The notes under the pieces: generated by a model | Databases searched by the model: none | What the model saw: only the letters and a program-made list of their open reading frames with translations | Told to the model about the DNA's origin: nothing | Position numbers and translations under genes: made by a program | Shown: positions 1-56,420 of the stretch, in pieces | Numbering within the stretch: the stretch's first letter is position 1 | Layout: every line of letters starts with the position of its first letter | From: an uncultured Geobacteraceae bacterium | Lineage (GTDB): Bacteria; Desulfobacterota; Desulfuromonadia; Geobacterales; Pseudopelobacteraceae | Reading direction: 5' to 3' | Length of the DNA: 56,420 nucleotides | Assembly: GCA_903876875.1 (NCBI GenBank) | Contig: CAIRBT010000074.1 | Location: 1 to 56,420 of the forward strand

Positions 1-341
1 AGCTTTTTTTCGCGTCCGGTTGAGCGAGTTGTGCGATCTGCTCTTTTTGGTTGCTCGTTTCCAATATCCAGAAGGGCCTCCGGGTGACGGGAGGCAACCC
101 GCAAAAGCACACGTGCCGGGCCTTCCGGTTTACGTCGGCCTTGCTCCCAGTTTCTCAATGTTCCTACACTGATTCCCACGAGGTCTGCAAATTTATCCTG
201 AGAAAGCCCAAATTGCTCACGTAAAGCGCGAACCTCGGTTTCTGGAAATTCAAATGTTCGAGAGGGCTGCATTGTGCCTTTAATTATCTCTGCGCCTTGC
301 TTCACGCTTGCCAACAGTTCCTGAAAAAGTTCATCATTCAT
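1..341 (-). CDS. higA: HigA-type XRE antitoxin, partial (3' end beyond window)
   Basis: Read from ATG at 341 down to the window edge without a stop, about 113 residues. The middle carries a helix-turn-helix of the XRE/HigA type (RALREQFGLSQDKFADLVGI then SVGTLRNWEQGRRKPEGPA), followed by the LLRVASRHPEALL tail common in antitoxins paired with RelE/HigB toxins. Its ATG overlaps the stop of the toxin frame at 334-336 (once the toxin frameshift is corrected), the usual toxin-first HigBA arrangement. Expected role: neutralise the toxin and repress the operon. The C-terminus is outside the window, so completeness cannot be judged. Confidence 0.8.
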   Translation of the reverse strand, partial: MNDELFQELLASVKQGAEIIKGTMQPSRTFEFPETEVRALREQFGLSQDKFADLVGISVGTLRNWEQGRRKPEGPARVLLRVASRHPEALLDIGNEQPKRADRTTRSTGREKK

Positions 342-673
342 GATATTCCTCCTCAACGATCTTCTTGAGTTGTTTAAGTTGGTCTTGTGTAAGATTCTCC
401 TGCACGTTTTTGGGATACATGAACAACAGAAGAATAGTACCTCTCTCTGTAAACGCAGTAGTAGATTATTCTTGCACCCCCGCTTTTGCCCCGTCCTTCC
501 AAGCCCCATCTTACTTTACGGAGTCCACCACCGCCGGGAATAACTTTCCCGGCATCAGGTCGCTCCAGTAATGTTGCCTGAAACAGACGATATTCCTCGT
601 CAGATAGGTTGGATAAAAGCTGTTTGGTAAATATGGGGGGTTCAGCAATGATCATATGATAGGTATACGTCAT
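334..673 (-). pseudogene. higB: HigB/RelE-superfamily toxin, frameshifted
   Basis: The first two thirds read as a HigB2-like mRNA interferase (EPPIFTKQLLSNLSDEEYR, GKVIPGGGGLRKVRW, GRGKSGGARIIYYC). After the residues YYCVYRE the frame drifts into a non-family tail and stops at 374. Shifting frame at the AG-rich run near 441-449 restores the expected ending (GTILLLFMYPKNVQENL, then a Lys/Glu-rich tail) and a TGA at 334-336 overlapping the antitoxin start. The length fits a one-base insertion or a two-base AG contraction. Either the toxin is dead, which would fit the mobile debris around it, or this is a sequencing error. The start may be the ATG at 673 or the one at 655 (MIIAEPP), the latter fitting the family better. 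Confidence 0.75.
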
Positions 674-728
674 TGACGCAGTAAAGTCAATCTGAGGAAT
701 AAGGAAACCGGCGCTTTGCCGGTTTCCT

Positions 729-1229
729 TTAGACCGTGTATCCGTTCATTTCAATTTCAAAGGGTGACTTATGCGCACTTTCCACAAAACTCAACAGTCT
801 ATTGATATTCTCAAGGGCGTATTCTCTGGTGTCTCGTCCTTCCCATTTGTTTTCAAAGTATTTTTCAAGAAAAGGATATTCAGGGCCGTCTTCGCAGTCG
901 TAGCGGCAGTATTCATTCCATACTTCATCGAATTTTCCTCTTTTGTCTACCGGGAGATACAGGCGAAAGCGCAACATAGCTTTTATTTGTTGAGGGAAGG
1001 TGTTGACAAGAGTGTAGTAAACGCTCCTATGCCTGTTTTCTCCCGTGGTTTCACGGCAATAGTACCTCTGGTCGAGACTCATCAACGCGTCGAGAAACGC
1101 CTCATGGAAGTCAATGGCTGCTTTCTGCATTTCTTTTCGGTCAGAAACTCTTATGGCGGTGTTGTAGCCGATAAGCCCTCCGATTGTAGTTCCGATGAGA
1201 GAAAAGATGACGCTCATATTGTCAACCAT
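729..1229 (-). CDS. Hypothetical protein with N-terminal membrane segment
   Basis: 166 residues. An N-terminal hydrophobic, Gly-rich stretch ([20 protein letters not shown]) is a likely single membrane anchor. The rest is soluble and rich in aromatic and charged residues, with no family I recognise. The start could be 1229 or the internal Met at 1217. Its 5' end abuts the truncated integrase read on the other strand, so it probably belongs to the mobile-element region. Function unknown. Confidence 0.5.
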
Positions 1230-1242
1230 AAAGACTTCTCTG

Positions 1243-1788
1243 ATGGCAATTCAATGGATCAGGCTAAGGGATTTCAATTTCGACGTCAATATCCTTACCA
1301 TTCACGGAAAGGGGAAAAAAGACCGTACCGTACCGTTACCAGAATCAATCCTGCCGGAACTGAAGGCGCAGATTAAAGTAATCAGCGAACTGCATGACCA
1401 TGATCTGGCTGACGGTTACGACGGAGTGTTTCTGGACGATGCTGTTGAGACGAAATATCCCAAAGCTCCGAAGGAGTTTATCCACCAATGGTTTTTCCCG
1501 ATGAAAACTCTTACGGTGGCGGAGAACGGTGAACGGCGGCGGTATCATCTTCATGAATCAGACTTGCAAAGGGCGCTCTCCTATGCTGTCCGCAAAGCGA
1601 AGATCCCCAAAAAAGTCACCTCCCACATCTTCCGCCACTCCTTTGCAACCCACCTGCTCCAAGCCGGCTATGATATACGTGTTATCCAGAACCTGCTCGG
1701 CCATTCCAGCCTGAAGACGACCATGATCTACACCCATTGCGTGCTGGTCAGGACGATAAAAGAGCCGAAAAGCCCGCTGGATTTTTGA
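1243..1788 (+). pseudogene. Integron-type tyrosine recombinase, C-terminal remnant
   Basis: Only the C-terminal catalytic part of an integrase remains. It shows [14 protein letters not shown], then the extra segment typical of IntI-class enzymes ([29 protein letters not shown]), then [18 protein letters not shown] and [19 protein letters not shown], ending in [15 protein letters not shown] with the nucleophile Tyr. The N-terminal SAM-like domain and the first catalytic Arg box are missing: homology starts abruptly near 1250, where the sequence joins the opposite-strand gene. No attI/attC-like array is visible nearby. A scar of a former integron or island, inactive as it stands. Confidence 0.8.
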
Positions 1789-1860
1789 TCTCCATAAATA
1801 GGCTCAGATTAACCTCGGATTGATTGACGTACAAATTTTAAATTATGTGGTGACTTGTAT

Positions 1861-2259
1861 ATGGCGCATCCCCTTATTCATCCAGAGGAGTGGCTCATTC
1901 TTCCAGAAGAAGAGCGATTATTGACAAACCGTACTCCTCGTGGGCGATTGGGATTTGCAGTTCTTTTGAATTTTTTTCAGGTCAAGGGAAGGTTTCCTAA
2001 TCGTCAGGGGGAGGTTGGCAAAGATATTGTTACCAGCATTGCTGAGCAAATCGGAGTTCCCGTCGAAGCATGGTATGCCCTGGATTGGGAAGGGCGGACC
2101 ATTAAACGTCACCGTGCAGATATTCGTGAATGGTGTGGATTCCGAGAAGTTACGCTTTCTGATTTGGAAAATTTCAGACGCTGGCTGATTGAGGAAATTA
2201 TCCCTCAAGGGTATCGGGCGGATCGCGTGCGAGAAGCCCTCGGAGATTGCCTGACTTAG
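1861..2259 (+). pseudogene. Tn3-family transposase N-terminal fragment (DUF4158-like)
   Basis: About 132 residues from ATG 1861 resembling the N-terminal domain of Tn3-family TnpA: RLGFAVLLNFFQVKGRFPNR, a segment predicting DIVTSIAEQIGV, then HRADIREWCGFREVT. Complete Tn3 transposases are near 1000 residues; here the frame stops at 2259 and no DDE catalytic part follows. With the integrase remnant just upstream this marks the left end of the window as degraded mobile DNA. Confidence 0.7.
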
Positions 2260-2425
2260 GAGAAATCTGCTCTCGCCCAGCCGGTTTTCGCGACAATTTC
2301 CTACATCCAACAGACTCCGAGACAGTGGCTTAAAGCAGACTCACAATAGTCGTTGTCTTAGTGTTATAAATGTGCAATAATCCCATTTAATCAGTTATGC
2401 GATTCTTCTCCTCCCCGGGGGCACC

Positions 2426-3340
2426 TTGCTCGTACCCGAAGCGACCATAAAAAACGGTGAAGCCGACCCCACTGAACGGAACAATGCGTTGCTCATGGCG
2501 TTATGGCGGTTGTTGGTTCCGGTGGCCAGGTTGTGTTTGGCACAAGGGGAAACCTACGCTGCTGCCGACGATCTCCTGAAGAAAGCGTTTGTTCAGGAAG
2601 CTGCTGCCCTGCAACCGGGGGCACCGGGTCATGGCATGGTCAGTCGTGTCAGCACGGCAACCGGCATAAACCGTCGTGAAGTAACACGTCTGACGAAGCT
2701 CGGAGCCCAAAAACGGCAGGTTAAGCAACCGCTCGTGAGTGAGCTGTTTGCCCGCTGGACAACGGGTTCCGGGTGGAGAGACAGCAGCGGAACACCTCTG
2801 GTGCTGAAGCGTCAAGGAGGGGAACCCAGTTTCGAAGCCTTGGCTCAGGAGATCACGCGGGATGTGCATCCCCGCAGCCTGTTAGATGAAATGCTCCGGC
2901 TTGGCATCGCACGCCATGATGAGGAACAGGATATGGTCTCTCTCAATGGTGACAGTTTTGTCCCTGCCAACGATTCCCGTCATATGCTCAATTTTCTGAG
3001 TGATAACGTTGGCGACCATCTAGTGGGAGCGGTATCAAACCTGCTGCATAATGGCACGGGGCACCTTGAACAGGCGGTTTTTGCCGATGGTCTTTCTCCT
3101 GAGTCCATTGAAGCGTTACGCCCGGTTGTCATGGAACAGTGGCACGCTCTGCGTAATGCACTGGTGCCACAACTGACAAAGCATATTGAGGCCGATACCG
3201 CTGCCCAACTGCCACAAACTCAGCGGATACGTATCGGCCTGTACAGTTTTACCGAACCGGTTAGCAGTGGTGAGCCTGCCGTGGGCAAAGCGGTCGCCAG
3301 GAAAAAATCACGATCTTCAGCTAAGGAGCCACCGAAATGA
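2426..3340 (+). CDS. DUF6502-like protein
   Basis: 304 residues if read from TTG 2426; the first ATG in frame is about 23 codons later (2495), and no clear ribosome site decides between them. The sequence looks like the DUF6502 family: an N-terminal helical part (LLMALWRLLVPVARLCLAQG), a DNA-binding-like segment (VSTATGINRREVTRL), and a C-terminal alpha/beta region ending near RIGLYSFTEPV. The family has no firm function; the first part resembles a winged helix and could be regulatory. Its stop overlaps the start of the next gene (ATGA at 3337), so the two are probably co-translated and it likely belongs to the exported-protein/polysaccharide run that follows. Confidence 0.55.
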   Translation: MLVPEATIKNGEADPTERNNALLMALWRLLVPVARLCLAQGETYAAADDLLKKAFVQEAAALQPGAPGHGMVSRVSTATGINRREVTRLTKLGAQKRQVKQPLVSELFARWTTGSGWRDSSGTPLVLKRQGGEPSFEALAQEITRDVHPRSLLDEMLRLGIARHDEEQDMVSLNGDSFVPANDSRHMLNFLSDNVGDHLVGAVSNLLHNGTGHLEQAVFADGLSPESIEALRPVVMEQWHALRNALVPQLTKHIEADTAAQLPQTQRIRIGLYSFTEPVSSGEPAVGKAVARKKSRSSAKEPPK

Positions 3341-5037
3341 ACTGGATGTCTGCCACACTGTTTCGCTGGTGGCTTTTCACCATACTACTGACCGGCATGG
3401 TATGCAGTGCCGGGTGCGGTGCCAGTACCAACCTCGAAAGCAACGCAAGCCCGGGTGTTGGCACCGGTGGGACCGGGGTTGCCAAGATTGATGTAACCGA
3501 TGCGGCGTCCGTCCGTTTGGCACATGTCTACGTAACCGTAACCGGAGTGGCGTTCCACGCTGATACAAAAGCGGCATTTTCGGCGAGCGGAACCGGCTGG
3601 CAGACCTTCCAATTTAACACTCCACAAACGGTTGACCTGGCTGCACTCTCGAATGGAATCACCTACGCAGATCAGCATAACGGTGCGTCTCTCTTCAATG
3701 GTGTGCAGCTTCCGGTTGGAACATACCATCAACTTCGATTGTTTTTGGCCTCCAGCGAAGAGGCATACAGGGGAACAATCACGGGGCTTACCTATAACAA
3801 TGAAGTAATAGTTACCGGTGACCCGACGGAATACCCGCTGCGGGTGCCCTCTCCGGACGGGGGGATCAGAATTACTCCGGACGCTGCTATAACCGTAACC
3901 AGCAATGGCGAGGTTAGTGTGACCGTGGATTTTAATCTTGCCGATGATGTGGTGCTGGTTTACCCCAATGGTACATCGGAACCTCCAGAATATGTTTTAA
4001 AGCCGCGTCTCGGCTATTTTAATATGAAAAGAGTCGGTGCCGTGAAAGGGAACATCGGGTTCACCAATATCTCCACATCCTCTGTCGAAGTGAAGGCTGA
4101 ACAGGTGGACACGGTCCTTGGCACTCGGGTCGTTCGGAGAGCAACCACGGTAAACAAATCAGATCCACAATTCAAGCTGTATCCACTACCGATTTTTGGC
4201 GATGCAACTACCGCCCGGTATGACCTCGTGGTGCGGGGGCGCAATGTGCAGACCGCTATTATCAAGGGGGTAATCGTGCATCGCGGCACGAAAACAGTGA
4301 ACGCCGTTGATCTGGGTACCATAACCCTGCAACAGGGAGGTCAATTTTCTGTGAAGCTTGCTGCCGAGGTGCATCCCACCGGTGCTTGGCTCACCTTTTA
4401 TCAGACTATCGCCGGTGACCCAATTCCCTATGAGCTCAGGTATCGCCATCTTGATCCCTATACCGGCACATTTGGCTCGGCACTCGGTCTCTCTGCCGAG
4501 CCCCTTCAGGTGGCGTCCTATTCTCCCGGCGTAACGCCGCGCTTTAGCCCGGACAGCACAAGTCAGGGGACCTTCACGATGGTTATGAATGCCGGTAGCC
4601 TCTATGCCCAGGGTGCGCCGGTTCCAATCCTGCGGGGGAAAGCCGGGCAGTCGATTCCGTTGATTGTACCACAGGAAAGTTGGCCCCAGCCGGTTTCCGG
4701 CACTTCGCCCGGCTCGATTACCTGCCAGTTCAATCGGGGGCAGATGGGATCCGGATCGAGTAACATAAACAAAGGACAGCTCTTTATTACGAACGGCGGG
4801 ATGATTATAGACAGCCTTGTCACGGCAAATGTTACCGGCTCGATTGGAAAAGCTATGGCAGCGGGGGGAGGAGCAAATAATCCGATAACAATCTCTAACC
4901 TTCCGAGCGGTGTGGAGGGTGCGATGTATAACGTCTTTGCGCTGGGTTGGGGCAAAGGAGTACTGATGGGAGGCACCATGCGTGATGTTGACCTTACCAG
5001 GGGTGGCAACGTGACCGCAGTTATACCGATGTATTAA
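3337..5037 (+). CDS. Secreted lipoprotein with DUF4382-like domain
   Basis: 566 residues. The N-terminus has a hydrophobic signal and a Cys in a lipobox-like context (MVCSAGCGAS), so a lipid-anchored envelope protein is likely. The following ~200 residues (VAKIDVTDAA, VYVTVTGVAFH, VQLPVGTYHQLRL) match the pattern of DUF4382, a beta-sandwich found in lipoproteins. The remainder is beta-rich with Gly/Ser/Thr-rich segments and no catalytic motif. It overlaps the upstream gene by 4 bases. Role unknown; the location suggests an envelope function linked to the polysaccharide genes downstream. Confidence 0.6.
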   Translation: MNWMSATLFRWWLFTILLTGMVCSAGCGASTNLESNASPGVGTGGTGVAKIDVTDAASVRLAHVYVTVTGVAFHADTKAAFSASGTGWQTFQFNTPQTVDLAALSNGITYADQHNGASLFNGVQLPVGTYHQLRLFLASSEEAYRGTITGLTYNNEVIVTGDPTEYPLRVPSPDGGIRITPDAAITVTSNGEVSVTVDFNLADDVVLVYPNGTSEPPEYVLKPRLGYFNMKRVGAVKGNIGFTNISTSSVEVKAEQVDTVLGTRVVRRATTVNKSDPQFKLYPLPIFGDATTARYDLVVRGRNVQTAIIKGVIVHRGTKTVNAVDLGTITLQQGGQFSVKLAAEVHPTGAWLTFYQTIAGDPIPYELRYRHLDPYTGTFGSALGLSAEPLQVASYSPGVTPRFSPDSTSQGTFTMVMNAGSLYAQGAPVPILRGKAGQSIPLIVPQESWPQPVSGTSPGSITCQFNRGQMGSGSSNINKGQLFITNGGMIIDSLVTANVTGSIGKAMAAGGGANNPITISNLPSGVEGAMYNVFALGWGKGVLMGGTMRDVDLTRGGNVTAVIPMY

Positions 5038-5075
5038 GGTGGCTCGTAACAATAAGCCAGAAAGGGCGTAACAGT

Positions 5076-6083
5076 ATGAAAAAACGCACCATACTCATTC
5101 AGTTGGTCATTTTCGTGATCGGTGCTTCGGTGGGCTATACGACCAACGGCAGATTCAACGATACCAAAAACAAAAAAAACGGTGCCGATCTTCGCCTTAC
5201 CCGTGAAGGGCAAACCTCCTTTATCAATCCGCTGCTTGCCTGTGATAATAGCGCAGATCCACTGACTAATTCCGACATGAAGGTATTTAAATCAGAGGTG
5301 GAACGGTACCTGAACAGCCGCAGCGATAGAGGTAACGTCACAAAAGTCAGTGTCTATTTCAGGGAGCTTATTGATGGCCAGTGGTTCAGTATCGGTGATA
5401 CGGAGCAGTTTATTCCTGCCAGTTTAAGGAAGGTGCCGTTGATGATCGCTCTTCTGAAACAGGGTGAGGCAGAAAAAGATCTTCTTGAACGGAAGGTGGT
5501 GCTGGATTTATCGGTAGATGAAAATTTGAAACAGAATATTAAGCCGTCCCATCCAACGCTGCTTGGCAGCACGTACACCATTCGGGATCTGATTTTCAGG
5601 ATGATTGTCTATTCGGATAATAACGCATTCTTTTACCTGACGCGCATAGTAAAACCTGTAGAATTACAGAAGGTATATTCCACGCTGCGAGTGTTGGACC
5701 GTCCGCAGGGAGCCAGCGATAATTTCATGTCCGTTCAGACCTATGAGTCGTTCTTTCGTGTGCTCTATAATGCAACCTACTTAAGTAGAAGTTCCTCAAG
5801 TTGGGCGTTGTCGATCATGTCCAACTCAGAATTTAAAACCGGTATTGTGGCTGGTGTTCCTCCGGCGGTGGAGGTGTCCCATAAATTTGGTGAGCATTCA
5901 GATGCACCGGGCGCACCGGTTCAGCTGCATGACTGCGGTATTGTCTATCATCCAACCCATCCCTACCTGATCTGCGTCATGTCCCATGGCCCGAATTATG
6001 AGTTTCTCAGTGATGTCATCGCAGGGGTGTCAAAGACCATTTACGGGAAAGTCGATAGCCAGTCGCTGATTAAAACACCATAG
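5076..6083 (+). CDS. Beta-lactamase-fold serine hydrolase, exported
   Basis: 335 residues with an N-terminal hydrophobic export segment (LIQLVIFVIGASVGY). The three signature motifs of class A beta-lactamase / DD-peptidase enzymes are recognisable: S116-L-R-K119 (SxxK), S180-D-N182 (SDN) and K270-F-G (in place of KTG). The sequence between them is diverged from true beta-lactamases, and the third motif is altered, so antibiotic hydrolysis should not be assumed; a peptidoglycan- or ester-directed hydrolase is equally likely. It sits 38 bases after the DUF4382 lipoprotein gene and 19 bases before the next gene, in the same run. Confidence 0.65.
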   Translation: MKKRTILIQLVIFVIGASVGYTTNGRFNDTKNKKNGADLRLTREGQTSFINPLLACDNSADPLTNSDMKVFKSEVERYLNSRSDRGNVTKVSVYFRELIDGQWFSIGDTEQFIPASLRKVPLMIALLKQGEAEKDLLERKVVLDLSVDENLKQNIKPSHPTLLGSTYTIRDLIFRMIVYSDNNAFFYLTRIVKPVELQKVYSTLRVLDRPQGASDNFMSVQTYESFFRVLYNATYLSRSSSSWALSIMSNSEFKTGIVAGVPPAVEVSHKFGEHSDAPGAPVQLHDCGIVYHPTHPYLICVMSHGPNYEFLSDVIAGVSKTIYGKVDSQSLIKTP

Positions 6084-6102
6084 GGCACATGGGGGGACAG
6101 CC

Positions 6103-6549
6103 ATGCGTATGATGAAAAAAATATGCCTTGTGGCCGGGTGTCTGGCGACCCTGCTCGGCAGTGAAGCCAATGCCGATATTCTTGGTTATCCGTGGTCTAC
6201 GTGGGGTGATGTCTCCTATTCCCCCGGCGGTGCCACCGACAAGGGAACCATTGCCACTGTCTCTGCTGAGCAGGGGATTGACTGGTTACACCTGGGAGAG
6301 AGTGGGTGGGTATTCAATACCTTTGCCGGAATTGGTCTGTCGACGTCGGATCATGCTGAGGAGTATTGGAACAATAAGGCAAAGCCTGCCGTTGGCGCAA
6401 AAATAAAGAAATCTTTTGATTCTGGAGTGGAAGTCAATCTGGGATTGCGGGGTGAATATGCTGATTACTTCAACAACCGTGGTGCCGATGAGCTGCGGGG
6501 GGTCGCCTTTATACAGTGGTCTGCAAGTGGCAACTGGAAAAAAAAGTAA
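6103..6549 (+). CDS. Small exported protein, possibly outer-membrane beta-barrel
   Basis: 148 residues. A Sec-type signal peptide is clear (MKKICLVAGCLATLLGSEANA, with the start at 6103 or the Met pair just inside). The mature part has alternating aromatic/small residues and Gly-rich turns (WVFNTFAGIGLSTS, VEVNLGLRGEYADYF), ending in aromatic residues before a Lys tail; this is compatible with a small outer-membrane barrel. Immediately upstream of the polysaccharide synthase fusion, so it may help export or modify the polymer. No family assigned. Confidence 0.5.
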   Translation: MRMMKKICLVAGCLATLLGSEANADILGYPWSTWGDVSYSPGGATDKGTIATVSAEQGIDWLHLGESGWVFNTFAGIGLSTSDHAEEYWNNKAKPAVGAKIKKSFDSGVEVNLGLRGEYADYFNNRGADELRGVAFIQWSASGNWKKK

Positions 6550-6564
6550 GATTGGAATGTTGCA

Positions 6565-9500
6565 ATGATATTTGAAGATCAGAGCCAGAACCGGTGGCAA
6601 TGGGCCGTAAAAATAGGCGCGGCGATTGGAGTGGTTGTTTTGCTTCTCATGGCCTGTATCGCACGTGACTTTGCCCATAATCCGCTACTGCCAAAGGTCG
6701 CAGCGGTTTCCAACGATGACCCGGCACCCCGGCAGGAGATGATCGCTGCCGTTCCCCCCCTGACAACCGGGGGGGGTGGCGTGGTCGGGGGTGCCTTGAA
6801 AACAGCGGCCTCCCCGCCGACGTTGGCCGGATTAGTGTCGAAACCGTGGATCACCAGTGCCTTCGTGGTGCAGGGGGACCCGCACTCTGTTGCCGATCTG
6901 CAACAGCATCTCAGTAAGTTAGACATGGTCTTTCCCGATTGGTATTCATTCCAGAGCAGTGACGGGAAATTGCACCGTACGGTTGACAGCCGACTGCAGA
7001 CAACTCTTACCTCCAGCCGTGTACTCATAGTGCCCCGATTGGCAAATACCGATGCCGGTGGTGTCTGGTGTGGTGATGCCGCCACGGAAATGCTGAAGGA
7101 CTGGGATGCACGCCCCCGTCTGATCTCTGCGCTGATCCAGTCGCTTCTGCAGGATCACGCAGCCGGTCTTAATGTTGATATGGAAGCCCTTGAGCCGGGT
7201 GACCGGGAGAATCTGTTGAACTGGCTGAGTGACCTGGCTGCTGCTCTCCACAAGAAAGGATTGTTCCTTACCATAGACGTCCCGCTCAATGATCTGGCCT
7301 TTGACTATGAAGCCATCGGAAAAATTGCCGATCTGGTGGTCGTCATGGCATACGATGAGCATTTCCCCTCCGGCGTACCGGGTGCCATTGCCGGAAAAGA
7401 GTGGTTCAACGATGGTATAGACGATATGGTTCGCCGTATTTCGCCACATAAATTGCTCGTCTCCCTGGGGGGGTATGGCTATGACTGGAATGTGACCAGC
7501 AGGAAGAGTGCGGTGCCACTTGGCTTTGATGAGGTGATGGCCGTTGCGGCACGTAATCAGGCCGATGCCGAGACCGACGAGCGAACGCTCAACAGTACGT
7601 TTACCTATGACGATGACAACGGGGAACAGCATAAGGTCTGGTTCCTCGACGCCGTAACCGCCTGGAACCAGATGCTGGAAGTCCGCACGCGGGGAATCAA
7701 GGGGATGTCCCTGTGGCGTCTGGGGCTGGAAGAGGCCGCTCTCTGGGATTTTATGTCGCTCAAGGATCCAGGGCGTTTTGACCCCCGTCAGCTCAACCGG
7801 GTGACGGGACGCCCGGTCATCGACGTGGAGGGGTGCGGTGAACTGCTTACGGTTACCGACGCGCCACGGGAAGGGGCGCGTGAACTCACCCTCGACGGGC
7901 GCACCATTGCCTATGCCAATTACAAACAGGTAGCCCATTTCTTTACGGTAAAGCATTTCGGCCATGGGGCGGATAAACAGGTGGCACTGACGTTTGACGA
8001 CGGTCCCGACCCGCTCTGGACCCCTCTGATTCTCCAAGTTCTTAAAAAACATGGGGTTCCGGCCACCTTCTTTGTGGTTGGCGATCAGGCAGAACATTAC
8101 CCGGATATTGTGCGGCGTACCTATGCCGAAGGTCATCTTCTTGGCAATCACTCATTCTCCCATCCGAATTTTGAGGCCATCTCCGCTACGAGGCAGCGGA
8201 TGGAGTTAAATATTACCCAACGCACCATTGAATCAATTACGGGTCATGCAACCCTGCTTTTCCGCTCTCCCTTCGATGCTGATGCCAATCCGGATCGGTC
8301 AACGGCACTTCACAGTCTGTACAATGTCAGTAGCTTGGGCTACGTGATCGTTGGTGCAGATGTGGATTCGGAGGATTATGCCCGCCCCGGCACTGCCCGT
8401 ATCGTTGACAATGTGGTGACCCGACTTCGCACCTCCGGCTCCAACATCGTGCTCATGCATGATGCCGGAGGAAATCGTCAGCAGACGGTTGACGCACTCG
8501 ACATACTTATTCCGAAGCTTCTGGCTGACGGTTATGAGTTTATCGGAGTGGAACAACTGATGGAAACCCCCCGTTCGACGGTCATGTCCCCACTGGTACC
8601 CGCCGAGCGGTTCGTCACCTTGAGCGGGTATCTCCTTGGCTGGATGAGGACTGGGGGGTGGAAAGTCCTTGAAGTCCTGTTTCTGGTGGCAACGGCCATT
8701 GCCATTGCCCGGATTCTCTTTGTCGGCTGGTTTGCCATCAGGGCACGGAATGGTGTTGCGACATCGGCTGCAGAATTATCCCCCCCGGTTGCCGTTGTCG
8801 TACCGGTATTTAATGAAGCCACCGTCATTCGGCGTACCCTTGAAGCGTTGCTTGCCAGTGACTATCCCCGACTGCGAATAGTTGTGGTAGACGATGGCAG
8901 CACCGATGAAACCGCCCGCATCGTTGCCGACATGGCATGCCAGCATCCGAGTATTCAGTTGGTGCAGCGTCCCAACGGAGGCAAACATGCCGCACTCAAT
9001 CAGGGGTTTCGTGAGGCGGCGGAAGAGTTTATTGTTACCATCGACGGGGATACCATGGTGCTCCCCCACACCATCAGGCATCTCATGGTGCCTTTTGCGA
9101 ACCCGGTTGTGGATGCCGTCTGTGGCAACGTTCAGGTGGGCAATGTCACCAATCTGCTTACCGCCTTTCAGGATGTGGAGTATGTCACGTCCCAGAACTA
9201 TGACCGCCGTGCCTTTGAGTCCCTTAACTGTATTTCGGTGGTGCCGGGAGCAACCGGGGCGTGGCGACGGAGTAGCGTGCTCGCCGCTGGAGGCTATTCG
9301 GTTGATACCCTTACCGAGGATGCCGATCTCACTCTGACAATGCTGACGGCCGGCGGGCGTATTGTTTACGCACCGGAAGCACGCTCCATCACTGAAGCAC
9401 CGGAAAGCCCGGCGGCACTCTATAAACAGCGGTTCCGCTGGAGCTTCGGCACGTTCCAGTGCCTCTGGAAACATCGGCGGCAGTTCGGTACAGGTGCCTT

Positions 9501-9897
9501 GGGTCGGGTGGCACTTCCCAATATGCTGATATTTCAGGTTATATTCCCGGTGCTGTCCCCGGTGGGGGATCTGGTCTTTCTCTGGTCGATTCTGCGGGGG
9601 GAGCTGGGAGCCGTGGCGGTGGGGTACCTGACTTTTGTGCTTCTTGATCTCTGCGCCTCACTGGTCGCCTTCCGGCTGGATAGCCGCCCCATGGGGCGGT
9701 TAGGGGTGGTGTTATTACAGCGGCTTTATTACCGGCAATTTATGTATGTGGTCACCATCACGGCGGTTCTGGCGGCTCTCCGGGGAAAACGCCATGGCTG
9801 GAACAAGCTGGAGAGGCACGGCACGCTACTGGCGGATGTGGAGAGGGATTCTGCACTGACGCCGGTAGGGTTGGTTGTGCTGCCGGAAGAGTTGTGA
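6565..9897 (+). CDS. GH18-like / NodB deacetylase / GT2 fusion, polysaccharide synthase
   Basis: 1110 residues. A membrane anchor at about 13-33 is followed by three modules. A glycoside-hydrolase-18-like domain (~90-405) carries LNVDMEAL near 202, corresponding to the DxxDxE active-site strand. A NodB polysaccharide deacetylase (~470-665) has TFDDGPD near 475 and GNHSFSHPNF. A family-2 processive glycosyltransferase (~740-1060) has VPVFNEA, VVDDGSTD, DGDT, TEDADLT and QRFRW, followed by membrane segments. Such combinations make, N-deacetylate and trim GlcNAc-type polymers (chitin, PNAG or Nod-like). The same architecture occurs in several bacteria, so the fusion itself is not new. Last gene of its run; downstream lies the converging ppcA gene. 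Confidence 0.85.
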   Translation: MIFEDQSQNRWQWAVKIGAAIGVVVLLLMACIARDFAHNPLLPKVAAVSNDDPAPRQEMIAAVPPLTTGGGGVVGGALKTAASPPTLAGLVSKPWITSAFVVQGDPHSVADLQQHLSKLDMVFPDWYSFQSSDGKLHRTVDSRLQTTLTSSRVLIVPRLANTDAGGVWCGDAATEMLKDWDARPRLISALIQSLLQDHAAGLNVDMEALEPGDRENLLNWLSDLAAALHKKGLFLTIDVPLNDLAFDYEAIGKIADLVVVMAYDEHFPSGVPGAIAGKEWFNDGIDDMVRRISPHKLLVSLGGYGYDWNVTSRKSAVPLGFDEVMAVAARNQADAETDERTLNSTFTYDDDNGEQHKVWFLDAVTAWNQMLEVRTRGIKGMSLWRLGLEEAALWDFMSLKDPGRFDPRQLNRVTGRPVIDVEGCGELLTVTDAPREGARELTLDGRTIAYANYKQVAHFFTVKHFGHGADKQVALTFDDGPDPLWTPLILQVLKKHGVPATFFVVGDQAEHYPDIVRRTYAEGHLLGNHSFSHPNFEAISATRQRMELNITQRTIESITGHATLLFRSPFDADANPDRSTALHSLYNVSSLGYVIVGADVDSEDYARPGTARIVDNVVTRLRTSGSNIVLMHDAGGNRQQTVDALDILIPKLLADGYEFIGVEQLMETPRSTVMSPLVPAERFVTLSGYLLGWMRTGGWKVLEVLFLVATAIAIARILFVGWFAIRARNGVATSAAELSPPVAVVVPVFNEATVIRRTLEALLASDYPRLRIVVVDDGSTDETARIVADMACQHPSIQLVQRPNGGKHAALNQGFREAAEEFIVTIDGDTMVLPHTIRHLMVPFANPVVDAVCGNVQVGNVTNLLTAFQDVEYVTSQNYDRRAFESLNCISVVPGATGAWRRSSVLAAGGYSVDTLTEDADLTLTMLTAGGRIVYAPEARSITEAPESPAALYKQRFRWSFGTFQCLWKHRRQFGTGALGRVALPNMLIFQVIFPVLSPVGDLVFLWSILRGELGAVAVGYLTFVLLDLCASLVAFRLDSRPMGRLGVVLLQRLYYRQFMYVVTITAVLAALRGKRHGWNKLERHGTLLADVERDSALTPVGLVVLPEEL

Positions 9898-9920
9898 GGC
9901 AGTTGAGTTTTAGTTCGGAA

Positions 9921-9953
9921 AAATAAAGACGGGGTAGCACAATGTGCTACCCC
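9921..9953 (-). terminator. Rho-independent terminator of ppcA
   Basis: Perfect 10-bp stem (GGGGTAGCAC / GTGCTACCCC, 9931-9940 and 9944-9953) with a 3-base loop. On the reverse strand it is followed by a T-rich run (GTCTTTATTTTT). It lies 35 bases after the ppcA stop; on the forward strand no T-run follows. Confidence 0.8.
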
Positions 9954-9987
9954 GAGGGATGATACAGATCAACTCGACTGCTGTTGC

Positions 9988-10275
9988 TTATTTCTTGTGG
10001 CAGTCTTTGCAGCCAACAGGCCCTTTTTTCATTTCGGTGTGACACCCTTTACAGGTTTTGTGAGCCCAGTCTTTGCCCAGCTCGGCAATTTTACCCGGTC
10101 CCTTGGCGTGACACTTTGTGCAGTCCTGTTTTACCAGTTCCTGATGTTTTGCATGGGGGAAAGCTACCTTGCCCAATGATGCGGGCAGATCCATGGTCGC
10201 CGGGCCGGCTGCGAAGGCAGCTCCTGCAAAGGCGGTTACAGCAAGCATAGCAACTACAGTAGTGATCTTTTTCAT
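9988..10275 (-). CDS. ppcA: Triheme periplasmic cytochrome c7, PpcA type
   Basis: 95 residues from ATG 10275, which has an AAGGAG site just upstream; the longer upstream reading has no such site. A signal peptide (KKITTVVAMLAVTAFAGAAFA) precedes a ~72-residue mature protein with three CxxCH motifs (CTKCH, CKGCH, CKDCH) and axial His residues in FPHAKHQ and WAHKTC, the layout of Geobacter PpcA-family c7 cytochromes. These shuttle electrons across the periplasm toward outer-membrane cytochromes during metal respiration. Monocistronic, with its own terminator at 9921-9953 and a sigma-54-like element upstream. Confidence 0.92.
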   Translation of the reverse strand: MKKITTVVAMLAVTAFAGAAFAAGPATMDLPASLGKVAFPHAKHQELVKQDCTKCHAKGPGKIAELGKDWAHKTCKGCHTEMKKGPVGCKDCHKK

Positions 10276-10598
10276 TCTGTTTTCTCCTTGTTTGTTGTTT
10301 GCTGCGCAAAACGCAGACGTTATTAACATACATTGTTCTACAAAAAAGCCATTGGTAATTCATTTAGCATATTGAGTGCCAATCTGCAAGCAATTTATAA
10401 CTATTGGTTTTGACTTATGTAATTGCTGCAACATCGTTGGGAAGGCTGGCGTTATACCCCATTTGAGGTGATGATGTTATCATTTGAAGTATGCAGGGTG
10501 TGGAAAGAGCTTGCCATGGACGTCATCTATCAGTAAGTTAGTACTGTCAGTACATAACGTACAGCGTACGTCAATCTAGGCAGGAGGGACAGAGTATT
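10276..10598. other. Divergent intergenic region between ppcA and gspG
   Basis: No coding potential seen in 323 bases. It must hold promoters for both flanking genes. Visible elements: a sigma-54-like site for ppcA (10366-10381), short palindromes GTACTGTCAGTAC (about 10541-10553) and CGTACAGCGTACG just before gspG, and a GGAGGG ribosome site for gspG around 10582. I see no tRNA or known riboswitch. Confidence 0.6.
10366..10381 (-). promoter_or_regulatory. Candidate sigma-54 promoter of ppcA
   Basis: Reverse-strand sequence TGGCACTCAATATGCT fits the RpoN consensus TGGCAC-N5-TTGCW with one mismatch, keeping GG and GC at the correct spacing. It lies about 90 bases upstream of the ppcA start. 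Control of cytochromes by RpoN is known in Geobacter; assignment here is by motif only. Confidence 0.45.
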
Positions 10599-11039
10599 AT
10601 GCATCAGGTACAGAATAGAAAAGGTTTTACGTTGATTGAAATCATGGTTGTTATCGTCATTCTGGCGTTATTGGCCGCCCTGGTCGGGCCGAAGCTGATG
10701 GGACGTACCGATGATGCGAAGATTACCGATGCCAAGGTTCAGATTAAAAACATGGAAACGGCACTCAAGCTGTATAAACTTGACAGTGGCAGCTATCCGA
10801 CAACGGAGCAGGGATTGAGTGCACTGGTGGCCAAGCCGACCGTCGGTGTCATTCCCAAAAGTTACAAGGATGAGGGGTATTTGGAGAGTAAAAAGGTTCC
10901 CAAGGATCCGTGGGGTAGCGACTATCTCTATCTGTCACCCGGTGAACATGGTGATTACGACATCTATTCCTTTGGTGCCGATGGGGTCAAGGGGGGGGAA
11001 GGGAAGAACGCCGACATCACCAGTTGGGATACAAAGTAA
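10599..11039 (+). CDS. gspG: Type II secretion major pseudopilin GspG
   Basis: 146 residues with the type IV pilin/pseudopilin N-terminus ([20 protein letters not shown]) including the prepilin peptidase site G|F and Glu at +5. The C-terminal part carries the GspG signatures: [34 protein letters not shown] and the calcium-site region ending DITSWD. The major pseudopilin builds the periplasmic pseudopilus that pushes substrates through the outer-membrane secretin. No other gsp genes are near, so it is an isolated copy. Start chosen by GGAGGG upstream. Confidence 0.9.
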
Positions 11040-11061
11040 CCGGCAGTTGTCATAATAGTTG

Positions 11062-11089
11062 TTGAAATTTTATGAATCTGCGTTATAGT
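11062..11089 (+). promoter_or_regulatory. Candidate sigma-70 promoter of ppdK
   Basis: TTGAAA (11062-11067) and TATAGT (11084-11089) separated by 16 bases, about 90 bases before the ppdK start. Confidence 0.5.
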
Positions 11090-11179
11090 CTTTCCGTCTA
11101 AACTATTATATTCATTGTGGATAAATGTTTTTAGCGCCTGTAAAGCCGCTGCTTATTACTGAGACGAGGAGAAGGAACA

Positions 11180-13837
11180 ATGACGCAGAAATTCGTGTAT
11201 TTCTATGGTAACGGTCAGGCTGAAGGGCGGGCCGAGATGAAAAATCTGCTGGGGGGTAAGGGGGCTAATCTGGCCGAAATGACCAGTATCGGCCTGCCGG
11301 TTCCCCCCGGTTTTACTCTTTCCACCGAGGTCTGTACCGAGTTCTACAAGAACGACCGGGCTTACCCCGCCTCCCTTGCTGCCGAAGTTGCCACCAACCT
11401 TTCCCGGGTTGAAGCCATCATGGATCGGAAATTCGGCGACCCGGCCAACCCTCTCCTTGTTTCCGTCCGTTCCGGTGCCCGTGCTTCCATGCCGGGCATG
11501 ATGGATACCATTCTCAATCTCGGGCTCAACGACATCACCGTGCAGGGGATTATTGCCCAGAGTGGCGACCCCCGCTTTGCCTATGACGCCTATCGTCGTT
11601 TCGTGCAGATGTATTCGGACGTGGTCATGGGGATGGACAAGCATGAGCTTGAGCATCTGCTGGAACAGAAAAAGGATGAGCGGGGCGTGCAGCTGGATAC
11701 GGAGTTGACTGCCGACGATTGGAAAGAGCTGGTTGCCGCCTTCAAGGCCAAAATCAAGGATGATTTGGGAACCCCCTTTCCGGAAGATCCCCAGGATCAG
11801 CTCTGGGGTGCCATCGGTGCCGTCTTCGGCTCCTGGATGAACCCCCGTGCCATCACCTACCGCCGCCTGAATAACATTCCGGCCGAGTGGGGAACCGCCG
11901 TCAATGTGCAGTCAATGGTGTATGGCAATATGGGTGATGACTGTGCCACCGGTGTCGCCTTTACCCGTGACCCGTCAACCGGTGAAAACTATTTCTACGG
12001 CGAATATCTGGTGAACGCCCAGGGTGAGGATGTGGTGGCCGGTATTCGTACACCCCAACCGATTAATCGCGCCAAAGCCACAAATCTTCCCCCTATGGAG
12101 GAGGTGCTGCCCGAATGTTACCAGCAGTTGGCTGCCATTCGGGATGTGCTGGAGAAACATTACAAGGATATGCAGGATATCGAGTTCACCATTGAAAAGG
12201 GTAAACTCTTTATGTTGCAGACCCGTAACGGCAAACGCACCGCCCCTGCCGCCATCAAGATTGCGGTCGATATGGTTGCCGAAGGGCTCATCGACGAAAA
12301 AACGGCGGTAAAACGGGTGGCACCGGAACAGCTTGACCAGTTGCTCCACCCCTCCCTTGATCCAAAGGCGGTCAAAAACATTATTGCCAAGGGGCTTCCC
12401 GCCTCTCCCGGTGCGGTTTCCGGTACGGTGGTCTTTACTGCCGACGAAGCGGAGCTGGAAGCCAAAACCGGTCGCAAGGTTATTCTGGTACGGATTGAAA
12501 CCTCCCCGGAGGATATTCATGGCATGCATGCAGCCCAGGGGATTTTAACGGCTCGTGGCGGTATGACCTCCCACGCGGCGGTGGTTGCCCGTGGTATGGG
12601 GAAATGCTGCGTGGCCGGTTGTGGCGATATCAAGGTGGATTACGCCAACCAGTGCTTTACGGCGAAAAACGGTGTTGTGGTTAAAAAAGGTGATATGATT
12701 ACCCTGGACGGCTCTGCCGGTGAAGTTATGCTGGGAGCGGTGCCGACGGTATCGGCTCAGTTAACCGGTGATTTCGGCACCCTTATGGCATGGGTTGACG
12801 GCATTCGCCGCCTGAAAGTGCGCACTAACGCCGATACCCCCCACGACGCCAAGGTGGCACGGCAGTTTGGTGCTGAAGGGATCGGCCTCTGCCGTACCGA
12901 GCATATGTTCTTTGATGCGGAGCGGATTTCGGCGGTGCGGGAGATGATCCTGGCGGAAGATGTGGAAGGGCGTGAACATGCTCTCGCAAAAATCCTGCCG
13001 ATGCAGAAGGGCGATTTTATCGGGCTGTTCCGTGAAATGAAGGGGTTGCCGGTCACGATCCGTCTGCTGGACCCGCCCCTCCATGAGTTCCTTCCCCAGG
13101 AAGAGAAGGATATCGTGGAACTGGGTAAAACCATGAAGGTACCGGTCAGTGCTCTCAAGCACAAGATCGAAATGCTCCACGAATTCAACCCGATGTTGGG
13201 ACACCGTGGCTGCCGCCTCGGCATCACCTACCCGGAAATTTACAACATGCAGGTGACTGCCATCATGGAAGCCGCCTGTGAACTGGTGAAAAACGAAGGC
13301 TTCAGTATCGTGCCGGAAATCATGATTCCGCTGATTGCCACCGTCAAAGAACTTGCCGTTCTCAAACAGAATGCCGTGGCCATTTGCGATGAGACCATTG
13401 CCCGCTACGGTGTCAAGGTAGAGTACCTGATCGGCACCATGATCGAACTACCACGGGCGGCCCTGACCGCCGATGAAATCGCTGCCGAAGCGGAGTTTTT
13501 CTCCTTTGGTACCAACGACCTGACCCAGACAACCTTTGGACTCTCCCGCGATGATGCGGGAAAATTCCTCCCCTTTTATGTGGACAACAACATTTTGCCC
13601 GAAGATCCCTTTGTTTCCCTCGACCAGAATGGCGTGGGCAAGTTGGTAATCATGGCGTGCCAGCTGGGGCGTGCCACCCGGCCAAACATCAAGTTGGGGA
13701 TCTGTGGTGAACATGGCGGAGACCCGTCATCGGTCATTTTCTGCCACAAGGTCGGTCTGGATTACGTTTCCTGTTCACCGTTCCGGGTGCCGATTGCCCG
13801 ACTGGCTGCCGCCCATGCGGTGTTGGATGAAAAATAG
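11180..13837 (+). CDS. ppdK: Pyruvate, phosphate dikinase
   Basis: 885 residues, normal for the family. It interconverts pyruvate + ATP + Pi and PEP + AMP + PPi in the cytosol, feeding gluconeogenesis from acetate/pyruvate. Domains in order: N-terminal nucleotide-binding domain ([26 protein letters not shown]), central phosphohistidine domain ([20 protein letters not shown] with the catalytic His), and C-terminal PEP/pyruvate TIM barrel ([29 protein letters not shown] with the catalytic Cys). GAGGAGAAGG precedes the ATG. Monocistronic, with a strong terminator downstream. Confidence 0.97.
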
Positions 13838-13870
13838 GAATAGCCGGTAGTTTTCCGGCGTGAGCTGAAG

Positions 13871-13918
13871 AAATGCCCGCCTGTCCTGATGCATTCGGGA
13901 CGGGCGGGCATTATTGTT
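13871..13918 (+). terminator. Terminator after ppdK
   Basis: Long hairpin: AATGCCCGCC (13872-13881) pairs with GGCGGGCATT (13903-13912), extended inside by GTCC/GGAC, followed by ATTGTTGT. It lies 35 bases after the ppdK stop. Confidence 0.75.
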
Positions 13919-13937
13919 GTGGCTATCGGCCACGGCA

Positions 13938-13967
13938 TTGACAAACGGCACCATCAATTATTATAGT
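13938..13967 (+). promoter_or_regulatory. Candidate sigma-70 promoter of the zinc-ribbon gene
   Basis: Consensus TTGACA (13938-13943) and TATAGT (13962-13967) separated by 18 bases, about 40 bases before the start at 14009. Confidence 0.6.
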
Positions 13968-14008
13968 ACGGCCATACTGCTGTTACCTATTCGAGGAGTT
14001 GTTACCTT

Positions 14009-14242
14009 ATGCCGATGTATGAATATCGCTGTACCGCCTGTGACCACCAATTTGAACTTCGTCAGAAATTCTCCGATCCCCCCGCCAGCAGTTGCCCCCA
14101 ATGCAACGGCACGGTGGAAAAGATGATTTCATCAACCGCCTTTGCCCTCAAGGGGGATGGCTGGTTCAATACCGGGTACTGCCCGAAAACCGAGGCTCCC
14201 AAGCCGGCCGCATGCAGCGGGTGTGCCTGCTCGGGGGAATAA
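14009..14242 (+). CDS. FmdB-family zinc-ribbon protein
   Basis: 77 residues. The N-terminal half is a typical FmdB/CxxC_CxxC_SSSS zinc ribbon (MPMYEYRCTACDHQFELRQK, SSCPQCNGTVEKMISS). The tail has a second Cys-rich cluster (CSGCACSG). Family members bind zinc; a regulatory role is proposed but unproven. Stand-alone gene between two terminators with its own promoter and a GAGGAG ribosome site. Confidence 0.85.
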   Translation: MPMYEYRCTACDHQFELRQKFSDPPASSCPQCNGTVEKMISSTAFALKGDGWFNTGYCPKTEAPKPAACSGCACSGE

Positions 14243-14248
14243 CATAAC

Positions 14249-14296
14249 AAGGGGACAGGCGGCTTTTTCTATTTGAAAAAACCGCCTGTCCCCTTG
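14249..14296. terminator. Bidirectional terminator
   Basis: Stem AAGGGGACAGGCGG...TTTTT (14249-14268) pairs with AAAAA...CCGCCTGTCCCCTT (14276-14295). The A/T flanks give a U-run on either strand, serving both the zinc-ribbon gene and the convergent gene at 14310. Confidence 0.8.
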
Positions 14297-14309
14297 CTCT
14301 ACTCACTCC

Positions 14310-14717
14310 TTACGGTTCCTGCCCTTTCTTTTTCTCCTCCGTAATACTTTGTGAGGTGTCCCGTTTCGGCTCCCACCCCTGCCACACGTAGGGGGGATCA
14401 ATCATGGGATCGTAGTAGCCCGGTTGGGGTACCATGCAAAAGAGAGCTTCCGTAATGCCGATAATGCCCCGATACAAGGTCATGCCAACCCCTTTGATGG
14501 GGCCGATCACATAGCCGACTGGTCCTCTGTCACGGCCGGTCAGATAGGTCTGTTTCGGTAATTCCACGAGGCTGGTGAAGGTGTTGGCAACGCCACGGGT
14601 GAATTTAGTGGCCATTTTTTCTGCAATCATTTCCGGTTGCTGATCTGCCGATGCGGGCAGCGGTGCGGATAGAGCAAAAAACGATACCAAAAGTGATAAC
14701 AGCAGGATTGATTTCAT
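14310..14717 (-). CDS. Exosortase-system-associated protein (TIGR04073-like)
   Basis: 135 residues from ATG 14717 (GGGGAG five bases upstream; a GTG two codons earlier overlaps that site and is less likely). A signal peptide (ILLLSLLVSFFALSAPLPASA) is followed by the pattern of the TIGR04073 family: KFTRGVANTFTSLVELPKQ, a Gly-rich middle (GPVGYVIGPIKGVGMTLYRG), then EALFCMVPQPGYYDPMIDP. The family tracks with exosortase/exopolysaccharide systems, but its function is unknown. Last gene of the reverse block, 77 bases after polB. Confidence 0.75.
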   Translation of the reverse strand: MKSILLLSLLVSFFALSAPLPASADQQPEMIAEKMATKFTRGVANTFTSLVELPKQTYLTGRDRGPVGYVIGPIKGVGMTLYRGIIGITEALFCMVPQPGYYDPMIDPPYVWQGWEPKRDTSQSITEEKKKGQEP

Positions 14718-14794
14718 AGGCACTCCCCATAAATATTTCAGTAGAAACGAAGTATATTCAAACTCTTACCACAAAGAAGTTTCCCTTGCAAGGG

Positions 14795-17035
14795 TCACAG
14801 GTCAAAAAGGGTCGGTTCCTGGGGCAGGAACGGTTCAAACCGCTTCAGCACATGTCGCAGCTTATCACTATAGTAGGTGATATTGATATCGGGGTGCAGA
14901 GGATCAAAGGCGGAGACATGATGACACTGTTCATAGGCTGCCCCGCCGCGCCCCGAACCGCTCACGTAGAAGGTGACACGATCACCCGCATTATAGGGAC
15001 GCTCCGCAATGAGGGCAATTTCAAAGGCGGCGGCGTGATTACGTTTTCCCGCTTGGAGTTTGCTGCGATAACTTGCCGGTGATTCCGTAAGTGTTTCACT
15101 ACGGGCGACCCACCCAACAGCAAGCTCCGGTGAGCGGAGCCGGGTAACGTACCGATCAAAAAGCCGCTCCACTTCACTCCCCTTTCCACCAAGCAGATAC
15201 TCTATCACCTCCCCCATGAATTCCCGAAGAAACGGTTCCACTCCCCGTGAGCGGAGGGCGCTCCCCTTGATGACGATGGTACCATCATAGTTGAGCAGGG
15301 CATAATTTTTACTTTTATAGGCGAACATCGACCGATAGCGGCCATCCAGTTCCACCTCGATCCCGGTGGGAAATGCGTTGGAAATCCGGCAGACAAGCTC
15401 CTGCTCCTCCTCGACGGAGTGGCACCCTCCGGGGGGGCGGAAATAGATGCCGTCAGTATCAATTTCGATCGGCTCGGCACCGGTGGCAGTGAGCAGCTCA
15501 ATCATCTCCTTGATGGTTACCCGCCCCAGTCTGGTCACTTCGGCGGCAACCCCCTGGTCGGAAAAGTTGTGTTGGGTGGAGCCCAGGTAGCCGTAGAAGG
15601 AATTGATAAGTACCTTGAAGAGTTGCTGAAGCGCGGTAAAATAGTGGCGGTCAGCCAGAGTTTCAGCGTCAATGGCCTGCTGCTTGGCGGTGAGGCGAAA
15701 ACGTCGCAGGTCAGCCAGCATAGGCAGAAAAAGCCCCAGAGTATCGCTGGGGGGAGCGAGCCGGTAAGCCAGCATTAGGGAGGGATAGAGGGATGCTACG
15801 TCACAATGGACAATGGGGCCGATAATCCCCTGACGGCGCAGCTCCGTGTAGCCCCCCTCAAAGGGGGCTTCGGTGGTGGAGCGGGCTGGAATGGCGTGGC
15901 CGCGATGGAGGTATTCCCGGAGAAACAGGGCATTAATACGGGTGCCGTTCCCCCGCACGATGCAGCTCTGAAATGAGTAAGGGAAGATGCGGCTTTGCAG
16001 GAACCAGGGGTAGCCGAGGAGCCGGAACAGCGCAAGGGTTTCCCGCACGTCATCAAGGTTATAGCGATAGAGCAGTTCCGGGTCCTGCCGGAAGGTGGCC
16101 GAAATGTGGTCACCCTCAAGGTACGTTCGCTCTGCTGCGGCAATGCCAAAGTGGCGCGCTGCCGCCTTAAGGCCGTGACTTTCCAGATTCCTCCCGCCGG
16201 TATCATAGAGCAGCACCAGAAAATAGGTGTCGATAATATGACGGCCATAGATATCCCACCGGGGGTAGTCCATGGTCTTCTCGGCCAGGTTCCAGCGGGC
16301 ATGGGGGGTGTGGTGGGGGGGGGAGCCGTTGCGCCCCCAGGTGAGACGAAGACCGTGCAGCTCGGCTCTACGGCCGATGTATTCCAGGTCAAAACGAAAT
16401 ATGTTGTGGCCGGTGATAATGTCAGGATCGAAGGCATGGATGGCTCGGTTCAGTGCCGTCAGCAGTTCCGCTTCACCGAGTTGATCCCCCCGCAGCACCA
16501 TCTCTCCTCCGTGGGAGTCTTTGAGTGCGATAGAGATGATCCGGTCTTCGGGCCGGTCGGCATTTGAAAACCCGTACCCTTCAGCACAGTCGGTTTCGAT
16601 ATCCAGTGCCAGGCAGCGCAATTCGGAAAACTCCAACCCCTTGAAGAGGGTGGTGCCGCTGGTGAGCATGTACTGGTGGGAAATATCCGGCAGAAAGAGA
16701 AAGGGCGCTTCGGGTCTTGCATGAGTGCCACCGGACTTCGTTGTGAGAAAATCACGGGCGGTCAGGCAGTCACTCCAGGTGTCAAACAGCAGCTGGAACC
16801 GGTAGAAGCCGTCGCCGGTCAGGGGGCGGACGGTGCAAGGGGCATGGCAGCCGGCGAGCAGTGCCGGGTTGTTAACCAGAATGAAGGGGTGAAAGGGTTC
16901 GTCATGGAAGGTGACCCGTTCACCACTCCGGACAAAGAGACGGATGAAATGGCCGGCCGGCTCGATGGCGACGATGGAGGAGCGTTCATCATGGCCAAAG
17001 AGGAGCGGGTTTTGTTCGATCAGGGAGTGAGCCAT
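14795..17035 (-). CDS. polB: DNA polymerase II, family B
   Basis: 746 residues, close to the ~780 of E. coli Pol II. The 3'-5' exonuclease motifs are present: Exo I ALDIETD, Exo II around GHNIFRFDLEYIG, Exo III YNLDDVRET. Polymerase motifs: A DVASLYPSLM, B KVLINSFYGYLG, C EIDTDGIYF. All catalytic Asp residues are intact, so it should be an active proofreading polymerase, typically used in SOS repair and translesion synthesis. It lies downstream of the metK terminator, so it probably has its own promoter or depends on read-through. Confidence 0.93.
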   Translation of the reverse strand: MAHSLIEQNPLLFGHDERSSIVAIEPAGHFIRLFVRSGERVTFHDEPFHPFILVNNPALLAGCHAPCTVRPLTGDGFYRFQLLFDTWSDCLTARDFLTTKSGGTHARPEAPFLFLPDISHQYMLTSGTTLFKGLEFSELRCLALDIETDCAEGYGFSNADRPEDRIISIALKDSHGGEMVLRGDQLGEAELLTALNRAIHAFDPDIITGHNIFRFDLEYIGRRAELHGLRLTWGRNGSPPHHTPHARWNLAEKTMDYPRWDIYGRHIIDTYFLVLLYDTGGRNLESHGLKAAARHFGIAAAERTYLEGDHISATFRQDPELLYRYNLDDVRETLALFRLLGYPWFLQSRIFPYSFQSCIVRGNGTRINALFLREYLHRGHAIPARSTTEAPFEGGYTELRRQGIIGPIVHCDVASLYPSLMLAYRLAPPSDTLGLFLPMLADLRRFRLTAKQQAIDAETLADRHYFTALQQLFKVLINSFYGYLGSTQHNFSDQGVAAEVTRLGRVTIKEMIELLTATGAEPIEIDTDGIYFRPPGGCHSVEEEQELVCRISNAFPTGIEVELDGRYRSMFAYKSKNYALLNYDGTIVIKGSALRSRGVEPFLREFMGEVIEYLLGGKGSEVERLFDRYVTRLRSPELAVGWVARSETLTESPASYRSKLQAGKRNHAAAFEIALIAERPYNAGDRVTFYVSGSGRGGAAYEQCHHVSAFDPLHPDINITYYSDKLRHVLKRFEPFLPQEPTLFDL

Positions 17036-17053
17036 GGTGATTCCTGTCGCTGA

Positions 17054-17092
17054 TAAAAAAACAGGGCGGCACGAGGAGTCTCGGCCGCCCTG
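17054..17092 (-). terminator. Terminator after metK
   Basis: On the reverse strand CAGGGCGGC (17092-17084) pairs with GCCGCCCTG (17070-17062), then a run of seven T (17061-17055). It lies 13 bases after the metK stop and just before polB. Confidence 0.8.
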
Positions 17093-17104
17093 AAGCTGTG
17101 CTGA

Positions 17105-18271
17105 CTACAATCCGGCTTTCTGTTTGAGCAGTGCCGCTTTGTCGGTGCGTTCCCAGGTGAATTCGGGGAGTTCTCGGCCAAAGTGGCCGTAGGCGGCCGT
17201 CTTACGGTAGATCGGCCGGAGCAGATCCAGCTGTTCGGTGATGGCACGGGGGCGCATGTCAAAAGTCTCCCGAACCAGTGCCGACAAACGCTCTTCCGGA
17301 AGTTTGCCGGTGCCAAAGGTGTTGACCATGATGGAGACCGGCTGGGCAACGCCGATGGCGTAGGCAACCTGAACTTCACAGCGGTCGCAGAGACCGGCAG
17401 CAACGAGGTTTTTGGCCACATAGCGCCCCATGTAGGCGGCCGAACGGTCAACTTTTGACGGATCCTTGCCGGAAAAAGCGCCGCCACCGTGACGACCCAT
17501 GCCGCCGTAGGTGTCGACAATGATTTTGCGGCCGGTCAGACCGCAGTCACCCATGGGGCCGCCGACCACAAAACGGCCGGTGGGGTTGATGAAGTAGCGG
17601 GTGTTCTCGTCAAGCAGTTCGGCCGGAATAACCTTTTTGATGACTTCGGCAATAATTTCGCATTCGATCCGCTCGTGGGTGACATCCGGGGTATGCTGGG
17701 TCGAAATAACCACCGTGTCGATACGGCTCGGCTTACCATCAACATACTCAACGGAAACCTGGGATTTCGAGTCGGGGCGCAGGAAGTCAAGTTTACCTGA
17801 TTTGCGGACTTCGGCAAGCTTGGCCACCAACTGGTGAGCCAACTGAATCGGCATCGGCATCAGTTCGGCGGTCTCGTTGCAGGCGTAGCCGAACATGAGC
17901 CCCTGATCACCGGCTCCCTGTTCCTTGTGGAGCCCTTCCCCCTCGGAAACCCCCTGGGCGATATCGGGAGACTGACGGTCAACGGAGACCAGCACGGCGC
18001 AGGTGTCGGCATCAAAGCCGATGTCCGAGGCGGTGTAGCCGATATCCTTGATGGTCTGACGGGCGATTTCGGAATAGTTAATAACGGCGTTGGTGGTTAT
18101 CTCACCGGCAATCACCACCATACCGGTGGTGACCAGGGTTTCGCAGGCAACCCGTGCGGTGGGGTCCTGGGTGAGAATTGCGTCGAGAATCGAATCGGAA
18201 ACCTGATCGGCAACCTTGTCTGGATGCCCCTCGGAAACCGATTCAGAGGTGAAAATGAATTTTTCTGCCAT
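17105..18271 (-). CDS. metK: S-adenosylmethionine synthetase
   Basis: 388 residues, standard length. It makes SAM from methionine and ATP. Signatures: [12 protein letters not shown] near the N-terminus (ATP/Mg site), [12 protein letters not shown] (methionine/ATP loop) and [22 protein letters not shown] sits upstream of ATG 18271. Last of the SAM-cycle genes read from sahR; ends in a strong terminator. Probably regulated by SahR with ahcY. Confidence 0.97.
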
Positions 18272-18342
18272 GGCGTTAAACTCCTCTCGCGTGATTACTA
18301 TCTGGGTATGTAGGGAACCGAAGTCCCCGGTTACGGGAAAAA

Positions 18343-18621
18343 TCAGCTTATATCTCTCTCAGGTCGGGTCAGCAGTTCCCACTCTGCCAACCGTGCCATC
18401 GCCTCCGCTGCGGTGGAACCGCACATTTCAAAACCTGGCTGCAGGCTGGAGCAGACCCGGGGGCGCGTATCACTGCCAAAAATACGGCATCGGTTGTCAT
18501 CGGTCAACTGGATACAGCGGATACCGGCCGGTTTGCCGTTGACCATTCCCGGAATCGCCGAGGAGATGGAGGGCGCAATGCAGCAGGCGGCACAGTCAGT
18601 GCGGCATTCCATCGTTTTCAT
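18343..18621 (-). CDS. YkgJ-family Cys-cluster protein
   Basis: 92 residues with a CxxxC-x2-CC type N-terminal cluster (CRTDCAACC) and further Cys in [20 protein letters not shown] and FEMCG, the pattern of the YkgJ/CxxCxxCC family of putative metal-binding proteins. Function unknown. It sits between ahcY (21-base gap) and metK (71-base gap), so it is probably co-transcribed with them. Confidence 0.75.
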
Positions 18622-18642
18622 CGACGATTCCGTTCGGCCATC

Positions 18643-20037
18643 TTAATAGCGGTAGTGGTCGGCCTTATAGGGACCCTCTTTGGCCACTCCGATATAGGAA
18701 GCCTGTTGGTCGGTCAGCACACTCAGCTGGGAATTAAGCTTTTTCAGCTGGAGGCGGGCTACTTTTTCGTCAAGATGCTTCGGCAACACATAGACGCCGA
18801 CCGGATATTTACCCGGATTGCAGAACAGTTCGATCTGGGCAATGGTCTGGTTGGCGAAGGAAGACGACATGACGTAACTGGGGTGGCCGGTGCCGCAGCC
18901 CAGATTGACCAAGCGACCCTTGGCCAGCAGGATGATCCGCTTGCCGCCGGGGAAAATGATATGATCCACCTGTGGCTTGATCTCTTCCCACTGGTACTGT
19001 TCAAGGGCCGCAACTTCGATCTCGTTGTCAAAATGGCCGATATTGCAGACGATGGCCTGATCCTTCATGTTGATCATGTGGTCGTGGGTAATGACGTGGT
19101 AGTTACCGGTACAGGTGACGAAGATATCCCCCTTGTCGGCGGCGTACTCCATGGTTACCACACGGAACCCTTCCATGGCGGCCTGAAGGGCGCAGATCGG
19201 ATCGACTTCGGTGACCCACACCTGGGCGGACAGTGCCCGCATGGCCTGTGCAGAGCCTTTCCCCACATCGCCGTAGCCGCAGATAACGGCCACCTTGCCG
19301 GCAATCATAACGTCCGTTGCCCGCTTGATGCCGTCCACCAGTGACTCGCGGCAGCCGTAGAGGTTATCGAATTTCGATTTGGTAACCGAGTCGTTGACGT
19401 TGATGGCCGGGAATTTCAGATCTCCCCGCTCATGCATCTGGTACAAGCGATGGACGCCGGTGGTGGTCTCTTCGGTGACCCCTTTGATGGTTGCCAAACG
19501 GGTTGAGTACCAGGTGCCATCAACGGCCAGTTTTGCCTTGATGGCGGCAAACAGGATGGTCTCTTCTTCGGAGCCCGGATTGGCCAGCACGGACAGATCC
19601 TGCTCCGCCTTGGCTCCCAGATGGAGCAGCAGGGTGGCGTCCCCCCCGTCATCAAGAATCATATTGGAATAGCCACCGTCGCTCCATTCAAAAATCCGGT
19701 GGGTGTAATCCCAGTACTGCTCCAATGTCTCCCCCTTGACGGCGAACACGGCCACACCACTGGCAGCGATGGCAGCGGCGGCATGGTCCTGGGTTGAAAA
19801 AATGTTGCAGGAGGCCCAGCGGACTTCCGCGCCGAGGGCGGTGAGGGTTTCAATCAGCACGGCGGTCTGGATGGTCATGTGGAGGGAGCCGGTGATGCGA
19901 GCCCCTTTCAGTGGCTGGGTTGCGGCAAACTCTTCCCGAATGGCCATGAGTCCCGGCATTTCGGTCTCGGCAATTTTGATCTCCTTACGTCCCCAATCGG
20001 CCAGTGCAAGGTCTGCGATGATGTATTCCTGTGACAT
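18643..20037 (-). CDS. ahcY: S-adenosylhomocysteine hydrolase
   Basis: 464 residues, including the ~40-residue insertion common in bacterial enzymes. It splits S-adenosylhomocysteine into adenosine and homocysteine, relieving product inhibition of methyltransferases. Signatures: [20 protein letters not shown], the NAD-binding [25 protein letters not shown], and the C-terminal YKADHYRY that reaches the neighbouring subunit's NAD. The start at 20037 lies 13 bases after the sahR stop with AAAGGAG upstream, so the two are one operon. Confidence 0.97.
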
Positions 20038-20050
20038 TGTTGATACTCCT

Positions 20051-20989
20051 TTAGTGGTTACTGCTCAGATTGCAGGGGCTCCCTGCGTAACTCCGAATTA
20101 GCAGAACCGGTTCCTGACCGGCAACGGCGGCAATCTGCTCGACGGATATATCGTTAAAGCCGGCTCGCTTGAGCCAGTGGGCCAGTTCATGCTCTTCAAA
20201 GCCAAGCCACTGATCGGCCAGTTGCTCGCGGGCAGCCTCCCGCTCGTGGCGTGCCAGATCGGCCAGCAGCAACATGCCGCCCGGAGCCAGTACCCGGCGG
20301 AATTCCCCCAGTACCGGAGCCGGATCGGCCGCGTGGTGCAGCACCATGGTGGCTATCACACACCCGACCGTTCCATCGGGCACCGGCAGATGGTTCATCT
20401 CGCCGAGACGAAGTTCAATATTTTCCTGGTTCCCGATGCGGTGCCGTGCTTCTTCAAGCATGGCCGGTGAATGGTCAACGCCGATGACCGGTGCTCCGTG
20501 GGTCGCCAGTTCGGTCAGGAGGGCACCGGTGCCGATGCCGATCTCCAACAGGACAGTATCCCGTGGTACCAGTTCCAGTAGTCGCGGGCGATATTCGGGG
20601 GTCGGCAGCAGGCTCTTGGCCAGATCATCCCATTGGCGGGCGTGATGATCGAAAAACTCCCGGCTTCTCCGGTGCCGTTCCTCCAGCACTTCCGCAACGG
20701 CCACCAGATCGTGATTGCGCTCGGAAAAGGCCTCCATTTCCTGCTCAAAGGCGGGACGGATGGCGGCAAAAAAAACGTTACTACAGTTCCCTCGGAAATA
20801 GCTCCAGGTTCCCTGACGCTTCACCGTCAGCAGACCCGCTTCCGTCAATATTTTCAGATGCCGCGAAATGCGCGATTGCCCCATACCCATAATACGGGTT
20901 AACTCCTGCACGGTGAATTCACCGGAGAAGAGGACAGCCGTCAAGCGAAGACGGCAGGGATCGGCAAGGGCTTTTAGTATCTCTAACAT
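20051..20989 (-). CDS. sahR: SahR-type ArsR regulator fused to SAM-dependent methyltransferase domain
   Basis: 312 residues. An N-terminal ArsR winged helix ([38 protein letters not shown]) is joined to a class I methyltransferase-fold domain ([20 protein letters not shown] motif [18 protein letters not shown]). This architecture next to ahcY and metK matches SahR, described in Proteobacteria as a SAH-sensing repressor of the SAM cycle, where the methyltransferase domain binds SAH as effector. A palindrome upstream (21017-21032) is the likely operator. Catalytic activity is not expected but cannot be ruled out by reading. Confidence 0.85.
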
Positions 20990-21016
20990 GAATATCAGCT
21001 ATTCCAGTTCTTATAA

Positions 21017-21032
21017 ATCAATATTTATTGAT
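21017..21032. promoter_or_regulatory. Likely SahR operator
   Basis: Palindrome ATCAATATTTATTGAT (7-base arms, A/T centre) 28 bases upstream of the sahR start in an AT-rich stretch. ArsR-family operators have this form, and SahR sites are ATCAA...TTGAT-type palindromes as far as I recall. Its position implies control of the whole sahR-ahcY-metK run. Confidence 0.6.
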
Positions 21033-21099
21033 ATAGCATAGGGGAGGGGAAAATATCAAGAAGATTTAATATCATATTCCCCCCCCCAATTCCTGCGGG

Positions 21100-21236
21100 T
21101 TTGTTCTGCATCATACGGCGTTTTTGTTGACGTTTCCGTAGGGGCGACCCCACGTGGTCGCCCGCCTTCCCACGTGGATGCCCGCCTCCCCCTGTGCAGT
21201 CACCAGGACGCCCGCCTTCCCCTGCGACTGCGGTAT
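21100..21236. other. Gene-free stretch with short imperfect repeats
   Basis: Between sahR and radA, about 250 bases without a gene. Besides the operator it holds three imperfect copies of a CGCCCGCCTTCCCC-like unit (about 21158-21225) and CACGTGG twice. Nothing coding seen. Confidence 0.4.
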
Positions 21237-22589
21237 TTACCCGCCAAAAATTACATCGAGTGCCCCCTGTACCGTGGAGACCCCCTCAAGGCGAATGCCC
21301 TTCTTTTTGACCCGTTTAAGGCTGCCGGTCGGGACGATGCAGCGTTTGAAGCCGAGCTTTTCCGCTTCGGCAATGCGCAACTCCGGCTGGGTAACAGCCC
21401 GCACCTCTCCCGCCAGCCCCACTTCGCCAAAAATGACCGTGTCGGGGGGGATCGCCTTGTCCAGATGGCTGGAGGCGACTGCCAGAATCATGGCCAGATC
21501 GGCGGCCGGTTCATTGAGCCGTGCGCCACCGGCCGCATTGAGAAAAATATCCTGACCGGACATATGGAGCCCCACCTTCTTCTCCAATACGGCTACCAAA
21601 AGAGCCAGCCGGTTATGATCCACCCCGATGGTGGTGCGGCGGGGAACCCCGTAGGAGGAGGCGGTCACCAGGGCTTGCAGTTCCACCAGCAGGGGGCGAC
21701 TCCCCTCAAGTGAGGTGGTGACGACCGAACCGGACACCCCCAGTGGGCGTTCCGAAAGGAACAGTTCCGACGGGTTTGCCACACCGCACAACCCCTCCTG
21801 TTTCATTTCAAACACGCCGATTTCATTGGTGGAACCAAAGCGGTTTTTAACCGCCCTCAGGATACGGAACGGGTGACTGCCATCCCCTTCAAAATACAAA
21901 ACCGTGTCCACCATATGCTCAAGAACCCGGGGGCCGGCGATGGCACCATCCTTGGTAACATGGCCGACGATGAACACCGGAATGTCGCTCCCCTTGGCAA
22001 GCAGCATCAATTTGCCGGCCGACTCCCGCACCTGGCTGACGCTGCCGGGTGCCGATTCCAGGGCAGAGGTCCAGACAGTCTGGATCGAATCCACCACCAT
22101 GGCCGTCGGTTTCAGTGCCGATGCCTGAGCGATAATGGCCTCCAAAGAATTCTCCGCCAGGATCAACAGCCGTTTACTGGAGGCACCGAGCCGTTCCCCC
22201 CGCAGACGGGTCTGTGAGGCCGATTCCTCCCCTGATACATACAGCACGATACCGGCACTCTCCGCCAGGGCATGCATGGCCTGCAACAGGAGGGTTGACT
22301 TGCCGATGCCAGGATCACCGCCGATCAGCACCAGGGAGCCGGGCACAATCCCCCCCCCCAGCACCCGATCCAGCTCACCAATGCCGGTGGGTCGGCGGGT
22401 CTCCGACTGGGGGGGCACATCACAGATCGGCACCGGCTGTGCGTTGCCGCTCCCCCGTGCCGAGGGGGAGGCCTTGATGACCGCCTCTTCCACCAGGCTG
22501 TTCCAGGCGCCACAGTCCGGACATTTGCCGAGCCATTTGGGGGATTGACTGCCGCATTTCTGGCAGGTGAAGATAGTTTTTTGCTTCAT
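21237..22589 (-). CDS. radA: DNA repair protein RadA
   Basis: 450 residues from ATG 22589 (GGAG eight bases upstream). Order: C4 zinc finger (CQKCGSQSPKWLGKCPDC), RecA-like ATPase with Walker A GGDPGIGKST, the RadA-specific VKNRFGSTNEIG motif, and a C-terminal Lon-like domain (GLAGEVRAVTQPELRIAEA). RadA promotes branch migration in recombinational repair. Single gene; the longer upstream reading lacks a ribosome site. Confidence 0.95.
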   Translation of the reverse strand: MKQKTIFTCQKCGSQSPKWLGKCPDCGAWNSLVEEAVIKASPSARGSGNAQPVPICDVPPQSETRRPTGIGELDRVLGGGIVPGSLVLIGGDPGIGKSTLLLQAMHALAESAGIVLYVSGEESASQTRLRGERLGASSKRLLILAENSLEAIIAQASALKPTAMVVDSIQTVWTSALESAPGSVSQVRESAGKLMLLAKGSDIPVFIVGHVTKDGAIAGPRVLEHMVDTVLYFEGDGSHPFRILRAVKNRFGSTNEIGVFEMKQEGLCGVANPSELFLSERPLGVSGSVVTTSLEGSRPLLVELQALVTASSYGVPRRTTIGVDHNRLALLVAVLEKKVGLHMSGQDIFLNAAGGARLNEPAADLAMILAVASSHLDKAIPPDTVIFGEVGLAGEVRAVTQPELRIAEAEKLGFKRCIVPTGSLKRVKKKGIRLEGVSTVQGALDVIFGG

Positions 22590-22815
22590 TGTATGTACTC
22601 CGTGGTGCATTGTGGGGGGGTGAGTCAAGCAGCGTGAATGATGATATCATAAAGAGGGTGGTGGCTGCATTACAATCTGAAAAGGTGCAACACCGGTTTG
22701 CTTGTTTATTATTAAGCGTAACATGAAAAATGACAGCCCAAACATTTCCTCCCGGACAGGCCAGCGGATTTTCCGGAAACTTGACAGATGCAGATTAATA
22801 CAGTATAAGTCCAGC

Positions 22816-23307
22816 ATGGACAGTTTATTATTCAAGAGGATAGCGGTTGGGATTCTGCTGGCGGGGGGGATAATGTCTCCGTCGCTGCTCCACGCCGGTG
22901 AGGTGCAGCAGCGTGATCTCTCGGTGCTGCGGGAGTTTGCTGACCCGACCCAGGTCTCCCTTGAAGAGCTTGTTCTCAAAAGTAGTTCCTTTGAGATGGT
23001 GGAAGGCTTTGCCTCCTATTATTCCCGCCACCTTGAAGGAAGGCGTACCACTTCCGGCCATCGCTACAATCCGGAAAAAATGACAGCTGCCCACGAAAGT
23101 CTCCCCATCGGTACGGTGGTGCGGGTGGTGAATGCCGCCAGTAAACAGGAAGTTCACGTCACCATTACCGACCGCTGCGCTTCCAAATCATTTCACTTCA
23201 TCGACCTCTCCCGCGCCGCAGCCAAGAAAATCGGCCTGTGGGGTAAGGGGAGAATCAAAGTCGTTATCATTCCCCTCCTCGAAGAACGCCTCAAAGAACC
23301 GGCCTGA
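22816..23307 (+). CDS. RlpA-like (double-psi beta-barrel) septal/lytic protein
   Basis: 163 residues from ATG 22816, which gives a clean signal peptide (FKRIAVGILLAGGIMSPSLLHA); an upstream TTG at 22702 would extend it with an unlikely leader. The mature domain has the RlpA double-psi barrel: GFASYYSRHLEGRRTTSGHRY, MTAAHESLPIGTVVRVVN, and VTITDRCASKSFHFIDLSRAA. RlpA proteins are periplasmic or lipid-anchored and cleave denuded glycan strands at the septum. No SPOR domain is present. The catalytic Asp of TDR is kept (the usual TDRGPF becomes TDRCAS). Confidence 0.8.
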   Translation: MDSLLFKRIAVGILLAGGIMSPSLLHAGEVQQRDLSVLREFADPTQVSLEELVLKSSSFEMVEGFASYYSRHLEGRRTTSGHRYNPEKMTAAHESLPIGTVVRVVNAASKQEVHVTITDRCASKSFHFIDLSRAAAKKIGLWGKGRIKVVIIPLLEERLKEPA

Positions 23308-23414
23308 TTTTCAGTCTGACCGGTCAGGTTTTCCATCGTACCGTTTTTTTCTTAGCAGGTATTTCTCCCGCTGGCACGCCTCATGCTATACATTAGCAAC
23401 GGAGGTACACAACC

Positions 23415-23981
23415 ATGGGTAAATCTATTTTAATTTGTGATGATGAGCCGCTCATTCGCACCAGCCTGAAAAGCATGCTGACCGATCTTGGCTTTGATGA
23501 AATACTGGAGTGTGGTGACGGGGCAAAGGCGGTGGAGCTGGCACTGGGATGCTTTCCCGATATGGCCATACTTGATGTTGCCATGCCGGGGATGGATGGC
23601 ATTACCGCTGCCGATGAAATCAGGAAAAAACTGAAAATTCCGATCATGCTTCTCACCAGTGTCTGCGACGCAGCGACGGTTAAACGGGCATCGGCATGCG
23701 GGATTGCCGCTTTTTTAACCAAACCGCTTCGTCAGCAGGATTTACTTCCGGCCATTGAACTTGCGCTCCACCATGTGGAAGAGGTGGAAAATCTCAAGGA
23801 AAAAATTGATGATCTACGGGAATTGATCGAGAACCGGAAAGTTATTGAAAAGGCCAAGGGGGTGTTGATGGAGAAAAACCGCTTCAGCGAAGCCGATGCC
23901 TATCGGCTGATGCAGAAGAGTGCCATGGACACGCGCAAGACGTTGTTGCAGGTGGCTACCAAAATCCTCAGTGACGTGTGA
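23415..23981 (+). CDS. Response regulator with ANTAR RNA-binding output domain
   Basis: 188 residues. The N-terminal receiver domain has the acidic pair (ICDDEPLIR), phospho-acceptor Asp in MAILDVAMPGMDG and Lys in LTKPLR. A coiled linker leads to a C-terminal ANTAR domain (IEKAKGVLMEKNRFSEADAY). ANTAR regulators act by binding tandem hairpins in nascent RNA to prevent termination, often for nitrogen metabolism. No cognate histidine kinase is adjacent. GGAGG precedes the start. Confidence 0.88.
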   Translation: MGKSILICDDEPLIRTSLKSMLTDLGFDEILECGDGAKAVELALGCFPDMAILDVAMPGMDGITAADEIRKKLKIPIMLLTSVCDAATVKRASACGIAAFLTKPLRQQDLLPAIELALHHVEEVENLKEKIDDLRELIENRKVIEKAKGVLMEKNRFSEADAYRLMQKSAMDTRKTLLQVATKILSDV

Positions 23982-23995
23982 TCGGTGAGAGTGGG

Positions 23996-26900
23996 CTATC
24001 CGAGGAGGAACTCAAAATCCTCCCGGGTCAGCCCCGCACCGCCACTACCGGCACCATCCTCAAGTATGGCTTTGTAAATCTGTAGTTTTCGGGCCTTTAA
24101 CTCCATCATTTTTTCCTCAATGGTGTGGCGCATAATCAGGCGGGTGATGGTTACCTGTTCGCTCTGGCCGATGCGATGGGCGCGGTCAGAGGCCTGATTC
24201 TCAACGGCAGGGTTCCACCAGGGATCCATATGGTAGACGTAGGTGGCGCGAGTCAGGTTGAGCCCCTTACCCCCCGCTTTGAGGCTGATAAGAAACACCA
24301 TCGGCTCGGTTGACTCCTGAAAGGTCTGCACCAGCTTCTTCCGTTGCACCACCGGTGTGGAGCCGTCGAGACGGAGACAGGAGAAACCATGTTGTCTCAA
24401 CCCCTGCTCAATCAAATCCAGGTAGCTGGTGAACTGGGAAAATACCAGGCAACTGTGCCCTTCGTCCCGTAATTCTGCCAATTGTTCCACCAGGAAGTCC
24501 AGTTTTGGTGAGCCATCGCTGGCACCGGGTAGAGCTAGTGCCGGGGCAAGGCAGATCTGTCGGAGCCGGAGAATTGCGGTAAGGGCGATAATGCGAGCCT
24601 GGGTCGGGGCATGGCTGGCGTAGGCGGCCTGGATCTGTCCCCGCACCTCTTCCACCGTTCGTTGGTAAAATGTCCGCTGTTTGGTGGTCAGTTCAAGGGG
24701 GATATCGATTTCGATCTTCGGCGGCAGTTCGCTGGCGATCAACTGTTTTGTCCGGCGTAGTATGAAGGGACGGGTTCGCCCGATCAGGCGTGCCGTACCG
24801 GTTGCACCCTCCCGGCTGATGGTGCGGCTGAACTCTTCCCGGCTGCCGAGCAGTCCTGGCAGGCAGAGATCCATGATGGCATAATATTCTCCCAGATGGT
24901 TTTCCACCGGTGTACCGGTGAGTGCCAGGGTAAAGGCACCCCGCAGTTTGCGGACGGCGTTGGAGGTGGCCGCCTGAAGGTTTTTAACCACCTGGGTTTC
25001 GTCAAAAATCAGCACGTTGAAGCTCTGCTCGGCCAGGATGTCACTGTCCCGCTGGACAATGCCGTAGCTGGTGATGACGATGTCGTGATGTGCAAAGTCA
25101 GCGGTACTGCGGGAGGTGCCGCTGTAGATCATCACCCGTGCCGTCGGCAGGAAACGGGCAAGTTCCGACTCCCAGTTGAAAAGAAGGGACGGGGGGGCAA
25201 CCACCAGATGGGGGGCGCCGGGGGGGGCGGTTGAAGCCAGCTCACCGGACAGGATACCGGCCAGCAGGGTTATCCCCTGGATGGTTTTTCCCAGCCCCAT
25301 GTCATCGGCAAGGCAGGCACCGAAGCGGTGTTCGTACATAAACGCCAGCCAGTGCCAGGCATCAAGCTGGTAATGGCGCAGCGTGGCGGTGAGGGTTTCG
25401 GGAACCGGTCGCACCGCAATTGAGGAGAAGTTACAGAGGTTTTCGAGAATCCGGGCATCCCCTTCGGACAGCTTGATCTGCACCCCATGGTTACGGAGTT
25501 GCAGCCAGTCAAGTATCTGGAGGCGGGGCACCCGTACCAGCTCCCGATCCCCCTTTTTTTTACGTGCGCTGTGTGCCGAAAAGGCACCGGCAAACATGGT
25601 CAAAACCTGGATATTGGCGTCGTCCAGCAACAGCAGCTTTCCGCCACGTCGCAGAATACCGCCGCCATCCATGAGGCTCCGCAACTCTTCTTCCGTCAGA
25701 ATCTCACCATTACAGCGAATCTCCGGTTTCAGTTCGAACCAGTCCAGGGTACTGCGGGTGGCATCCAGCGAAAATTCCCACGAAGCGATGGTAAGCGGCT
25801 CATGGCCGATACGGAGGGAAAACTTGTGCTGCTGCAAGAGGCTCGTCAGCTGGGGCAATTCCTTGAGCAGTTTGTCCGTTGGCACCTCCAGGCGTATGGG
25901 ATGGTCACCGCCAACGAATGCTTCCAGGCCAAAGGTGTCATAGAGGATCTTGAGCAGGCGCGCCTGTTCCCGGTATTCATCCCGCAAGAAACGCCAGCCG
26001 TCAGGGGTTGCCTGCACCACAATGGAGGACTTGCTCCAGAGTTCCCCCAGTTCGGTAAGCAGCAGCTTGGCCTCCCGCTTGATGGTTCGCTTGAGGAAGT
26101 CGGGGGAGGAGGTGACGGAACGGATAATGGTGTTGCGTGCCGTTGTCTTTGAGGCGTCCAGGAGGGCAAACGCGGCATCGAGTACGGCGCGCAGTCGTTT
26201 CCTTGTTCTCATTTGGGCTGACAGCACGGAGCGCCCCCGGGGATCGAAGAGCCGGAAGGGGGTGTCTGACAGATACACCAGCTCTTGCTGGTAGACGCTT
26301 GCTGGTTCCAGTACGGTGACAGAATCATTGAGCCCGTGGGGAATGTCAATCAGGTATGACGGGGTAAGCGGCGTGAGCTCTTCGAGTGACTGGTCCGGAT
26401 TCAGGAAGTGGTGGCCAGAGCCGTGCTGTTCCAGGATGTCCGGAGTAAATCTGATGCCCGCGATGTTGAAAAGTTTCTGTGAGGTGGTGATGGTGTGGTA
26501 CTGATATGACAGTTCAGAACCGGAAAAATCAACATATTTCTCATGTACCGTGTCACTAAAATCATCGTTCCAGTTGTCACCATCCCAGTTTACTGCATCC
26601 CACGTTTCTTCATCCTCGAAATCATCTTCAGAGGCCTGATCCAGCGTGTCAAAAATCCGTTGCCAACTATTCCAGATGGTAGGGTCTGCCACCGGTATGA
26701 TGTGGCCGGCGTCGATATCAAAGAGCATCTGCCCATGGAAAAGAGCCCGCTCGGGAAGGGGGGTGCCATCGGCGAAGCTCCGGCTGATCTCAATGGTCGT
26801 TTCTGAGGTGGTAAAAAACATGCCAGCACTGCAGCTGTGTGCCCCTTCATAGGTGAGTCTGGTCTCAATGCCCTGGCTGTCGCGGAAGAAAATCGGGTAG

Positions 26901-27196
26901 ATTCCGCCGGTGACATGCTGAAACATTTCAAAATAACGGCGGGTCGGTTCAAAAAAATAGTGGGACGCCAGAAACCGTGCCAGGTCGGTGGGAAGGCCAT
27001 GGGCAGTCCAGCCGTAAACCGATTCGGAACCCCGTAGTATGGAGCCACGGATACCGCCACTGTAACCGCTCGGTTCAAGCAGCAGTCGATAGGTTTTGGG
27101 GGGAGGGGACGGCTTGGTACGGGCAGGTTTTGGGTCTGCCGGTGTCTCTCTGAGAAACAGTCGAGTTATTTCCTTCTGGTCATAGGGAGGTTTCAT
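23996..27196 (-). CDS. SNF2-family DEAD/DEAH-like helicase
   Basis: 1066 residues from ATG 27196 (AAGGAAG upstream). The N-terminal ~600 residues are poorly conserved and probably substrate-specific. The Swi2/Snf2 motor follows: motif [13 protein letters not shown], motif [22 protein letters not shown], then helicase-C with [26 protein letters not shown], and [10 protein letters not shown]. Such bacterial enzymes translocate on dsDNA or remodel transcription complexes; the exact role is unknown. Single gene between two forward genes. Confidence 0.88.
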
Positions 27197-27348
27197 TCTT
27201 CCTTTATAGCAGGAAGTCAGAATGGGCGGCAAGTAGAAAGCCGACGAAAGGGGAGACAACAAGACATCACTGTTGTGAAAATACGCAAATCATGGCATCG
27301 TATGGCAAACAGATTGCTGACCAGAATATACCTGAAAAGGAGTTCCCC

Positions 27349-28389
27349 ATGTCTTTTCGCACCATTGAGTGGCTCGATGACACAGTTGTTATGATTGATC
27401 AGACCCGTTTACCGGCTGAAGAGGTCTATAACAGCTATGATGATTTTCAGTCGGTGGCTGATGCAATCAGGGGGATGGTTATTCGCGGTGCTCCCGCCAT
27501 CGGCGTGGCCGCAGCCATGGGGGTGGCTCTGGGAGCCCACTCCATCATCGCCGATACCCACGAATCCTTTTTTCGGCAACTGGATAATGTCTGCGATGTG
27601 CTGGGACGCACCCGTCCCACGGCCGTCAATCTTTTCTGGGGCTTGACCCGGATGAAAGGGGTCGCAGAGGGGTTGCGGGGGGAATCCCTCGATACGATCC
27701 GCGCCGCCCTCAAACGGGAGGCCATACGGATCGAGCAGGAGGACCAGACCATCTGTCGGAATATCGGTAAGTGGGGAGCCACCCTGATTCCCGAGGGTGC
27801 CACGGTGCTGACCCACTGCAATGCCGGGGGGTTGGCCACGGCCGGGTATGGCACCGCGCTGGGTGTCATCCGAGCCGCCCATGAAGCGGGGAAAAAAATC
27901 CAGGTATTTGCCGATGAAACCCGCCCCTGGTTGCAGGGGGCACGGCTCACCGCCTGGGAGCTGATGAAAGCGGGGATTCCGACCACACTTATCTCCGACA
28001 ATATGGCTGGTTTTTTCATGAGTCGGGGGGAGATTACCTGCTGCGTGGTGGGTGCCGACAGGATTGCCGCCAACGGTGATACGGCCAACAAGATCGGCAC
28101 CTATTCGGTGGCCGTACTGGCAAAGGAGAACAATATTCCCTTTTATGTGGCCGCTCCGGTATCGACTCTGGATCTGACCCTGGCCGATGGCAGTCAGATT
28201 CCGATTGAAGAACGTCCGTCCCATGAAGTCACCCACATTAAGGGAATTGCCATCGGTCCCGAGGGGGTTCGGGTGCGTAACCCCTCCTTCGATGTGACTT
28301 CGGCACGCTACATCACGGCCATCATAACGGAAAACGGTATTGTCACCGGAGATTATCGCAGTGGTCTGCGGAAGGTGGCGGGGGGCTGA
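27349..28389 (+). CDS. mtnA: S-methyl-5-thioribose-1-phosphate isomerase
   Basis: 346 residues from ATG 27349 (AAAAGGAG upstream). Isomerises methylthioribose-1-phosphate to methylthioribulose-1-phosphate in methionine salvage. Family motifs: [43 protein letters not shown] with the catalytic Cys, [18 protein letters not shown], and [18 protein letters not shown] with the catalytic Asp. The following gene, glnE, starts one base after its stop. Confidence 0.95.
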
Positions 28390-28390
28390 T

Positions 28391-31300
28391 ATGGAGAGAG
28401 AAAAATTTTCCCAGGGTTTCATTCGGCTGATGGCCGTGACCGACCCGGCGCAGCTGTCCCAGGAATTGGTGCCGTTTCTTGAGGGGAACGGCTTTGGTTA
28501 TGGCAGTCGAACCGCCGCCAATATCATGCTGCTGAAAGAGGTCTGTGCCGCAGAAACCCTGCTGCAGATAGTTACGGATGCCCGGCTCACCCCCTCCCCC
28601 GATCAGGCTCTCAACGCATTTGAACGGCTCACCGGTGTGCTGCCACCGGAAACCATGACCCGGCTTGCCGAACGGAAGAAGGGACTGACCCAGTGTATCC
28701 TGCTCTGTGGCTCCTCACCGTTTCTGGTGAGCCTGATGTACAAGGCTCCGGAAATTATTAGCTGGCTCTTCCTCGAAGGTGGCATCGAAGTGGGGCGTTC
28801 CGCTGAAAATATGCTGGCGGCTGTGGCAGCCACGGTTGAGGAGGACACGGATTTTCACTCACTGCAACGGGCACTCCGCTGTTTCAAACGTCGTGAAATC
28901 GTGCGGATCGCCGCTCGCGACCTGAATGGCCTCGCCCCCCTTGAAGAGGTGATGCGGGAACTCTCCGACCTGGCGTCGTCCACGCTTCAGGTGGCGTACA
29001 ACAGTTGCCGCCGCTGTCTGATTCGTGACCATGGAGTGCCGCTCCTGATCGCAGAAGGGGAGCATCCCCCCCGGGAAGCGGAGATGACGGTCATCGGCAT
29101 GGGGAAGCTGGGGGGGAGGGAGCTGAACTTCTCTTCTGATATTGATATTATCTACTTCTACGAAGCGGACCGGGGGGAGACCACCGGCATTGACAACGGC
29201 TCCGGAGGGTGCAAGGGGGGCATCTCACTCCACGCCTTCTTCAATAAGCTGGGGGAGATGGTCAGTAAAGCCCTCTCCCAGATTACAGAGGATGGTTTTG
29301 TCTTTCGGGTCGATGTGGGGCTGCGCCCCGAAGGGAAATCGGGTGACATGGCGGTGTCGCTCCGCTCTGCCGAGATTTATTACGAGTCGTGGGGACAGTC
29401 ATGGGAACGGACTGCCATGCTGAAGGCGCGTCCCGTTGCCGGTTCTCTGGCCGTGGGTGAACAGCTGCTGAAAATGCTCCAGCCGTTTATTTATCGGAAA
29501 TACCTCGATTACAACCTGATTGAAGATATGAAGCAGATGAAGCAGAAAATTGATGCTTCCCTGGCTCGTTCCCGTGAAGGTGAAATCAATCTCAAACTGG
29601 GACGGGGGGGCATTCGGGAGATCGAGTTCTTCATTCAGGCCCTGCAGTTGGTGTATGCGGGGAAAAACCCGAAACTGCGGGAACGGAATTCCCTCACCGC
29701 CCTTGATACTCTGCTGGCGGCCGGTCTGCTGGGTGAGGAGGATCACCTCAAGTTGCGGGAAGCCTATCGTTTTCTCCGCTCGGTGGAACACCGGATTCAG
29801 ATGGTGCAGGAGCGGCAGACCCATAACCTGCCGGGTAAGGAAGAGGAGATGCTGGCCCTGGCCCGGCGGAGCGGCTACCTGCGGAGCAACGGGCTGGAGC
29901 GGTTCCGTGAGGTACTCAATGAGCACCGTGATCAGGTCTCCTATATCTATGGCACCCTGTTCCATTGTCATGAAGACCCCTCCGTGGCAGAGGTGAGCCC
30001 CCAGGCACTCCTGCTGCTGGATCCGAAGGCCGATGCCGATCTGGTCAAGGATATGCTGGCGGAGCGGCATTTTGAGGATGTGGATCGTGCCTATGACAAC
30101 CTGGTATCCCTGCGTAAGGGGCCGGTGCGGGGCAATCTGGCAGAGCGGAGTCGGCGCATACTGGAGAAAATTGCACCGTTCATGGTGCAGGATCTCTTGG
30201 AATCCCCCGACCCGGATTTGGCACTGACCAATCTGGAACGGTTCATGGAAACCATTGCCCTTCGTCCCTCCTATTATGCACTGCTGGGAGAAAATCGCGC
30301 CACCATCAAGCTGCTGGTCTCTCTGTTTGGCATGTCGGAATTCCTCTCAAAAATACTGATTTCCCATCCGGAACTGTTGGACAGTCTGGTCTCCCGTTCC
30401 GGCCCCGCACTGGCACTGTCGAAGGAGGCGATGCTGGAGGAGTTGTCCACCCTGCTTGACCAGAGCGACTACTTTGAGGATCACCTGAATATTTTACGTC
30501 GCTACCGGAATGAACAGTTCCTCCGTATCGGCCTCAACGATATCCATGGCCGCCTGTTGCAGGGGGAGGTGACGACCCAGCTGAGTCTACTGGGAGAGGC
30601 CTGCCTCACCGCCGCCCACCGACTGGCCGTTTCCGATCTTAACCGGTTTGGCCGCCCCACCTGTCAAAAGATGGGCAGTCGTGCCGAAGCCCATCTGGCG
30701 ATCATCGCCATGGGGAAGCTGGGGGGGCAGGAACTTAACTACCACTCCGATCTGGATATCATATTCGTCTATGACCACCAGGGGTACACCGATGGTGAAA
30801 AGCAAATTTCAAACCATGAATATTTTGCCAAGGTAGCCCAGAAAATAATCTCGATTTTGACCATGCAGACCCGCGAGGGGTACGTTTACAAGATTGATAC
30901 CCGATTGCGGCCATCGGGCAATGCCGGGCCCTTGGTGACATCACTGGAGTCCTTCCTCGATTATCACCGTAAAGAGGCACAAATATGGGAACGTCAGGCA
31001 CTTACCAAGTCGCGGGTGGTACTTGGTGATGAGGCACTGGCAGGTCAGCTTCATGATGTCATTCGTCACACGGTGTACGGTTCCAGTATTGACGATGAGG
31101 GGCGCCAGGAGATCCGGCGGCTGCGCATGCGTATGGAACACGAACTGGCACGGGAGAAGGATGGCAGCTTCAATATTAAGACCGGCCGGGGGGGGATGGT
31201 TGACGTGGAGTTTGCCGTGCAGTACCTCCAACTACGTGAGGGGTGCAAAAATTCCGAATTGCGGACACCGAGCACGGTTATTGCACTCAAGGAACTGGGT

Positions 31301-31561
31301 ACCCTGGGGCTGCTGCCGGAGGGGAATGCCCAGACCCTGCTGGCCGGTTATAAATTCCTCCGCAAGCTGGAAAACCGCCTGCGTATCATCCACGACTATT
31401 CGGTGAATGATCTGTCCGGATCAAGAATATACCTGAATAAACTGGCACTTCGCCTCGGGTATGATCCGAAACTGAAAAATCCGGGAGCCGCTTTGATCGG
31501 TGACTACGGGGAAGTTACCGGCAACATTCGGGCGGTCTTTGATCGGCTCTTCGTTGAATAA
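28391..31561 (+). CDS. glnE: Glutamine synthetase adenylyltransferase/deadenylylase
   Basis: 1056 residues from ATG 28391, starting one base after the mtnA stop. Two nucleotidyltransferase halves are evident: GMGKLGGRELNFSSDIDIIY (N-terminal, deadenylylating) and AMGKLGGQELNYHSDLDIIF (C-terminal, adenylylating), each followed by the GlnE helical part with GRGGIREIEFF and GRGGMVDVEFAV. It modifies glutamine synthetase in response to PII and glutamine. Full length, motifs intact. Confidence 0.95.
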   Translation: MEREKFSQGFIRLMAVTDPAQLSQELVPFLEGNGFGYGSRTAANIMLLKEVCAAETLLQIVTDARLTPSPDQALNAFERLTGVLPPETMTRLAERKKGLTQCILLCGSSPFLVSLMYKAPEIISWLFLEGGIEVGRSAENMLAAVAATVEEDTDFHSLQRALRCFKRREIVRIAARDLNGLAPLEEVMRELSDLASSTLQVAYNSCRRCLIRDHGVPLLIAEGEHPPREAEMTVIGMGKLGGRELNFSSDIDIIYFYEADRGETTGIDNGSGGCKGGISLHAFFNKLGEMVSKALSQITEDGFVFRVDVGLRPEGKSGDMAVSLRSAEIYYESWGQSWERTAMLKARPVAGSLAVGEQLLKMLQPFIYRKYLDYNLIEDMKQMKQKIDASLARSREGEINLKLGRGGIREIEFFIQALQLVYAGKNPKLRERNSLTALDTLLAAGLLGEEDHLKLREAYRFLRSVEHRIQMVQERQTHNLPGKEEEMLALARRSGYLRSNGLERFREVLNEHRDQVSYIYGTLFHCHEDPSVAEVSPQALLLLDPKADADLVKDMLAERHFEDVDRAYDNLVSLRKGPVRGNLAERSRRILEKIAPFMVQDLLESPDPDLALTNLERFMETIALRPSYYALLGENRATIKLLVSLFGMSEFLSKILISHPELLDSLVSRSGPALALSKEAMLEELSTLLDQSDYFEDHLNILRRYRNEQFLRIGLNDIHGRLLQGEVTTQLSLLGEACLTAAHRLAVSDLNRFGRPTCQKMGSRAEAHLAIIAMGKLGGQELNYHSDLDIIFVYDHQGYTDGEKQISNHEYFAKVAQKIISILTMQTREGYVYKIDTRLRPSGNAGPLVTSLESFLDYHRKEAQIWERQALTKSRVVLGDEALAGQLHDVIRHTVYGSSIDDEGRQEIRRLRMRMEHELAREKDGSFNIKTGRGGMVDVEFAVQYLQLREGCKNSELRTPSTVIALKELGTLGLLPEGNAQTLLAGYKFLRKLENRLRIIHDYSVNDLSGSRIYLNKLALRLGYDPKLKNPGAALIGDYGEVTGNIRAVFDRLFVE

Positions 31562-31625
31562 TTTTAATGGGGGGGCATACTGGCCTGTTGACGGAGCAGG
31601 CATTCAAGAACGTTGCTTTCTCACT

Positions 31626-31805
31626 CTATGTATGTGGGGGGAGCGGTTCCACCCACTCATAGCCGCAGATAGGGCAGATCCCCTGCCCGGAGGCATAATA
31701 CTCCTCGCCGCACTTGGGGCAGGTAACATTGGGCTGGGGGCCACACAGGATGCAATCGGCACCCGGTTCCAGCTGGTTTCCGCAATAGATACAGGTTTCT
31801 CTCAT
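31626..31805 (-). CDS. Small double zinc-ribbon protein
   Basis: 59 residues with four CxxC pairs (CIYCGNQ, CILCG, CPKCGEEYY, CPICGYEW), so probably two zinc ribbons. GGAGG lies eight bases upstream of ATG 31805. It ends MRET...PPHT with no other domain. Function unknown; just upstream of the panE-type gene on the same strand's 3' side (the panE stop is at 31823), so the two probably form one transcript. Confidence 0.7.
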   Translation of the reverse strand: MRETCIYCGNQLEPGADCILCGPQPNVTCPKCGEEYYASGQGICPICGYEWVEPLPPHT

Positions 31806-31822
31806 GGGTGCCGCCTCCGTAG

Positions 31823-32734
31823 TTATTTTTTCTCCACCTGTTCCAATAACGTGGTGAGCATCTCCACCCGTGTCATGGCAACCCCCTCCCGTTGGCCGAA
31901 TTCCAAGGGCTTTCTCAAGATGGCTGTGAGCTCCATCTCCCGCCCCGCTTCCCGGTCAATCTGCATGGAGGGTTTGTAGGCACCCATGGTGTCGGTAAAG
32001 GTGAGCATGGTCTGGGCGTACTCTGCCGCAATGGGTAGCCGGAGCTGCTGGGCATTGGCCCCCGCGATGACCTCTGCCATGATCTCTGCCAGTAGTGCCC
32101 TGGTTGCGGGGACAGCCAGCAGGCGGTCAACCGGTTGCAACAGCAGGGCGGAGAGGCCGTTGAACGGGATATTCCAGACCAGCTTTTCCCAGCGGCTCTT
32201 TGTCAGGTCATCCGTACTCCGGCAGTCAACGGTGCAGTGGCGGAACAGAGCAGCGATCCTTTCCACCCGTTCGCTTGTAATCCTGACATGCTCCCCCATG
32301 ACGATACGCCCCGCCCCCAGATGGTGGACGGTTCCCGCTTCACCTCGATTGGAACAGAGAAAGGCCACTCCGCCGAGAATTCGTTCGGCACCGAACAGTT
32401 TGGCCAACGCTTCTTCATTGCCCAGGCCGTTTTGCAGGGTGAGAATCTGGGTCTGGTCATGGAGCAGTGGGGTTATGAGGGGGGAGAATGCATCGTTGCT
32501 GCCGGTCTTCAGGCCGACCAGCACCAGATCGACAGGGCCGATCTCCGCCGGGCTGCGGTACCCCTGAACATGGGGGAGGTGGAAATTGCCATCGGGTGAG
32601 TAGACGCGCAGGCCGTCACCGGTGATGGCATCGTAATCGCTCCGGAGCAGGAAATGCACATCTGCTCCCCCCCGTTGCAACAGTGCTCCGTAGTAGAGAC
32701 CGAGAGCCCCCGAACCAACAATAGCAATTTTCAT
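31823..32734 (-). CDS. panE: 2-dehydropantoate 2-reductase family protein (ApbA/PanE)
   Basis: 303 residues from ATG 32734; the frame is open further upstream, but this Met begins the Rossmann motif KIAIVGSGALGLYYGALLQ. Further family features: VLVGLKTGSNDAF, LTLQNGLGNEEAL, KSRWEKLVWNIPFNGLSALL and the C-terminal KPSMQIDREAGREMELTAI with the catalytic Lys and Glu. It reduces ketopantoate with NADPH in pantothenate synthesis, though some family members reduce other 2-oxoacids. Confidence 0.88.
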   Translation of the reverse strand: MKIAIVGSGALGLYYGALLQRGGADVHFLLRSDYDAITGDGLRVYSPDGNFHLPHVQGYRSPAEIGPVDLVLVGLKTGSNDAFSPLITPLLHDQTQILTLQNGLGNEEALAKLFGAERILGGVAFLCSNRGEAGTVHHLGAGRIVMGEHVRITSERVERIAALFRHCTVDCRSTDDLTKSRWEKLVWNIPFNGLSALLLQPVDRLLAVPATRALLAEIMAEVIAGANAQQLRLPIAAEYAQTMLTFTDTMGAYKPSMQIDREAGREMELTAILRKPLEFGQREGVAMTRVEMLTTLLEQVEKK

Positions 32735-32829
32735 GAAAACCTGCCTCATTCCCGGTAATGGGGTATGCGATGTGTGTGTTATACCGTTGAGCGGAGGCAA
32801 ACGGTCTGAGGAGGGCACCGGGTGTGGGG

Positions 32830-33249
32830 TTAGCGGAGTGAAGGGGTGTCCTGTTCGGTTGCGGCAACAACCCTGCGCTGAGCCACCAGCAGCTTTCCTG
32901 CACAACGGATATGTTCTTTCAGTACCCCAATTTCATAAAACGGTCGCTCGGCGGTATCGGCTTCGTATCCTGCCAGAACATCCTCATAAATATGTAAGCC
33001 CCGCTCAAGCATTTTACAGAGTGTTATCTGTCGGTCCAGCGGGAGCTTCGCTCTGCCTGTTTTCCAGTCGGAGACGGTCACCTCAGTAACGGCCAACTGT
33101 GCGGCAATGAACTGATCAGTTGCATCAAGTCGCTCAAGTCCGGCCAAGACCGGTGGCATGACGAGCATGCGCAACTCATCAACCAATTCATTAAAATCCT
33201 TGAGACTCAGCACAACTTTCAGCCCATCGACATCATTCAGGTATTTCAT
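32830..33249 (-). CDS. HTH-domain protein (XRE-like)
   Basis: 139 residues. The middle resembles a helix-turn-helix: FIAAQLAVTEVTVSDWKTGRAKLPLDRQ. The N-terminal and C-terminal parts match nothing I know. GGGAGG lies 11 bases before ATG 33249. Probably a local DNA-binding regulator; targets unknown. It lies near the hairpin element at 33321-33385. Confidence 0.55.
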   Translation of the reverse strand: MKYLNDVDGLKVVLSLKDFNELVDELRMLVMPPVLAGLERLDATDQFIAAQLAVTEVTVSDWKTGRAKLPLDRQITLCKMLERGLHIYEDVLAGYEADTAERPFYEIGVLKEHIRCAGKLLVAQRRVVAATEQDTPSLR

Positions 33250-33320
33250 TCAGCTATGATCCTCCCGGCGAACTGCATAGTCTTACTATCTAGCACTCCC
33301 AATTGGCAAACACAATAAAA

Positions 33321-33385
33321 AAGTACCGCGACGGGCGGTGTGGTGCCGTGGTAAAACGGTAACCAGTGCCGCAAGGGCGGTACTT
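33321..33385. repeat. Long imperfect hairpin, REP-like
   Basis: Outer 9-bp arms AAGTACCGC (33321-33329) and GCGGTACTT (33377-33385) enclose further self-complementary parts (CCGTGGTAAAACGG). A second GTAC-containing segment (GGTGGTACG) follows. It is in the space between the SRAP and HTH genes and has no T-run, so it is more like a REP/MITE-type palindrome than a terminator. Confidence 0.45.
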
Positions 33386-33420
33386 CCGGTGGTACGTTTC
33401 CCGCCGTAGTGCGGAAAGGA

Positions 33421-34077
33421 TTACATGTGAATAATGCAGGAAGCGCTGTCAAACCGGAGGTTATTCACCAACCCCGGAACCGGATAGGCCACCATTAAAT
33501 CGGCAGAGCAGGGTGTATATAATTCCGGGGTAAGCTCTGTATCAGTGGTGGTACAGTCGAGCCAGAGGTTATACTGTTCCGGTTGCAGTATGACCGGCAT
33601 CCGGTCATTGATGGGGAGCACCAGTTCATTTGCTTCGGTGGTAAGGATGGCGCAGGTTTCGATGTCGCAGCCATCCTCCCCGCGATAACTGCCCCAGATT
33701 CCGGCAAAGCCGACGGCAGAGCTATTGGCAAGACGGATATAAAAAGGCTGCTTCTGGCTTTCAGCCGGGAGCCAGTCGTAGAAACCGGAAGCCGGAATAA
33801 TACACCGGTGACCATTGAGCGCAGCAGCATAGAGTGGATCCGTGCCAATTGATTCCGACGGAATGTTGATGACCGGTTGGTCAGTTTCTGCCGGTAGACC
33901 GGTAGTCAATCCCCAGGTCAGGGTGTCAAGCTTGTTCCGGTTTCCGGTACGCCGTACCACAACAATATTCTGACCGGGAGCGATGTTATAGCGCAGTTCG
34001 TACTGCGGAATTTCAGCAAGATCAAAGGTCTTTGCCAAAACTTCAGGGTGGATATTTAACGTGAATCGACAGCACAT
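33421..34077 (-). CDS. SRAP-domain protein (YedK/HMCES-like) with altered active site
   Basis: 218 residues from ATG 34077 (AAGGAG seven bases upstream), placing the catalytic Cys at position 2 after Met removal (MCCRF; usual MCGRF). SRAP proteins crosslink to abasic sites in single-stranded DNA through this Cys. The fold is clear (RYNIAPGQ, GHRCIIPASGFYDW, NDRMPVILQPE), but the usual Glu of FYEW is Asp101 here, the usual His of HDRMP is Asn157, and the NAR motif reads N71-I-P. Crosslink formation may remain while ring-opening or release is impaired. A promoter-like pair lies upstream on its strand. Confidence 0.85.
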   Translation of the reverse strand: MCCRFTLNIHPEVLAKTFDLAEIPQYELRYNIAPGQNIVVVRRTGNRNKLDTLTWGLTTGLPAETDQPVINIPSESIGTDPLYAAALNGHRCIIPASGFYDWLPAESQKQPFYIRLANSSAVGFAGIWGSYRGEDGCDIETCAILTTEANELVLPINDRMPVILQPEQYNLWLDCTTTDTELTPELYTPCSADLMVAYPVPGLVNNLRFDSASCIIHM

Positions 34078-34105
34078 GGGTTCGCTCCTTCGATGATGAG
34101 TGAAG

Positions 34106-34135
34106 ACTATACGTGAAAAGGGGCTCTTTTGACAA
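34106..34135 (-). promoter_or_regulatory. Candidate promoter of the SRAP gene
   Basis: On the reverse strand TTGTCA (34135-34130) and TATAGT (34111-34106) are separated by 18 bases, 29 bases before the gene's start. Confidence 0.4.
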
Positions 34136-34259
34136 ATAATTTTAACTATATTGGGCGAAATTACTACAATTTTTTTAACAAGTGCCGATTGAGAGAAGTA
34201 TAACTGGGGTGTCAGGGGTGGGAATACCTGCCGGTTACCGTTCTGAAAGGACGTTTTTA

Positions 34260-34287
34260 TTGGCAAAAACAGCTGTATCGGTATAAA
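34260..34287 (+). promoter_or_regulatory. Candidate promoter of the magnetosome-type cluster
   Basis: TTGGCA (34260-34265), 16-base spacer, TATAAA (34282-34287), about 85 bases before the first gene of the forward run at 34378. A weaker alternative is TTAACA / TATAAC around 34177-34206. The ~300 bases between the SRAP gene and 34378 hold no gene. Confidence 0.4.
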
Positions 34288-34377
34288 AACAGTGGAAAAA
34301 TAGTGACACTTCACGTATAGAGATAGGCCACTGGGTGAATCTCAGCTTGAACAGCTTCGAAGGATGGCGCAGGATCG

Positions 34378-35043
34378 ATGAACATCGATGGCTTATATGA
34401 AATAATCGATATGGAATTATGGGACAATCCGGTTGCCGGCCTCCCTATACCGGTACATATCAGTATTCAGGGGAAAAAGGGTAAGGTTCATTTTACCGGC
34501 TTTGATGGCCGCATGGAACTCAAAAAGAGCGGAGACCGATACCTGTTTACCTGGGCGGGGCACTACGAAGGGGATCGCCCGTGCGGCTATGGAAACTTCA
34601 CCAGTGTCGATGGTACCCTGCATGGCAGATTGTATATGTACGACTGCTACGAAACCTCTTTTGTGGCTCGTAAAACAACTTTAGTGAAAAAACGGGCCCG
34701 GAGGATTAACCGGGAACTGCTGGTCGTGACCGCCCGGCAACCGTTTAAAGAATGGGCTGAAGCCCAGTCTGGCTGGAACGGCCATGCCATGGGGGATGTG
34801 ACTGTCTATCGTTCGGTCTATCTGATTCTGCCACAGGAAACCGCCCAGCAGCGGGATCTGCTGCTGGCTGTTTTGTATGAAGAAATATTTACGGAGCAGC
34901 TCTACAGCCGAAGCAGAAACGATGCCACCTGGCCCCTGAACAGAACCGTAGCACTTTTTAAAAGATGGTTTGACGTGGAATTTCATCCGGTGATTACCGA
35001 TCTGAGTGATGACGACACTGCTGACATTGGCGGCTGCGAATAG
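34378..35043 (+). CDS. Hypothetical protein, first gene of the cluster
   Basis: 221 residues, no signal peptide or membrane segment. The N-terminal half is beta-rich with regularly spaced Gly and aromatic residues (VHISIQGKKGKVHFTGFDGR, YLFTWAGHYEGDRPCGYGNF) and looks like a small beta-barrel. The C-terminal half is helical (LLLAVLYEEIFTEQLYSR, VALFKRWFDVEFHPVI) and ends in an acidic tail (DLSDDDTADIGG). I do not recognise a family. AGGA precedes the ATG. It lies 29 bases before the small membrane protein gene, so probably leads the operon. Confidence 0.6.
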   Translation: MNIDGLYEIIDMELWDNPVAGLPIPVHISIQGKKGKVHFTGFDGRMELKKSGDRYLFTWAGHYEGDRPCGYGNFTSVDGTLHGRLYMYDCYETSFVARKTTLVKKRARRINRELLVVTARQPFKEWAEAQSGWNGHAMGDVTVYRSVYLILPQETAQQRDLLLAVLYEEIFTEQLYSRSRNDATWPLNRTVALFKRWFDVEFHPVITDLSDDDTADIGGCE

Positions 35044-35072
35044 AAAAACTTATAAGAAACGAGGGACAGAGC

Positions 35073-35333
35073 ATGGCACAGCCAGAAACAACAGGGGAAA
35101 ACCGGAGTCGCATCAGCTATGGCAGTGCGCCGAGTGCCAGTGAAAATGTCCACACGGCATGTTCGGTGTTTGGCAAGACCGTGGCTGGTCTGGGGGTCGG
35201 GATAGTGACCGGCATCAGTCTGGCGGTGGTGGCCGCCGCCAGTGAAGTGGCCGTACCTGCCATATTGCTGCTGAAAGTGCTCGGATTTACCGGTGGTGCC
35301 TTCGGATTTGTCAGTGGAATCAAGAAGGATTAA
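35073..35333 (+). CDS. Small Gly-rich membrane protein, copy A
   Basis: 86 residues. A polar N-terminal third is followed by HTACSVFGKTVAGLGVGIVT and a second hydrophobic segment (ASEVAVPAILLLKVLGFTGG), ending in GFVSGIKKD; two membrane passes are likely. It is a clear paralogue of the gene at 40911-41180 (same length class, same NVHTAC/NIHTAC entry, same GIKKD/GIKRD ending). Small two-helix proteins of this size are typical of magnetosome membranes (for example MamC, MamF), but I cannot equate it with one. GAGGGA ribosome site. Confidence 0.65.
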   Translation: MAQPETTGENRSRISYGSAPSASENVHTACSVFGKTVAGLGVGIVTGISLAVVAAASEVAVPAILLLKVLGFTGGAFGFVSGIKKD

Positions 35334-35474
35334 TGAGATAATTAAATCTCGTAGTTGACACGTATACAAAAATATGAAATAAGTTCAGTCAAGTAACTGG
35401 ATTTTGCTGGTGATACATCTGAAATTTAATTTACAATGAGTTGAAGAATATTTTGCATATACGCGGAGGGATCT

Positions 35475-36554
35475 ATGGCTGCTCCAAAAATTATGAATGT
35501 TGGTATTGATTTCGGAAGTTCTATCAGTGTGATATCTGCCGATAACGGCGTCCGTGCCTGTGTGCCGAGTTTTGTCGGTTTCCCGAAGGACATGATCGCC
35601 CGGAAGTTGCTTGGCAAAGAGTATCTGGTGGGTGATGATGCCATCAAGAACCGCCTTTCTTGTAACATTTTCCGTCCTCTGGAACGGGGGGTTCTCAAGT
35701 ATTCGGATCACATTGAGGAAAATGAAAGCGATTACCGACAGATCGTCTGGGTAGCCCAGATCATCTTCAATCACCTGATAAATCTTGCCACCCAGGGGAG
35801 ACCCCAGGATTTCATCATCCGTGCCTGCATCGGTACCCCCTCACTGGCCAACGACAAAAACAAACAGGCACTTCTTGATTTGACTGAATCAATGATGGAT
35901 TGTGCCCAGATTGTTTCCGAGCCCTTCTCGGTTGCTTACGGCATGAGTCTTTTGAGTAACACCCTTATCGTAGACATCGGTGGCGGAACCGTTGACCTCT
36001 GTCGTATGCAGGGTGTGTACCCGACCCAGGAAGACCAGTTGACAGTGTACAAAGCGGGCGATTATATCGATAACGTTTTCTTTGATCTGCTGGATGCCAA
36101 GTATCCTGATGCAAATTATACCATTAATATGCTCAGAACCTTTAAAGAAGAGAACGCCACTATTTCTGATACCGATGAAAAACTGGTACTGACTCTGCCG
36201 GTCTGCGGCAGGCCGACCGAACTGGATTTGACTGAGGAGCTGCGTCAGGCGTGCAGTTCCATCGTTCCGGATATAGCCGATGCCATCAAATACCTCATCT
36301 CTACCCATGACCCTGAATTTCAGGAAGAGTTAAAAGGCAATATTGTCCTGGCCGGCGGAGGCAGCAAGATCATCGGTCTCTGTGAAGAACTGGAAAAATA
36401 TATGACCCAATCACTGGGCTATGGCAGCGTGCGCAGGGTACCCGATCCGGTCTATGCCGGTGCCAACGGAGCTTTGATGTACTGCAAGGATATGCCCGAG
36501 GATTTCTGGATTGAATTGAAGGAAAGCAGAGTACAAAAAACTGCAAAAAAATAG
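35475..36554 (+). CDS. mamK: MamK, actin-like magnetosome filament protein
   Basis: 359 residues, like Magnetospirillum MamK (~350). Actin-fold nucleotide sites: phosphate 1 NVGIDFGSS near residue 8-16, phosphate 2 V-D167-I-GGGTVDL, and adenosine site NIVLAGGGSKI. The MamK-type stretch FVGFPKDMIARKLLGKEYLV followed by GDDA separates it from MreB and ParM. MamK filaments position magnetosomes in a chain and segregate it at division. GGAGGG ribosome site seven bases before the ATG; ~140 bases of non-coding DNA precede, possibly with a secondary promoter (TTGACA at ~35352). The acidic repeat protein two genes on may be its partner. Confidence 0.93.
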   Translation: MAAPKIMNVGIDFGSSISVISADNGVRACVPSFVGFPKDMIARKLLGKEYLVGDDAIKNRLSCNIFRPLERGVLKYSDHIEENESDYRQIVWVAQIIFNHLINLATQGRPQDFIIRACIGTPSLANDKNKQALLDLTESMMDCAQIVSEPFSVAYGMSLLSNTLIVDIGGGTVDLCRMQGVYPTQEDQLTVYKAGDYIDNVFFDLLDAKYPDANYTINMLRTFKEENATISDTDEKLVLTLPVCGRPTELDLTEELRQACSSIVPDIADAIKYLISTHDPEFQEELKGNIVLAGGGSKIIGLCEELEKYMTQSLGYGSVRRVPDPVYAGANGALMYCKDMPEDFWIELKESRVQKTAKK

Positions 36555-36650
36555 CAATCTGCCGATGAGAGAAGCCTGTATCCGGTAAACGGCTCACGCT
36601 TTCGCTGTACGGCGGATGGTACTATAGTACTATTTTGCACAGCCTGCATG

Positions 36651-36707
36651 TGCTTCGATGTCCTTCGATGCCCTTCGATGCCCTCTCCAGGTTATACGTT
36701 CCTGGAG
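36651..36707. repeat. Three tandem 10-bp repeats and a hairpin after mamK
   Basis: Units TGCTTCGATG, TCCTTCGATG and CCCTTCGATG (36651-36680) are followed by a stem CTCCAGG (36685-36691) / CCTGGAG (36701-36707) and, after GGGGTGTGGTG, a short T-run. It may be a weak terminator or an attenuating hairpin splitting mamK from downstream genes; the ~250-base gap has no gene. Confidence 0.45.
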
Positions 36708-36803
36708 GGGGTGTGGTGTTTTTAGGTGGTTAAACAGGATGGCATATGGTGAGGACTCTCTCTTATAATTTGTAGCAATGGTACCTATTGGTGAGGCGCA
36801 TAC

Positions 36804-37277
36804 ATGGAGAGCCGTTTCAGAATCCGCACCGTAATAGCCCGGGTAGCTCGCGGGGGGCGCTCGTTGCTGGTAGGTTCGGTCGCCGCCGAAACCTCGAAGA
36901 TTAGCCGGGTACTGACCTTTCTGGTTCCCGACCGCAGGGAGCTTCCGGCAGGCAGGAAAATTAAGAAACTGACAAAAAACCTGGATCGCACCAGACTGCG
37001 TCTGGTACGGCGTGTGACTCGCACCGTAGGGTTCGGGTGGCAACAACACCCCGTGGCCTCGGGAGTTCGCCGGGTGGTCAGAGTTGAACAAAAGCTATTT
37101 CGGGTAACGTCGCGGTTGTTTCGCGCCATTGCCGCAAAAGCGGCTGAAAATATTCCGCCCGAACAGGGGGGCTTTGCACAGTCAGTCCGGAGCGGAAAAC
37201 GGGTCATCAAGGCTCTGGCCAGATTATGGCGGTTCAACATTGAGCAGCGTAATGGACTGAATCCAACACACAGATAA
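36804..37277 (+). CDS. Highly basic Arg-rich protein
   Basis: 157 residues with an extreme excess of Arg/Lys over Asp/Glu (e.g. RIRTVIARVARGGRS, TRLRLVRRVTRTVG, SGVRRVVRVEQKLFRV) and few aromatic residues; predicted mostly helical. No signal or membrane segment. Located between mamK and the very acidic repeat gene, 40 bases before the latter's start. GGTGAGG precedes the ATG. A reverse-strand reading (36785-37240) exists but lacks context. No family; charge complementarity with the next gene's product suggests a polycation/polyanion pairing, or binding to the filament or the membrane surface. Confidence 0.55.
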   Translation: MESRFRIRTVIARVARGGRSLLVGSVAAETSKISRVLTFLVPDRRELPAGRKIKKLTKNLDRTRLRLVRRVTRTVGFGWQQHPVASGVRRVVRVEQKLFRVTSRLFRAIAAKAAENIPPEQGGFAQSVRSGKRVIKALARLWRFNIEQRNGLNPTHR

Positions 37278-37317
37278 AGAAATGCCAGATATCGCGAGAA
37301 ACGGGAAGGAGAAGACC

Positions 37318-39951
37318 ATGGGAAATACTATTATTCTTGATACGATTTCAAAGACGTTGAATGCGGGAGGATCAGCACTTGTTTCGGCAGTTGATGCTGG
37401 AGCGTCGGCGTTTAATTGTACCATGTCGGCATTGTCGCCGGGAGAGAGAACCAAGCTTGGCATCAGGATTAAAACCCTGGAATTGCGAATTCAGTCACTT
37501 TACGTTGATTTTGCAAAAGCCAACGCAAAACACCCTGATCCGGCTGCGGCATTAGAATCGAAAGCAGCGCAGGATATCCTTTCAATTATTTCGCAACTCG
37601 GTGCCGAAATCAACAAGATGAAAAAGCGGGTTGCTGACATTGATGCTGCCAAGGCCGAGCAAAAAGCGGCCAAGGGCACGTGCTGTCTCTCCTCACTATC
37701 CCGTTCCTTCTCGAGCATTCTGCCCGGTGAAAAATCTGCTTTACATAATAAGATACATGCCAATGAGAAGAAAATCGAGGGTCTCTACTGTGACTTTGCC
37801 AAAGAAGCGGCCAAGCATCAGGATCTGGCTGCCGTTATCGCTTCAAAGGCCGTTTCCGGAATCTATGATAAAATTAATGAGCTTACCGCAGAAAATGTCG
37901 GTCTGAAACAAAAAATTGCCGATCTGTCCAAGCCGAAAGCACCGGTAGCAAAACCGGCACCGGGGAAACCGGCACCCACAAAACCGGGCGACAAGAAGAT
38001 GCCACCTGAAGCAACCGGCGTGGCTTCGTTCTTTGTGCGTGCCATAACTGAAAAGGTAACCGGATATCTGCCAGGCGATAAATCCGGGGTGGACAAGAAA
38101 ACAGCAGAAACAGAAAAGAAATTACAGGCACTTTATCTGGAAGTCGGCAAGGAAACAGCAAAATACCCCGATCCGGCCGAAGCTATGGTGGCTGAACCGG
38201 TCAAAAAACTTCTGGCACAGATTGCCGCACTCAAGGCGGACTTGACACCTGCGGCACCGGCAAAGGCGGAAAAACCGGCGGCGAAACCTGCCGTAGCAGT
38301 GGTGGCAGCAGTGCCAGAGGCCCCAGTTGCCGGACCTGAAACTGTAGATGCTGAGCCGATTGCTACCGCTGAAGTAGCTGCCGAGGTTGTTGTGGCGGTT
38401 TCGGAAGCAACTGAGGTTGACGAACCGGTCGAAGGCAGTGAGCCCGTTGTTACTGATACGGTTGAAGTTATTGCAGCTGCCGAAGTCAATGAAGCCGCTG
38501 AAGTAGCTGAAGCCGCTGAAGTAGCTGAAGTAGCTGAAGTAGCTGAAGTAGCTGAAGTCACGGAAGTAGCTGAAGTCACGGAAGCTACTGAAACGGTTGA
38601 AGTAGCTGAAATGCCAGCCCCCTCCAGCGAACTGTCCGAATCGGTATCCTACGGCAGCATCAGGATTAAGCCTTTTTCGCTTTCCCTGAATGCAGAACCA
38701 GCTACAGCGGTCAGTGAGGAGGAAACGGTAGCGGCAGTAGCTGAAACCGAAGAAGAAGCGGTTGTGACGGACGCAGCGGTCGAAGAAGAGGCCGTTGAGG
38801 TGGTCGCAGAAACCGTAGAAGAGGCTGTGGTTGCAGTCGAAGAGGCGGTGTCGCAAGAAGCTGTCGCACCGGTAGAAGAACTGTCGGAGCCGGAAGTGGC
38901 TGCCGAAGCCGAACTGTTACCGACAGTGGCAGAGATTGCAGCGGTTGAAGCTGAAACAACGGAGGAAGTGGCTACAGACGCAGCTGTTTGTGTCACTGAG
39001 GATGTTGCAGAAACAATCTCTACTGAGCTGGCAGAGAACGCCCCGGCTGTGGAAGCGGTCGATACCGTTGAAGTTACCGATGCAGCGGTGGTGCTTGAAT
39101 TCCCACCGGCCATTAATAGTGAACCAGCCTTCGCGCCGTCTGCCGACGAAGAACCTGCCGATTCGGAAGCTGTGGCTGTCGAAGCAGAGAACGTGGCAGA
39201 GGTTGCGGTCTCCACCTCGGCTTTGGAACTCCCACCCGGCATACCGGTGTATGATGCGGAGGAAATAGTCGTTCCTTTGGTTGAAAGTGATGCTGTCGTT
39301 GTCGAAGAAGTCGCCGGTGATGCTGTTTTCGATGAACTGGCAGACACTGGTGCCGAAACTACGGAAGTCACTGAAGTTGAGATGACGGATCCGGCTCAGC
39401 AGGATGATGAAACCACCACCTTGCAGGATGCTGAAAGTTCCGTGTCTGCGTTGAGCGACCTGACGAGTATCCGCACCAAAAGCTATACCCCCTTCCTGTC
39501 ACTGGGAGAAACCAGGGTAAAACGTGCCGCATATCCAAACACAAGTTTTTCATCGCTCTATGCCCGGGAAGAAAACCAGTCTCCCGTTGAAACAATCGCT
39601 GAGTCTGCTGAAACAACAGTGGAGCAGGAAACCCCGGTAGATCAGGAAGCAGAAGAGGTCACTACTGGCTCGGTTGACGCGGAAGCCACAACCGGTACGG
39701 AAGTAGCGGAAGTTCCTGAAACCTCGGTAGAGGAGAAACCAGCCATTGAGAATGCTGATGCCCCGGTGGAGTTGCCGTTATCCCTGCCGCCAGCTGTCGG
39801 GAGTGATTCGGTTGAAGAAGGTGCAACCGACAATGCCGCAGTTAAGAAAGATGGGGAAGATGGGGAAGATGGGGAAGATGCGCCAGTGAATTCTGTTCTG
39901 TTTGATTCCTCACCCTTTTCACGCAGAAAAACTGCGAAAAAGCGGAGATAG
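37318..39951 (+). CDS. Large acidic repeat protein, MamJ-like by position and composition
   Basis: 877 residues from ATG 37318 (AAGGAG seven bases upstream; an earlier in-frame ATG at 37282 lacks such a site). Three ~75-residue coiled-coil units open the protein, each with a LPGEKS-like start, a LYxDFAKxxAKxxD core and a Lys-rich helix (about 37-110, 138-212, 250-315), the second and third separated by a Pro/Lys linker. About 500 Glu/Val/Ala-rich residues follow, including AEVAEVAEV tandem units (38478-38612) and a DGEDGEDGEDA tail just before a basic C-terminus. There is no clear family. MamJ, an acidic repetitive protein, tethers magnetosomes to MamK and is encoded beside mamK in Magnetospirillum, so a similar role is plausible but unproven by homology. 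Confidence 0.6.
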   Translation: MGNTIILDTISKTLNAGGSALVSAVDAGASAFNCTMSALSPGERTKLGIRIKTLELRIQSLYVDFAKANAKHPDPAAALESKAAQDILSIISQLGAEINKMKKRVADIDAAKAEQKAAKGTCCLSSLSRSFSSILPGEKSALHNKIHANEKKIEGLYCDFAKEAAKHQDLAAVIASKAVSGIYDKINELTAENVGLKQKIADLSKPKAPVAKPAPGKPAPTKPGDKKMPPEATGVASFFVRAITEKVTGYLPGDKSGVDKKTAETEKKLQALYLEVGKETAKYPDPAEAMVAEPVKKLLAQIAALKADLTPAAPAKAEKPAAKPAVAVVAAVPEAPVAGPETVDAEPIATAEVAAEVVVAVSEATEVDEPVEGSEPVVTDTVEVIAAAEVNEAAEVAEAAEVAEVAEVAEVAEVTEVAEVTEATETVEVAEMPAPSSELSESVSYGSIRIKPFSLSLNAEPATAVSEEETVAAVAETEEEAVVTDAAVEEEAVEVVAETVEEAVVAVEEAVSQEAVAPVEELSEPEVAAEAELLPTVAEIAAVEAETTEEVATDAAVCVTEDVAETISTELAENAPAVEAVDTVEVTDAAVVLEFPPAINSEPAFAPSADEEPADSEAVAVEAENVAEVAVSTSALELPPGIPVYDAEEIVVPLVESDAVVVEEVAGDAVFDELADTGAETTEVTEVEMTDPAQQDDETTTLQDAESSVSALSDLTSIRTKSYTPFLSLGETRVKRAAYPNTSFSSLYAREENQSPVETIAESAETTVEQETPVDQEAEEVTTGSVDAEATTGTEVAEVPETSVEEKPAIENADAPVELPLSLPPAVGSDSVEEGATDNAAVKKDGEDGEDGEDAPVNSVLFDSSPFSRRKTAKKRR
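38478..38612 (+). repeat. 9-bp tandem repeats encoding (E-V/A-A)n
   Basis: Units GAAGTAGCT / GAAGCCGCT / GAAGTCACG, about 14 in all, inside the acidic repeat gene. Near-identity of consecutive GAAGTAGCT copies (38518-38565) suggests recent slippage expansion. A second short tract of GGGGAAGAT (39853-39880) lies near the 3' end of the same gene. Confidence 0.75.
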
Positions 39952-40100
39952 GCCCTGCTGCCCGGAAAACGGGGCACTGTTGTAATGTATTGTCTTGATG
40001 TCGGTACACTACCTATTGTACAGTAGTAAACTGCTTTTCTGAAAGTACCGACGGCCGGTGTTGTTTCGGTCGAGTCAAAACGGAGTGGAGTACGTATTAC

Positions 40101-40871
40101 ATGGATACAGTGCAGGCGAAAAAAGCCAAGCTGCTCAAGGAAATGGGCGAGCGGGAACAGCATCTGAAAAGTGGTCGTCTGGTGGTCGAATCGTCTTTGG
40201 ACGTGGTATTTGCAATTGATACCACCGGAAGTATGGAGTCCTACATCCATGAGGTGCGGGACAATATCATTAAAATAATGGAAGAGGTTTTCGAATTCAC
40301 CCAAGGAGTGAGAATGGGAGTCATCGCCTATAAAGACCATGGCGATGAGGGGGAAGATGAGTTTTATCTGACCAAAATACTCCCCCTGACCTTTGATAAA
40401 AAAGAAATTGTTGAGTTTCTCCGCTCACCGGATCTGCATATCGGGGTTGGTGGAGATGGTGCAGAGGCTGTGGAATGCGCTCTCTACGACGCGGCAAATC
40501 TCAACTGGGGACTCTCCAAAACGCCAAAGGTCATCGTGCTGGTTGGCGACAAACCGGCCCACGGTGTCATTGACAGTTTTCGTGCCTGCCCCCGCATGAA
40601 GGACTACCGGCAGGAGGTTGAGGTTATCAAAAGTAAGGGAATCAAGATTTACCCGATTCTCTGCAACAATATTCATGAGACCGAATCTAGTTTTCGCTGG
40701 ATGGCCAGTGAAACCGACGGTACCTTTATCTATCTGGACGATATTACCAGTTTAAGTGATATTCTGACCGGTATATGTCTGAAAGAGACCGGTAAACTGC
40801 TGGAATATAGATGTAAACTGCTTGAATATGGTGACAAGGTGCGGTTGGAACATATCGTACTGCTTAACTGA
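40101..40871 (+). CDS. VWA-domain protein
   Basis: 256 residues. After a charged N-terminal helix, a von Willebrand A domain spans ~34-225 with the MIDAS sequence D40-TTGS44-M, a Gly/Asp-rich loop (VGGDGAEAVECALYDAA) and the strand VIVLVGDKPAH. The form with DTTGSM and IAYKDHGDEG is closest to the stand-alone VWA of VwkA/eukaryote-like kinases; no kinase domain is attached. Metal-dependent adhesion or protein-assembly role is the usual reading. Within the cluster it follows the acidic repeat gene and precedes the second small membrane paralogue. No membrane segment. Not a known core mam product. Confidence 0.75.
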   Translation: MDTVQAKKAKLLKEMGEREQHLKSGRLVVESSLDVVFAIDTTGSMESYIHEVRDNIIKIMEEVFEFTQGVRMGVIAYKDHGDEGEDEFYLTKILPLTFDKKEIVEFLRSPDLHIGVGGDGAEAVECALYDAANLNWGLSKTPKVIVLVGDKPAHGVIDSFRACPRMKDYRQEVEVIKSKGIKIYPILCNNIHETESSFRWMASETDGTFIYLDDITSLSDILTGICLKETGKLLEYRCKLLEYGDKVRLEHIVLLN

Positions 40872-40910
40872 TACAGGGTGGAACTAAACATATAAGAGAA
40901 GGAGGCACCA

Positions 40911-41180
40911 GTGGATACTACAGCTGACACCAAAACAACGGAAAGTACACGTATCGATATCAGTAGCTATTACCCCTCACGTACCGAGGAAAATATACAC
41001 ACCGCCTGCGCCATACTGGGCAAGACAGCCGCAGGACTTGGAGTCGGTATCGTGAGTGGTATCGGGCTTGTTGTTGCCGCAGCGGCTGCAGAGGTAGCCG
41101 TACCGGCTGTACTCGTGCTGAAGGCATTCGGTTTGACCGGTGGCGCCCTCGGTTTTTTAACCGGTATCAAAAGGGATTAG
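40911..41180 (+). CDS. Small Gly-rich membrane protein, copy B
   Basis: 89 residues from GTG 40911 (AAGGAGG six bases upstream). Paralogue of the gene at 35073: ENIHTACAILGKTAAGLGVG, then a hydrophobic Ala/Val-rich helix (AAAEVAVPAVLVLKAFGLTG) and GFLTGIKRD. Two membrane passes are likely. Directly followed by mamL (15-base gap). The pair brackets the mamK / basic / acidic / VWA genes, as if the block had been duplicated or captured between them. Confidence 0.65.
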   Translation: MDTTADTKTTESTRIDISSYYPSRTEENIHTACAILGKTAAGLGVGIVSGIGLVVAAAAAEVAVPAVLVLKAFGLTGGALGFLTGIKRD

Positions 41181-41195
41181 AATACTACGGTCAGT

Positions 41196-41432
41196 ATGCA
41201 AAAAAAGCTCATATTTTTCATTGTAGTTACATTACTCCTGCTTTCCGTGCTCTTCCTTGACGGGAACAGTGGCCCGGTGCCGGTCAAGTTCATACTTGGT
41301 GATCCGAAACCGGTCGGACTCAGTACGGTTGTACTGGTCAGCGTCTCTGTCGGGGTGTTGTTGGCAGTGGTTGTGATGCTGTCGTTCAAGGCACTACGCA
41401 AGCCGAAGAAAGCTCCCCAGCTGATCGAGTGA
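41196..41432 (+). CDS. mamL: MamL, LapA-like small membrane protein
   Basis: 78 residues with two membrane helices (about 4-20 and 44-66), PVKFILGD between them, and a basic tail (FKALRKPKKAP). This is the LapA/DUF1049 pattern shared by MamL, which is essential for forming magnetosome invaginations in Magnetospirillum; the cationic tail is thought to act on the cytoplasmic leaflet. The ribosome site is weak, so it may be translated by coupling with the upstream gene. Confidence 0.75.
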   Translation: MQKKLIFFIVVTLLLLSVLFLDGNSGPVPVKFILGDPKPVGLSTVVLVSVSVGVLLAVVVMLSFKALRKPKKAPQLIE

Positions 41433-41493
41433 CGCCAGTCGCGGCTGCTGACCGGATGGTTCCGTATTTTTATATTGCAAAGGGGAGAGAACT

Positions 41494-41841
41494 GTGGCAA
41501 TTGATGTAAGATATGGTTTGTCGCACATGGGCGATATGTTTATGGATTTAGTCCATAAAACAGCTGATTCGGCGACAATCTGCTCTAAAAAACTTTTTTT
41601 GGCATACGATATCACATCACTTACGTGCAAAAAAGATCAGTTTTCCCGGAAAATAGGGGAGCGGGTTACGATTCTGGTGAATGGCGGTACGACGGATCTG
41701 ACCACCGATGAAATACTAACCGGGTATATCGCACGTCTTAATGAAATCGAAGCGGCTATCGCCGTCCATGAAGAAGAGAAAAGAAATCTGATAAACCCGT
41801 TTCACGTGGTAAAAACAGCAGATGAAACAAATATAAACTGA
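41494..41841 (+). CDS. Hypothetical helical protein
   Basis: 115 residues from GTG 41494 (AGGGGAGAG upstream). No signal or membrane segment; two predicted amphipathic helices (VYGLSHMGDMF-like start, LTCKKDQFSRKIGERVTILV) and a second helix pair after TTDLTTDEILTGYIARLNEI. The spacing KIGERV...L...D...I..LNEIE faintly resembles the coiled-coil units in the acidic repeat protein, but I would not call homology. Unknown function; between mamL and a 59-residue gene. Confidence 0.55.
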   Translation: MAIDVRYGLSHMGDMFMDLVHKTADSATICSKKLFLAYDITSLTCKKDQFSRKIGERVTILVNGGTTDLTTDEILTGYIARLNEIEAAIAVHEEEKRNLINPFHVVKTADETNIN

Positions 41842-41861
41842 TCTGAAAAAGGGGAAGAATA

Positions 41862-42041
41862 ATGAGTAAAGTCCTAATTGGTGTTTTTTCAGGTATTTTT
41901 CTGGGAGCGGTTATCTATGAGCTCATCAACCGTACTAACCCGGAGTTGATCCGGAAAGTTGAAGAATATGCCTGCAACAAGGTTGACGATCTCTGCGGTC
42001 TGAACGAAGAGAATCCAGCAAAGGCCCATGAAGCAGCTTAA
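41862..42041 (+). CDS. 59-residue single-pass membrane protein
   Basis: Short gene: ATG 41862 with GGGGAAG upstream, stop at 42039-42041. One N-terminal hydrophobic helix (KVLIGVFSGIFLGAVIY), then a soluble part with two Cys six residues apart (YACNKVDDLC) and an Ala/Glu tail. It overlaps the mamP start by 14 bases, so the two are translationally coupled. Not assigned; could be a small magnetosome-membrane protein. Confidence 0.6.
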   Translation: MSKVLIGVFSGIFLGAVIYELINRTNPELIRKVEEYACNKVDDLCGLNEENPAKAHEAA

Positions 42042-43032
42042 TTTTGTCGCGAATCCAATATTTCTGCTGCTGCTGATCGGATCCTTCGTGTACGTTTACT
42101 TTTTCTATCTTGCCGACGCTCCCATGCGGAAGCGGGAAGCTCTGGAAAGAGAAAACGAGTTTGCCCAGCAGGCTCCTCCTCCGAATGCTGCCAATGCCAC
42201 AACACCGGTTGCCGGCATTATCATGAAGGAAGAGAACCCCTTCAACATGGGTAATGATACGGGGCAGATGAACGTACCAAACGGTAACCAGTTCTTCAAA
42301 ATGCAGAATCGCCAGAGTCCTCTGACCATGAAAGAAGAGGATCCCTTTGCGCCGCCGCCACGCAAACCACGCATGAGCCAGCAGGTAGATCCGAACGGTC
42401 AACAGTTCGATCAAAATGCCCAGCAGGTTCAGTTCGGCTACCCCTATGGTTTTGCCGGGCAGAACGTGGTACCGGTTGCCGGTGGTGCCATGGGTAAAAC
42501 CTGGATCGAGGCACACTGGATCGGCCTTGAGGCCGGCCCACTGACGCCTGCCGTGGCACGGGCAAACAATATTCCTGCCAATGTGACCGGAGTATTTGTA
42601 GATGAAGTGACCTTGGTGGCAGCCGACGCAGGTCTGCTGGCAGGGGATGTCATAACTGCTGTCAATGGCAATCAGGTCGCCGACCTCAGGTCATTCAAAA
42701 ACGCCACCCGTCAGGTTGCTCTGATGACCCTGACCCAGGTAACTATTTACCGGGGCGGTGCCTATAAAAATGTTGCTGTCACCAGTGTGGATGAACTCGG
42801 TTTTGCCCAGGTAGAGGGGGCTCCGATGATTCTGGCCACCGCCCGGGCACCACATGGCTACTACGGTCCCTGCGACAAGTGCCACGCCATAGCGCCGGGC
42901 AAAACCAACCCAAACCAGATGGCGAAAGATCTTGGTGATCTTCTCACCACCACGGCACCCAATATTAAAAAAGGAACCCCGGCGCCCCACGGCAACAGGG
43001 GACAATGCTCTAAATGTCACGTAATTCTCTGA
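42028..43032 (+). CDS. mamP: MamP, PDZ and magnetochrome iron-redox protein
   Basis: 334 residues. One membrane anchor (about 11-27), an acidic/Pro linker (EEDPFAPPP), a PDZ domain (about 165-260, GVFVDEVTLVAADAGLLAGD), then two magnetochrome units: PHGYYGPC282-DKC285-H286 and PHGNRGQC327-SKC330-H331, the second ending three residues before the C-terminus. Magnetospirillum MamP binds iron and oxidises Fe(II) to ferrihydrite/magnetite precursors in the vesicle lumen. Here the order of domains is the same; the linker is longer. It overlaps mamM by 19 bases. Confidence 0.92.
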   Translation: MKQLNFVANPIFLLLLIGSFVYVYFFYLADAPMRKREALERENEFAQQAPPPNAANATTPVAGIIMKEENPFNMGNDTGQMNVPNGNQFFKMQNRQSPLTMKEEDPFAPPPRKPRMSQQVDPNGQQFDQNAQQVQFGYPYGFAGQNVVPVAGGAMGKTWIEAHWIGLEAGPLTPAVARANNIPANVTGVFVDEVTLVAADAGLLAGDVITAVNGNQVADLRSFKNATRQVALMTLTQVTIYRGGAYKNVAVTSVDELGFAQVEGAPMILATARAPHGYYGPCDKCHAIAPGKTNPNQMAKDLGDLLTTTAPNIKKGTPAPHGNRGQCSKCHVIL

Positions 43033-43940
43033 ACTATTGTAAAAGCTCCACTGAAGACTTCAAGGAATGCGCCAACTGCGAGAAAAAAGCTGGATGGGTT
43101 GCGGTATGGGCTAACCTTTCTCTGGCCATCTTCAAAGGTTTTATCGGTTTACTGAGCGGCAGTCAGGCTATTATTGGCGATGCACTTTTTTCGTTCAAAG
43201 ACTTTATCGCCTCTCTGGTAGTGGTCATTGGTGTCAAGGTTTCCGGCAAGCCGGCCGATGATCAACATCCCTACGGCCATGGCAAGGTTGAATACGTTGC
43301 GCTGTTCTTCATTAGCGTGGGACTACTCATATCTACCGGTTACCTGCTCGTTCACTCGGCGGTCGGTGTCTGGGAAAGTTTTCATGGTGTGGGAACGACA
43401 CCAAAGTTGGTGGCCTTCTGGGCAGCTGTTATATCGGTCTTTGCCAACTATAAGCTGGCTCAGTATCTGCGCTGTGTCGGCAATCGGCTGCAGAGTCCGT
43501 CCATGCTGGCCAATGCCCGTCACAATCATTCCGATGCCATGTCGTCCGTTATGGTCGCTGTGGCTATTCTGGGTGGGCGATTTTTAGGGCTGCAGTTTCT
43601 TGATCCACTGGTTGCTGTCATTGAAACAGTCGCCCTGCTTGCCATGAGTCTTGATATGCTCAAGGAGGCGGTGAAGGGGCTATTTGATTCGGCTCTTCCC
43701 GCCAATAAAGTTGAACAGATTGAGGCCGTTGCCCGGCTTGTGCCCGGAGTTAAAAAAGTATCAAAGGTCGTGGCTCGTCACCTGGGACAGGGCATGTCGG
43801 TGGATATGACGATCAAGATTGACCCCTCATTAACCCATGAGGAAGGATACGTCATCGTGCAGCATGTGCGGGAAAGCATCATGGCAGCCCTGGGCAACCA
43901 TACGACAGTTCATATCGTCTTTGAGCCGTACCTGCCATGA
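43014..43940 (+). CDS. mamM: MamM, CDF iron transporter
   Basis: 308 residues, six-helix CDF transporter plus C-terminal ferredoxin-like domain. N-terminal C19-A-N-C22 as in MamM/MamB. TM2 holds GDALF59-SFKD63: MamM of Magnetospirillum has Tyr at the first site, so a Phe here would leave Asp63 as the TM2 ligand; TM5 has H170-NHSD174. Conserved HPYGHGKVEY and TGYLLVHS separate it from MamB. MamM and MamB form a heterodimer that brings Fe(II) into the vesicle. Overlaps mamP (19 bases) and the EcsC gene (ATGA). Confidence 0.9.
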   Translation: MSRNSLNYCKSSTEDFKECANCEKKAGWVAVWANLSLAIFKGFIGLLSGSQAIIGDALFSFKDFIASLVVVIGVKVSGKPADDQHPYGHGKVEYVALFFISVGLLISTGYLLVHSAVGVWESFHGVGTTPKLVAFWAAVISVFANYKLAQYLRCVGNRLQSPSMLANARHNHSDAMSSVMVAVAILGGRFLGLQFLDPLVAVIETVALLAMSLDMLKEAVKGLFDSALPANKVEQIEAVARLVPGVKKVSKVVARHLGQGMSVDMTIKIDPSLTHEEGYVIVQHVRESIMAALGNHTTVHIVFEPYLP

Positions 43941-44626
43941 CCGGCAACGGTTGGCTTTCTAAAATACTGATGGTTACGGGCAAATCGTTGCCGGCCATCC
44001 GTAAGGAAGTCCTGTTGATGGAGCATGAGTATGATCTGGCCAATGGGGGGAAGCCCCGTCGCTACGTCTCTTTTGGCGTCAGCAGCAAACTCATTAAGCG
44101 GGCTGCCCTGAAAACGGCCGCATTCGGCGGCTTGGTCAGTGTACCGGCCACCATTCCGGGGGTCGGTATGGCGGGTTCACTGCTCGCCGGCATAACCGCC
44201 GATCTGGCGTATCTGGTTCGCACTCAGATTGAACTTTGTTATGCCATCTCCATCGCCTATGATGTGCAGATGGATGAAGAAGAGCTGAAAGCGGTCTCTC
44301 TGGCTCTGCTCGGATTTTCCGGGAGTGCGGAAGCGGCCAAGGGGATAGCGGTCAGGACGTTACGTGGTGTGGTCGATGAGTTGTCCGTCGCCTATCTCAA
44401 AAAAGGCATTCCGGACTCGGCTCTTGATGTATCAGCGAAACTGGTGCCCCGCTTTGCCGGTAAAGCGTACCGATTGATTCCATTTCTGGGGATTCCGATT
44501 GCCGCCTCCCTGAACATCGCCTCCACCATGATGATCGGGAACCAGGCCAGAAAATATTTCAGTACATGGGAAGGCTTCCCTGAACGCCTGGAAAATGCCG
44601 GATGCCAAAGAGAAATCGATACGTAA
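43937..44626 (+). CDS. EcsC-family protein
   Basis: 229 residues. The EcsC-like pattern is present: hydrophobic helices rich in Gly/Ala (AAFGGLVSVPATIPGVGMAG, IPFLGIPIAASLNIASTMMI), IELCYAISIAYD, and conserved RTLRGV. EcsC proteins are thought to be membrane-associated, of unknown mechanism. It overlaps mamM by ATGA and mamQ by 25 bases, so it is tightly co-translated in the middle of core mam genes. Not a described Mam protein to my knowledge. Confidence 0.75.
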   Translation: MTGNGWLSKILMVTGKSLPAIRKEVLLMEHEYDLANGGKPRRYVSFGVSSKLIKRAALKTAAFGGLVSVPATIPGVGMAGSLLAGITADLAYLVRTQIELCYAISIAYDVQMDEEELKAVSLALLGFSGSAEAAKGIAVRTLRGVVDELSVAYLKKGIPDSALDVSAKLVPRFAGKAYRLIPFLGIPIAASLNIASTMMIGNQARKYFSTWEGFPERLENAGCQREIDT

Positions 44627-45159
44627 TTCTGCTGGTGCTGGTACTGATCGGTGTGTATCTGTTCTCCCGACAGGCCAATAATATCTTCGTCGAAGAGCAG
44701 CATCTGCTTTACATGGCTTCCGGTTTGCTTGAGGTTGAAGTTAAACGTCGTAATGACCTGCTCACCCGGGCTCGGGCGGCGGTGAAACGGTACAACGATC
44801 TGGAAGAAAAGATATTTACTAATCTGGTTAACAAAAATGCTCTCACTATGCCGCCGGGTACCAACACGGTTCGGCTGGAAAAGAGCAATCCACTGTTCGA
44901 AATACTGAGTGAAATGGATAGTATCAAGGAACAGTACCCATTACTTAAAAGTAAGGGGCCCTACATTGCACTTATGGAAGATATGCAGGCATCGGGCTTT
45001 CGTGTCACCAACGCCCGCCTGGCGTATAATGTGAAAGTTAACGAATTCAACACGCTACTAAACGTATTTCCCTTTAAACTGGTTGCCGCCCCGCTCGGCT
45101 TTCATGCCCATCCCTTTTACGAAGGGGCTGGTGAGAAGCTGCTGAGGGATGAGAACTGA
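44602..45159 (+). CDS. mamQ: MamQ, LemA-like membrane protein, copy 1
   Basis: 185 residues. N-terminal membrane helix (YVILLVLVLIGVYLF) followed by a LemA-type helical domain: NNIFVEEQHLL, EVEVKRRNDLLTRARAAV, and the C-terminal VNEFNTLLNVFPFKLVAA. MamQ is required for vesicle formation in Magnetospirillum. A second LemA-like gene is at 49565. The two differ in length and sequence, so this is an old duplication rather than a recent one. Overlaps the EcsC gene by 25 bases and precedes mamB by 17 bases. Confidence 0.83.
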   Translation: MPKRNRYVILLVLVLIGVYLFSRQANNIFVEEQHLLYMASGLLEVEVKRRNDLLTRARAAVKRYNDLEEKIFTNLVNKNALTMPPGTNTVRLEKSNPLFEILSEMDSIKEQYPLLKSKGPYIALMEDMQASGFRVTNARLAYNVKVNEFNTLLNVFPFKLVAAPLGFHAHPFYEGAGEKLLRDEN

Positions 45160-45176
45160 CTCATTGACAAGGTGCT

Positions 45177-46049
45177 ATGAAGTATTCAGAATGTTTAAAA
45201 TGTGGGCAATCGTCGCCCCGCTGGAGCTTTTTCGGTAATACACTTGCCGCGCTGTTCAAGGTGCTTGTCGGGACATTGACCGGAAGCAAGGGGTTGGTGG
45301 CCGACGGTGTTCACTCGGCCGCCGATGCCATGTCCTCCCTTTTTATTCTGGTGGCGCTCAAGGTTGCCGACAAACCACACGATGAAAAGCATCCCTACGG
45401 TTATGGCAAAATTGAGTATTTCAGTACCCTGTGCGCCAGTACTTTCCTGTTCGCCGGTGCCGGTTCCATTTTTGTGGACGCCCTGCGCACCTTCAAGGAA
45501 GGGGTACACGATATGCCGGGCAATGCGGCGCTGCTGGCCACCGTCATTTCCCTCTGTTTCAGTTACCTCATGTACATTTCCAACTATTGTGCCGGTACTC
45601 AGCTCTCCAGTCCTGCCATGCTGGCGGATGCCAATGAGAGTAAGGCGGACAGTATCACCTCCGTTGCCGTGCTGCTTGGTCTGATCGGTGCCAAGATGGG
45701 CTACCCCAATGCGGACACGATTGCGGCGGTCATTGTTTCCCTTTTTATTTTTAATATGAGTGTGGAGATGTTTCTGCAAGGGATAAGCGGCCTGATCGAT
45801 ATGTCGGCCGATCAAGACGTGGTTGATGAAATAGTTGCTGCCACCCTGAAAATCGAGGGACTTGCCGGCATTAAGTCCATAAAAACTCGGAAAATGGGTC
45901 AGAAGAGTTGGGTTGACCTGCAGATAGCCGTCTCCAAGTCGTTGACGGTGCTTGAAGTGCATGTCATCGCCGAGAAGGTTCGTGAAACGGTCCTGACCGA
46001 TGTGGAAGGTGTGAGCGGCATCGCCGTTGCCACCTATCCGGTTGATTGA
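45177..46049 (+). CDS. mamB: MamB, CDF transporter
   Basis: 290 residues, CDF family. N-terminal C6-L-K-C9 pair; TM2 ADGVH46-SAAD50; TM5 E154-SKAD158, where Magnetospirillum MamB has Asp. HPYGYGKIEY parallels MamB's PFGYGNIQY, and the sequence is distinct from mamM at 43014. MamB is required for vesicle formation and is stabilised by MamM. Ends 23 bases before the next gene's start. Confidence 0.9.
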   Translation: MKYSECLKCGQSSPRWSFFGNTLAALFKVLVGTLTGSKGLVADGVHSAADAMSSLFILVALKVADKPHDEKHPYGYGKIEYFSTLCASTFLFAGAGSIFVDALRTFKEGVHDMPGNAALLATVISLCFSYLMYISNYCAGTQLSSPAMLADANESKADSITSVAVLLGLIGAKMGYPNADTIAAVIVSLFIFNMSVEMFLQGISGLIDMSADQDVVDEIVAATLKIEGLAGIKSIKTRKMGQKSWVDLQIAVSKSLTVLEVHVIAEKVRETVLTDVEGVSGIAVATYPVD

Positions 46050-46072
46050 CCCACGGGAGACCTCTTTTTATT

Positions 46073-46468
46073 ATGAGTACTGAAGCAATAAGTGATTTTT
46101 TCGGTTTAGTAAGCCTGGTGCTCTTCGTCTTTGCCAACGCCTACTATCCGGCCCGTATGATTGCCAATCAGTTCCGACCATGGCCCCGGGATGTTGCGCT
46201 CTTTTTTAAAAAATACCTGGATCTGCACATGAATATTAACATCATCGCCTTTGTGGCCATGACCATTCATGCGCACTTCTCCGACGAACGGAACCTGTTC
46301 CTGTATGCCAGTTTGCTGGTGACTGTCTGGCTGACAATGGCCGGTATTCTCATGCGATCCAAGAAATTTTCCAGCGACACCAAAAAACAGATGCGACTTA
46401 TTCACACCCAGCAGACGGTCTTTCTAGTCTGGTTGGTTCTGCTGCTGCTCGGACATTTGATTGAATAG
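46073..46468 (+). CDS. Four-helix bis-His membrane protein, candidate cytochrome b/ferric reductase-like
   Basis: 131 residues from ATG 46073 (GGGAG upstream; a TTG at 46046 is in frame but lies within mamB). Four hydrophobic helices. Helix 2 has H52 and H66 separated by 13 residues and helix 4 has H111 and H128; the helix-2 spacing is that of heme-b ligands in cytochrome b/ferric reductase-type proteins. A further H68 lies at the end of helix 2. No NADH or flavin part, so it would pass electrons from another protein or the quinone pool. No family name is certain; MamZ also carries a YedZ-like ferric reductase domain, but this protein is too short to equate. Confidence 0.55.
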   Translation: MSTEAISDFFGLVSLVLFVFANAYYPARMIANQFRPWPRDVALFFKKYLDLHMNINIIAFVAMTIHAHFSDERNLFLYASLLVTVWLTMAGILMRSKKFSSDTKKQMRLIHTQQTVFLVWLVLLLLGHLIE

Positions 46469-46521
46469 ATGGTGCAGTTTCTGTTACACTGAGATTTTAT
46501 TTCATTATTTAAGGAGTTCTT

Positions 46522-47163
46522 ATGGGAATCATTGATACTAGTGAACTTCAGTTTTTTTTCAAAGCGGTGACGATTAACGCGAAAAAACTGGTGAACAAAT
46601 CCATTGACGCGTACAATAGCCTATTGCAGATAGACCCGGAAAGTACCAGAGAAATTCACAATGAACTGGGTGATGATCTGGAAAAAAGCGGCAACCTGTT
46701 GGGTGCCATCAAAGCCTACAAAAAAATTATCCTCGCCGAACCGGATAACGTCAGTGTGTTGTTCAAACTGGGCAAGATTTATACTCGTCTTGGACAGAAC
46801 AACGAAGCAGTGGAAACCCTACGGAAGGTTACCCTGCTGGATGAAAATATTCCGGAAGCATTTTACCTTCTTGGGTCGGTCTATTTTACCACTGATGCCA
46901 ACGATGAAGCACTGGTCGCATTAAATAAAGCGGTGGCACTCAACCCCGCTTATGCGGATGCCTACTATAAAATCGGCCTGATTGCCGATGCCAGAAGCGA
47001 TCATGATGGTGCTATCAAGGCCTATCTGAAAACGATTGATTTTAAACCCGACTTCATTAAGGCTTATCAGAGTCTTGGCTTTGCCTATGAAGCGAAGGGG
47101 CTTCGTGATGAAGCGGTGAAATACTTCAAAAAGTCCCTTGAAATGGAACACAAGAATAACTAG
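46522..47163 (+). CDS. mamA: MamA, TPR scaffold protein
   Basis: 213 residues, the size of Magnetospirillum MamA (217). An N-terminal helical part (FFKAVTINAKKLVNKSIDAY) is followed by about five TPR units (DLEKSGNLLGAIKAYKKIIL, LGKIYTRLGQNNEAVETLRK, LLGSVYFTTDANDEALVALN, IGLIADARSDHDGAIKAYLK, LGFAYEAKGLRDEAVKYFKK). MamA forms a matrix around mature magnetosomes. AAGGAG ribosome site. Confidence 0.88.
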   Translation: MGIIDTSELQFFFKAVTINAKKLVNKSIDAYNSLLQIDPESTREIHNELGDDLEKSGNLLGAIKAYKKIILAEPDNVSVLFKLGKIYTRLGQNNEAVETLRKVTLLDENIPEAFYLLGSVYFTTDANDEALVALNKAVALNPAYADAYYKIGLIADARSDHDGAIKAYLKTIDFKPDFIKAYQSLGFAYEAKGLRDEAVKYFKKSLEMEHKNN

Positions 47164-47227
47164 GTGCAGACTGGGTAACTTGTTATCCGTAGCGTTACAT
47201 CCCGATTATGCATAAACAGGAGATGGT

Positions 47228-47461
47228 ATGTTAAGTATCGTATTTGGTCTGATCTCGCTGAGTCTCGGTTTTTGGGGACTTGTGAAGTACTGGTGGTACA
47301 TGGTTGATGTGCTGATTGCAATTTTGCCACTACTGCTGATTGGCGGTGGTGCCATTGCACTGTTGGCCGGCATTAAAAATACCGGTATGCAGGCATCATT
47401 CAAGGTGAAAAATCATGAGTTTCGTGAGGCCGACCCCGCACCTCGAAAACAAGATGAATAG
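47228..47461 (+). CDS. mamI: MamI, small membrane protein for vesicle formation
   Basis: 77 residues. Two hydrophobic helices with the MamI pattern: VFGLISLSLGFWGLVKYWWY, then LIAILPLLLIGGGAIALLAG, and a polar tail. The aromatic KYWWY matches the TxWWW segment of Magnetospirillum MamI. MamI is needed for membrane invagination. AGGAG five bases before the ATG; mamE follows after nine bases. Confidence 0.83.
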   Translation: MLSIVFGLISLSLGFWGLVKYWWYMVDVLIAILPLLLIGGGAIALLAGIKNTGMQASFKVKNHEFREADPAPRKQDE

Positions 47462-47470
47462 GAGTTGCTG

Positions 47471-49558
47471 ATGTCATCAGAGAAAACTTCTGAAAGTACC
47501 CAAAGTACTATTCAGCATCCCGACCTCTCGTGTACGCGGAATTATAAACCGTGGATTTGGGCACTGGTGGTTATGGCTGTATTTACTATAATATGGGCAC
47601 TTTACGAAGGTTCGCAACAGGAAGGGTACGTCAATAACTTTCTCACCAAGGGGAGAAATGCCCGTGGGAGTGCGGTGCCGATGGGTCAGACCGTCATGGC
47701 AGGTTCTTCTGTGACACCGGTAGCCCAGACAACAGGTGCGGTCGGTGACGTTCAAACCTCGTACCATACGATCATTGATGCGGTACGTCCGGCAGTGGTT
47801 AGTATTGACGCAGCCATGAGGAACAACGGGGCAGCAGCCAATCAGGGTGCCGCCGGTCCTGTTCCGAATGACGTGGCCTTTAATAAAATCGGCTCGGGGG
47901 TCATCATTGATCCACGGGGATACATTCTGAGTAGCTACCACGTTATCGCCGGTGCTGAGGCACTCAAGGCTACAGTTTATGGACCGGGTGGCGCGCTGGA
48001 GTATCCGCTTAAAATGGTAAAGGCGGATCTCCGCACCGATATGGCTCTTTTGCGTATTCAGGGCACCGGTCCCTTTCCCCATGCGGAACTGGGCAATTCG
48101 GACCTGGCCAGAACCGGTGACATGGTGCTTACCATCGGTAGTCCCTTTGGCTTTGAACAGTCCGTTACCTCCGGTATGATTAGCAGCAGAAATCGTACCT
48201 TGCAGGTTGGCGACTCCGTGTATGAAAATCTTATTCAGACCGACTCCTCCATCAATAAGGGGAGCAGCGGCGGCCCCATGCTCAACGTGAAGGGGGAGGT
48301 TATCGGTATTAACACCGCCATCTTTGCTCCGACCGGTGTTTTCAGTGGAATCGGCTTTGCCATTCCAATTAACCGTGCCTCTGAGCTGGTCGGTGGTGTC
48401 GTTGATTTCAATAATACTACCCCCGGAGTGGTGAAGGGGCAGTTGGTGGCCTGGACTAATCAGGGGCGTCAGGTGGGTAATGCCTATCGTCTTCCCGGCG
48501 GCCAGATGATTGTTCCCCCCCATGGCCCCTTGGGAAGTTGTATTACCTGTCATCCCCAATTGTTCGAACCGCAGGGGCAACAGAAGCCAGCGGTGGCGGT
48601 TAATACTGATCCCTGGATGCAGCAACAGCCTGGTACCGCAGTTAATACCGACCCCTGGATGCAGCAGCGACCCGGTACCGCAGTCACTACGGATCCCTGG
48701 ATGCAGCAACGACCCGGCACCGCCGTTAATACGGATCCCTGGATGCAGCAACGCCCCGGTACTGCCGTTAATACCGACCCGCTTCTGACGCAGCAACCGG
48801 GCATGGCGGCCAATGCCGATCCGCTGCTGACACAGCAAAACGGCCTGCATATTGGTGCCGGTGCCGGTCCGAGAAGGGGATTGTTCGGCAGAACCAATGG
48901 CGGTCCGGTGACCGGTACTGGTCAGTTCGCCGCCGCCGGTCAGCAGATGGTTCTCAATGAACCGGTTATGGGGCTTGGTCTTGTCGATGTTGATGATATT
49001 ATCTGTCGTCAGGCCGGTATGCTCCACCCGGAAGGGGTGCTGGTTGTCAGTACGGTTGCCGGTGCCCCGGCTGAAGTTGCCGGCCTCCAACGTGGTGACA
49101 TCATAGTTCGCTTCTCCGGTAAAAAGATCATCAACGCGGCTGCTCTTAACGCCATGATCGCCGGCCAGAATATCGGCCGCTCCGTTGAGCTTGTTTTCTT
49201 ACGTAACGGTGCCCGGCAGACCGCCAAACTGAGAACGGCTGCGACCCGCCAGAATAAAGGCGCAGCCGTGGCACCACAGGTAATAGGCCCCTATAAGTGG
49301 CAACTCGGCGCCAGCATTACCCCCATTATCCCCTCCCTGACCCGAATCACCAAGTCCGGGGTTTATGTGCAGAACAGTAGCGGCATACTGGCCGCCAACG
49401 GGTTGCGCAGCGGTGATATCATCAAGGGGATCAACGGTGCCCAGGTAGAAGAAATGGAAGCTTTCATCAAAGCATCCCAACGTGTCGATAGCAAACGGGG
49501 CTTTGTGCTGGACATCATTCGTGGCGGTAATTCCATGCTCCTGAATGTTAAAGGATAG
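47471..49558 (+). CDS. mamE: MamE, HtrA-like protease with magnetochrome and two PDZ domains
   Basis: 695 residues from ATG 47471 (TAGGAG six bases upstream; a TTG two codons earlier is less likely). One membrane anchor (27-47). Trypsin-like domain ~90-300 with an intact triad H157, D190, S266 (NKGSSGGP). One magnetochrome motif HGPLGSC357-ITC360-H361; Magnetospirillum MamE has two. Then six ~14-residue NTDPWMQQRPGTAV units (377-458) and two PDZ domains (~495-590 and ~600-690). MamE processes MamE, MamO and MamP and controls the switch to mature crystals. Second copy of the magnetochrome may have been replaced by the repeat tract. Confidence 0.92.
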   Translation: MSSEKTSESTQSTIQHPDLSCTRNYKPWIWALVVMAVFTIIWALYEGSQQEGYVNNFLTKGRNARGSAVPMGQTVMAGSSVTPVAQTTGAVGDVQTSYHTIIDAVRPAVVSIDAAMRNNGAAANQGAAGPVPNDVAFNKIGSGVIIDPRGYILSSYHVIAGAEALKATVYGPGGALEYPLKMVKADLRTDMALLRIQGTGPFPHAELGNSDLARTGDMVLTIGSPFGFEQSVTSGMISSRNRTLQVGDSVYENLIQTDSSINKGSSGGPMLNVKGEVIGINTAIFAPTGVFSGIGFAIPINRASELVGGVVDFNNTTPGVVKGQLVAWTNQGRQVGNAYRLPGGQMIVPPHGPLGSCITCHPQLFEPQGQQKPAVAVNTDPWMQQQPGTAVNTDPWMQQRPGTAVTTDPWMQQRPGTAVNTDPWMQQRPGTAVNTDPLLTQQPGMAANADPLLTQQNGLHIGAGAGPRRGLFGRTNGGPVTGTGQFAAAGQQMVLNEPVMGLGLVDVDDIICRQAGMLHPEGVLVVSTVAGAPAEVAGLQRGDIIVRFSGKKIINAAALNAMIAGQNIGRSVELVFLRNGARQTAKLRTAATRQNKGAAVAPQVIGPYKWQLGASITPIIPSLTRITKSGVYVQNSSGILAANGLRSGDIIKGINGAQVEEMEAFIKASQRVDSKRGFVLDIIRGGNSMLLNVKG
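48599..48845 (+). repeat. 42-bp tandem repeats within mamE
   Basis: Four close copies (48599-48766) and two diverged ones of a 42-base unit coding for (V)NTDPWMQQRPGTA, between the magnetochrome and the first PDZ domain. In the last two units PWMQQ becomes PLLTQQ. Low divergence between copies 2-4 indicates recent expansion. Confidence 0.9.
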
Positions 49559-49564
49559 CAGGCA

Positions 49565-50266
49565 GTGAGAGAGGTTATTGAAAAACGCTACGCCAAAGAG
49601 TTGCATCTGATTACCGACAAGCCGGTGCTTGCTCAGGATAAGCGGCATAAGCGTCTCGCCCATAAGGTGAAAACCCGTGTATGGCACCAGCAGACTGTCT
49701 CGGCTAAAATTGCCATGGTAGCGTTTTCGTTACTGATATTTGCCGGCAGTATATATTATTATAATCTGTTTACGACCGAACTGTTTGCGGTACGACTTGA
49801 GTCTGCCCAGATTGAAGCAGAGTTACAACGGCGCAATGACCTGATACCAGGATTAGTCAAGGCGGTAGCTGATTATATGAATTACGAGGGGCGGGTGTTC
49901 GTACATGCGGCCGATGTGCGAAGTGCCCTTGGTTCCCTGAAGGATATGACCAGTGATGGTGCCACCCAGCCACTGGATACCCAGACCCTCAATAATTTTA
50001 AAAGTGCAATTTCTAAATTTCAGGCGGTTGCCGAGAATTATCCGGATCTGAAATCGTCCATAACGTATCAGAATTTAATGACCGAACTGGCAAATACGGA
50101 AACAAGGCTGGCAGTTGCCCGGGCTCACTACAATACGGCAGCCAATATGTACAACACCAGTCTGGAGCTGGTCCCCGGCTTTTTCTTTGGCTATCCCCTT
50201 GGGTTCCGGCACGCAAAGACGTTTATTTCTGAAAAAGAAACCCATAAGCCAGAAACAGCAAAATGA
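49565..50266 (+). CDS. mamQ: MamQ, LemA-like membrane protein, copy 2
   Basis: 233 residues from GTG 49565. A basic N-terminal part (KHKRLAHKVKTR) precedes one membrane helix (IAMVAFSLLIFAGSIYYYN), then the LemA domain: VRLESAQIEAELQRRNDLIP, GLVKAVADYMNYEGRVF and a C-terminal amphipathic end (NMYNTSLELVPGFFFGYPLG). It keeps the QRRNDLIP motif better than copy 1. Starts six bases after mamE and overlaps the next gene by ATGA. Confidence 0.83.
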   Translation: MREVIEKRYAKELHLITDKPVLAQDKRHKRLAHKVKTRVWHQQTVSAKIAMVAFSLLIFAGSIYYYNLFTTELFAVRLESAQIEAELQRRNDLIPGLVKAVADYMNYEGRVFVHAADVRSALGSLKDMTSDGATQPLDTQTLNNFKSAISKFQAVAENYPDLKSSITYQNLMTELANTETRLAVARAHYNTAANMYNTSLELVPGFFFGYPLGFRHAKTFISEKETHKPETAK

Positions 50267-51372
50267 GACAGATAATCAAATATCTGCTATTTGTCGGATT
50301 CCTGGCGGCGGCTCTCATTGCTGCCGCCAATTTTGATCTCACATCACTCTCACTGCCGAAGCCCCAGAAGAGTGGGGTGGTGACGCAGAAAAGCTTTCGG
50401 GGCGTCACGATCTCGCAAAAACCGTCGGCGATCTTGAGCGGTCTGTCCGGTGTGGTTTCCTTTGATTACGCCCCCGCTTCGGCACTGACCGCCGCCGCCG
50501 CCGATGACCAGATTCTGCTCTGGCAGCTGCCCGAAACAACCCCGCTGCGGGAAATAGCCTGCGGTCCCGGTTTTCAGGTGCTCTCTCTCCGCTTTCTTGC
50601 GGGTGGTACCCTGATTGCGGTGGGGGGGATGAACAACGATAATACGGGCAGTATCAAGATTTTTGATGCGACTTCCGGTACCCAGAAACTGCAGTTCGAT
50701 GAGGCGGAGCCGATTATCAGTCTGGATCCCCATCCGAATGGTAAACAGCTCTTGATAACCGGCGAAAGCTATATCAAAGTGATTGAGGTGAAAGACGGAA
50801 ATTTGGTGGCCATTATGCAGAAGAGCAGTCCGGTGGCGCGGGCCAGCTTTTACGGCAATGGTAATTTCATCCTCCAGTCCGACACCCTGTCGCTCTATGA
50901 TGTGAACAAGCGTGCCCTGTCCGGCTCCGTTGACAAGGCCTCTCCGCTGTTTTTCCGCAAGGGGATGGATGGTGCCACTTTTAGCTGGCTGTCGGCCGAA
51001 GGGGTGACCATTGTAACTGCGGGGCAGCCGGGGAAAAAATTTTTCCCTGTTGATACCAGGGGGGTGCTCTCCTTTGATGTGGACAGGCAGGGAGCCTGGG
51101 GGCTTTTCCTCCTTGATGGCCAACAAATGGCACTGCGGGAATTGGCTACCGGCAAGACTCTTAAGACGATTTCCCTGGGTGCAGCGGCTGCCGATGTGCT
51201 GCTGACTGCCGATGGCAACAGCGCCTATGTGCAGTTTACCAGTGGTGCCATCGGTGTCTTTGATGTGGGGTATCAGAACAAGCTGAAGAGCCTGAAGTTT
51301 GCCCTGAAAAAGTTTGTGGGAAGCATAAAAAGTAAAGCGACCCCGGTGGAAAAACCGGTGGATCCCCAATAG
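50263..51372 (+). CDS. Membrane-anchored beta-propeller-like protein
   Basis: 369 residues. One N-terminal membrane helix (IIKYLLFVGFLAAALIAAAN) then repeated WD-like beta units of about 40 residues (DQILLWQLPE, GSIKIFDATSGTQKL, YIKVIEVKDGNLVAI, GAIGVFDVGYQNKL), probably a propeller of seven blades facing the lumen/periplasm. No catalytic motif. ATGA overlap with mamQ. No Mam name fits. Likely a scaffold for the periplasmic/luminal proteins (MamE, MamP). Confidence 0.6.
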   Translation: MRQIIKYLLFVGFLAAALIAAANFDLTSLSLPKPQKSGVVTQKSFRGVTISQKPSAILSGLSGVVSFDYAPASALTAAAADDQILLWQLPETTPLREIACGPGFQVLSLRFLAGGTLIAVGGMNNDNTGSIKIFDATSGTQKLQFDEAEPIISLDPHPNGKQLLITGESYIKVIEVKDGNLVAIMQKSSPVARASFYGNGNFILQSDTLSLYDVNKRALSGSVDKASPLFFRKGMDGATFSWLSAEGVTIVTAGQPGKKFFPVDTRGVLSFDVDRQGAWGLFLLDGQQMALRELATGKTLKTISLGAAAADVLLTADGNSAYVQFTSGAIGVFDVGYQNKLKSLKFALKKFVGSIKSKATPVEKPVDPQ

Positions 51373-51382
51373 CCGGTACCCT

Positions 51383-52264
51383 ATGCTCTACCGATTTATC
51401 ACATCTGGTTATACGGATCTGCTTGCCTATGCCACGGCCTTTCTGCTTACGGTCTGGTTTTTCATCTCCTGGCAGTATGCACCGTATCTGCCCGATTATG
51501 TGGCTGCGGTACCCCCCGCGTACGGGTTGGCCGTTGCGGCATTCAGCGGAGCGTTACTAATCTGCAAATATGCCTGTCTTGAGGGACATGCCCTTTCGCT
51601 CCGGGTGCTGAACGTTGAAAAGTCGCAGCTGTCTCAGGCCATAAAAAGCCGTGATGGGGAGCTGCGGGAAGCGTCGCAGAATATCGCCCAGCTCACGGTC
51701 ACCATGGGGGAACTCCAGAATAAAATAGCTGTCATGGAGGCAAACTCACCGGATCGGCAGCTGTCTGAAATGCGCATGAAGTTGCGCAGTGCCGAAGATG
51801 ATAAGGTGGCTGCCCTCTCGGTGCTTCTGAAAAATCTTCAGACACGGGCACATGCCATGCTGAGCCTGTCCGATGACCAGCTCCAGTATGCCGCCGATGT
51901 GTTGCGTCAGGAGATCGCGCTGGTTGAAAACGAACTCAAACGGGGAGCTTTTTCCTACTACGAACTCTGTATCAAGATCGTGGACATTAGTGAAAAACTC
52001 ACGGAGCTCAAAGAGATCAATCTGGTTTCCTCCTTTGACCAGACCGTGAACGCTGATTCGGTTACTGATGCGTGGCTCAACTTTATTACGGCAAACGACA
52101 ATACGGATCCGGACGCCATTGAACGATCATTTAAATTTTTTAAGGTTGCCTTCCATCCGGATCGTTTCCCCTCGGAAACGCTTAAAGAAGAGGCCGCTAA
52201 ATATTTCAAGCAGAGCATTAACGTACACAGCTCCGTAAAGAGAATGGATACATCAAAACCATGA
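51383..52264 (+). CDS. Membrane coiled-coil protein with degenerate J-domain
   Basis: 293 residues. Two N-terminal membrane helices (TDLLAYATAFLLTVWFFISW and YGLAVAAFSGALLICKYAC) followed by a coiled coil (~80-150, Ile/Leu/Gln heptads) and a C-terminal helical part ending with FKVAFHPDRFPSETL, the HPD motif of J-domains. The preceding helix lacks the usual YxxLGV, so Hsp70 stimulation is uncertain. Overlaps the TauE gene by ATGA. Could recruit a chaperone to the magnetosome membrane; unproven. MamT and other magnetosome chaperones differ. Confidence 0.55.
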   Translation: MLYRFITSGYTDLLAYATAFLLTVWFFISWQYAPYLPDYVAAVPPAYGLAVAAFSGALLICKYACLEGHALSLRVLNVEKSQLSQAIKSRDGELREASQNIAQLTVTMGELQNKIAVMEANSPDRQLSEMRMKLRSAEDDKVAALSVLLKNLQTRAHAMLSLSDDQLQYAADVLRQEIALVENELKRGAFSYYELCIKIVDISEKLTELKEINLVSSFDQTVNADSVTDAWLNFITANDNTDPDAIERSFKFFKVAFHPDRFPSETLKEEAAKYFKQSINVHSSVKRMDTSKP

Positions 52265-53178
52265 AAAAAATACTCATCCCCCTCCTGATACTGCTGATTA
52301 TGGCCGCCACCGCCATGGCCGCAGGTCCCATGGATGGCCCGGTTGCTATTGAGGGACACGCCGTGGTGGCCGATCTGCCGGAAGCACTTCTGCTGATCGT
52401 GTTCGGCTGTGTGGTGGGGTTGATCGGTACGCTGATTGGAGCCGGTGGTGGTTTCATTCATGTGCCGATGCTGATGATCTTTTTTAATTTTACCCCCCAG
52501 TTGGCCATCGGTACCTCCATTACGGCGGTCTTCATGAATGCACTGTCAGGGACATTTTCCTACGTCACCCACAAACGGATTGATTATGATATCGGCCTCA
52601 AGTTTGCCACGGCGGCGGTGCCGGGGGTGCTGGTGGGGGCTGTCGTTGCCCAGCATTTTACCTTTACCACCTTTTCCATCTTTTTCAGTGTGACGCTGAT
52701 GCTGCTTTCACTGCATCTTTTTGCCGAAAAAGATATCTCCATTATGCTGACCAACGTGCCGGAAAAGCCGGAAGTCCGTTTGCTGATAGATGCGGAGGGG
52801 GAAACCCATCTCTATGCGCCTGACATGTCCATCGGGCTGGCGGGAAGTTTCTTTACCGGTATTTTCTCCGGTCTGTTCGGTATCGGTGGTGGCATTATCC
52901 ATGTACCACTGATGTACTCCGTACTCGGCATGCCGGTGCATATCGCCACGGCAACGTCCCACTTTATTCTGGCAATCACCAGCTTCTTTGCGGTGGTGGT
53001 GTTCACCGGCATGCATGAGATTGATCTTGATTTTGCCATTTTCATTGGGGTGGGAGCTATTCTTGGTGCCTATTTTGGTGCCCGGATGTCGCGGAAAACC
53101 CGCCCCCGTTCGATAAAACGGGCGATTGCGGTCTGTCTGCTGTTGTTGGCAATAAAACTAATTACCGGTGTGATGTAG
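52261..53178 (+). CDS. TauE/SafE-type membrane protein (MamO C-terminal-like)
   Basis: 305 residues. A signal/first helix (IPLLILLIMAATAMA) and the TauE fold: two halves each with a GxGGGxxxVP signature (GLIGTLIGAGGGFIHVPML and GLFGIGGGIIHVPLMYS). In Magnetospirillum MamO the second half is a TauE-like domain carrying the same motif; here no protease domain is joined and no mamO protease is seen in the window. So it may be a MamO C-terminal equivalent, a stand-alone anion transporter, or both. Located among mam genes with ATGA overlap to the J-domain gene. Confidence 0.75.
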   Translation: MKKILIPLLILLIMAATAMAAGPMDGPVAIEGHAVVADLPEALLLIVFGCVVGLIGTLIGAGGGFIHVPMLMIFFNFTPQLAIGTSITAVFMNALSGTFSYVTHKRIDYDIGLKFATAAVPGVLVGAVVAQHFTFTTFSIFFSVTLMLLSLHLFAEKDISIMLTNVPEKPEVRLLIDAEGETHLYAPDMSIGLAGSFFTGIFSGLFGIGGGIIHVPLMYSVLGMPVHIATATSHFILAITSFFAVVVFTGMHEIDLDFAIFIGVGAILGAYFGARMSRKTRPRSIKRAIAVCLLLLAIKLITGVM

Positions 53179-53191
53179 GGGAGAACTGGCT

Positions 53192-53620
53192 GTGGATCAA
53201 AGTAAAAGAAAATTTATTGGAGCCTGTCTTGGCGGCATTGCAGCACTGGCAGTTGCCGGCATCACTTCGGTGGTCTATCCGGTGTTTCGTTACTACCTGA
53301 TACCCCGCCCTGACGGCGGCGGTAAGGGGAAAACCACCATTCCGGTTAAGGATATCCTGCCGGGTGATGCGAAGTTCTTTGAATACAACGGCACTGCTGC
53401 CGTACTGGTAAAAAAACAGGATGGTACATTTGTGGCTCTGTCCGCCGTCTGCCCCCATCTTGGTTGTATCGTGCAATGGGAACAGGATCGGCAGGATTTC
53501 CTCTGCCCCTGTCACGCCGGTTATTTCACCGCCGACGGCGCCGTGATCTCCGGTCCTCCCCCCCGTGCCCTGGAAAAGGTTCCCTTCACGGTGGCCAACG
53601 GGATCGTGACGGTAGGGTAA
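53192..53620 (+). CDS. Rieske iron-sulfur protein of a bc complex
   Basis: 142 residues from GTG 53192 (TAGGGGAGA upstream). One membrane anchor with a twin-Lys/Arg start (SKRKFIGACLGGIAALAVAG), then the Rieske domain with both cluster boxes: CPHLGC and CPCHAGYF. The 2Fe-2S cluster takes the first electron from quinol at the Qo site. The RK(F) pattern fits a Tat-type anchor. Starts 13 bases after the TauE gene and precedes cytochrome b. Confidence 0.9.
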   Translation: MDQSKRKFIGACLGGIAALAVAGITSVVYPVFRYYLIPRPDGGGKGKTTIPVKDILPGDAKFFEYNGTAAVLVKKQDGTFVALSAVCPHLGCIVQWEQDRQDFLCPCHAGYFTADGAVISGPPPRALEKVPFTVANGIVTVG

Positions 53621-53659
53621 TAACTAAACACGCGGAAGAAAGCATAAAGGCGCACACTG

Positions 53660-54763
53660 ATGGATTTTTTGAAACAACTATATGACTGGATTGATGTCCG
53701 CTTTGGCGTACGTGAGGTAGTGGACGAGAAGCGTTCCGGCCATCTGCTCCCTCCCAATATAAATGCCTGGTACTCCCTCGGCAGTGTGCTGCTGGTGATT
53801 TTCTGTCTGCAGATTGTGACCGGCCTGCTGTTGATGCTCTACTACGTGCCGGATATTGACAAGGCCTTTGGCAGTGTGGCGTTTATCATGGACGAGATTC
53901 CCCTTGGTCGCTTAATTCGTCTCTTCCATGCGGTCGGATCGAGCATGATGCTGCTGGTTATCCTGCTGCATATGTTTTCCATTCTGTTCATGGGGAGCTA
54001 TAAGGCCCCCCGGGAACTCCACTGGCTCTCCGGTTTTTTTCTGCTGCTGCTGGCCATGGGAATCTCCCTGACCGGTTATCTGCTCCCCTGGAATCAGCTC
54101 TCCTTCTGGGCTACCACGGTGGCAACCGACTGTGTCAGCTCCATTCCCTTTGTCGGCTCCGATCTGGTAGAACTGCTCCGGGGCGGCAAGCAGGTCGGCT
54201 TTCACACCTTGGGACGCTTTTATACCCTGCATGTCGGGGTACTTCCGGCAACTATTGCCGCCCTCATCGGCACCCACCTCTTCCTGATCCGGCGCACCGG
54301 TGTCTCCACCCCCCCCTTTGGTCTCGAAGATACCACCAACCAGTGGCAGGGGGATAAGTTCGTCTGTAAGGATCATCCGGATGGCATTCCGTTCTTCCCC
54401 AATTTCGTGCTTCAGGATCTGATATCCATTTCGCTCTATCTGGCCTGTCTCATGATGTTCGTATTTTTCTTTCCCAATATGTTCATACCGTCAACCTCAT
54501 ATATGCCGGCCAATCCGCTGGTGACACCATCCCATATCAAGCCGGAATGGTACTTTCTGGCAAACTACCAGACCCTTAAACTATTTCCCAGTGAGATAGT
54601 CGGCTTGACCGTACAGGCCTGTGCCATGACGTTCCTGGCTCTGTTGCCCTTTATCGACCGGGGTACGGAAAAGCACCCCCTGAAACGGCCGGTATTTACC
54701 ATGACCGCCATCGGCTGTATTCTGCTCTGGATCGGCCTGACCATATGGGGGCTCTATTCATGA
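53660..54763 (+). CDS. Cytochrome b of a bc complex
   Basis: 367 residues, b6 plus subunit IV in one chain. Heme ligands: H-x13-H in LFHAVGSSMMLLVILLHMF, and H-x14-H in TLHVGVLPATIAALIGTHLF; the 14-residue spacing is b6-like. The quinol-site motif PEWYF is present (HIKPEWYFLANYQTL). With the Rieske gene 40 bases upstream and a five-heme cytochrome overlapping downstream (ATGA), it forms a menaquinol-oxidising complex. No motif marks it as magnetosome-specific; its place in the cluster suggests it. Confidence 0.92.
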   Translation: MDFLKQLYDWIDVRFGVREVVDEKRSGHLLPPNINAWYSLGSVLLVIFCLQIVTGLLLMLYYVPDIDKAFGSVAFIMDEIPLGRLIRLFHAVGSSMMLLVILLHMFSILFMGSYKAPRELHWLSGFFLLLLAMGISLTGYLLPWNQLSFWATTVATDCVSSIPFVGSDLVELLRGGKQVGFHTLGRFYTLHVGVLPATIAALIGTHLFLIRRTGVSTPPFGLEDTTNQWQGDKFVCKDHPDGIPFFPNFVLQDLISISLYLACLMMFVFFFPNMFIPSTSYMPANPLVTPSHIKPEWYFLANYQTLKLFPSEIVGLTVQACAMTFLALLPFIDRGTEKHPLKRPVFTMTAIGCILLWIGLTIWGLYS

Positions 54764-55536
54764 GACAGCTGGTTCCTGCTTTTCTGCTTGTTTTTGCCCT
54801 GCTTTCGGCACTGCCGGTTACCGCCGCTGTTACGCCGCCAAACGTCTGCGTAACCTGCCATGGTGGGCTTGCCGCCCGTCTCGGCATGCCGGTCAAAATC
54901 TGGAAGACGAGTATTCACGCAGAACATGGCGTCTCCTGTAACGCCTGTCATGGCGGAGATCCCATGGACGCGGTCAACTCCATGAGCCAGGCCCGCGGAT
55001 TTCGTGGGGTGCCGGTTGCTACGGAAATTCCGTCCATTTGCGGTGGCTGCCACATGGGTATTGCCAAGTATCATGCGGCAAGCCCCCATGGCAGAGCCTT
55101 GGGGAGAGGCGGCCCCACCTGTGTTACCTGCCATGGCAGTCATGGCGTAGTCCGGGCTACCATTGACCAGATCAACCGTAAAAACTGTACCCCATGCCAT
55201 GGTTTTGAAAGTGCTTTGGAGATCAAGAACATTATGATGAAAACCGATGGCATGCTGAAAGCCATCGAAGACCGGATAATAGAGCTTAAAAATCAGGGCA
55301 TATTGACCGATACGTTGGAGAAGCGGTTGTTCTCACTGCGGAACCAATCACACTCGCTGTTTCACACCCTTAATATTGACCTGATCCGTCAGGAATCTGC
55401 CCATCTTCAGGCGGAGTTGGAAAAAAATAACAGCATCGGCAGCACCGGAACCGGGCTCTCCATCGGTACTCTCGCCGTGGGGTGGGCACTTATTCTTGCA
55501 CTGCTGTTCTATTTAATCAAAAAAAATATTGATTAA
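54760..55536 (+). CDS. Five-heme cytochrome c, membrane-anchored
   Basis: 258 residues from ATG 54760 (ATGA overlap with cytochrome b; an in-frame ATG at 54745 is upstream within that gene). Signal peptide (LVPAFLLVFALLSALPVTA), then five CxxCH motifs (CVTCH, CNACH, CGGCH, CVTCH, CTPCH), a coiled helix region, and a C-terminal membrane helix (AVGWALILALLFYLIKKN). It would be the electron acceptor from the Rieske protein, in place of cytochrome c1, passing electrons to periplasmic or luminal carriers (MamP/MamE hemes or PpcA-type cytochromes). Confidence 0.9.
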   Translation: MRQLVPAFLLVFALLSALPVTAAVTPPNVCVTCHGGLAARLGMPVKIWKTSIHAEHGVSCNACHGGDPMDAVNSMSQARGFRGVPVATEIPSICGGCHMGIAKYHAASPHGRALGRGGPTCVTCHGSHGVVRATIDQINRKNCTPCHGFESALEIKNIMMKTDGMLKAIEDRIIELKNQGILTDTLEKRLFSLRNQSHSLFHTLNIDLIRQESAHLQAELEKNNSIGSTGTGLSIGTLAVGWALILALLFYLIKKNID

Positions 55537-55604
55537 TGGCTTTAAATTGCCTATGGCAGATACGTTTGAGTAGGAACTGCACTATTTTTTAAAGGAGAGC
55601 GCAT

Positions 55605-55844
55605 ATGCAACCAGCACAATGCCCGAATGCAATTACGGTAGCCGGACATAAAACAGGCCAGGGACTTGGTTTGAAGACAGCCACCTGCTGCAAGACTATG
55701 GGTACCGGTCTGACCGGAAAAGGGCTCGGTCTCGGCCTGGGTCTCGGTCTGGGAATCGGTATTTGGGGTCCGGTCGGCCTGGTCGGTCTGGGAATCGTCG
55801 GCGGCTATTATTACTGGAAAAAAGCAACTGAGATGCTTGATTGA
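55605..55844 (+). CDS. mms6: Mms6-like protein with Leu-Gly repeat, no acidic tail
   Basis: 79 residues. The segment TGKGLGLGLGLGLGIGIWGP (37-56) followed by a hydrophobic helix and YYYWKK is near-identical in form to the TGK-(GL)n-AWGP segment of Mms6, the tightly crystal-bound biomineralisation protein of Magnetospirillum. Mms6 ends in an acidic Asp/Glu patch that binds iron; here the protein stops at KKATEMLD, without that patch. N-terminal part has four Cys. AAAGGAG seven bases upstream. The next gene, 30 bases on, is a Glu-rich repeat protein. Confidence 0.8.
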   Translation: MQPAQCPNAITVAGHKTGQGLGLKTATCCKTMGTGLTGKGLGLGLGLGLGIGIWGPVGLVGLGIVGGYYYWKKATEMLD

Positions 55845-55874
55845 TCTGTGAGTTGATGAACCGGGAGGTTATGG

Positions 55875-56420
55875 GTGGCTAAGAAAAACAAGCTCAAGGG
55901 TAAGAATATCACGAGACCGCGGCAAAGTCAGGCCGTTGAGGTGTGTAAGGTTACTGAGGAGACTGAGGTTACTGAAGAGACTGCTGACTCCCCTGAGATG
56001 GGAACCATTTCGCCTGAAATCATAGCCTCTGCTGAAGTTCCGGCCTCTCTTGAGCAGCCAGTTGTCCCTGAAAAAAGAAAGCCCCGGAAGACTCTGGTTG
56101 AGCGCTTGATTCAGGCCGGAGTTGTTGAGGCACCCCGAACCGTAGAACCACTCGTTGCGGAACCACCGGTAGTTGTAACACCGGCCGAAGCGGCACCGGT
56201 TGAAGAAGCACCGGTTGAAGCGACACCAGTTGAAGCGACACCAGTCGAAGAGACACCGGTCGAAGAGACACCGGTTGAAGCGACACCGGTCGAAGCGACA
56301 CCGGTCGAAGAGACACCGGTCGAAGCGACACCGGTCGAAGAGACACCGGTCGAAGAGACACCGGTCGAAGCGACACCGGTCGAAGAGACACCGGTCGAAG
56401 CGACACCGGTCGAAGAGACA
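55875..56420 (+). CDS. Glu/Pro/Val repeat protein, partial (runs off the window)
   Basis: About 182 residues from GTG 55875 (GGGAGG six bases upstream) to the edge, no stop. Opens with a basic segment (AKKNKLKGKNITRPRQ), then Glu/Thr stretches (EVTEETEVTEETADSPE), another basic segment (EKRKPRKTLVERLIQAGVV), and from about 56178 tandem 15-base units coding for E-A/E-T-P-V. It is acidic and probably disordered. The reverse-strand open frame here (56020-56406) is an artefact of the repeat. No family; similar in design to the acidic repeat protein at 37318. Confidence 0.65.
   Translation, partial: MAKKNKLKGKNITRPRQSQAVEVCKVTEETEVTEETADSPEMGTISPEIIASAEVPASLEQPVVPEKRKPRKTLVERLIQAGVVEAPRTVEPLVAEPPVVVTPAEAAPVEEAPVEATPVEATPVEETPVEETPVEATPVEATPVEETPVEATPVEETPVEETPVEATPVEETPVEATPVEET
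56178..56420 (+). repeat. 15-bp tandem repeats (E-A/E-T-P-V)n
   Basis: Unit GAAGCGACACCGGTC, with GCG alternating with GAG at the second codon, repeated at least 15 times in register and continuing past the edge. The A/E alternation is irregular (not a strict higher-order unit), and third-base identity between copies is near complete, as in recent slippage. Confidence 0.9.

What the first reader, a model, noticed from the sequence alone, without database searches (positions are those of the whole stretch)
34378..56420. A magnetosome gene cluster in a Geobacter-like genome
Seen: mamK, mamL, mamP, mamM, two mamQ, mamB, mamA, mamI, mamE and an Mms6-like gene on one strand, with many ATGA overlaps, interleaved with about 17 other genes. 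Known: these families mark magnetosome clusters in Alphaproteobacteria and Deltaproteobacteria. Inferred: the organism forms magnetosomes; the triheme PpcA and five-heme cytochromes put it near Geobacter/Desulfuromonas, where such clusters are little described. A lineage with extracellular electron transfer and magnetosomes together would be notable.
Basis: partly seen in the sequence, partly recalled or inferred. Interest (0 to 1): 0.95.

Follow-up and report, generated by a model that had tools for sequence, protein, structure and literature searches.

The report
Magnetosome cluster carrying a bc complex
A Geobacter-related bacterium holds the genes for magnetic organelles, and among them sits a respiratory-type electron-transfer operon that appears to have moved with this cluster between bacterial lineages and likely supplies or removes electrons while magnetite forms.

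Summary
In detail: 34378 to the contig end is a co-directional magnetosome gene cluster (MGC). MamK and MamM pass curated cut-offs; MamP, B, E, A, Q, I, O and an Mms6/MamD-like gene match below theirs. A sister species is collinear across the supposed join, so the contig is not chimeric there. An MGC in this genus is already in print (Uzun 2020, three MAGs). The new part was missed: the "five-heme cytochrome" is the third gene of a Rieske / cytochrome b / five-heme-c operon (53192-55536) after MamO-Cter. All 8 MGC contigs of this genus and of MAG_22309_dsfv_022 that reach so far have it. Its cytochrome b forms a clade apart from the Geobacteraceae chromosomal type; full-length copies occur in 7 of 9 genomes of the order with MamK and 0 of 132 without. 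MAG_22309 belongs to a distant lineage: none of 77 searched relatives has a cytochrome b above 40% identity, and its MGC lies beside mobile-element genes. I infer a quinone-linked redox partner for the magnetochromes MamP and MamE; a 2014 review passage calls MamP's partner(s) undetermined. Four literature searches showed no report of it, but the published MGC figures could not be seen.

The parts
34378..35043 (+). 221-aa protein, first gene of the cluster
   Evidence: conserved before mamK in L002, L004, L005, L006; dN/dS 0.11
35073..35333 (+). small hydrophobic Gly/Ala-rich protein, paralogue of 40911-41180
   Evidence: both sequences match the same genes in relatives
35475..36554 (+). mamK, actin-like filament
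   Evidence: NF040964 412 bits, over cut-off; tree
36804..37277 (+). uncertain ORF, possibly a degenerate Mad23-like copy
   Evidence: 61% identity, dN/dS 0.26 to L002; the same place in L002 matches the Mad23-like domain at 30%
37282..39951 (+). Mad23-like domain repeats with a long acidic tail (residues 331-889 are 25% D+E)
   Evidence: hhalign 97.3% to the ORF after mamO-Cter in Ca. Magnetobacterium casense; the name Mad23 is by position
40101..40871 (+). von Willebrand A domain protein
   Evidence: PF00092 4e-14; in 8 of the 9 loci L002-L010, not in L007
40911..41180 (+). small hydrophobic protein, paralogue of 35073
   Evidence: dN/dS 0.10
41196..41432 (+). mamL-like (position of man2)
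   Evidence: LapA domain 2.4e-5, below cut-off; position after Uzun 2022
41494..41841 (+). conserved 115-aa protein at the position of mad10
   Evidence: tblastn matches beside mamK in Nitrospirota and Desulfamplus loci; label by position only
42028..43032 (+). mamP, PDZ plus two magnetochrome heme motifs (CXXCH 282, 327)
   Evidence: NF040965 3e-66; PF18509
43014..43940 (+). mamM, CDF iron transporter
   Evidence: NF033615 375 bits, over cut-off
43937..44626 (+). mad31 by position, weak EcsC match
   Evidence: PF12787 0.009; between mamM and mamQ as in Nitrospirota MGCs
44602..45159 (+). mamQ-2 (LemA family)
   Evidence: PF04011 2e-22, NF040966 5e-12
45177..46049 (+). mamB, CDF iron transporter
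   Evidence: NF033616 3e-69, below cut-off
46046..46468 (+). mad2 by position, hydrophobic protein
   Evidence: between mamB and mamA as in Nitrospirota MGCs
46522..47163 (+). mamA, TPR scaffold
   Evidence: NF040959 2e-39, below cut-off
47228..47461 (+). mamI
   Evidence: NF040963 1e-17, below cut-off
47465..49558 (+). mamE, trypsin-like plus PDZ with one magnetochrome-type CXXCH (359)
   Evidence: NF040960 1e-65, below cut-off; motif count
49565..50266 (+). mamQ (LemA family)
   Evidence: NF040966 6e-25, below cut-off
50263..51372 (+). WD40-like beta-propeller protein
   Evidence: WD40-type Pfam matches, best 5e-7, below cut-offs; not homologous to the MYR-1 ORFs at this place
51383..52264 (+). 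membrane coiled-coil protein with invariant HPD near its C-terminus (J-domain-like, weak)
52261..53178 (+). mamO-Cter (TauE family)
   Evidence: PF01925 1e-50; NF040961 C-terminus 1e-11; 100% hhalign to a MYR-1 gene
53192..53620 (+). Rieske [2Fe-2S] protein of the bc-type operon
   Evidence: PF00355 3e-15; CPHLGC and CPCH ligand motifs present
53660..54763 (+). cytochrome b, full length (b6 plus subunit IV parts)
   Evidence: PF00033 3e-56, PF00032 5e-19; His 90/104/191/206 and PEWY 295 intact
54745..55536 (+). five-heme cytochrome c (CXXCH 35, 65, 99, 126, 148), likely anchored by a C-terminal hydrophobic stretch
55605..55844 (+). Mms6/MamD-like Gly-Leu-repeat protein, predicted crystal-binding
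   Evidence: NF040916 3e-9, NF040917 2e-7, below cut-offs
55875..56420 (+). acidic repeat protein cut by the contig end
   Evidence: open at the window end; weak match (36%) to a 449-aa ORF at this place in L118

Best explanation
This is a magnetosome gene cluster that carries its own bc-type electron-transfer operon (a Rieske protein, a cytochrome b and a five-heme cytochrome c), which likely passes electrons between the membrane quinone pool and the heme-bearing magnetochrome domains of MamP and MamE and would thereby set the Fe(II)/Fe(III) ratio during magnetite formation. Shown: the genes, their intact cofactor motifs, their fixed place in the cluster, their own cytochrome b clade, and their co-occurrence with MamK. 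Inferred: that the three proteins form one complex; that it sits in the magnetosome (or the adjoining cytoplasmic) membrane; that its partner is MamP/MamE. The direction is unsettled. My preferred direction is menaquinol to Rieske/b to five-heme c to magnetochrome, as a counterweight to MamP-driven iron oxidation.
For: (1) Position: Rieske-cytb-c5-Mms6-like follows MamO-Cter in 8 of 8 MGC contigs of this genus and MAG_22309 that reach that far (window; L118, L120-L124; L044). (2) MGC-specific type: a cytb tree of 77 rows (quick search) splits with SH-aLRT 100; all 9 located MGC copies lie on one side, all 25 located other copies on the other; ten positions are invariant in the 9 and absent in the 25. 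(3) Co-occurrence: in the order 9 of 141 genomes have MamK over cut-off; a full-length cytb of 76% identity or more occurs in 7 of those 9 and in 0 of the other 132; one-sided Fisher p 2e-10, ignoring relatedness. (4) Transfer: the same unit sits in MAG_22309_dsfv_022 (G011); of its 77 searched relatives 73 have no cytb at E 1e-60 and 4 have 39-40%. Its contig is properly binned: ClpB on it is 92-95% identical to 11 of the 27 relatives searched. ClpB is only 56% identical to ours, while cytb is 77%, MamB 78% and the mad31-position protein 82%. (5) Cofactor motifs intact. (6) G006 and G007 hold both types, so the MGC type is not just the chromosomal one moved. (7) Arnoux 2014 says MamP's electron-transfer partner(s) remain to be determined and MamX's are unknown (PMC3971196, passages).
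Against: No biochemical evidence. Other MGC carriers lack it: in seven genomes of Nitrospirota or Desulfobacteraceae titles (G008-G010, G013-G016) no cytb exceeds 40% identity, and MYR-1's cluster continues past MamO-Cter without it, so magnetochromes work elsewhere without this operon. G085 (97% complete) has MamK but no cytb match at all; G098's contig ends after mamQ and cannot tell. In five carriers (G000, G119, G124, G126, G127) no full-length chromosomal-type cytb was found (unclassified fragments in G119 and G127), so the complex could also serve general respiration. A second, MGC-linked cytb copy is broken in our own genome (C89). The mamK on MAG_22309's MGC contig is only 51% identical and outside the window's MamK clade, so that cluster is not a plain copy of ours.
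Confidence: 0.55

Rival explanations
1. The operon is an ordinary respiratory bc-type complex of the cell that happens to lie in the island; magnetosomes do not need it.
For: Same three-gene layout and five heme motifs as the chromosomal operon in the two examples checked; our genome has no intact chromosomal-type copy.
Against: Separate clade; both types coexist in G006 and G007; 7 of 9 against 0 of 132 co-occurrence; carried into a lineage where 77 searched relatives have no cytb above 40%.
Confidence: 0.27
2. The complex energises the magnetosome membrane: quinol oxidation would release protons into the lumen and feed proton-coupled iron uptake by MamB/MamM, not redox chemistry of iron.
For: A Q-cycle complex with intact b-heme ligands and PEWY motif would move protons by established bc/b6f chemistry; MamB/MamM are CDF transporters.
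Against: An electron acceptor on the lumen side is still needed; precipitation of magnetite itself yields protons, so acid release is a cost; no test here.
Confidence: 0.12
3. The cluster is silent or decaying, and the cells make no magnetosomes.
For: A second MGC copy in the same genome is broken (cytb cut after about 121 codons on C89); uncertain ORF at 36804.
Against: dN/dS is 0.02-0.10 for seven mam/mad-position genes (K, L, P, M, mad31, Q-2, B), about as low as in two housekeeping genes (0.07, 0.09); the small unnamed genes reach 0.20 and the uncertain ORF 0.26. All core mam genes are open reading frames.
Confidence: 0.05

Closest known systems
MGCs of UBA8499/Pelobacteraceae MAGs (MAG_21600_9_004, MAG_13126_9_058; Uzun 2020, 2022)
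   Same: Same genus. L005 has our gene order from 34378 to mamQ, L009 the same from mamL on; the MAG_13126 contig also has the bc operon.
   Different: The passages and sections I read do not mention a Rieske/cytochrome b operon; the figures are not held. In L009 the VWA and small gene precede mamK.
Nitrospirota MGC (Ca. Magnetomonas LBB01, Ca. Magnetobacterium casense MYR-1)
   Same: mamK to mamO-Cter order with mad2, mad10 and mad31 positions (Uzun 2022 section).
   Different: Between mamQ and mamO-Cter ours has a WD40-like and an HPD-bearing protein, not homologous to the MYR-1 ORFs there; after mamO-Cter ours has the bc operon instead of the mad23-26 block.
Geobacteraceae chromosomal Rieske/cytochrome b/five-heme c operon (e.g. 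L130, L131)
   Same: Same three genes in the same order, five heme motifs in each of the two c proteins checked.
   Different: 58-68% cytb identity in the class at E 1e-140, separate clade, no mam match in the two fetched stretches.
MamX-MamZ-MamH redox module of Alphaproteobacteria
   Same: A redox module of magnetosome proteins proposed to act with a magnetochrome protein; MamZ has a predicted ferric-reductase domain (Arnoux 2014, passages).
   Different: No Rieske protein and no bc-type cytochrome b (recalled knowledge of the family).

Membership tests
Magnetosome gene cluster | Core genes mamA, B, M, K, P, Q, E, O, I together (list after Uzun 2020) | tested here: met
   All nine matched, two over curated cut-off and seven below; MamO only as its C-terminal TauE part, as in the Nitrospirota mamO-Cter
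Magnetosome gene cluster | MamK in the magnetosome clade, not MreB | tested here: met
   412 bits over the MamK cut-off; the MreB-like gene of the same genome scores 77; tree of MamK rows
Magnetosome gene cluster | Cells with membrane-bound magnetite or greigite | not testable with these tools
   needs cells
Nitrospirota form of the MGC | mad2 and mad31 at their fixed positions | tested here: met
   genes at 46046 and 43937 match those positions in Nitrospirota loci
Nitrospirota form of the MGC | man4-man6 block between mamQ and mamO-Cter | tested here: not met
   no homology of 50263 or 51383 to the MYR-1 ORFs there (hhalign under 1%); not filed under this form
bc/b6f-type quinol:cytochrome c oxidoreductase | Cytochrome b with four heme-ligand His and PEWY | tested here: met
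   His 90, 104, 191, 206; PEWY 295
bc/b6f-type quinol:cytochrome c oxidoreductase | Rieske cluster motifs | tested here: met
   CPHLGC and CPCH; Pfam
bc/b6f-type quinol:cytochrome c oxidoreductase | Quinol oxidation with a c-type acceptor | not testable with these tools
   biochemistry
Geobacteraceae chromosomal bc-type operon | Cytochrome b in the chromosomal clade | tested here: not met
   opposite side of an SH-aLRT 100 branch

The most novel reading that the evidence does not exclude
The magnetosome of this lineage has its own respiratory complex: a dedicated quinone-linked bc complex, encoded and horizontally moved with the organelle's genes, that electrically couples the magnetosome to the quinone pool through MamP/MamE and so controls crystal growth. 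It would be the first identified redox partner of the magnetochromes.
Probability: 0.45. Interest if true: 0.85.

Novelty: new variant of a known kind. Interest (0 to 1): 0.66.

Why it matters
Magnetite needs iron held at a set mix of Fe(II) and Fe(III), and MTB carry special heme domains thought to serve that, but where their electrons come from or go was stated as open in 2014 (PMC3971196, passages). A quinone-linked complex inside the cluster gives a concrete, testable answer in one lineage, and would join organelle biomineralisation to respiration. It also suggests a respiratory module as cargo of an MGC that crossed between distant lineages.

Tried and rejected
Chimeric join at 34.1-34.4 kb: rejected, collinear in L002. 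Five-heme c as an extracellular-electron-transfer marker: rejected, it is the third gene of the bc operon. MtrB/PioB in the genome: no match (its control rings in 1 of 14 genomes, below cut-off); other conduit families not searched. WD40-like and HPD-bearing genes as man4-man6 homologues: rejected. A full second MGC with its own mamK in our genome: not found; one MamK only, and outside the window no CDF gene above 30% identity to MamB (30% and 27%), only a partial cluster on C89. AlphaFold of 51383-52264 gave mean pLDDT 71 and about 60 at the HPD, too weak to name a J domain. G010:C68 (L127) is not the L019 contig (length differs) and was dropped from the comparison. Solved-structure search with the five-heme protein gave nothing useful. 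Literature searches.

The cytb tree is a quick one, with SH-aLRT only. Of the 120 listed homologues it holds 43 (P0121-P0165 without P0125 and P0162, identical to other rows), plus 34 rows from the window and loci. Matches under 1000 bases or under 50% identity were left out, which drops the broken or partial copies in G000 C89, G003 C25, G005 C284 and G003 C63. One homologue with 70% identity (P0150) falls on the chromosomal side, so identity alone does not separate the two types at that level. The synteny scan used L002-L048 (47 of the 80 loci); within those stretches cytb and Rieske matched in L044 alone, since the genus loci end before that place.
Full report
Observation. The window is G000:C74, a whole contig, of a 3.93-Mb genome in 191 contigs, 95.8% complete and 1.2% contaminated. 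From 34378 to the contig end the genes lie on one strand with short gaps or overlaps. MamK and MamM pass their curated NCBIfam cut-offs; MamP, MamB, MamE, MamA, MamI, two MamQ, the C-terminal part of MamO and an Mms6/MamD-like gene match their families below cut-off. GC falls from 0.54-0.59 at 13-33 kb to 0.47-0.55 in the cluster. The nearest relative locus, L002 (record title: uncultured Geobacteraceae bacterium, E14_bin-1988; MamK 97%), aligns with the window over 25548-46438 in five pieces (the longest four at 78-83%), without a break at the suspected join. dN/dS against L002 is 0.023 for mamK, 0.040 mamP, 0.026 mamM, 0.028 mamB and 0.091 mamQ-2; for glnE and mtnA 0.070 and 0.086. The cluster is real and under purifying selection.

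Who carries it. In the window's order 9 of 141 genomes have MamK over cut-off: 8 of 39 in the same genus and one in a second genus of the same family. By identical contig positions the other eight can be tied to named loci: G124 is G001 (E14), G125 is G006 (AlinenLipids), G126 is G002 (MJ-2014), G127 is G003 (A-4), G119 is G005 (LJ), G097 is G007 (MAG_13126_9_058), G098 is G004 (MAG_21600_9_004), G085 is G012 (A14). Uzun et al. 2020 placed three Pelobacteraceae MAGs, to judge by their table MAG_21600, MAG_13126 and MAG_21601, in genus UBA8499, with mam, mad and man genes (PMC7449369, passages and part of one section). So an MGC in this lineage is known. In a MamK tree of 81 rows the window sits in nine rows of Geobacteraceae/Desulfuromonadales (100/99), next to one further Desulfuromonadales row and two Nitrospirota-titled rows. 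Uzun et al. 2022 argue for transfer of this MGC type between Thermodesulfobacteriota and Nitrospirota (PMC9376291, two sections read).

Anatomy. The mamK-to-mamO-Cter order matches the Nitrospirota reference as described in PMC9376291, including the mad2, mad10 and mad31 positions (those three labels are by position). Three things differ. First, the 889-aa gene after mamK has Mad23-like repeats (hhalign 97.3% to the gene after mamO-Cter in MYR-1; the name Mad23 is by position) and a long acidic tail. Second, between mamQ and mamO-Cter lie a WD40-like propeller gene and a membrane coiled-coil gene with an invariant HPD, not related to the MYR-1 ORFs there. Third, after mamO-Cter comes a bc-type operon and an Mms6-like gene.

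The bc operon. Rieske (53192-53620), cytochrome b (53660-54763) and a five-heme cytochrome c with a C-terminal hydrophobic stretch (54745-55536) have intact cofactor motifs: CPHLGC/CPCH; His 90, 104, 191, 206 and PEWY 295; five CXXCH. The best solved-structure match of the cytochrome b is a full-length cytochrome b over 363 of 367 residues (6kls). Of nine MGC contigs checked downstream (window, G001-G007, G011), eight reach this place and all eight have the operon; G004's contig ends after mamQ. In three of the eight (L123, L124, L044) a Mad23-like gene lies between mamO-Cter and the Rieske gene. Elsewhere it is missing: in seven genomes with Nitrospirota or Desulfobacteraceae MGCs (G008-G010, G013-G016) no cytb exceeds 40% identity, and the MYR-1 cluster runs on past mamO-Cter without it.

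Is it MGC-specific? A protein search lists cytb clusters at 70-96% identity (P0121-P0153), then a run at 64-68%. A tree of 77 rows splits with SH-aLRT 100 into 40 and 37; P0150 (70%) and the 64-68% rows fall on the second side. All nine located MGC copies, including the second-cluster copy of G001, are on the first side; 25 located copies are on the second: 23 from MamK-free genomes of the family, and two from G006 and G007 on contigs where the fetched stretch shows no mam match. Ten residues separate the 9 from the 25 without exception. In 277 genomes of the class every full-length cytb of 71% or more lies in a genome with MamK over cut-off. Seven of nine MamK genomes have it; G098 is undecidable and G085 has no cytb match. 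Only two of the nine (G125, G097) also show a full-length chromosomal type; fragments in G119 and G127 are unclassified. In our genome the only intact copy is in the MGC.

Transfer. MAG_22309_dsfv_022 (G011), put in Desulfobulbales by Uzun 2020 and listed under another class in Uzun 2022, has the same unit from the mad10-position gene to the Mms6-like gene. Of its 77 searched relatives four have a cytb of 39-40% and 73 none at E 1e-60. The far end of its MGC contig is native: ClpB there is 92-95% identical to 11 of the 27 relatives searched, and GC returns to 0.56-0.58, near four other stretches of that genome (0.52-0.59). ClpB is only 56% identical to ours, while cytb is 77%, MamB 78% and the mad31-position protein 82%. 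Between MGC and native flank lie an integrase, a Rep3 initiator, a replication-relaxation protein, a DnaG-type primase and a TrwB-like ATPase. I infer that this part of the MGC moved as a unit with its bc operon. Against a plain copy: the mamK on that contig lies after the Mms6-like gene, is 51% identical and falls outside the window's MamK clade.

A second, partial MGC. Our contig C89 (L117) holds a second MamE with two heme motifs, a cytochrome b cut after about 121 codons, an arsenic-permease-like gene with an ArsR-like gene beside it (named by eye), then second copies of the mad2-position gene (49%), Rieske (72%) and MamP (61%). G001 has mamI-mamE-cytb (71%, intact) on C111, G003 a rearranged set on C25, L007 is a second, differently ordered MGC in the AlinenLipids genome, and G126 has a second MamK match below cut-off. 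Rieske or cytb genes thus recur next to mam genes in second clusters of three genomes (G000, G001, G003).

Mechanism. MamP and MamE have magnetochrome-type heme motifs. Arnoux et al. 2014 state that MamP's electron-transfer partners remain to be determined and that MamX's partners and direction of flow are unknown (PMC3971196, passages). A quinol:cytochrome c type complex whose c subunit would face the periplasm, or the topologically equal magnetosome lumen, is a natural partner. I favour electrons from menaquinol to the five-heme c and on to the magnetochromes, balancing iron oxidation by MamP; the reverse direction and a proton-supply role are not excluded. Complex formation, membrane and partner are inferred.

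Novelty. Searches for magnetosome with Rieske (7 papers listed, two read by passages), magnetosome gene cluster with cytochrome bc (0), magnetosome genes with cytochrome b and Deltaproteobacteria (3, one read by passages) and magnetosome with menaquinol and magnetotactic (1, listing only) showed no report of a bc complex in an MGC. A 2026 paper describes Desulfatiglandales MAGs with mam genes and putative extracellular electron transfer, and a Rieske gene next to a cytochrome c7/b5 gene, not said in the passages to lie in an MGC (PMC13343851, passages). The library is open-access only and figures are not held.

Noticed in passing
L117 (G000:C89) 1-5775: A second, partial and rearranged MGC in the same genome: MamE-2 with two heme motifs, broken cytochrome b, arsenic-permease-like insertion, mad2-like, Rieske-2, MamP-2.
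   Followed up: partly
G011:C14 30.9-46.8 kb (L126): Integrase, Rep3 initiator, replication-relaxation protein, DnaG-type primase and TrwB-like ATPase between the MGC and the native chromosomal flank: a mobile element next to a magnetosome cluster.
   Followed up: partly
window 51383-52264: MGC protein with two N-terminal hydrophobic helices, a long coiled coil and an invariant HPD between two helices; possibly a magnetosome J-domain protein.
   Followed up: partly
window 47465-49558: MamE here and in L118 has one CXXCH; three of three other relatives checked have two. In ours a tandem repeat around TDPWMQQ follows the single heme motif.
   Followed up: no
window 37282-39951 and 55875-56420: Long low-complexity acidic repeat proteins at both sides of the cluster, one next to mamK like MamJ in Magnetospirillum (recalled).
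   Followed up: no
window 32830-33249 (-): A small gene (HTH-like by eye) whose DNA is also found near the MGC in L004, L005, L006 and L009; candidate regulator or old boundary.
   Followed up: no
L118 13242-16916: DtxR-FeoA fusion, FeoB and a ParA-like gene follow the cluster in the sister species, beyond the end of our contig.
   Followed up: partly
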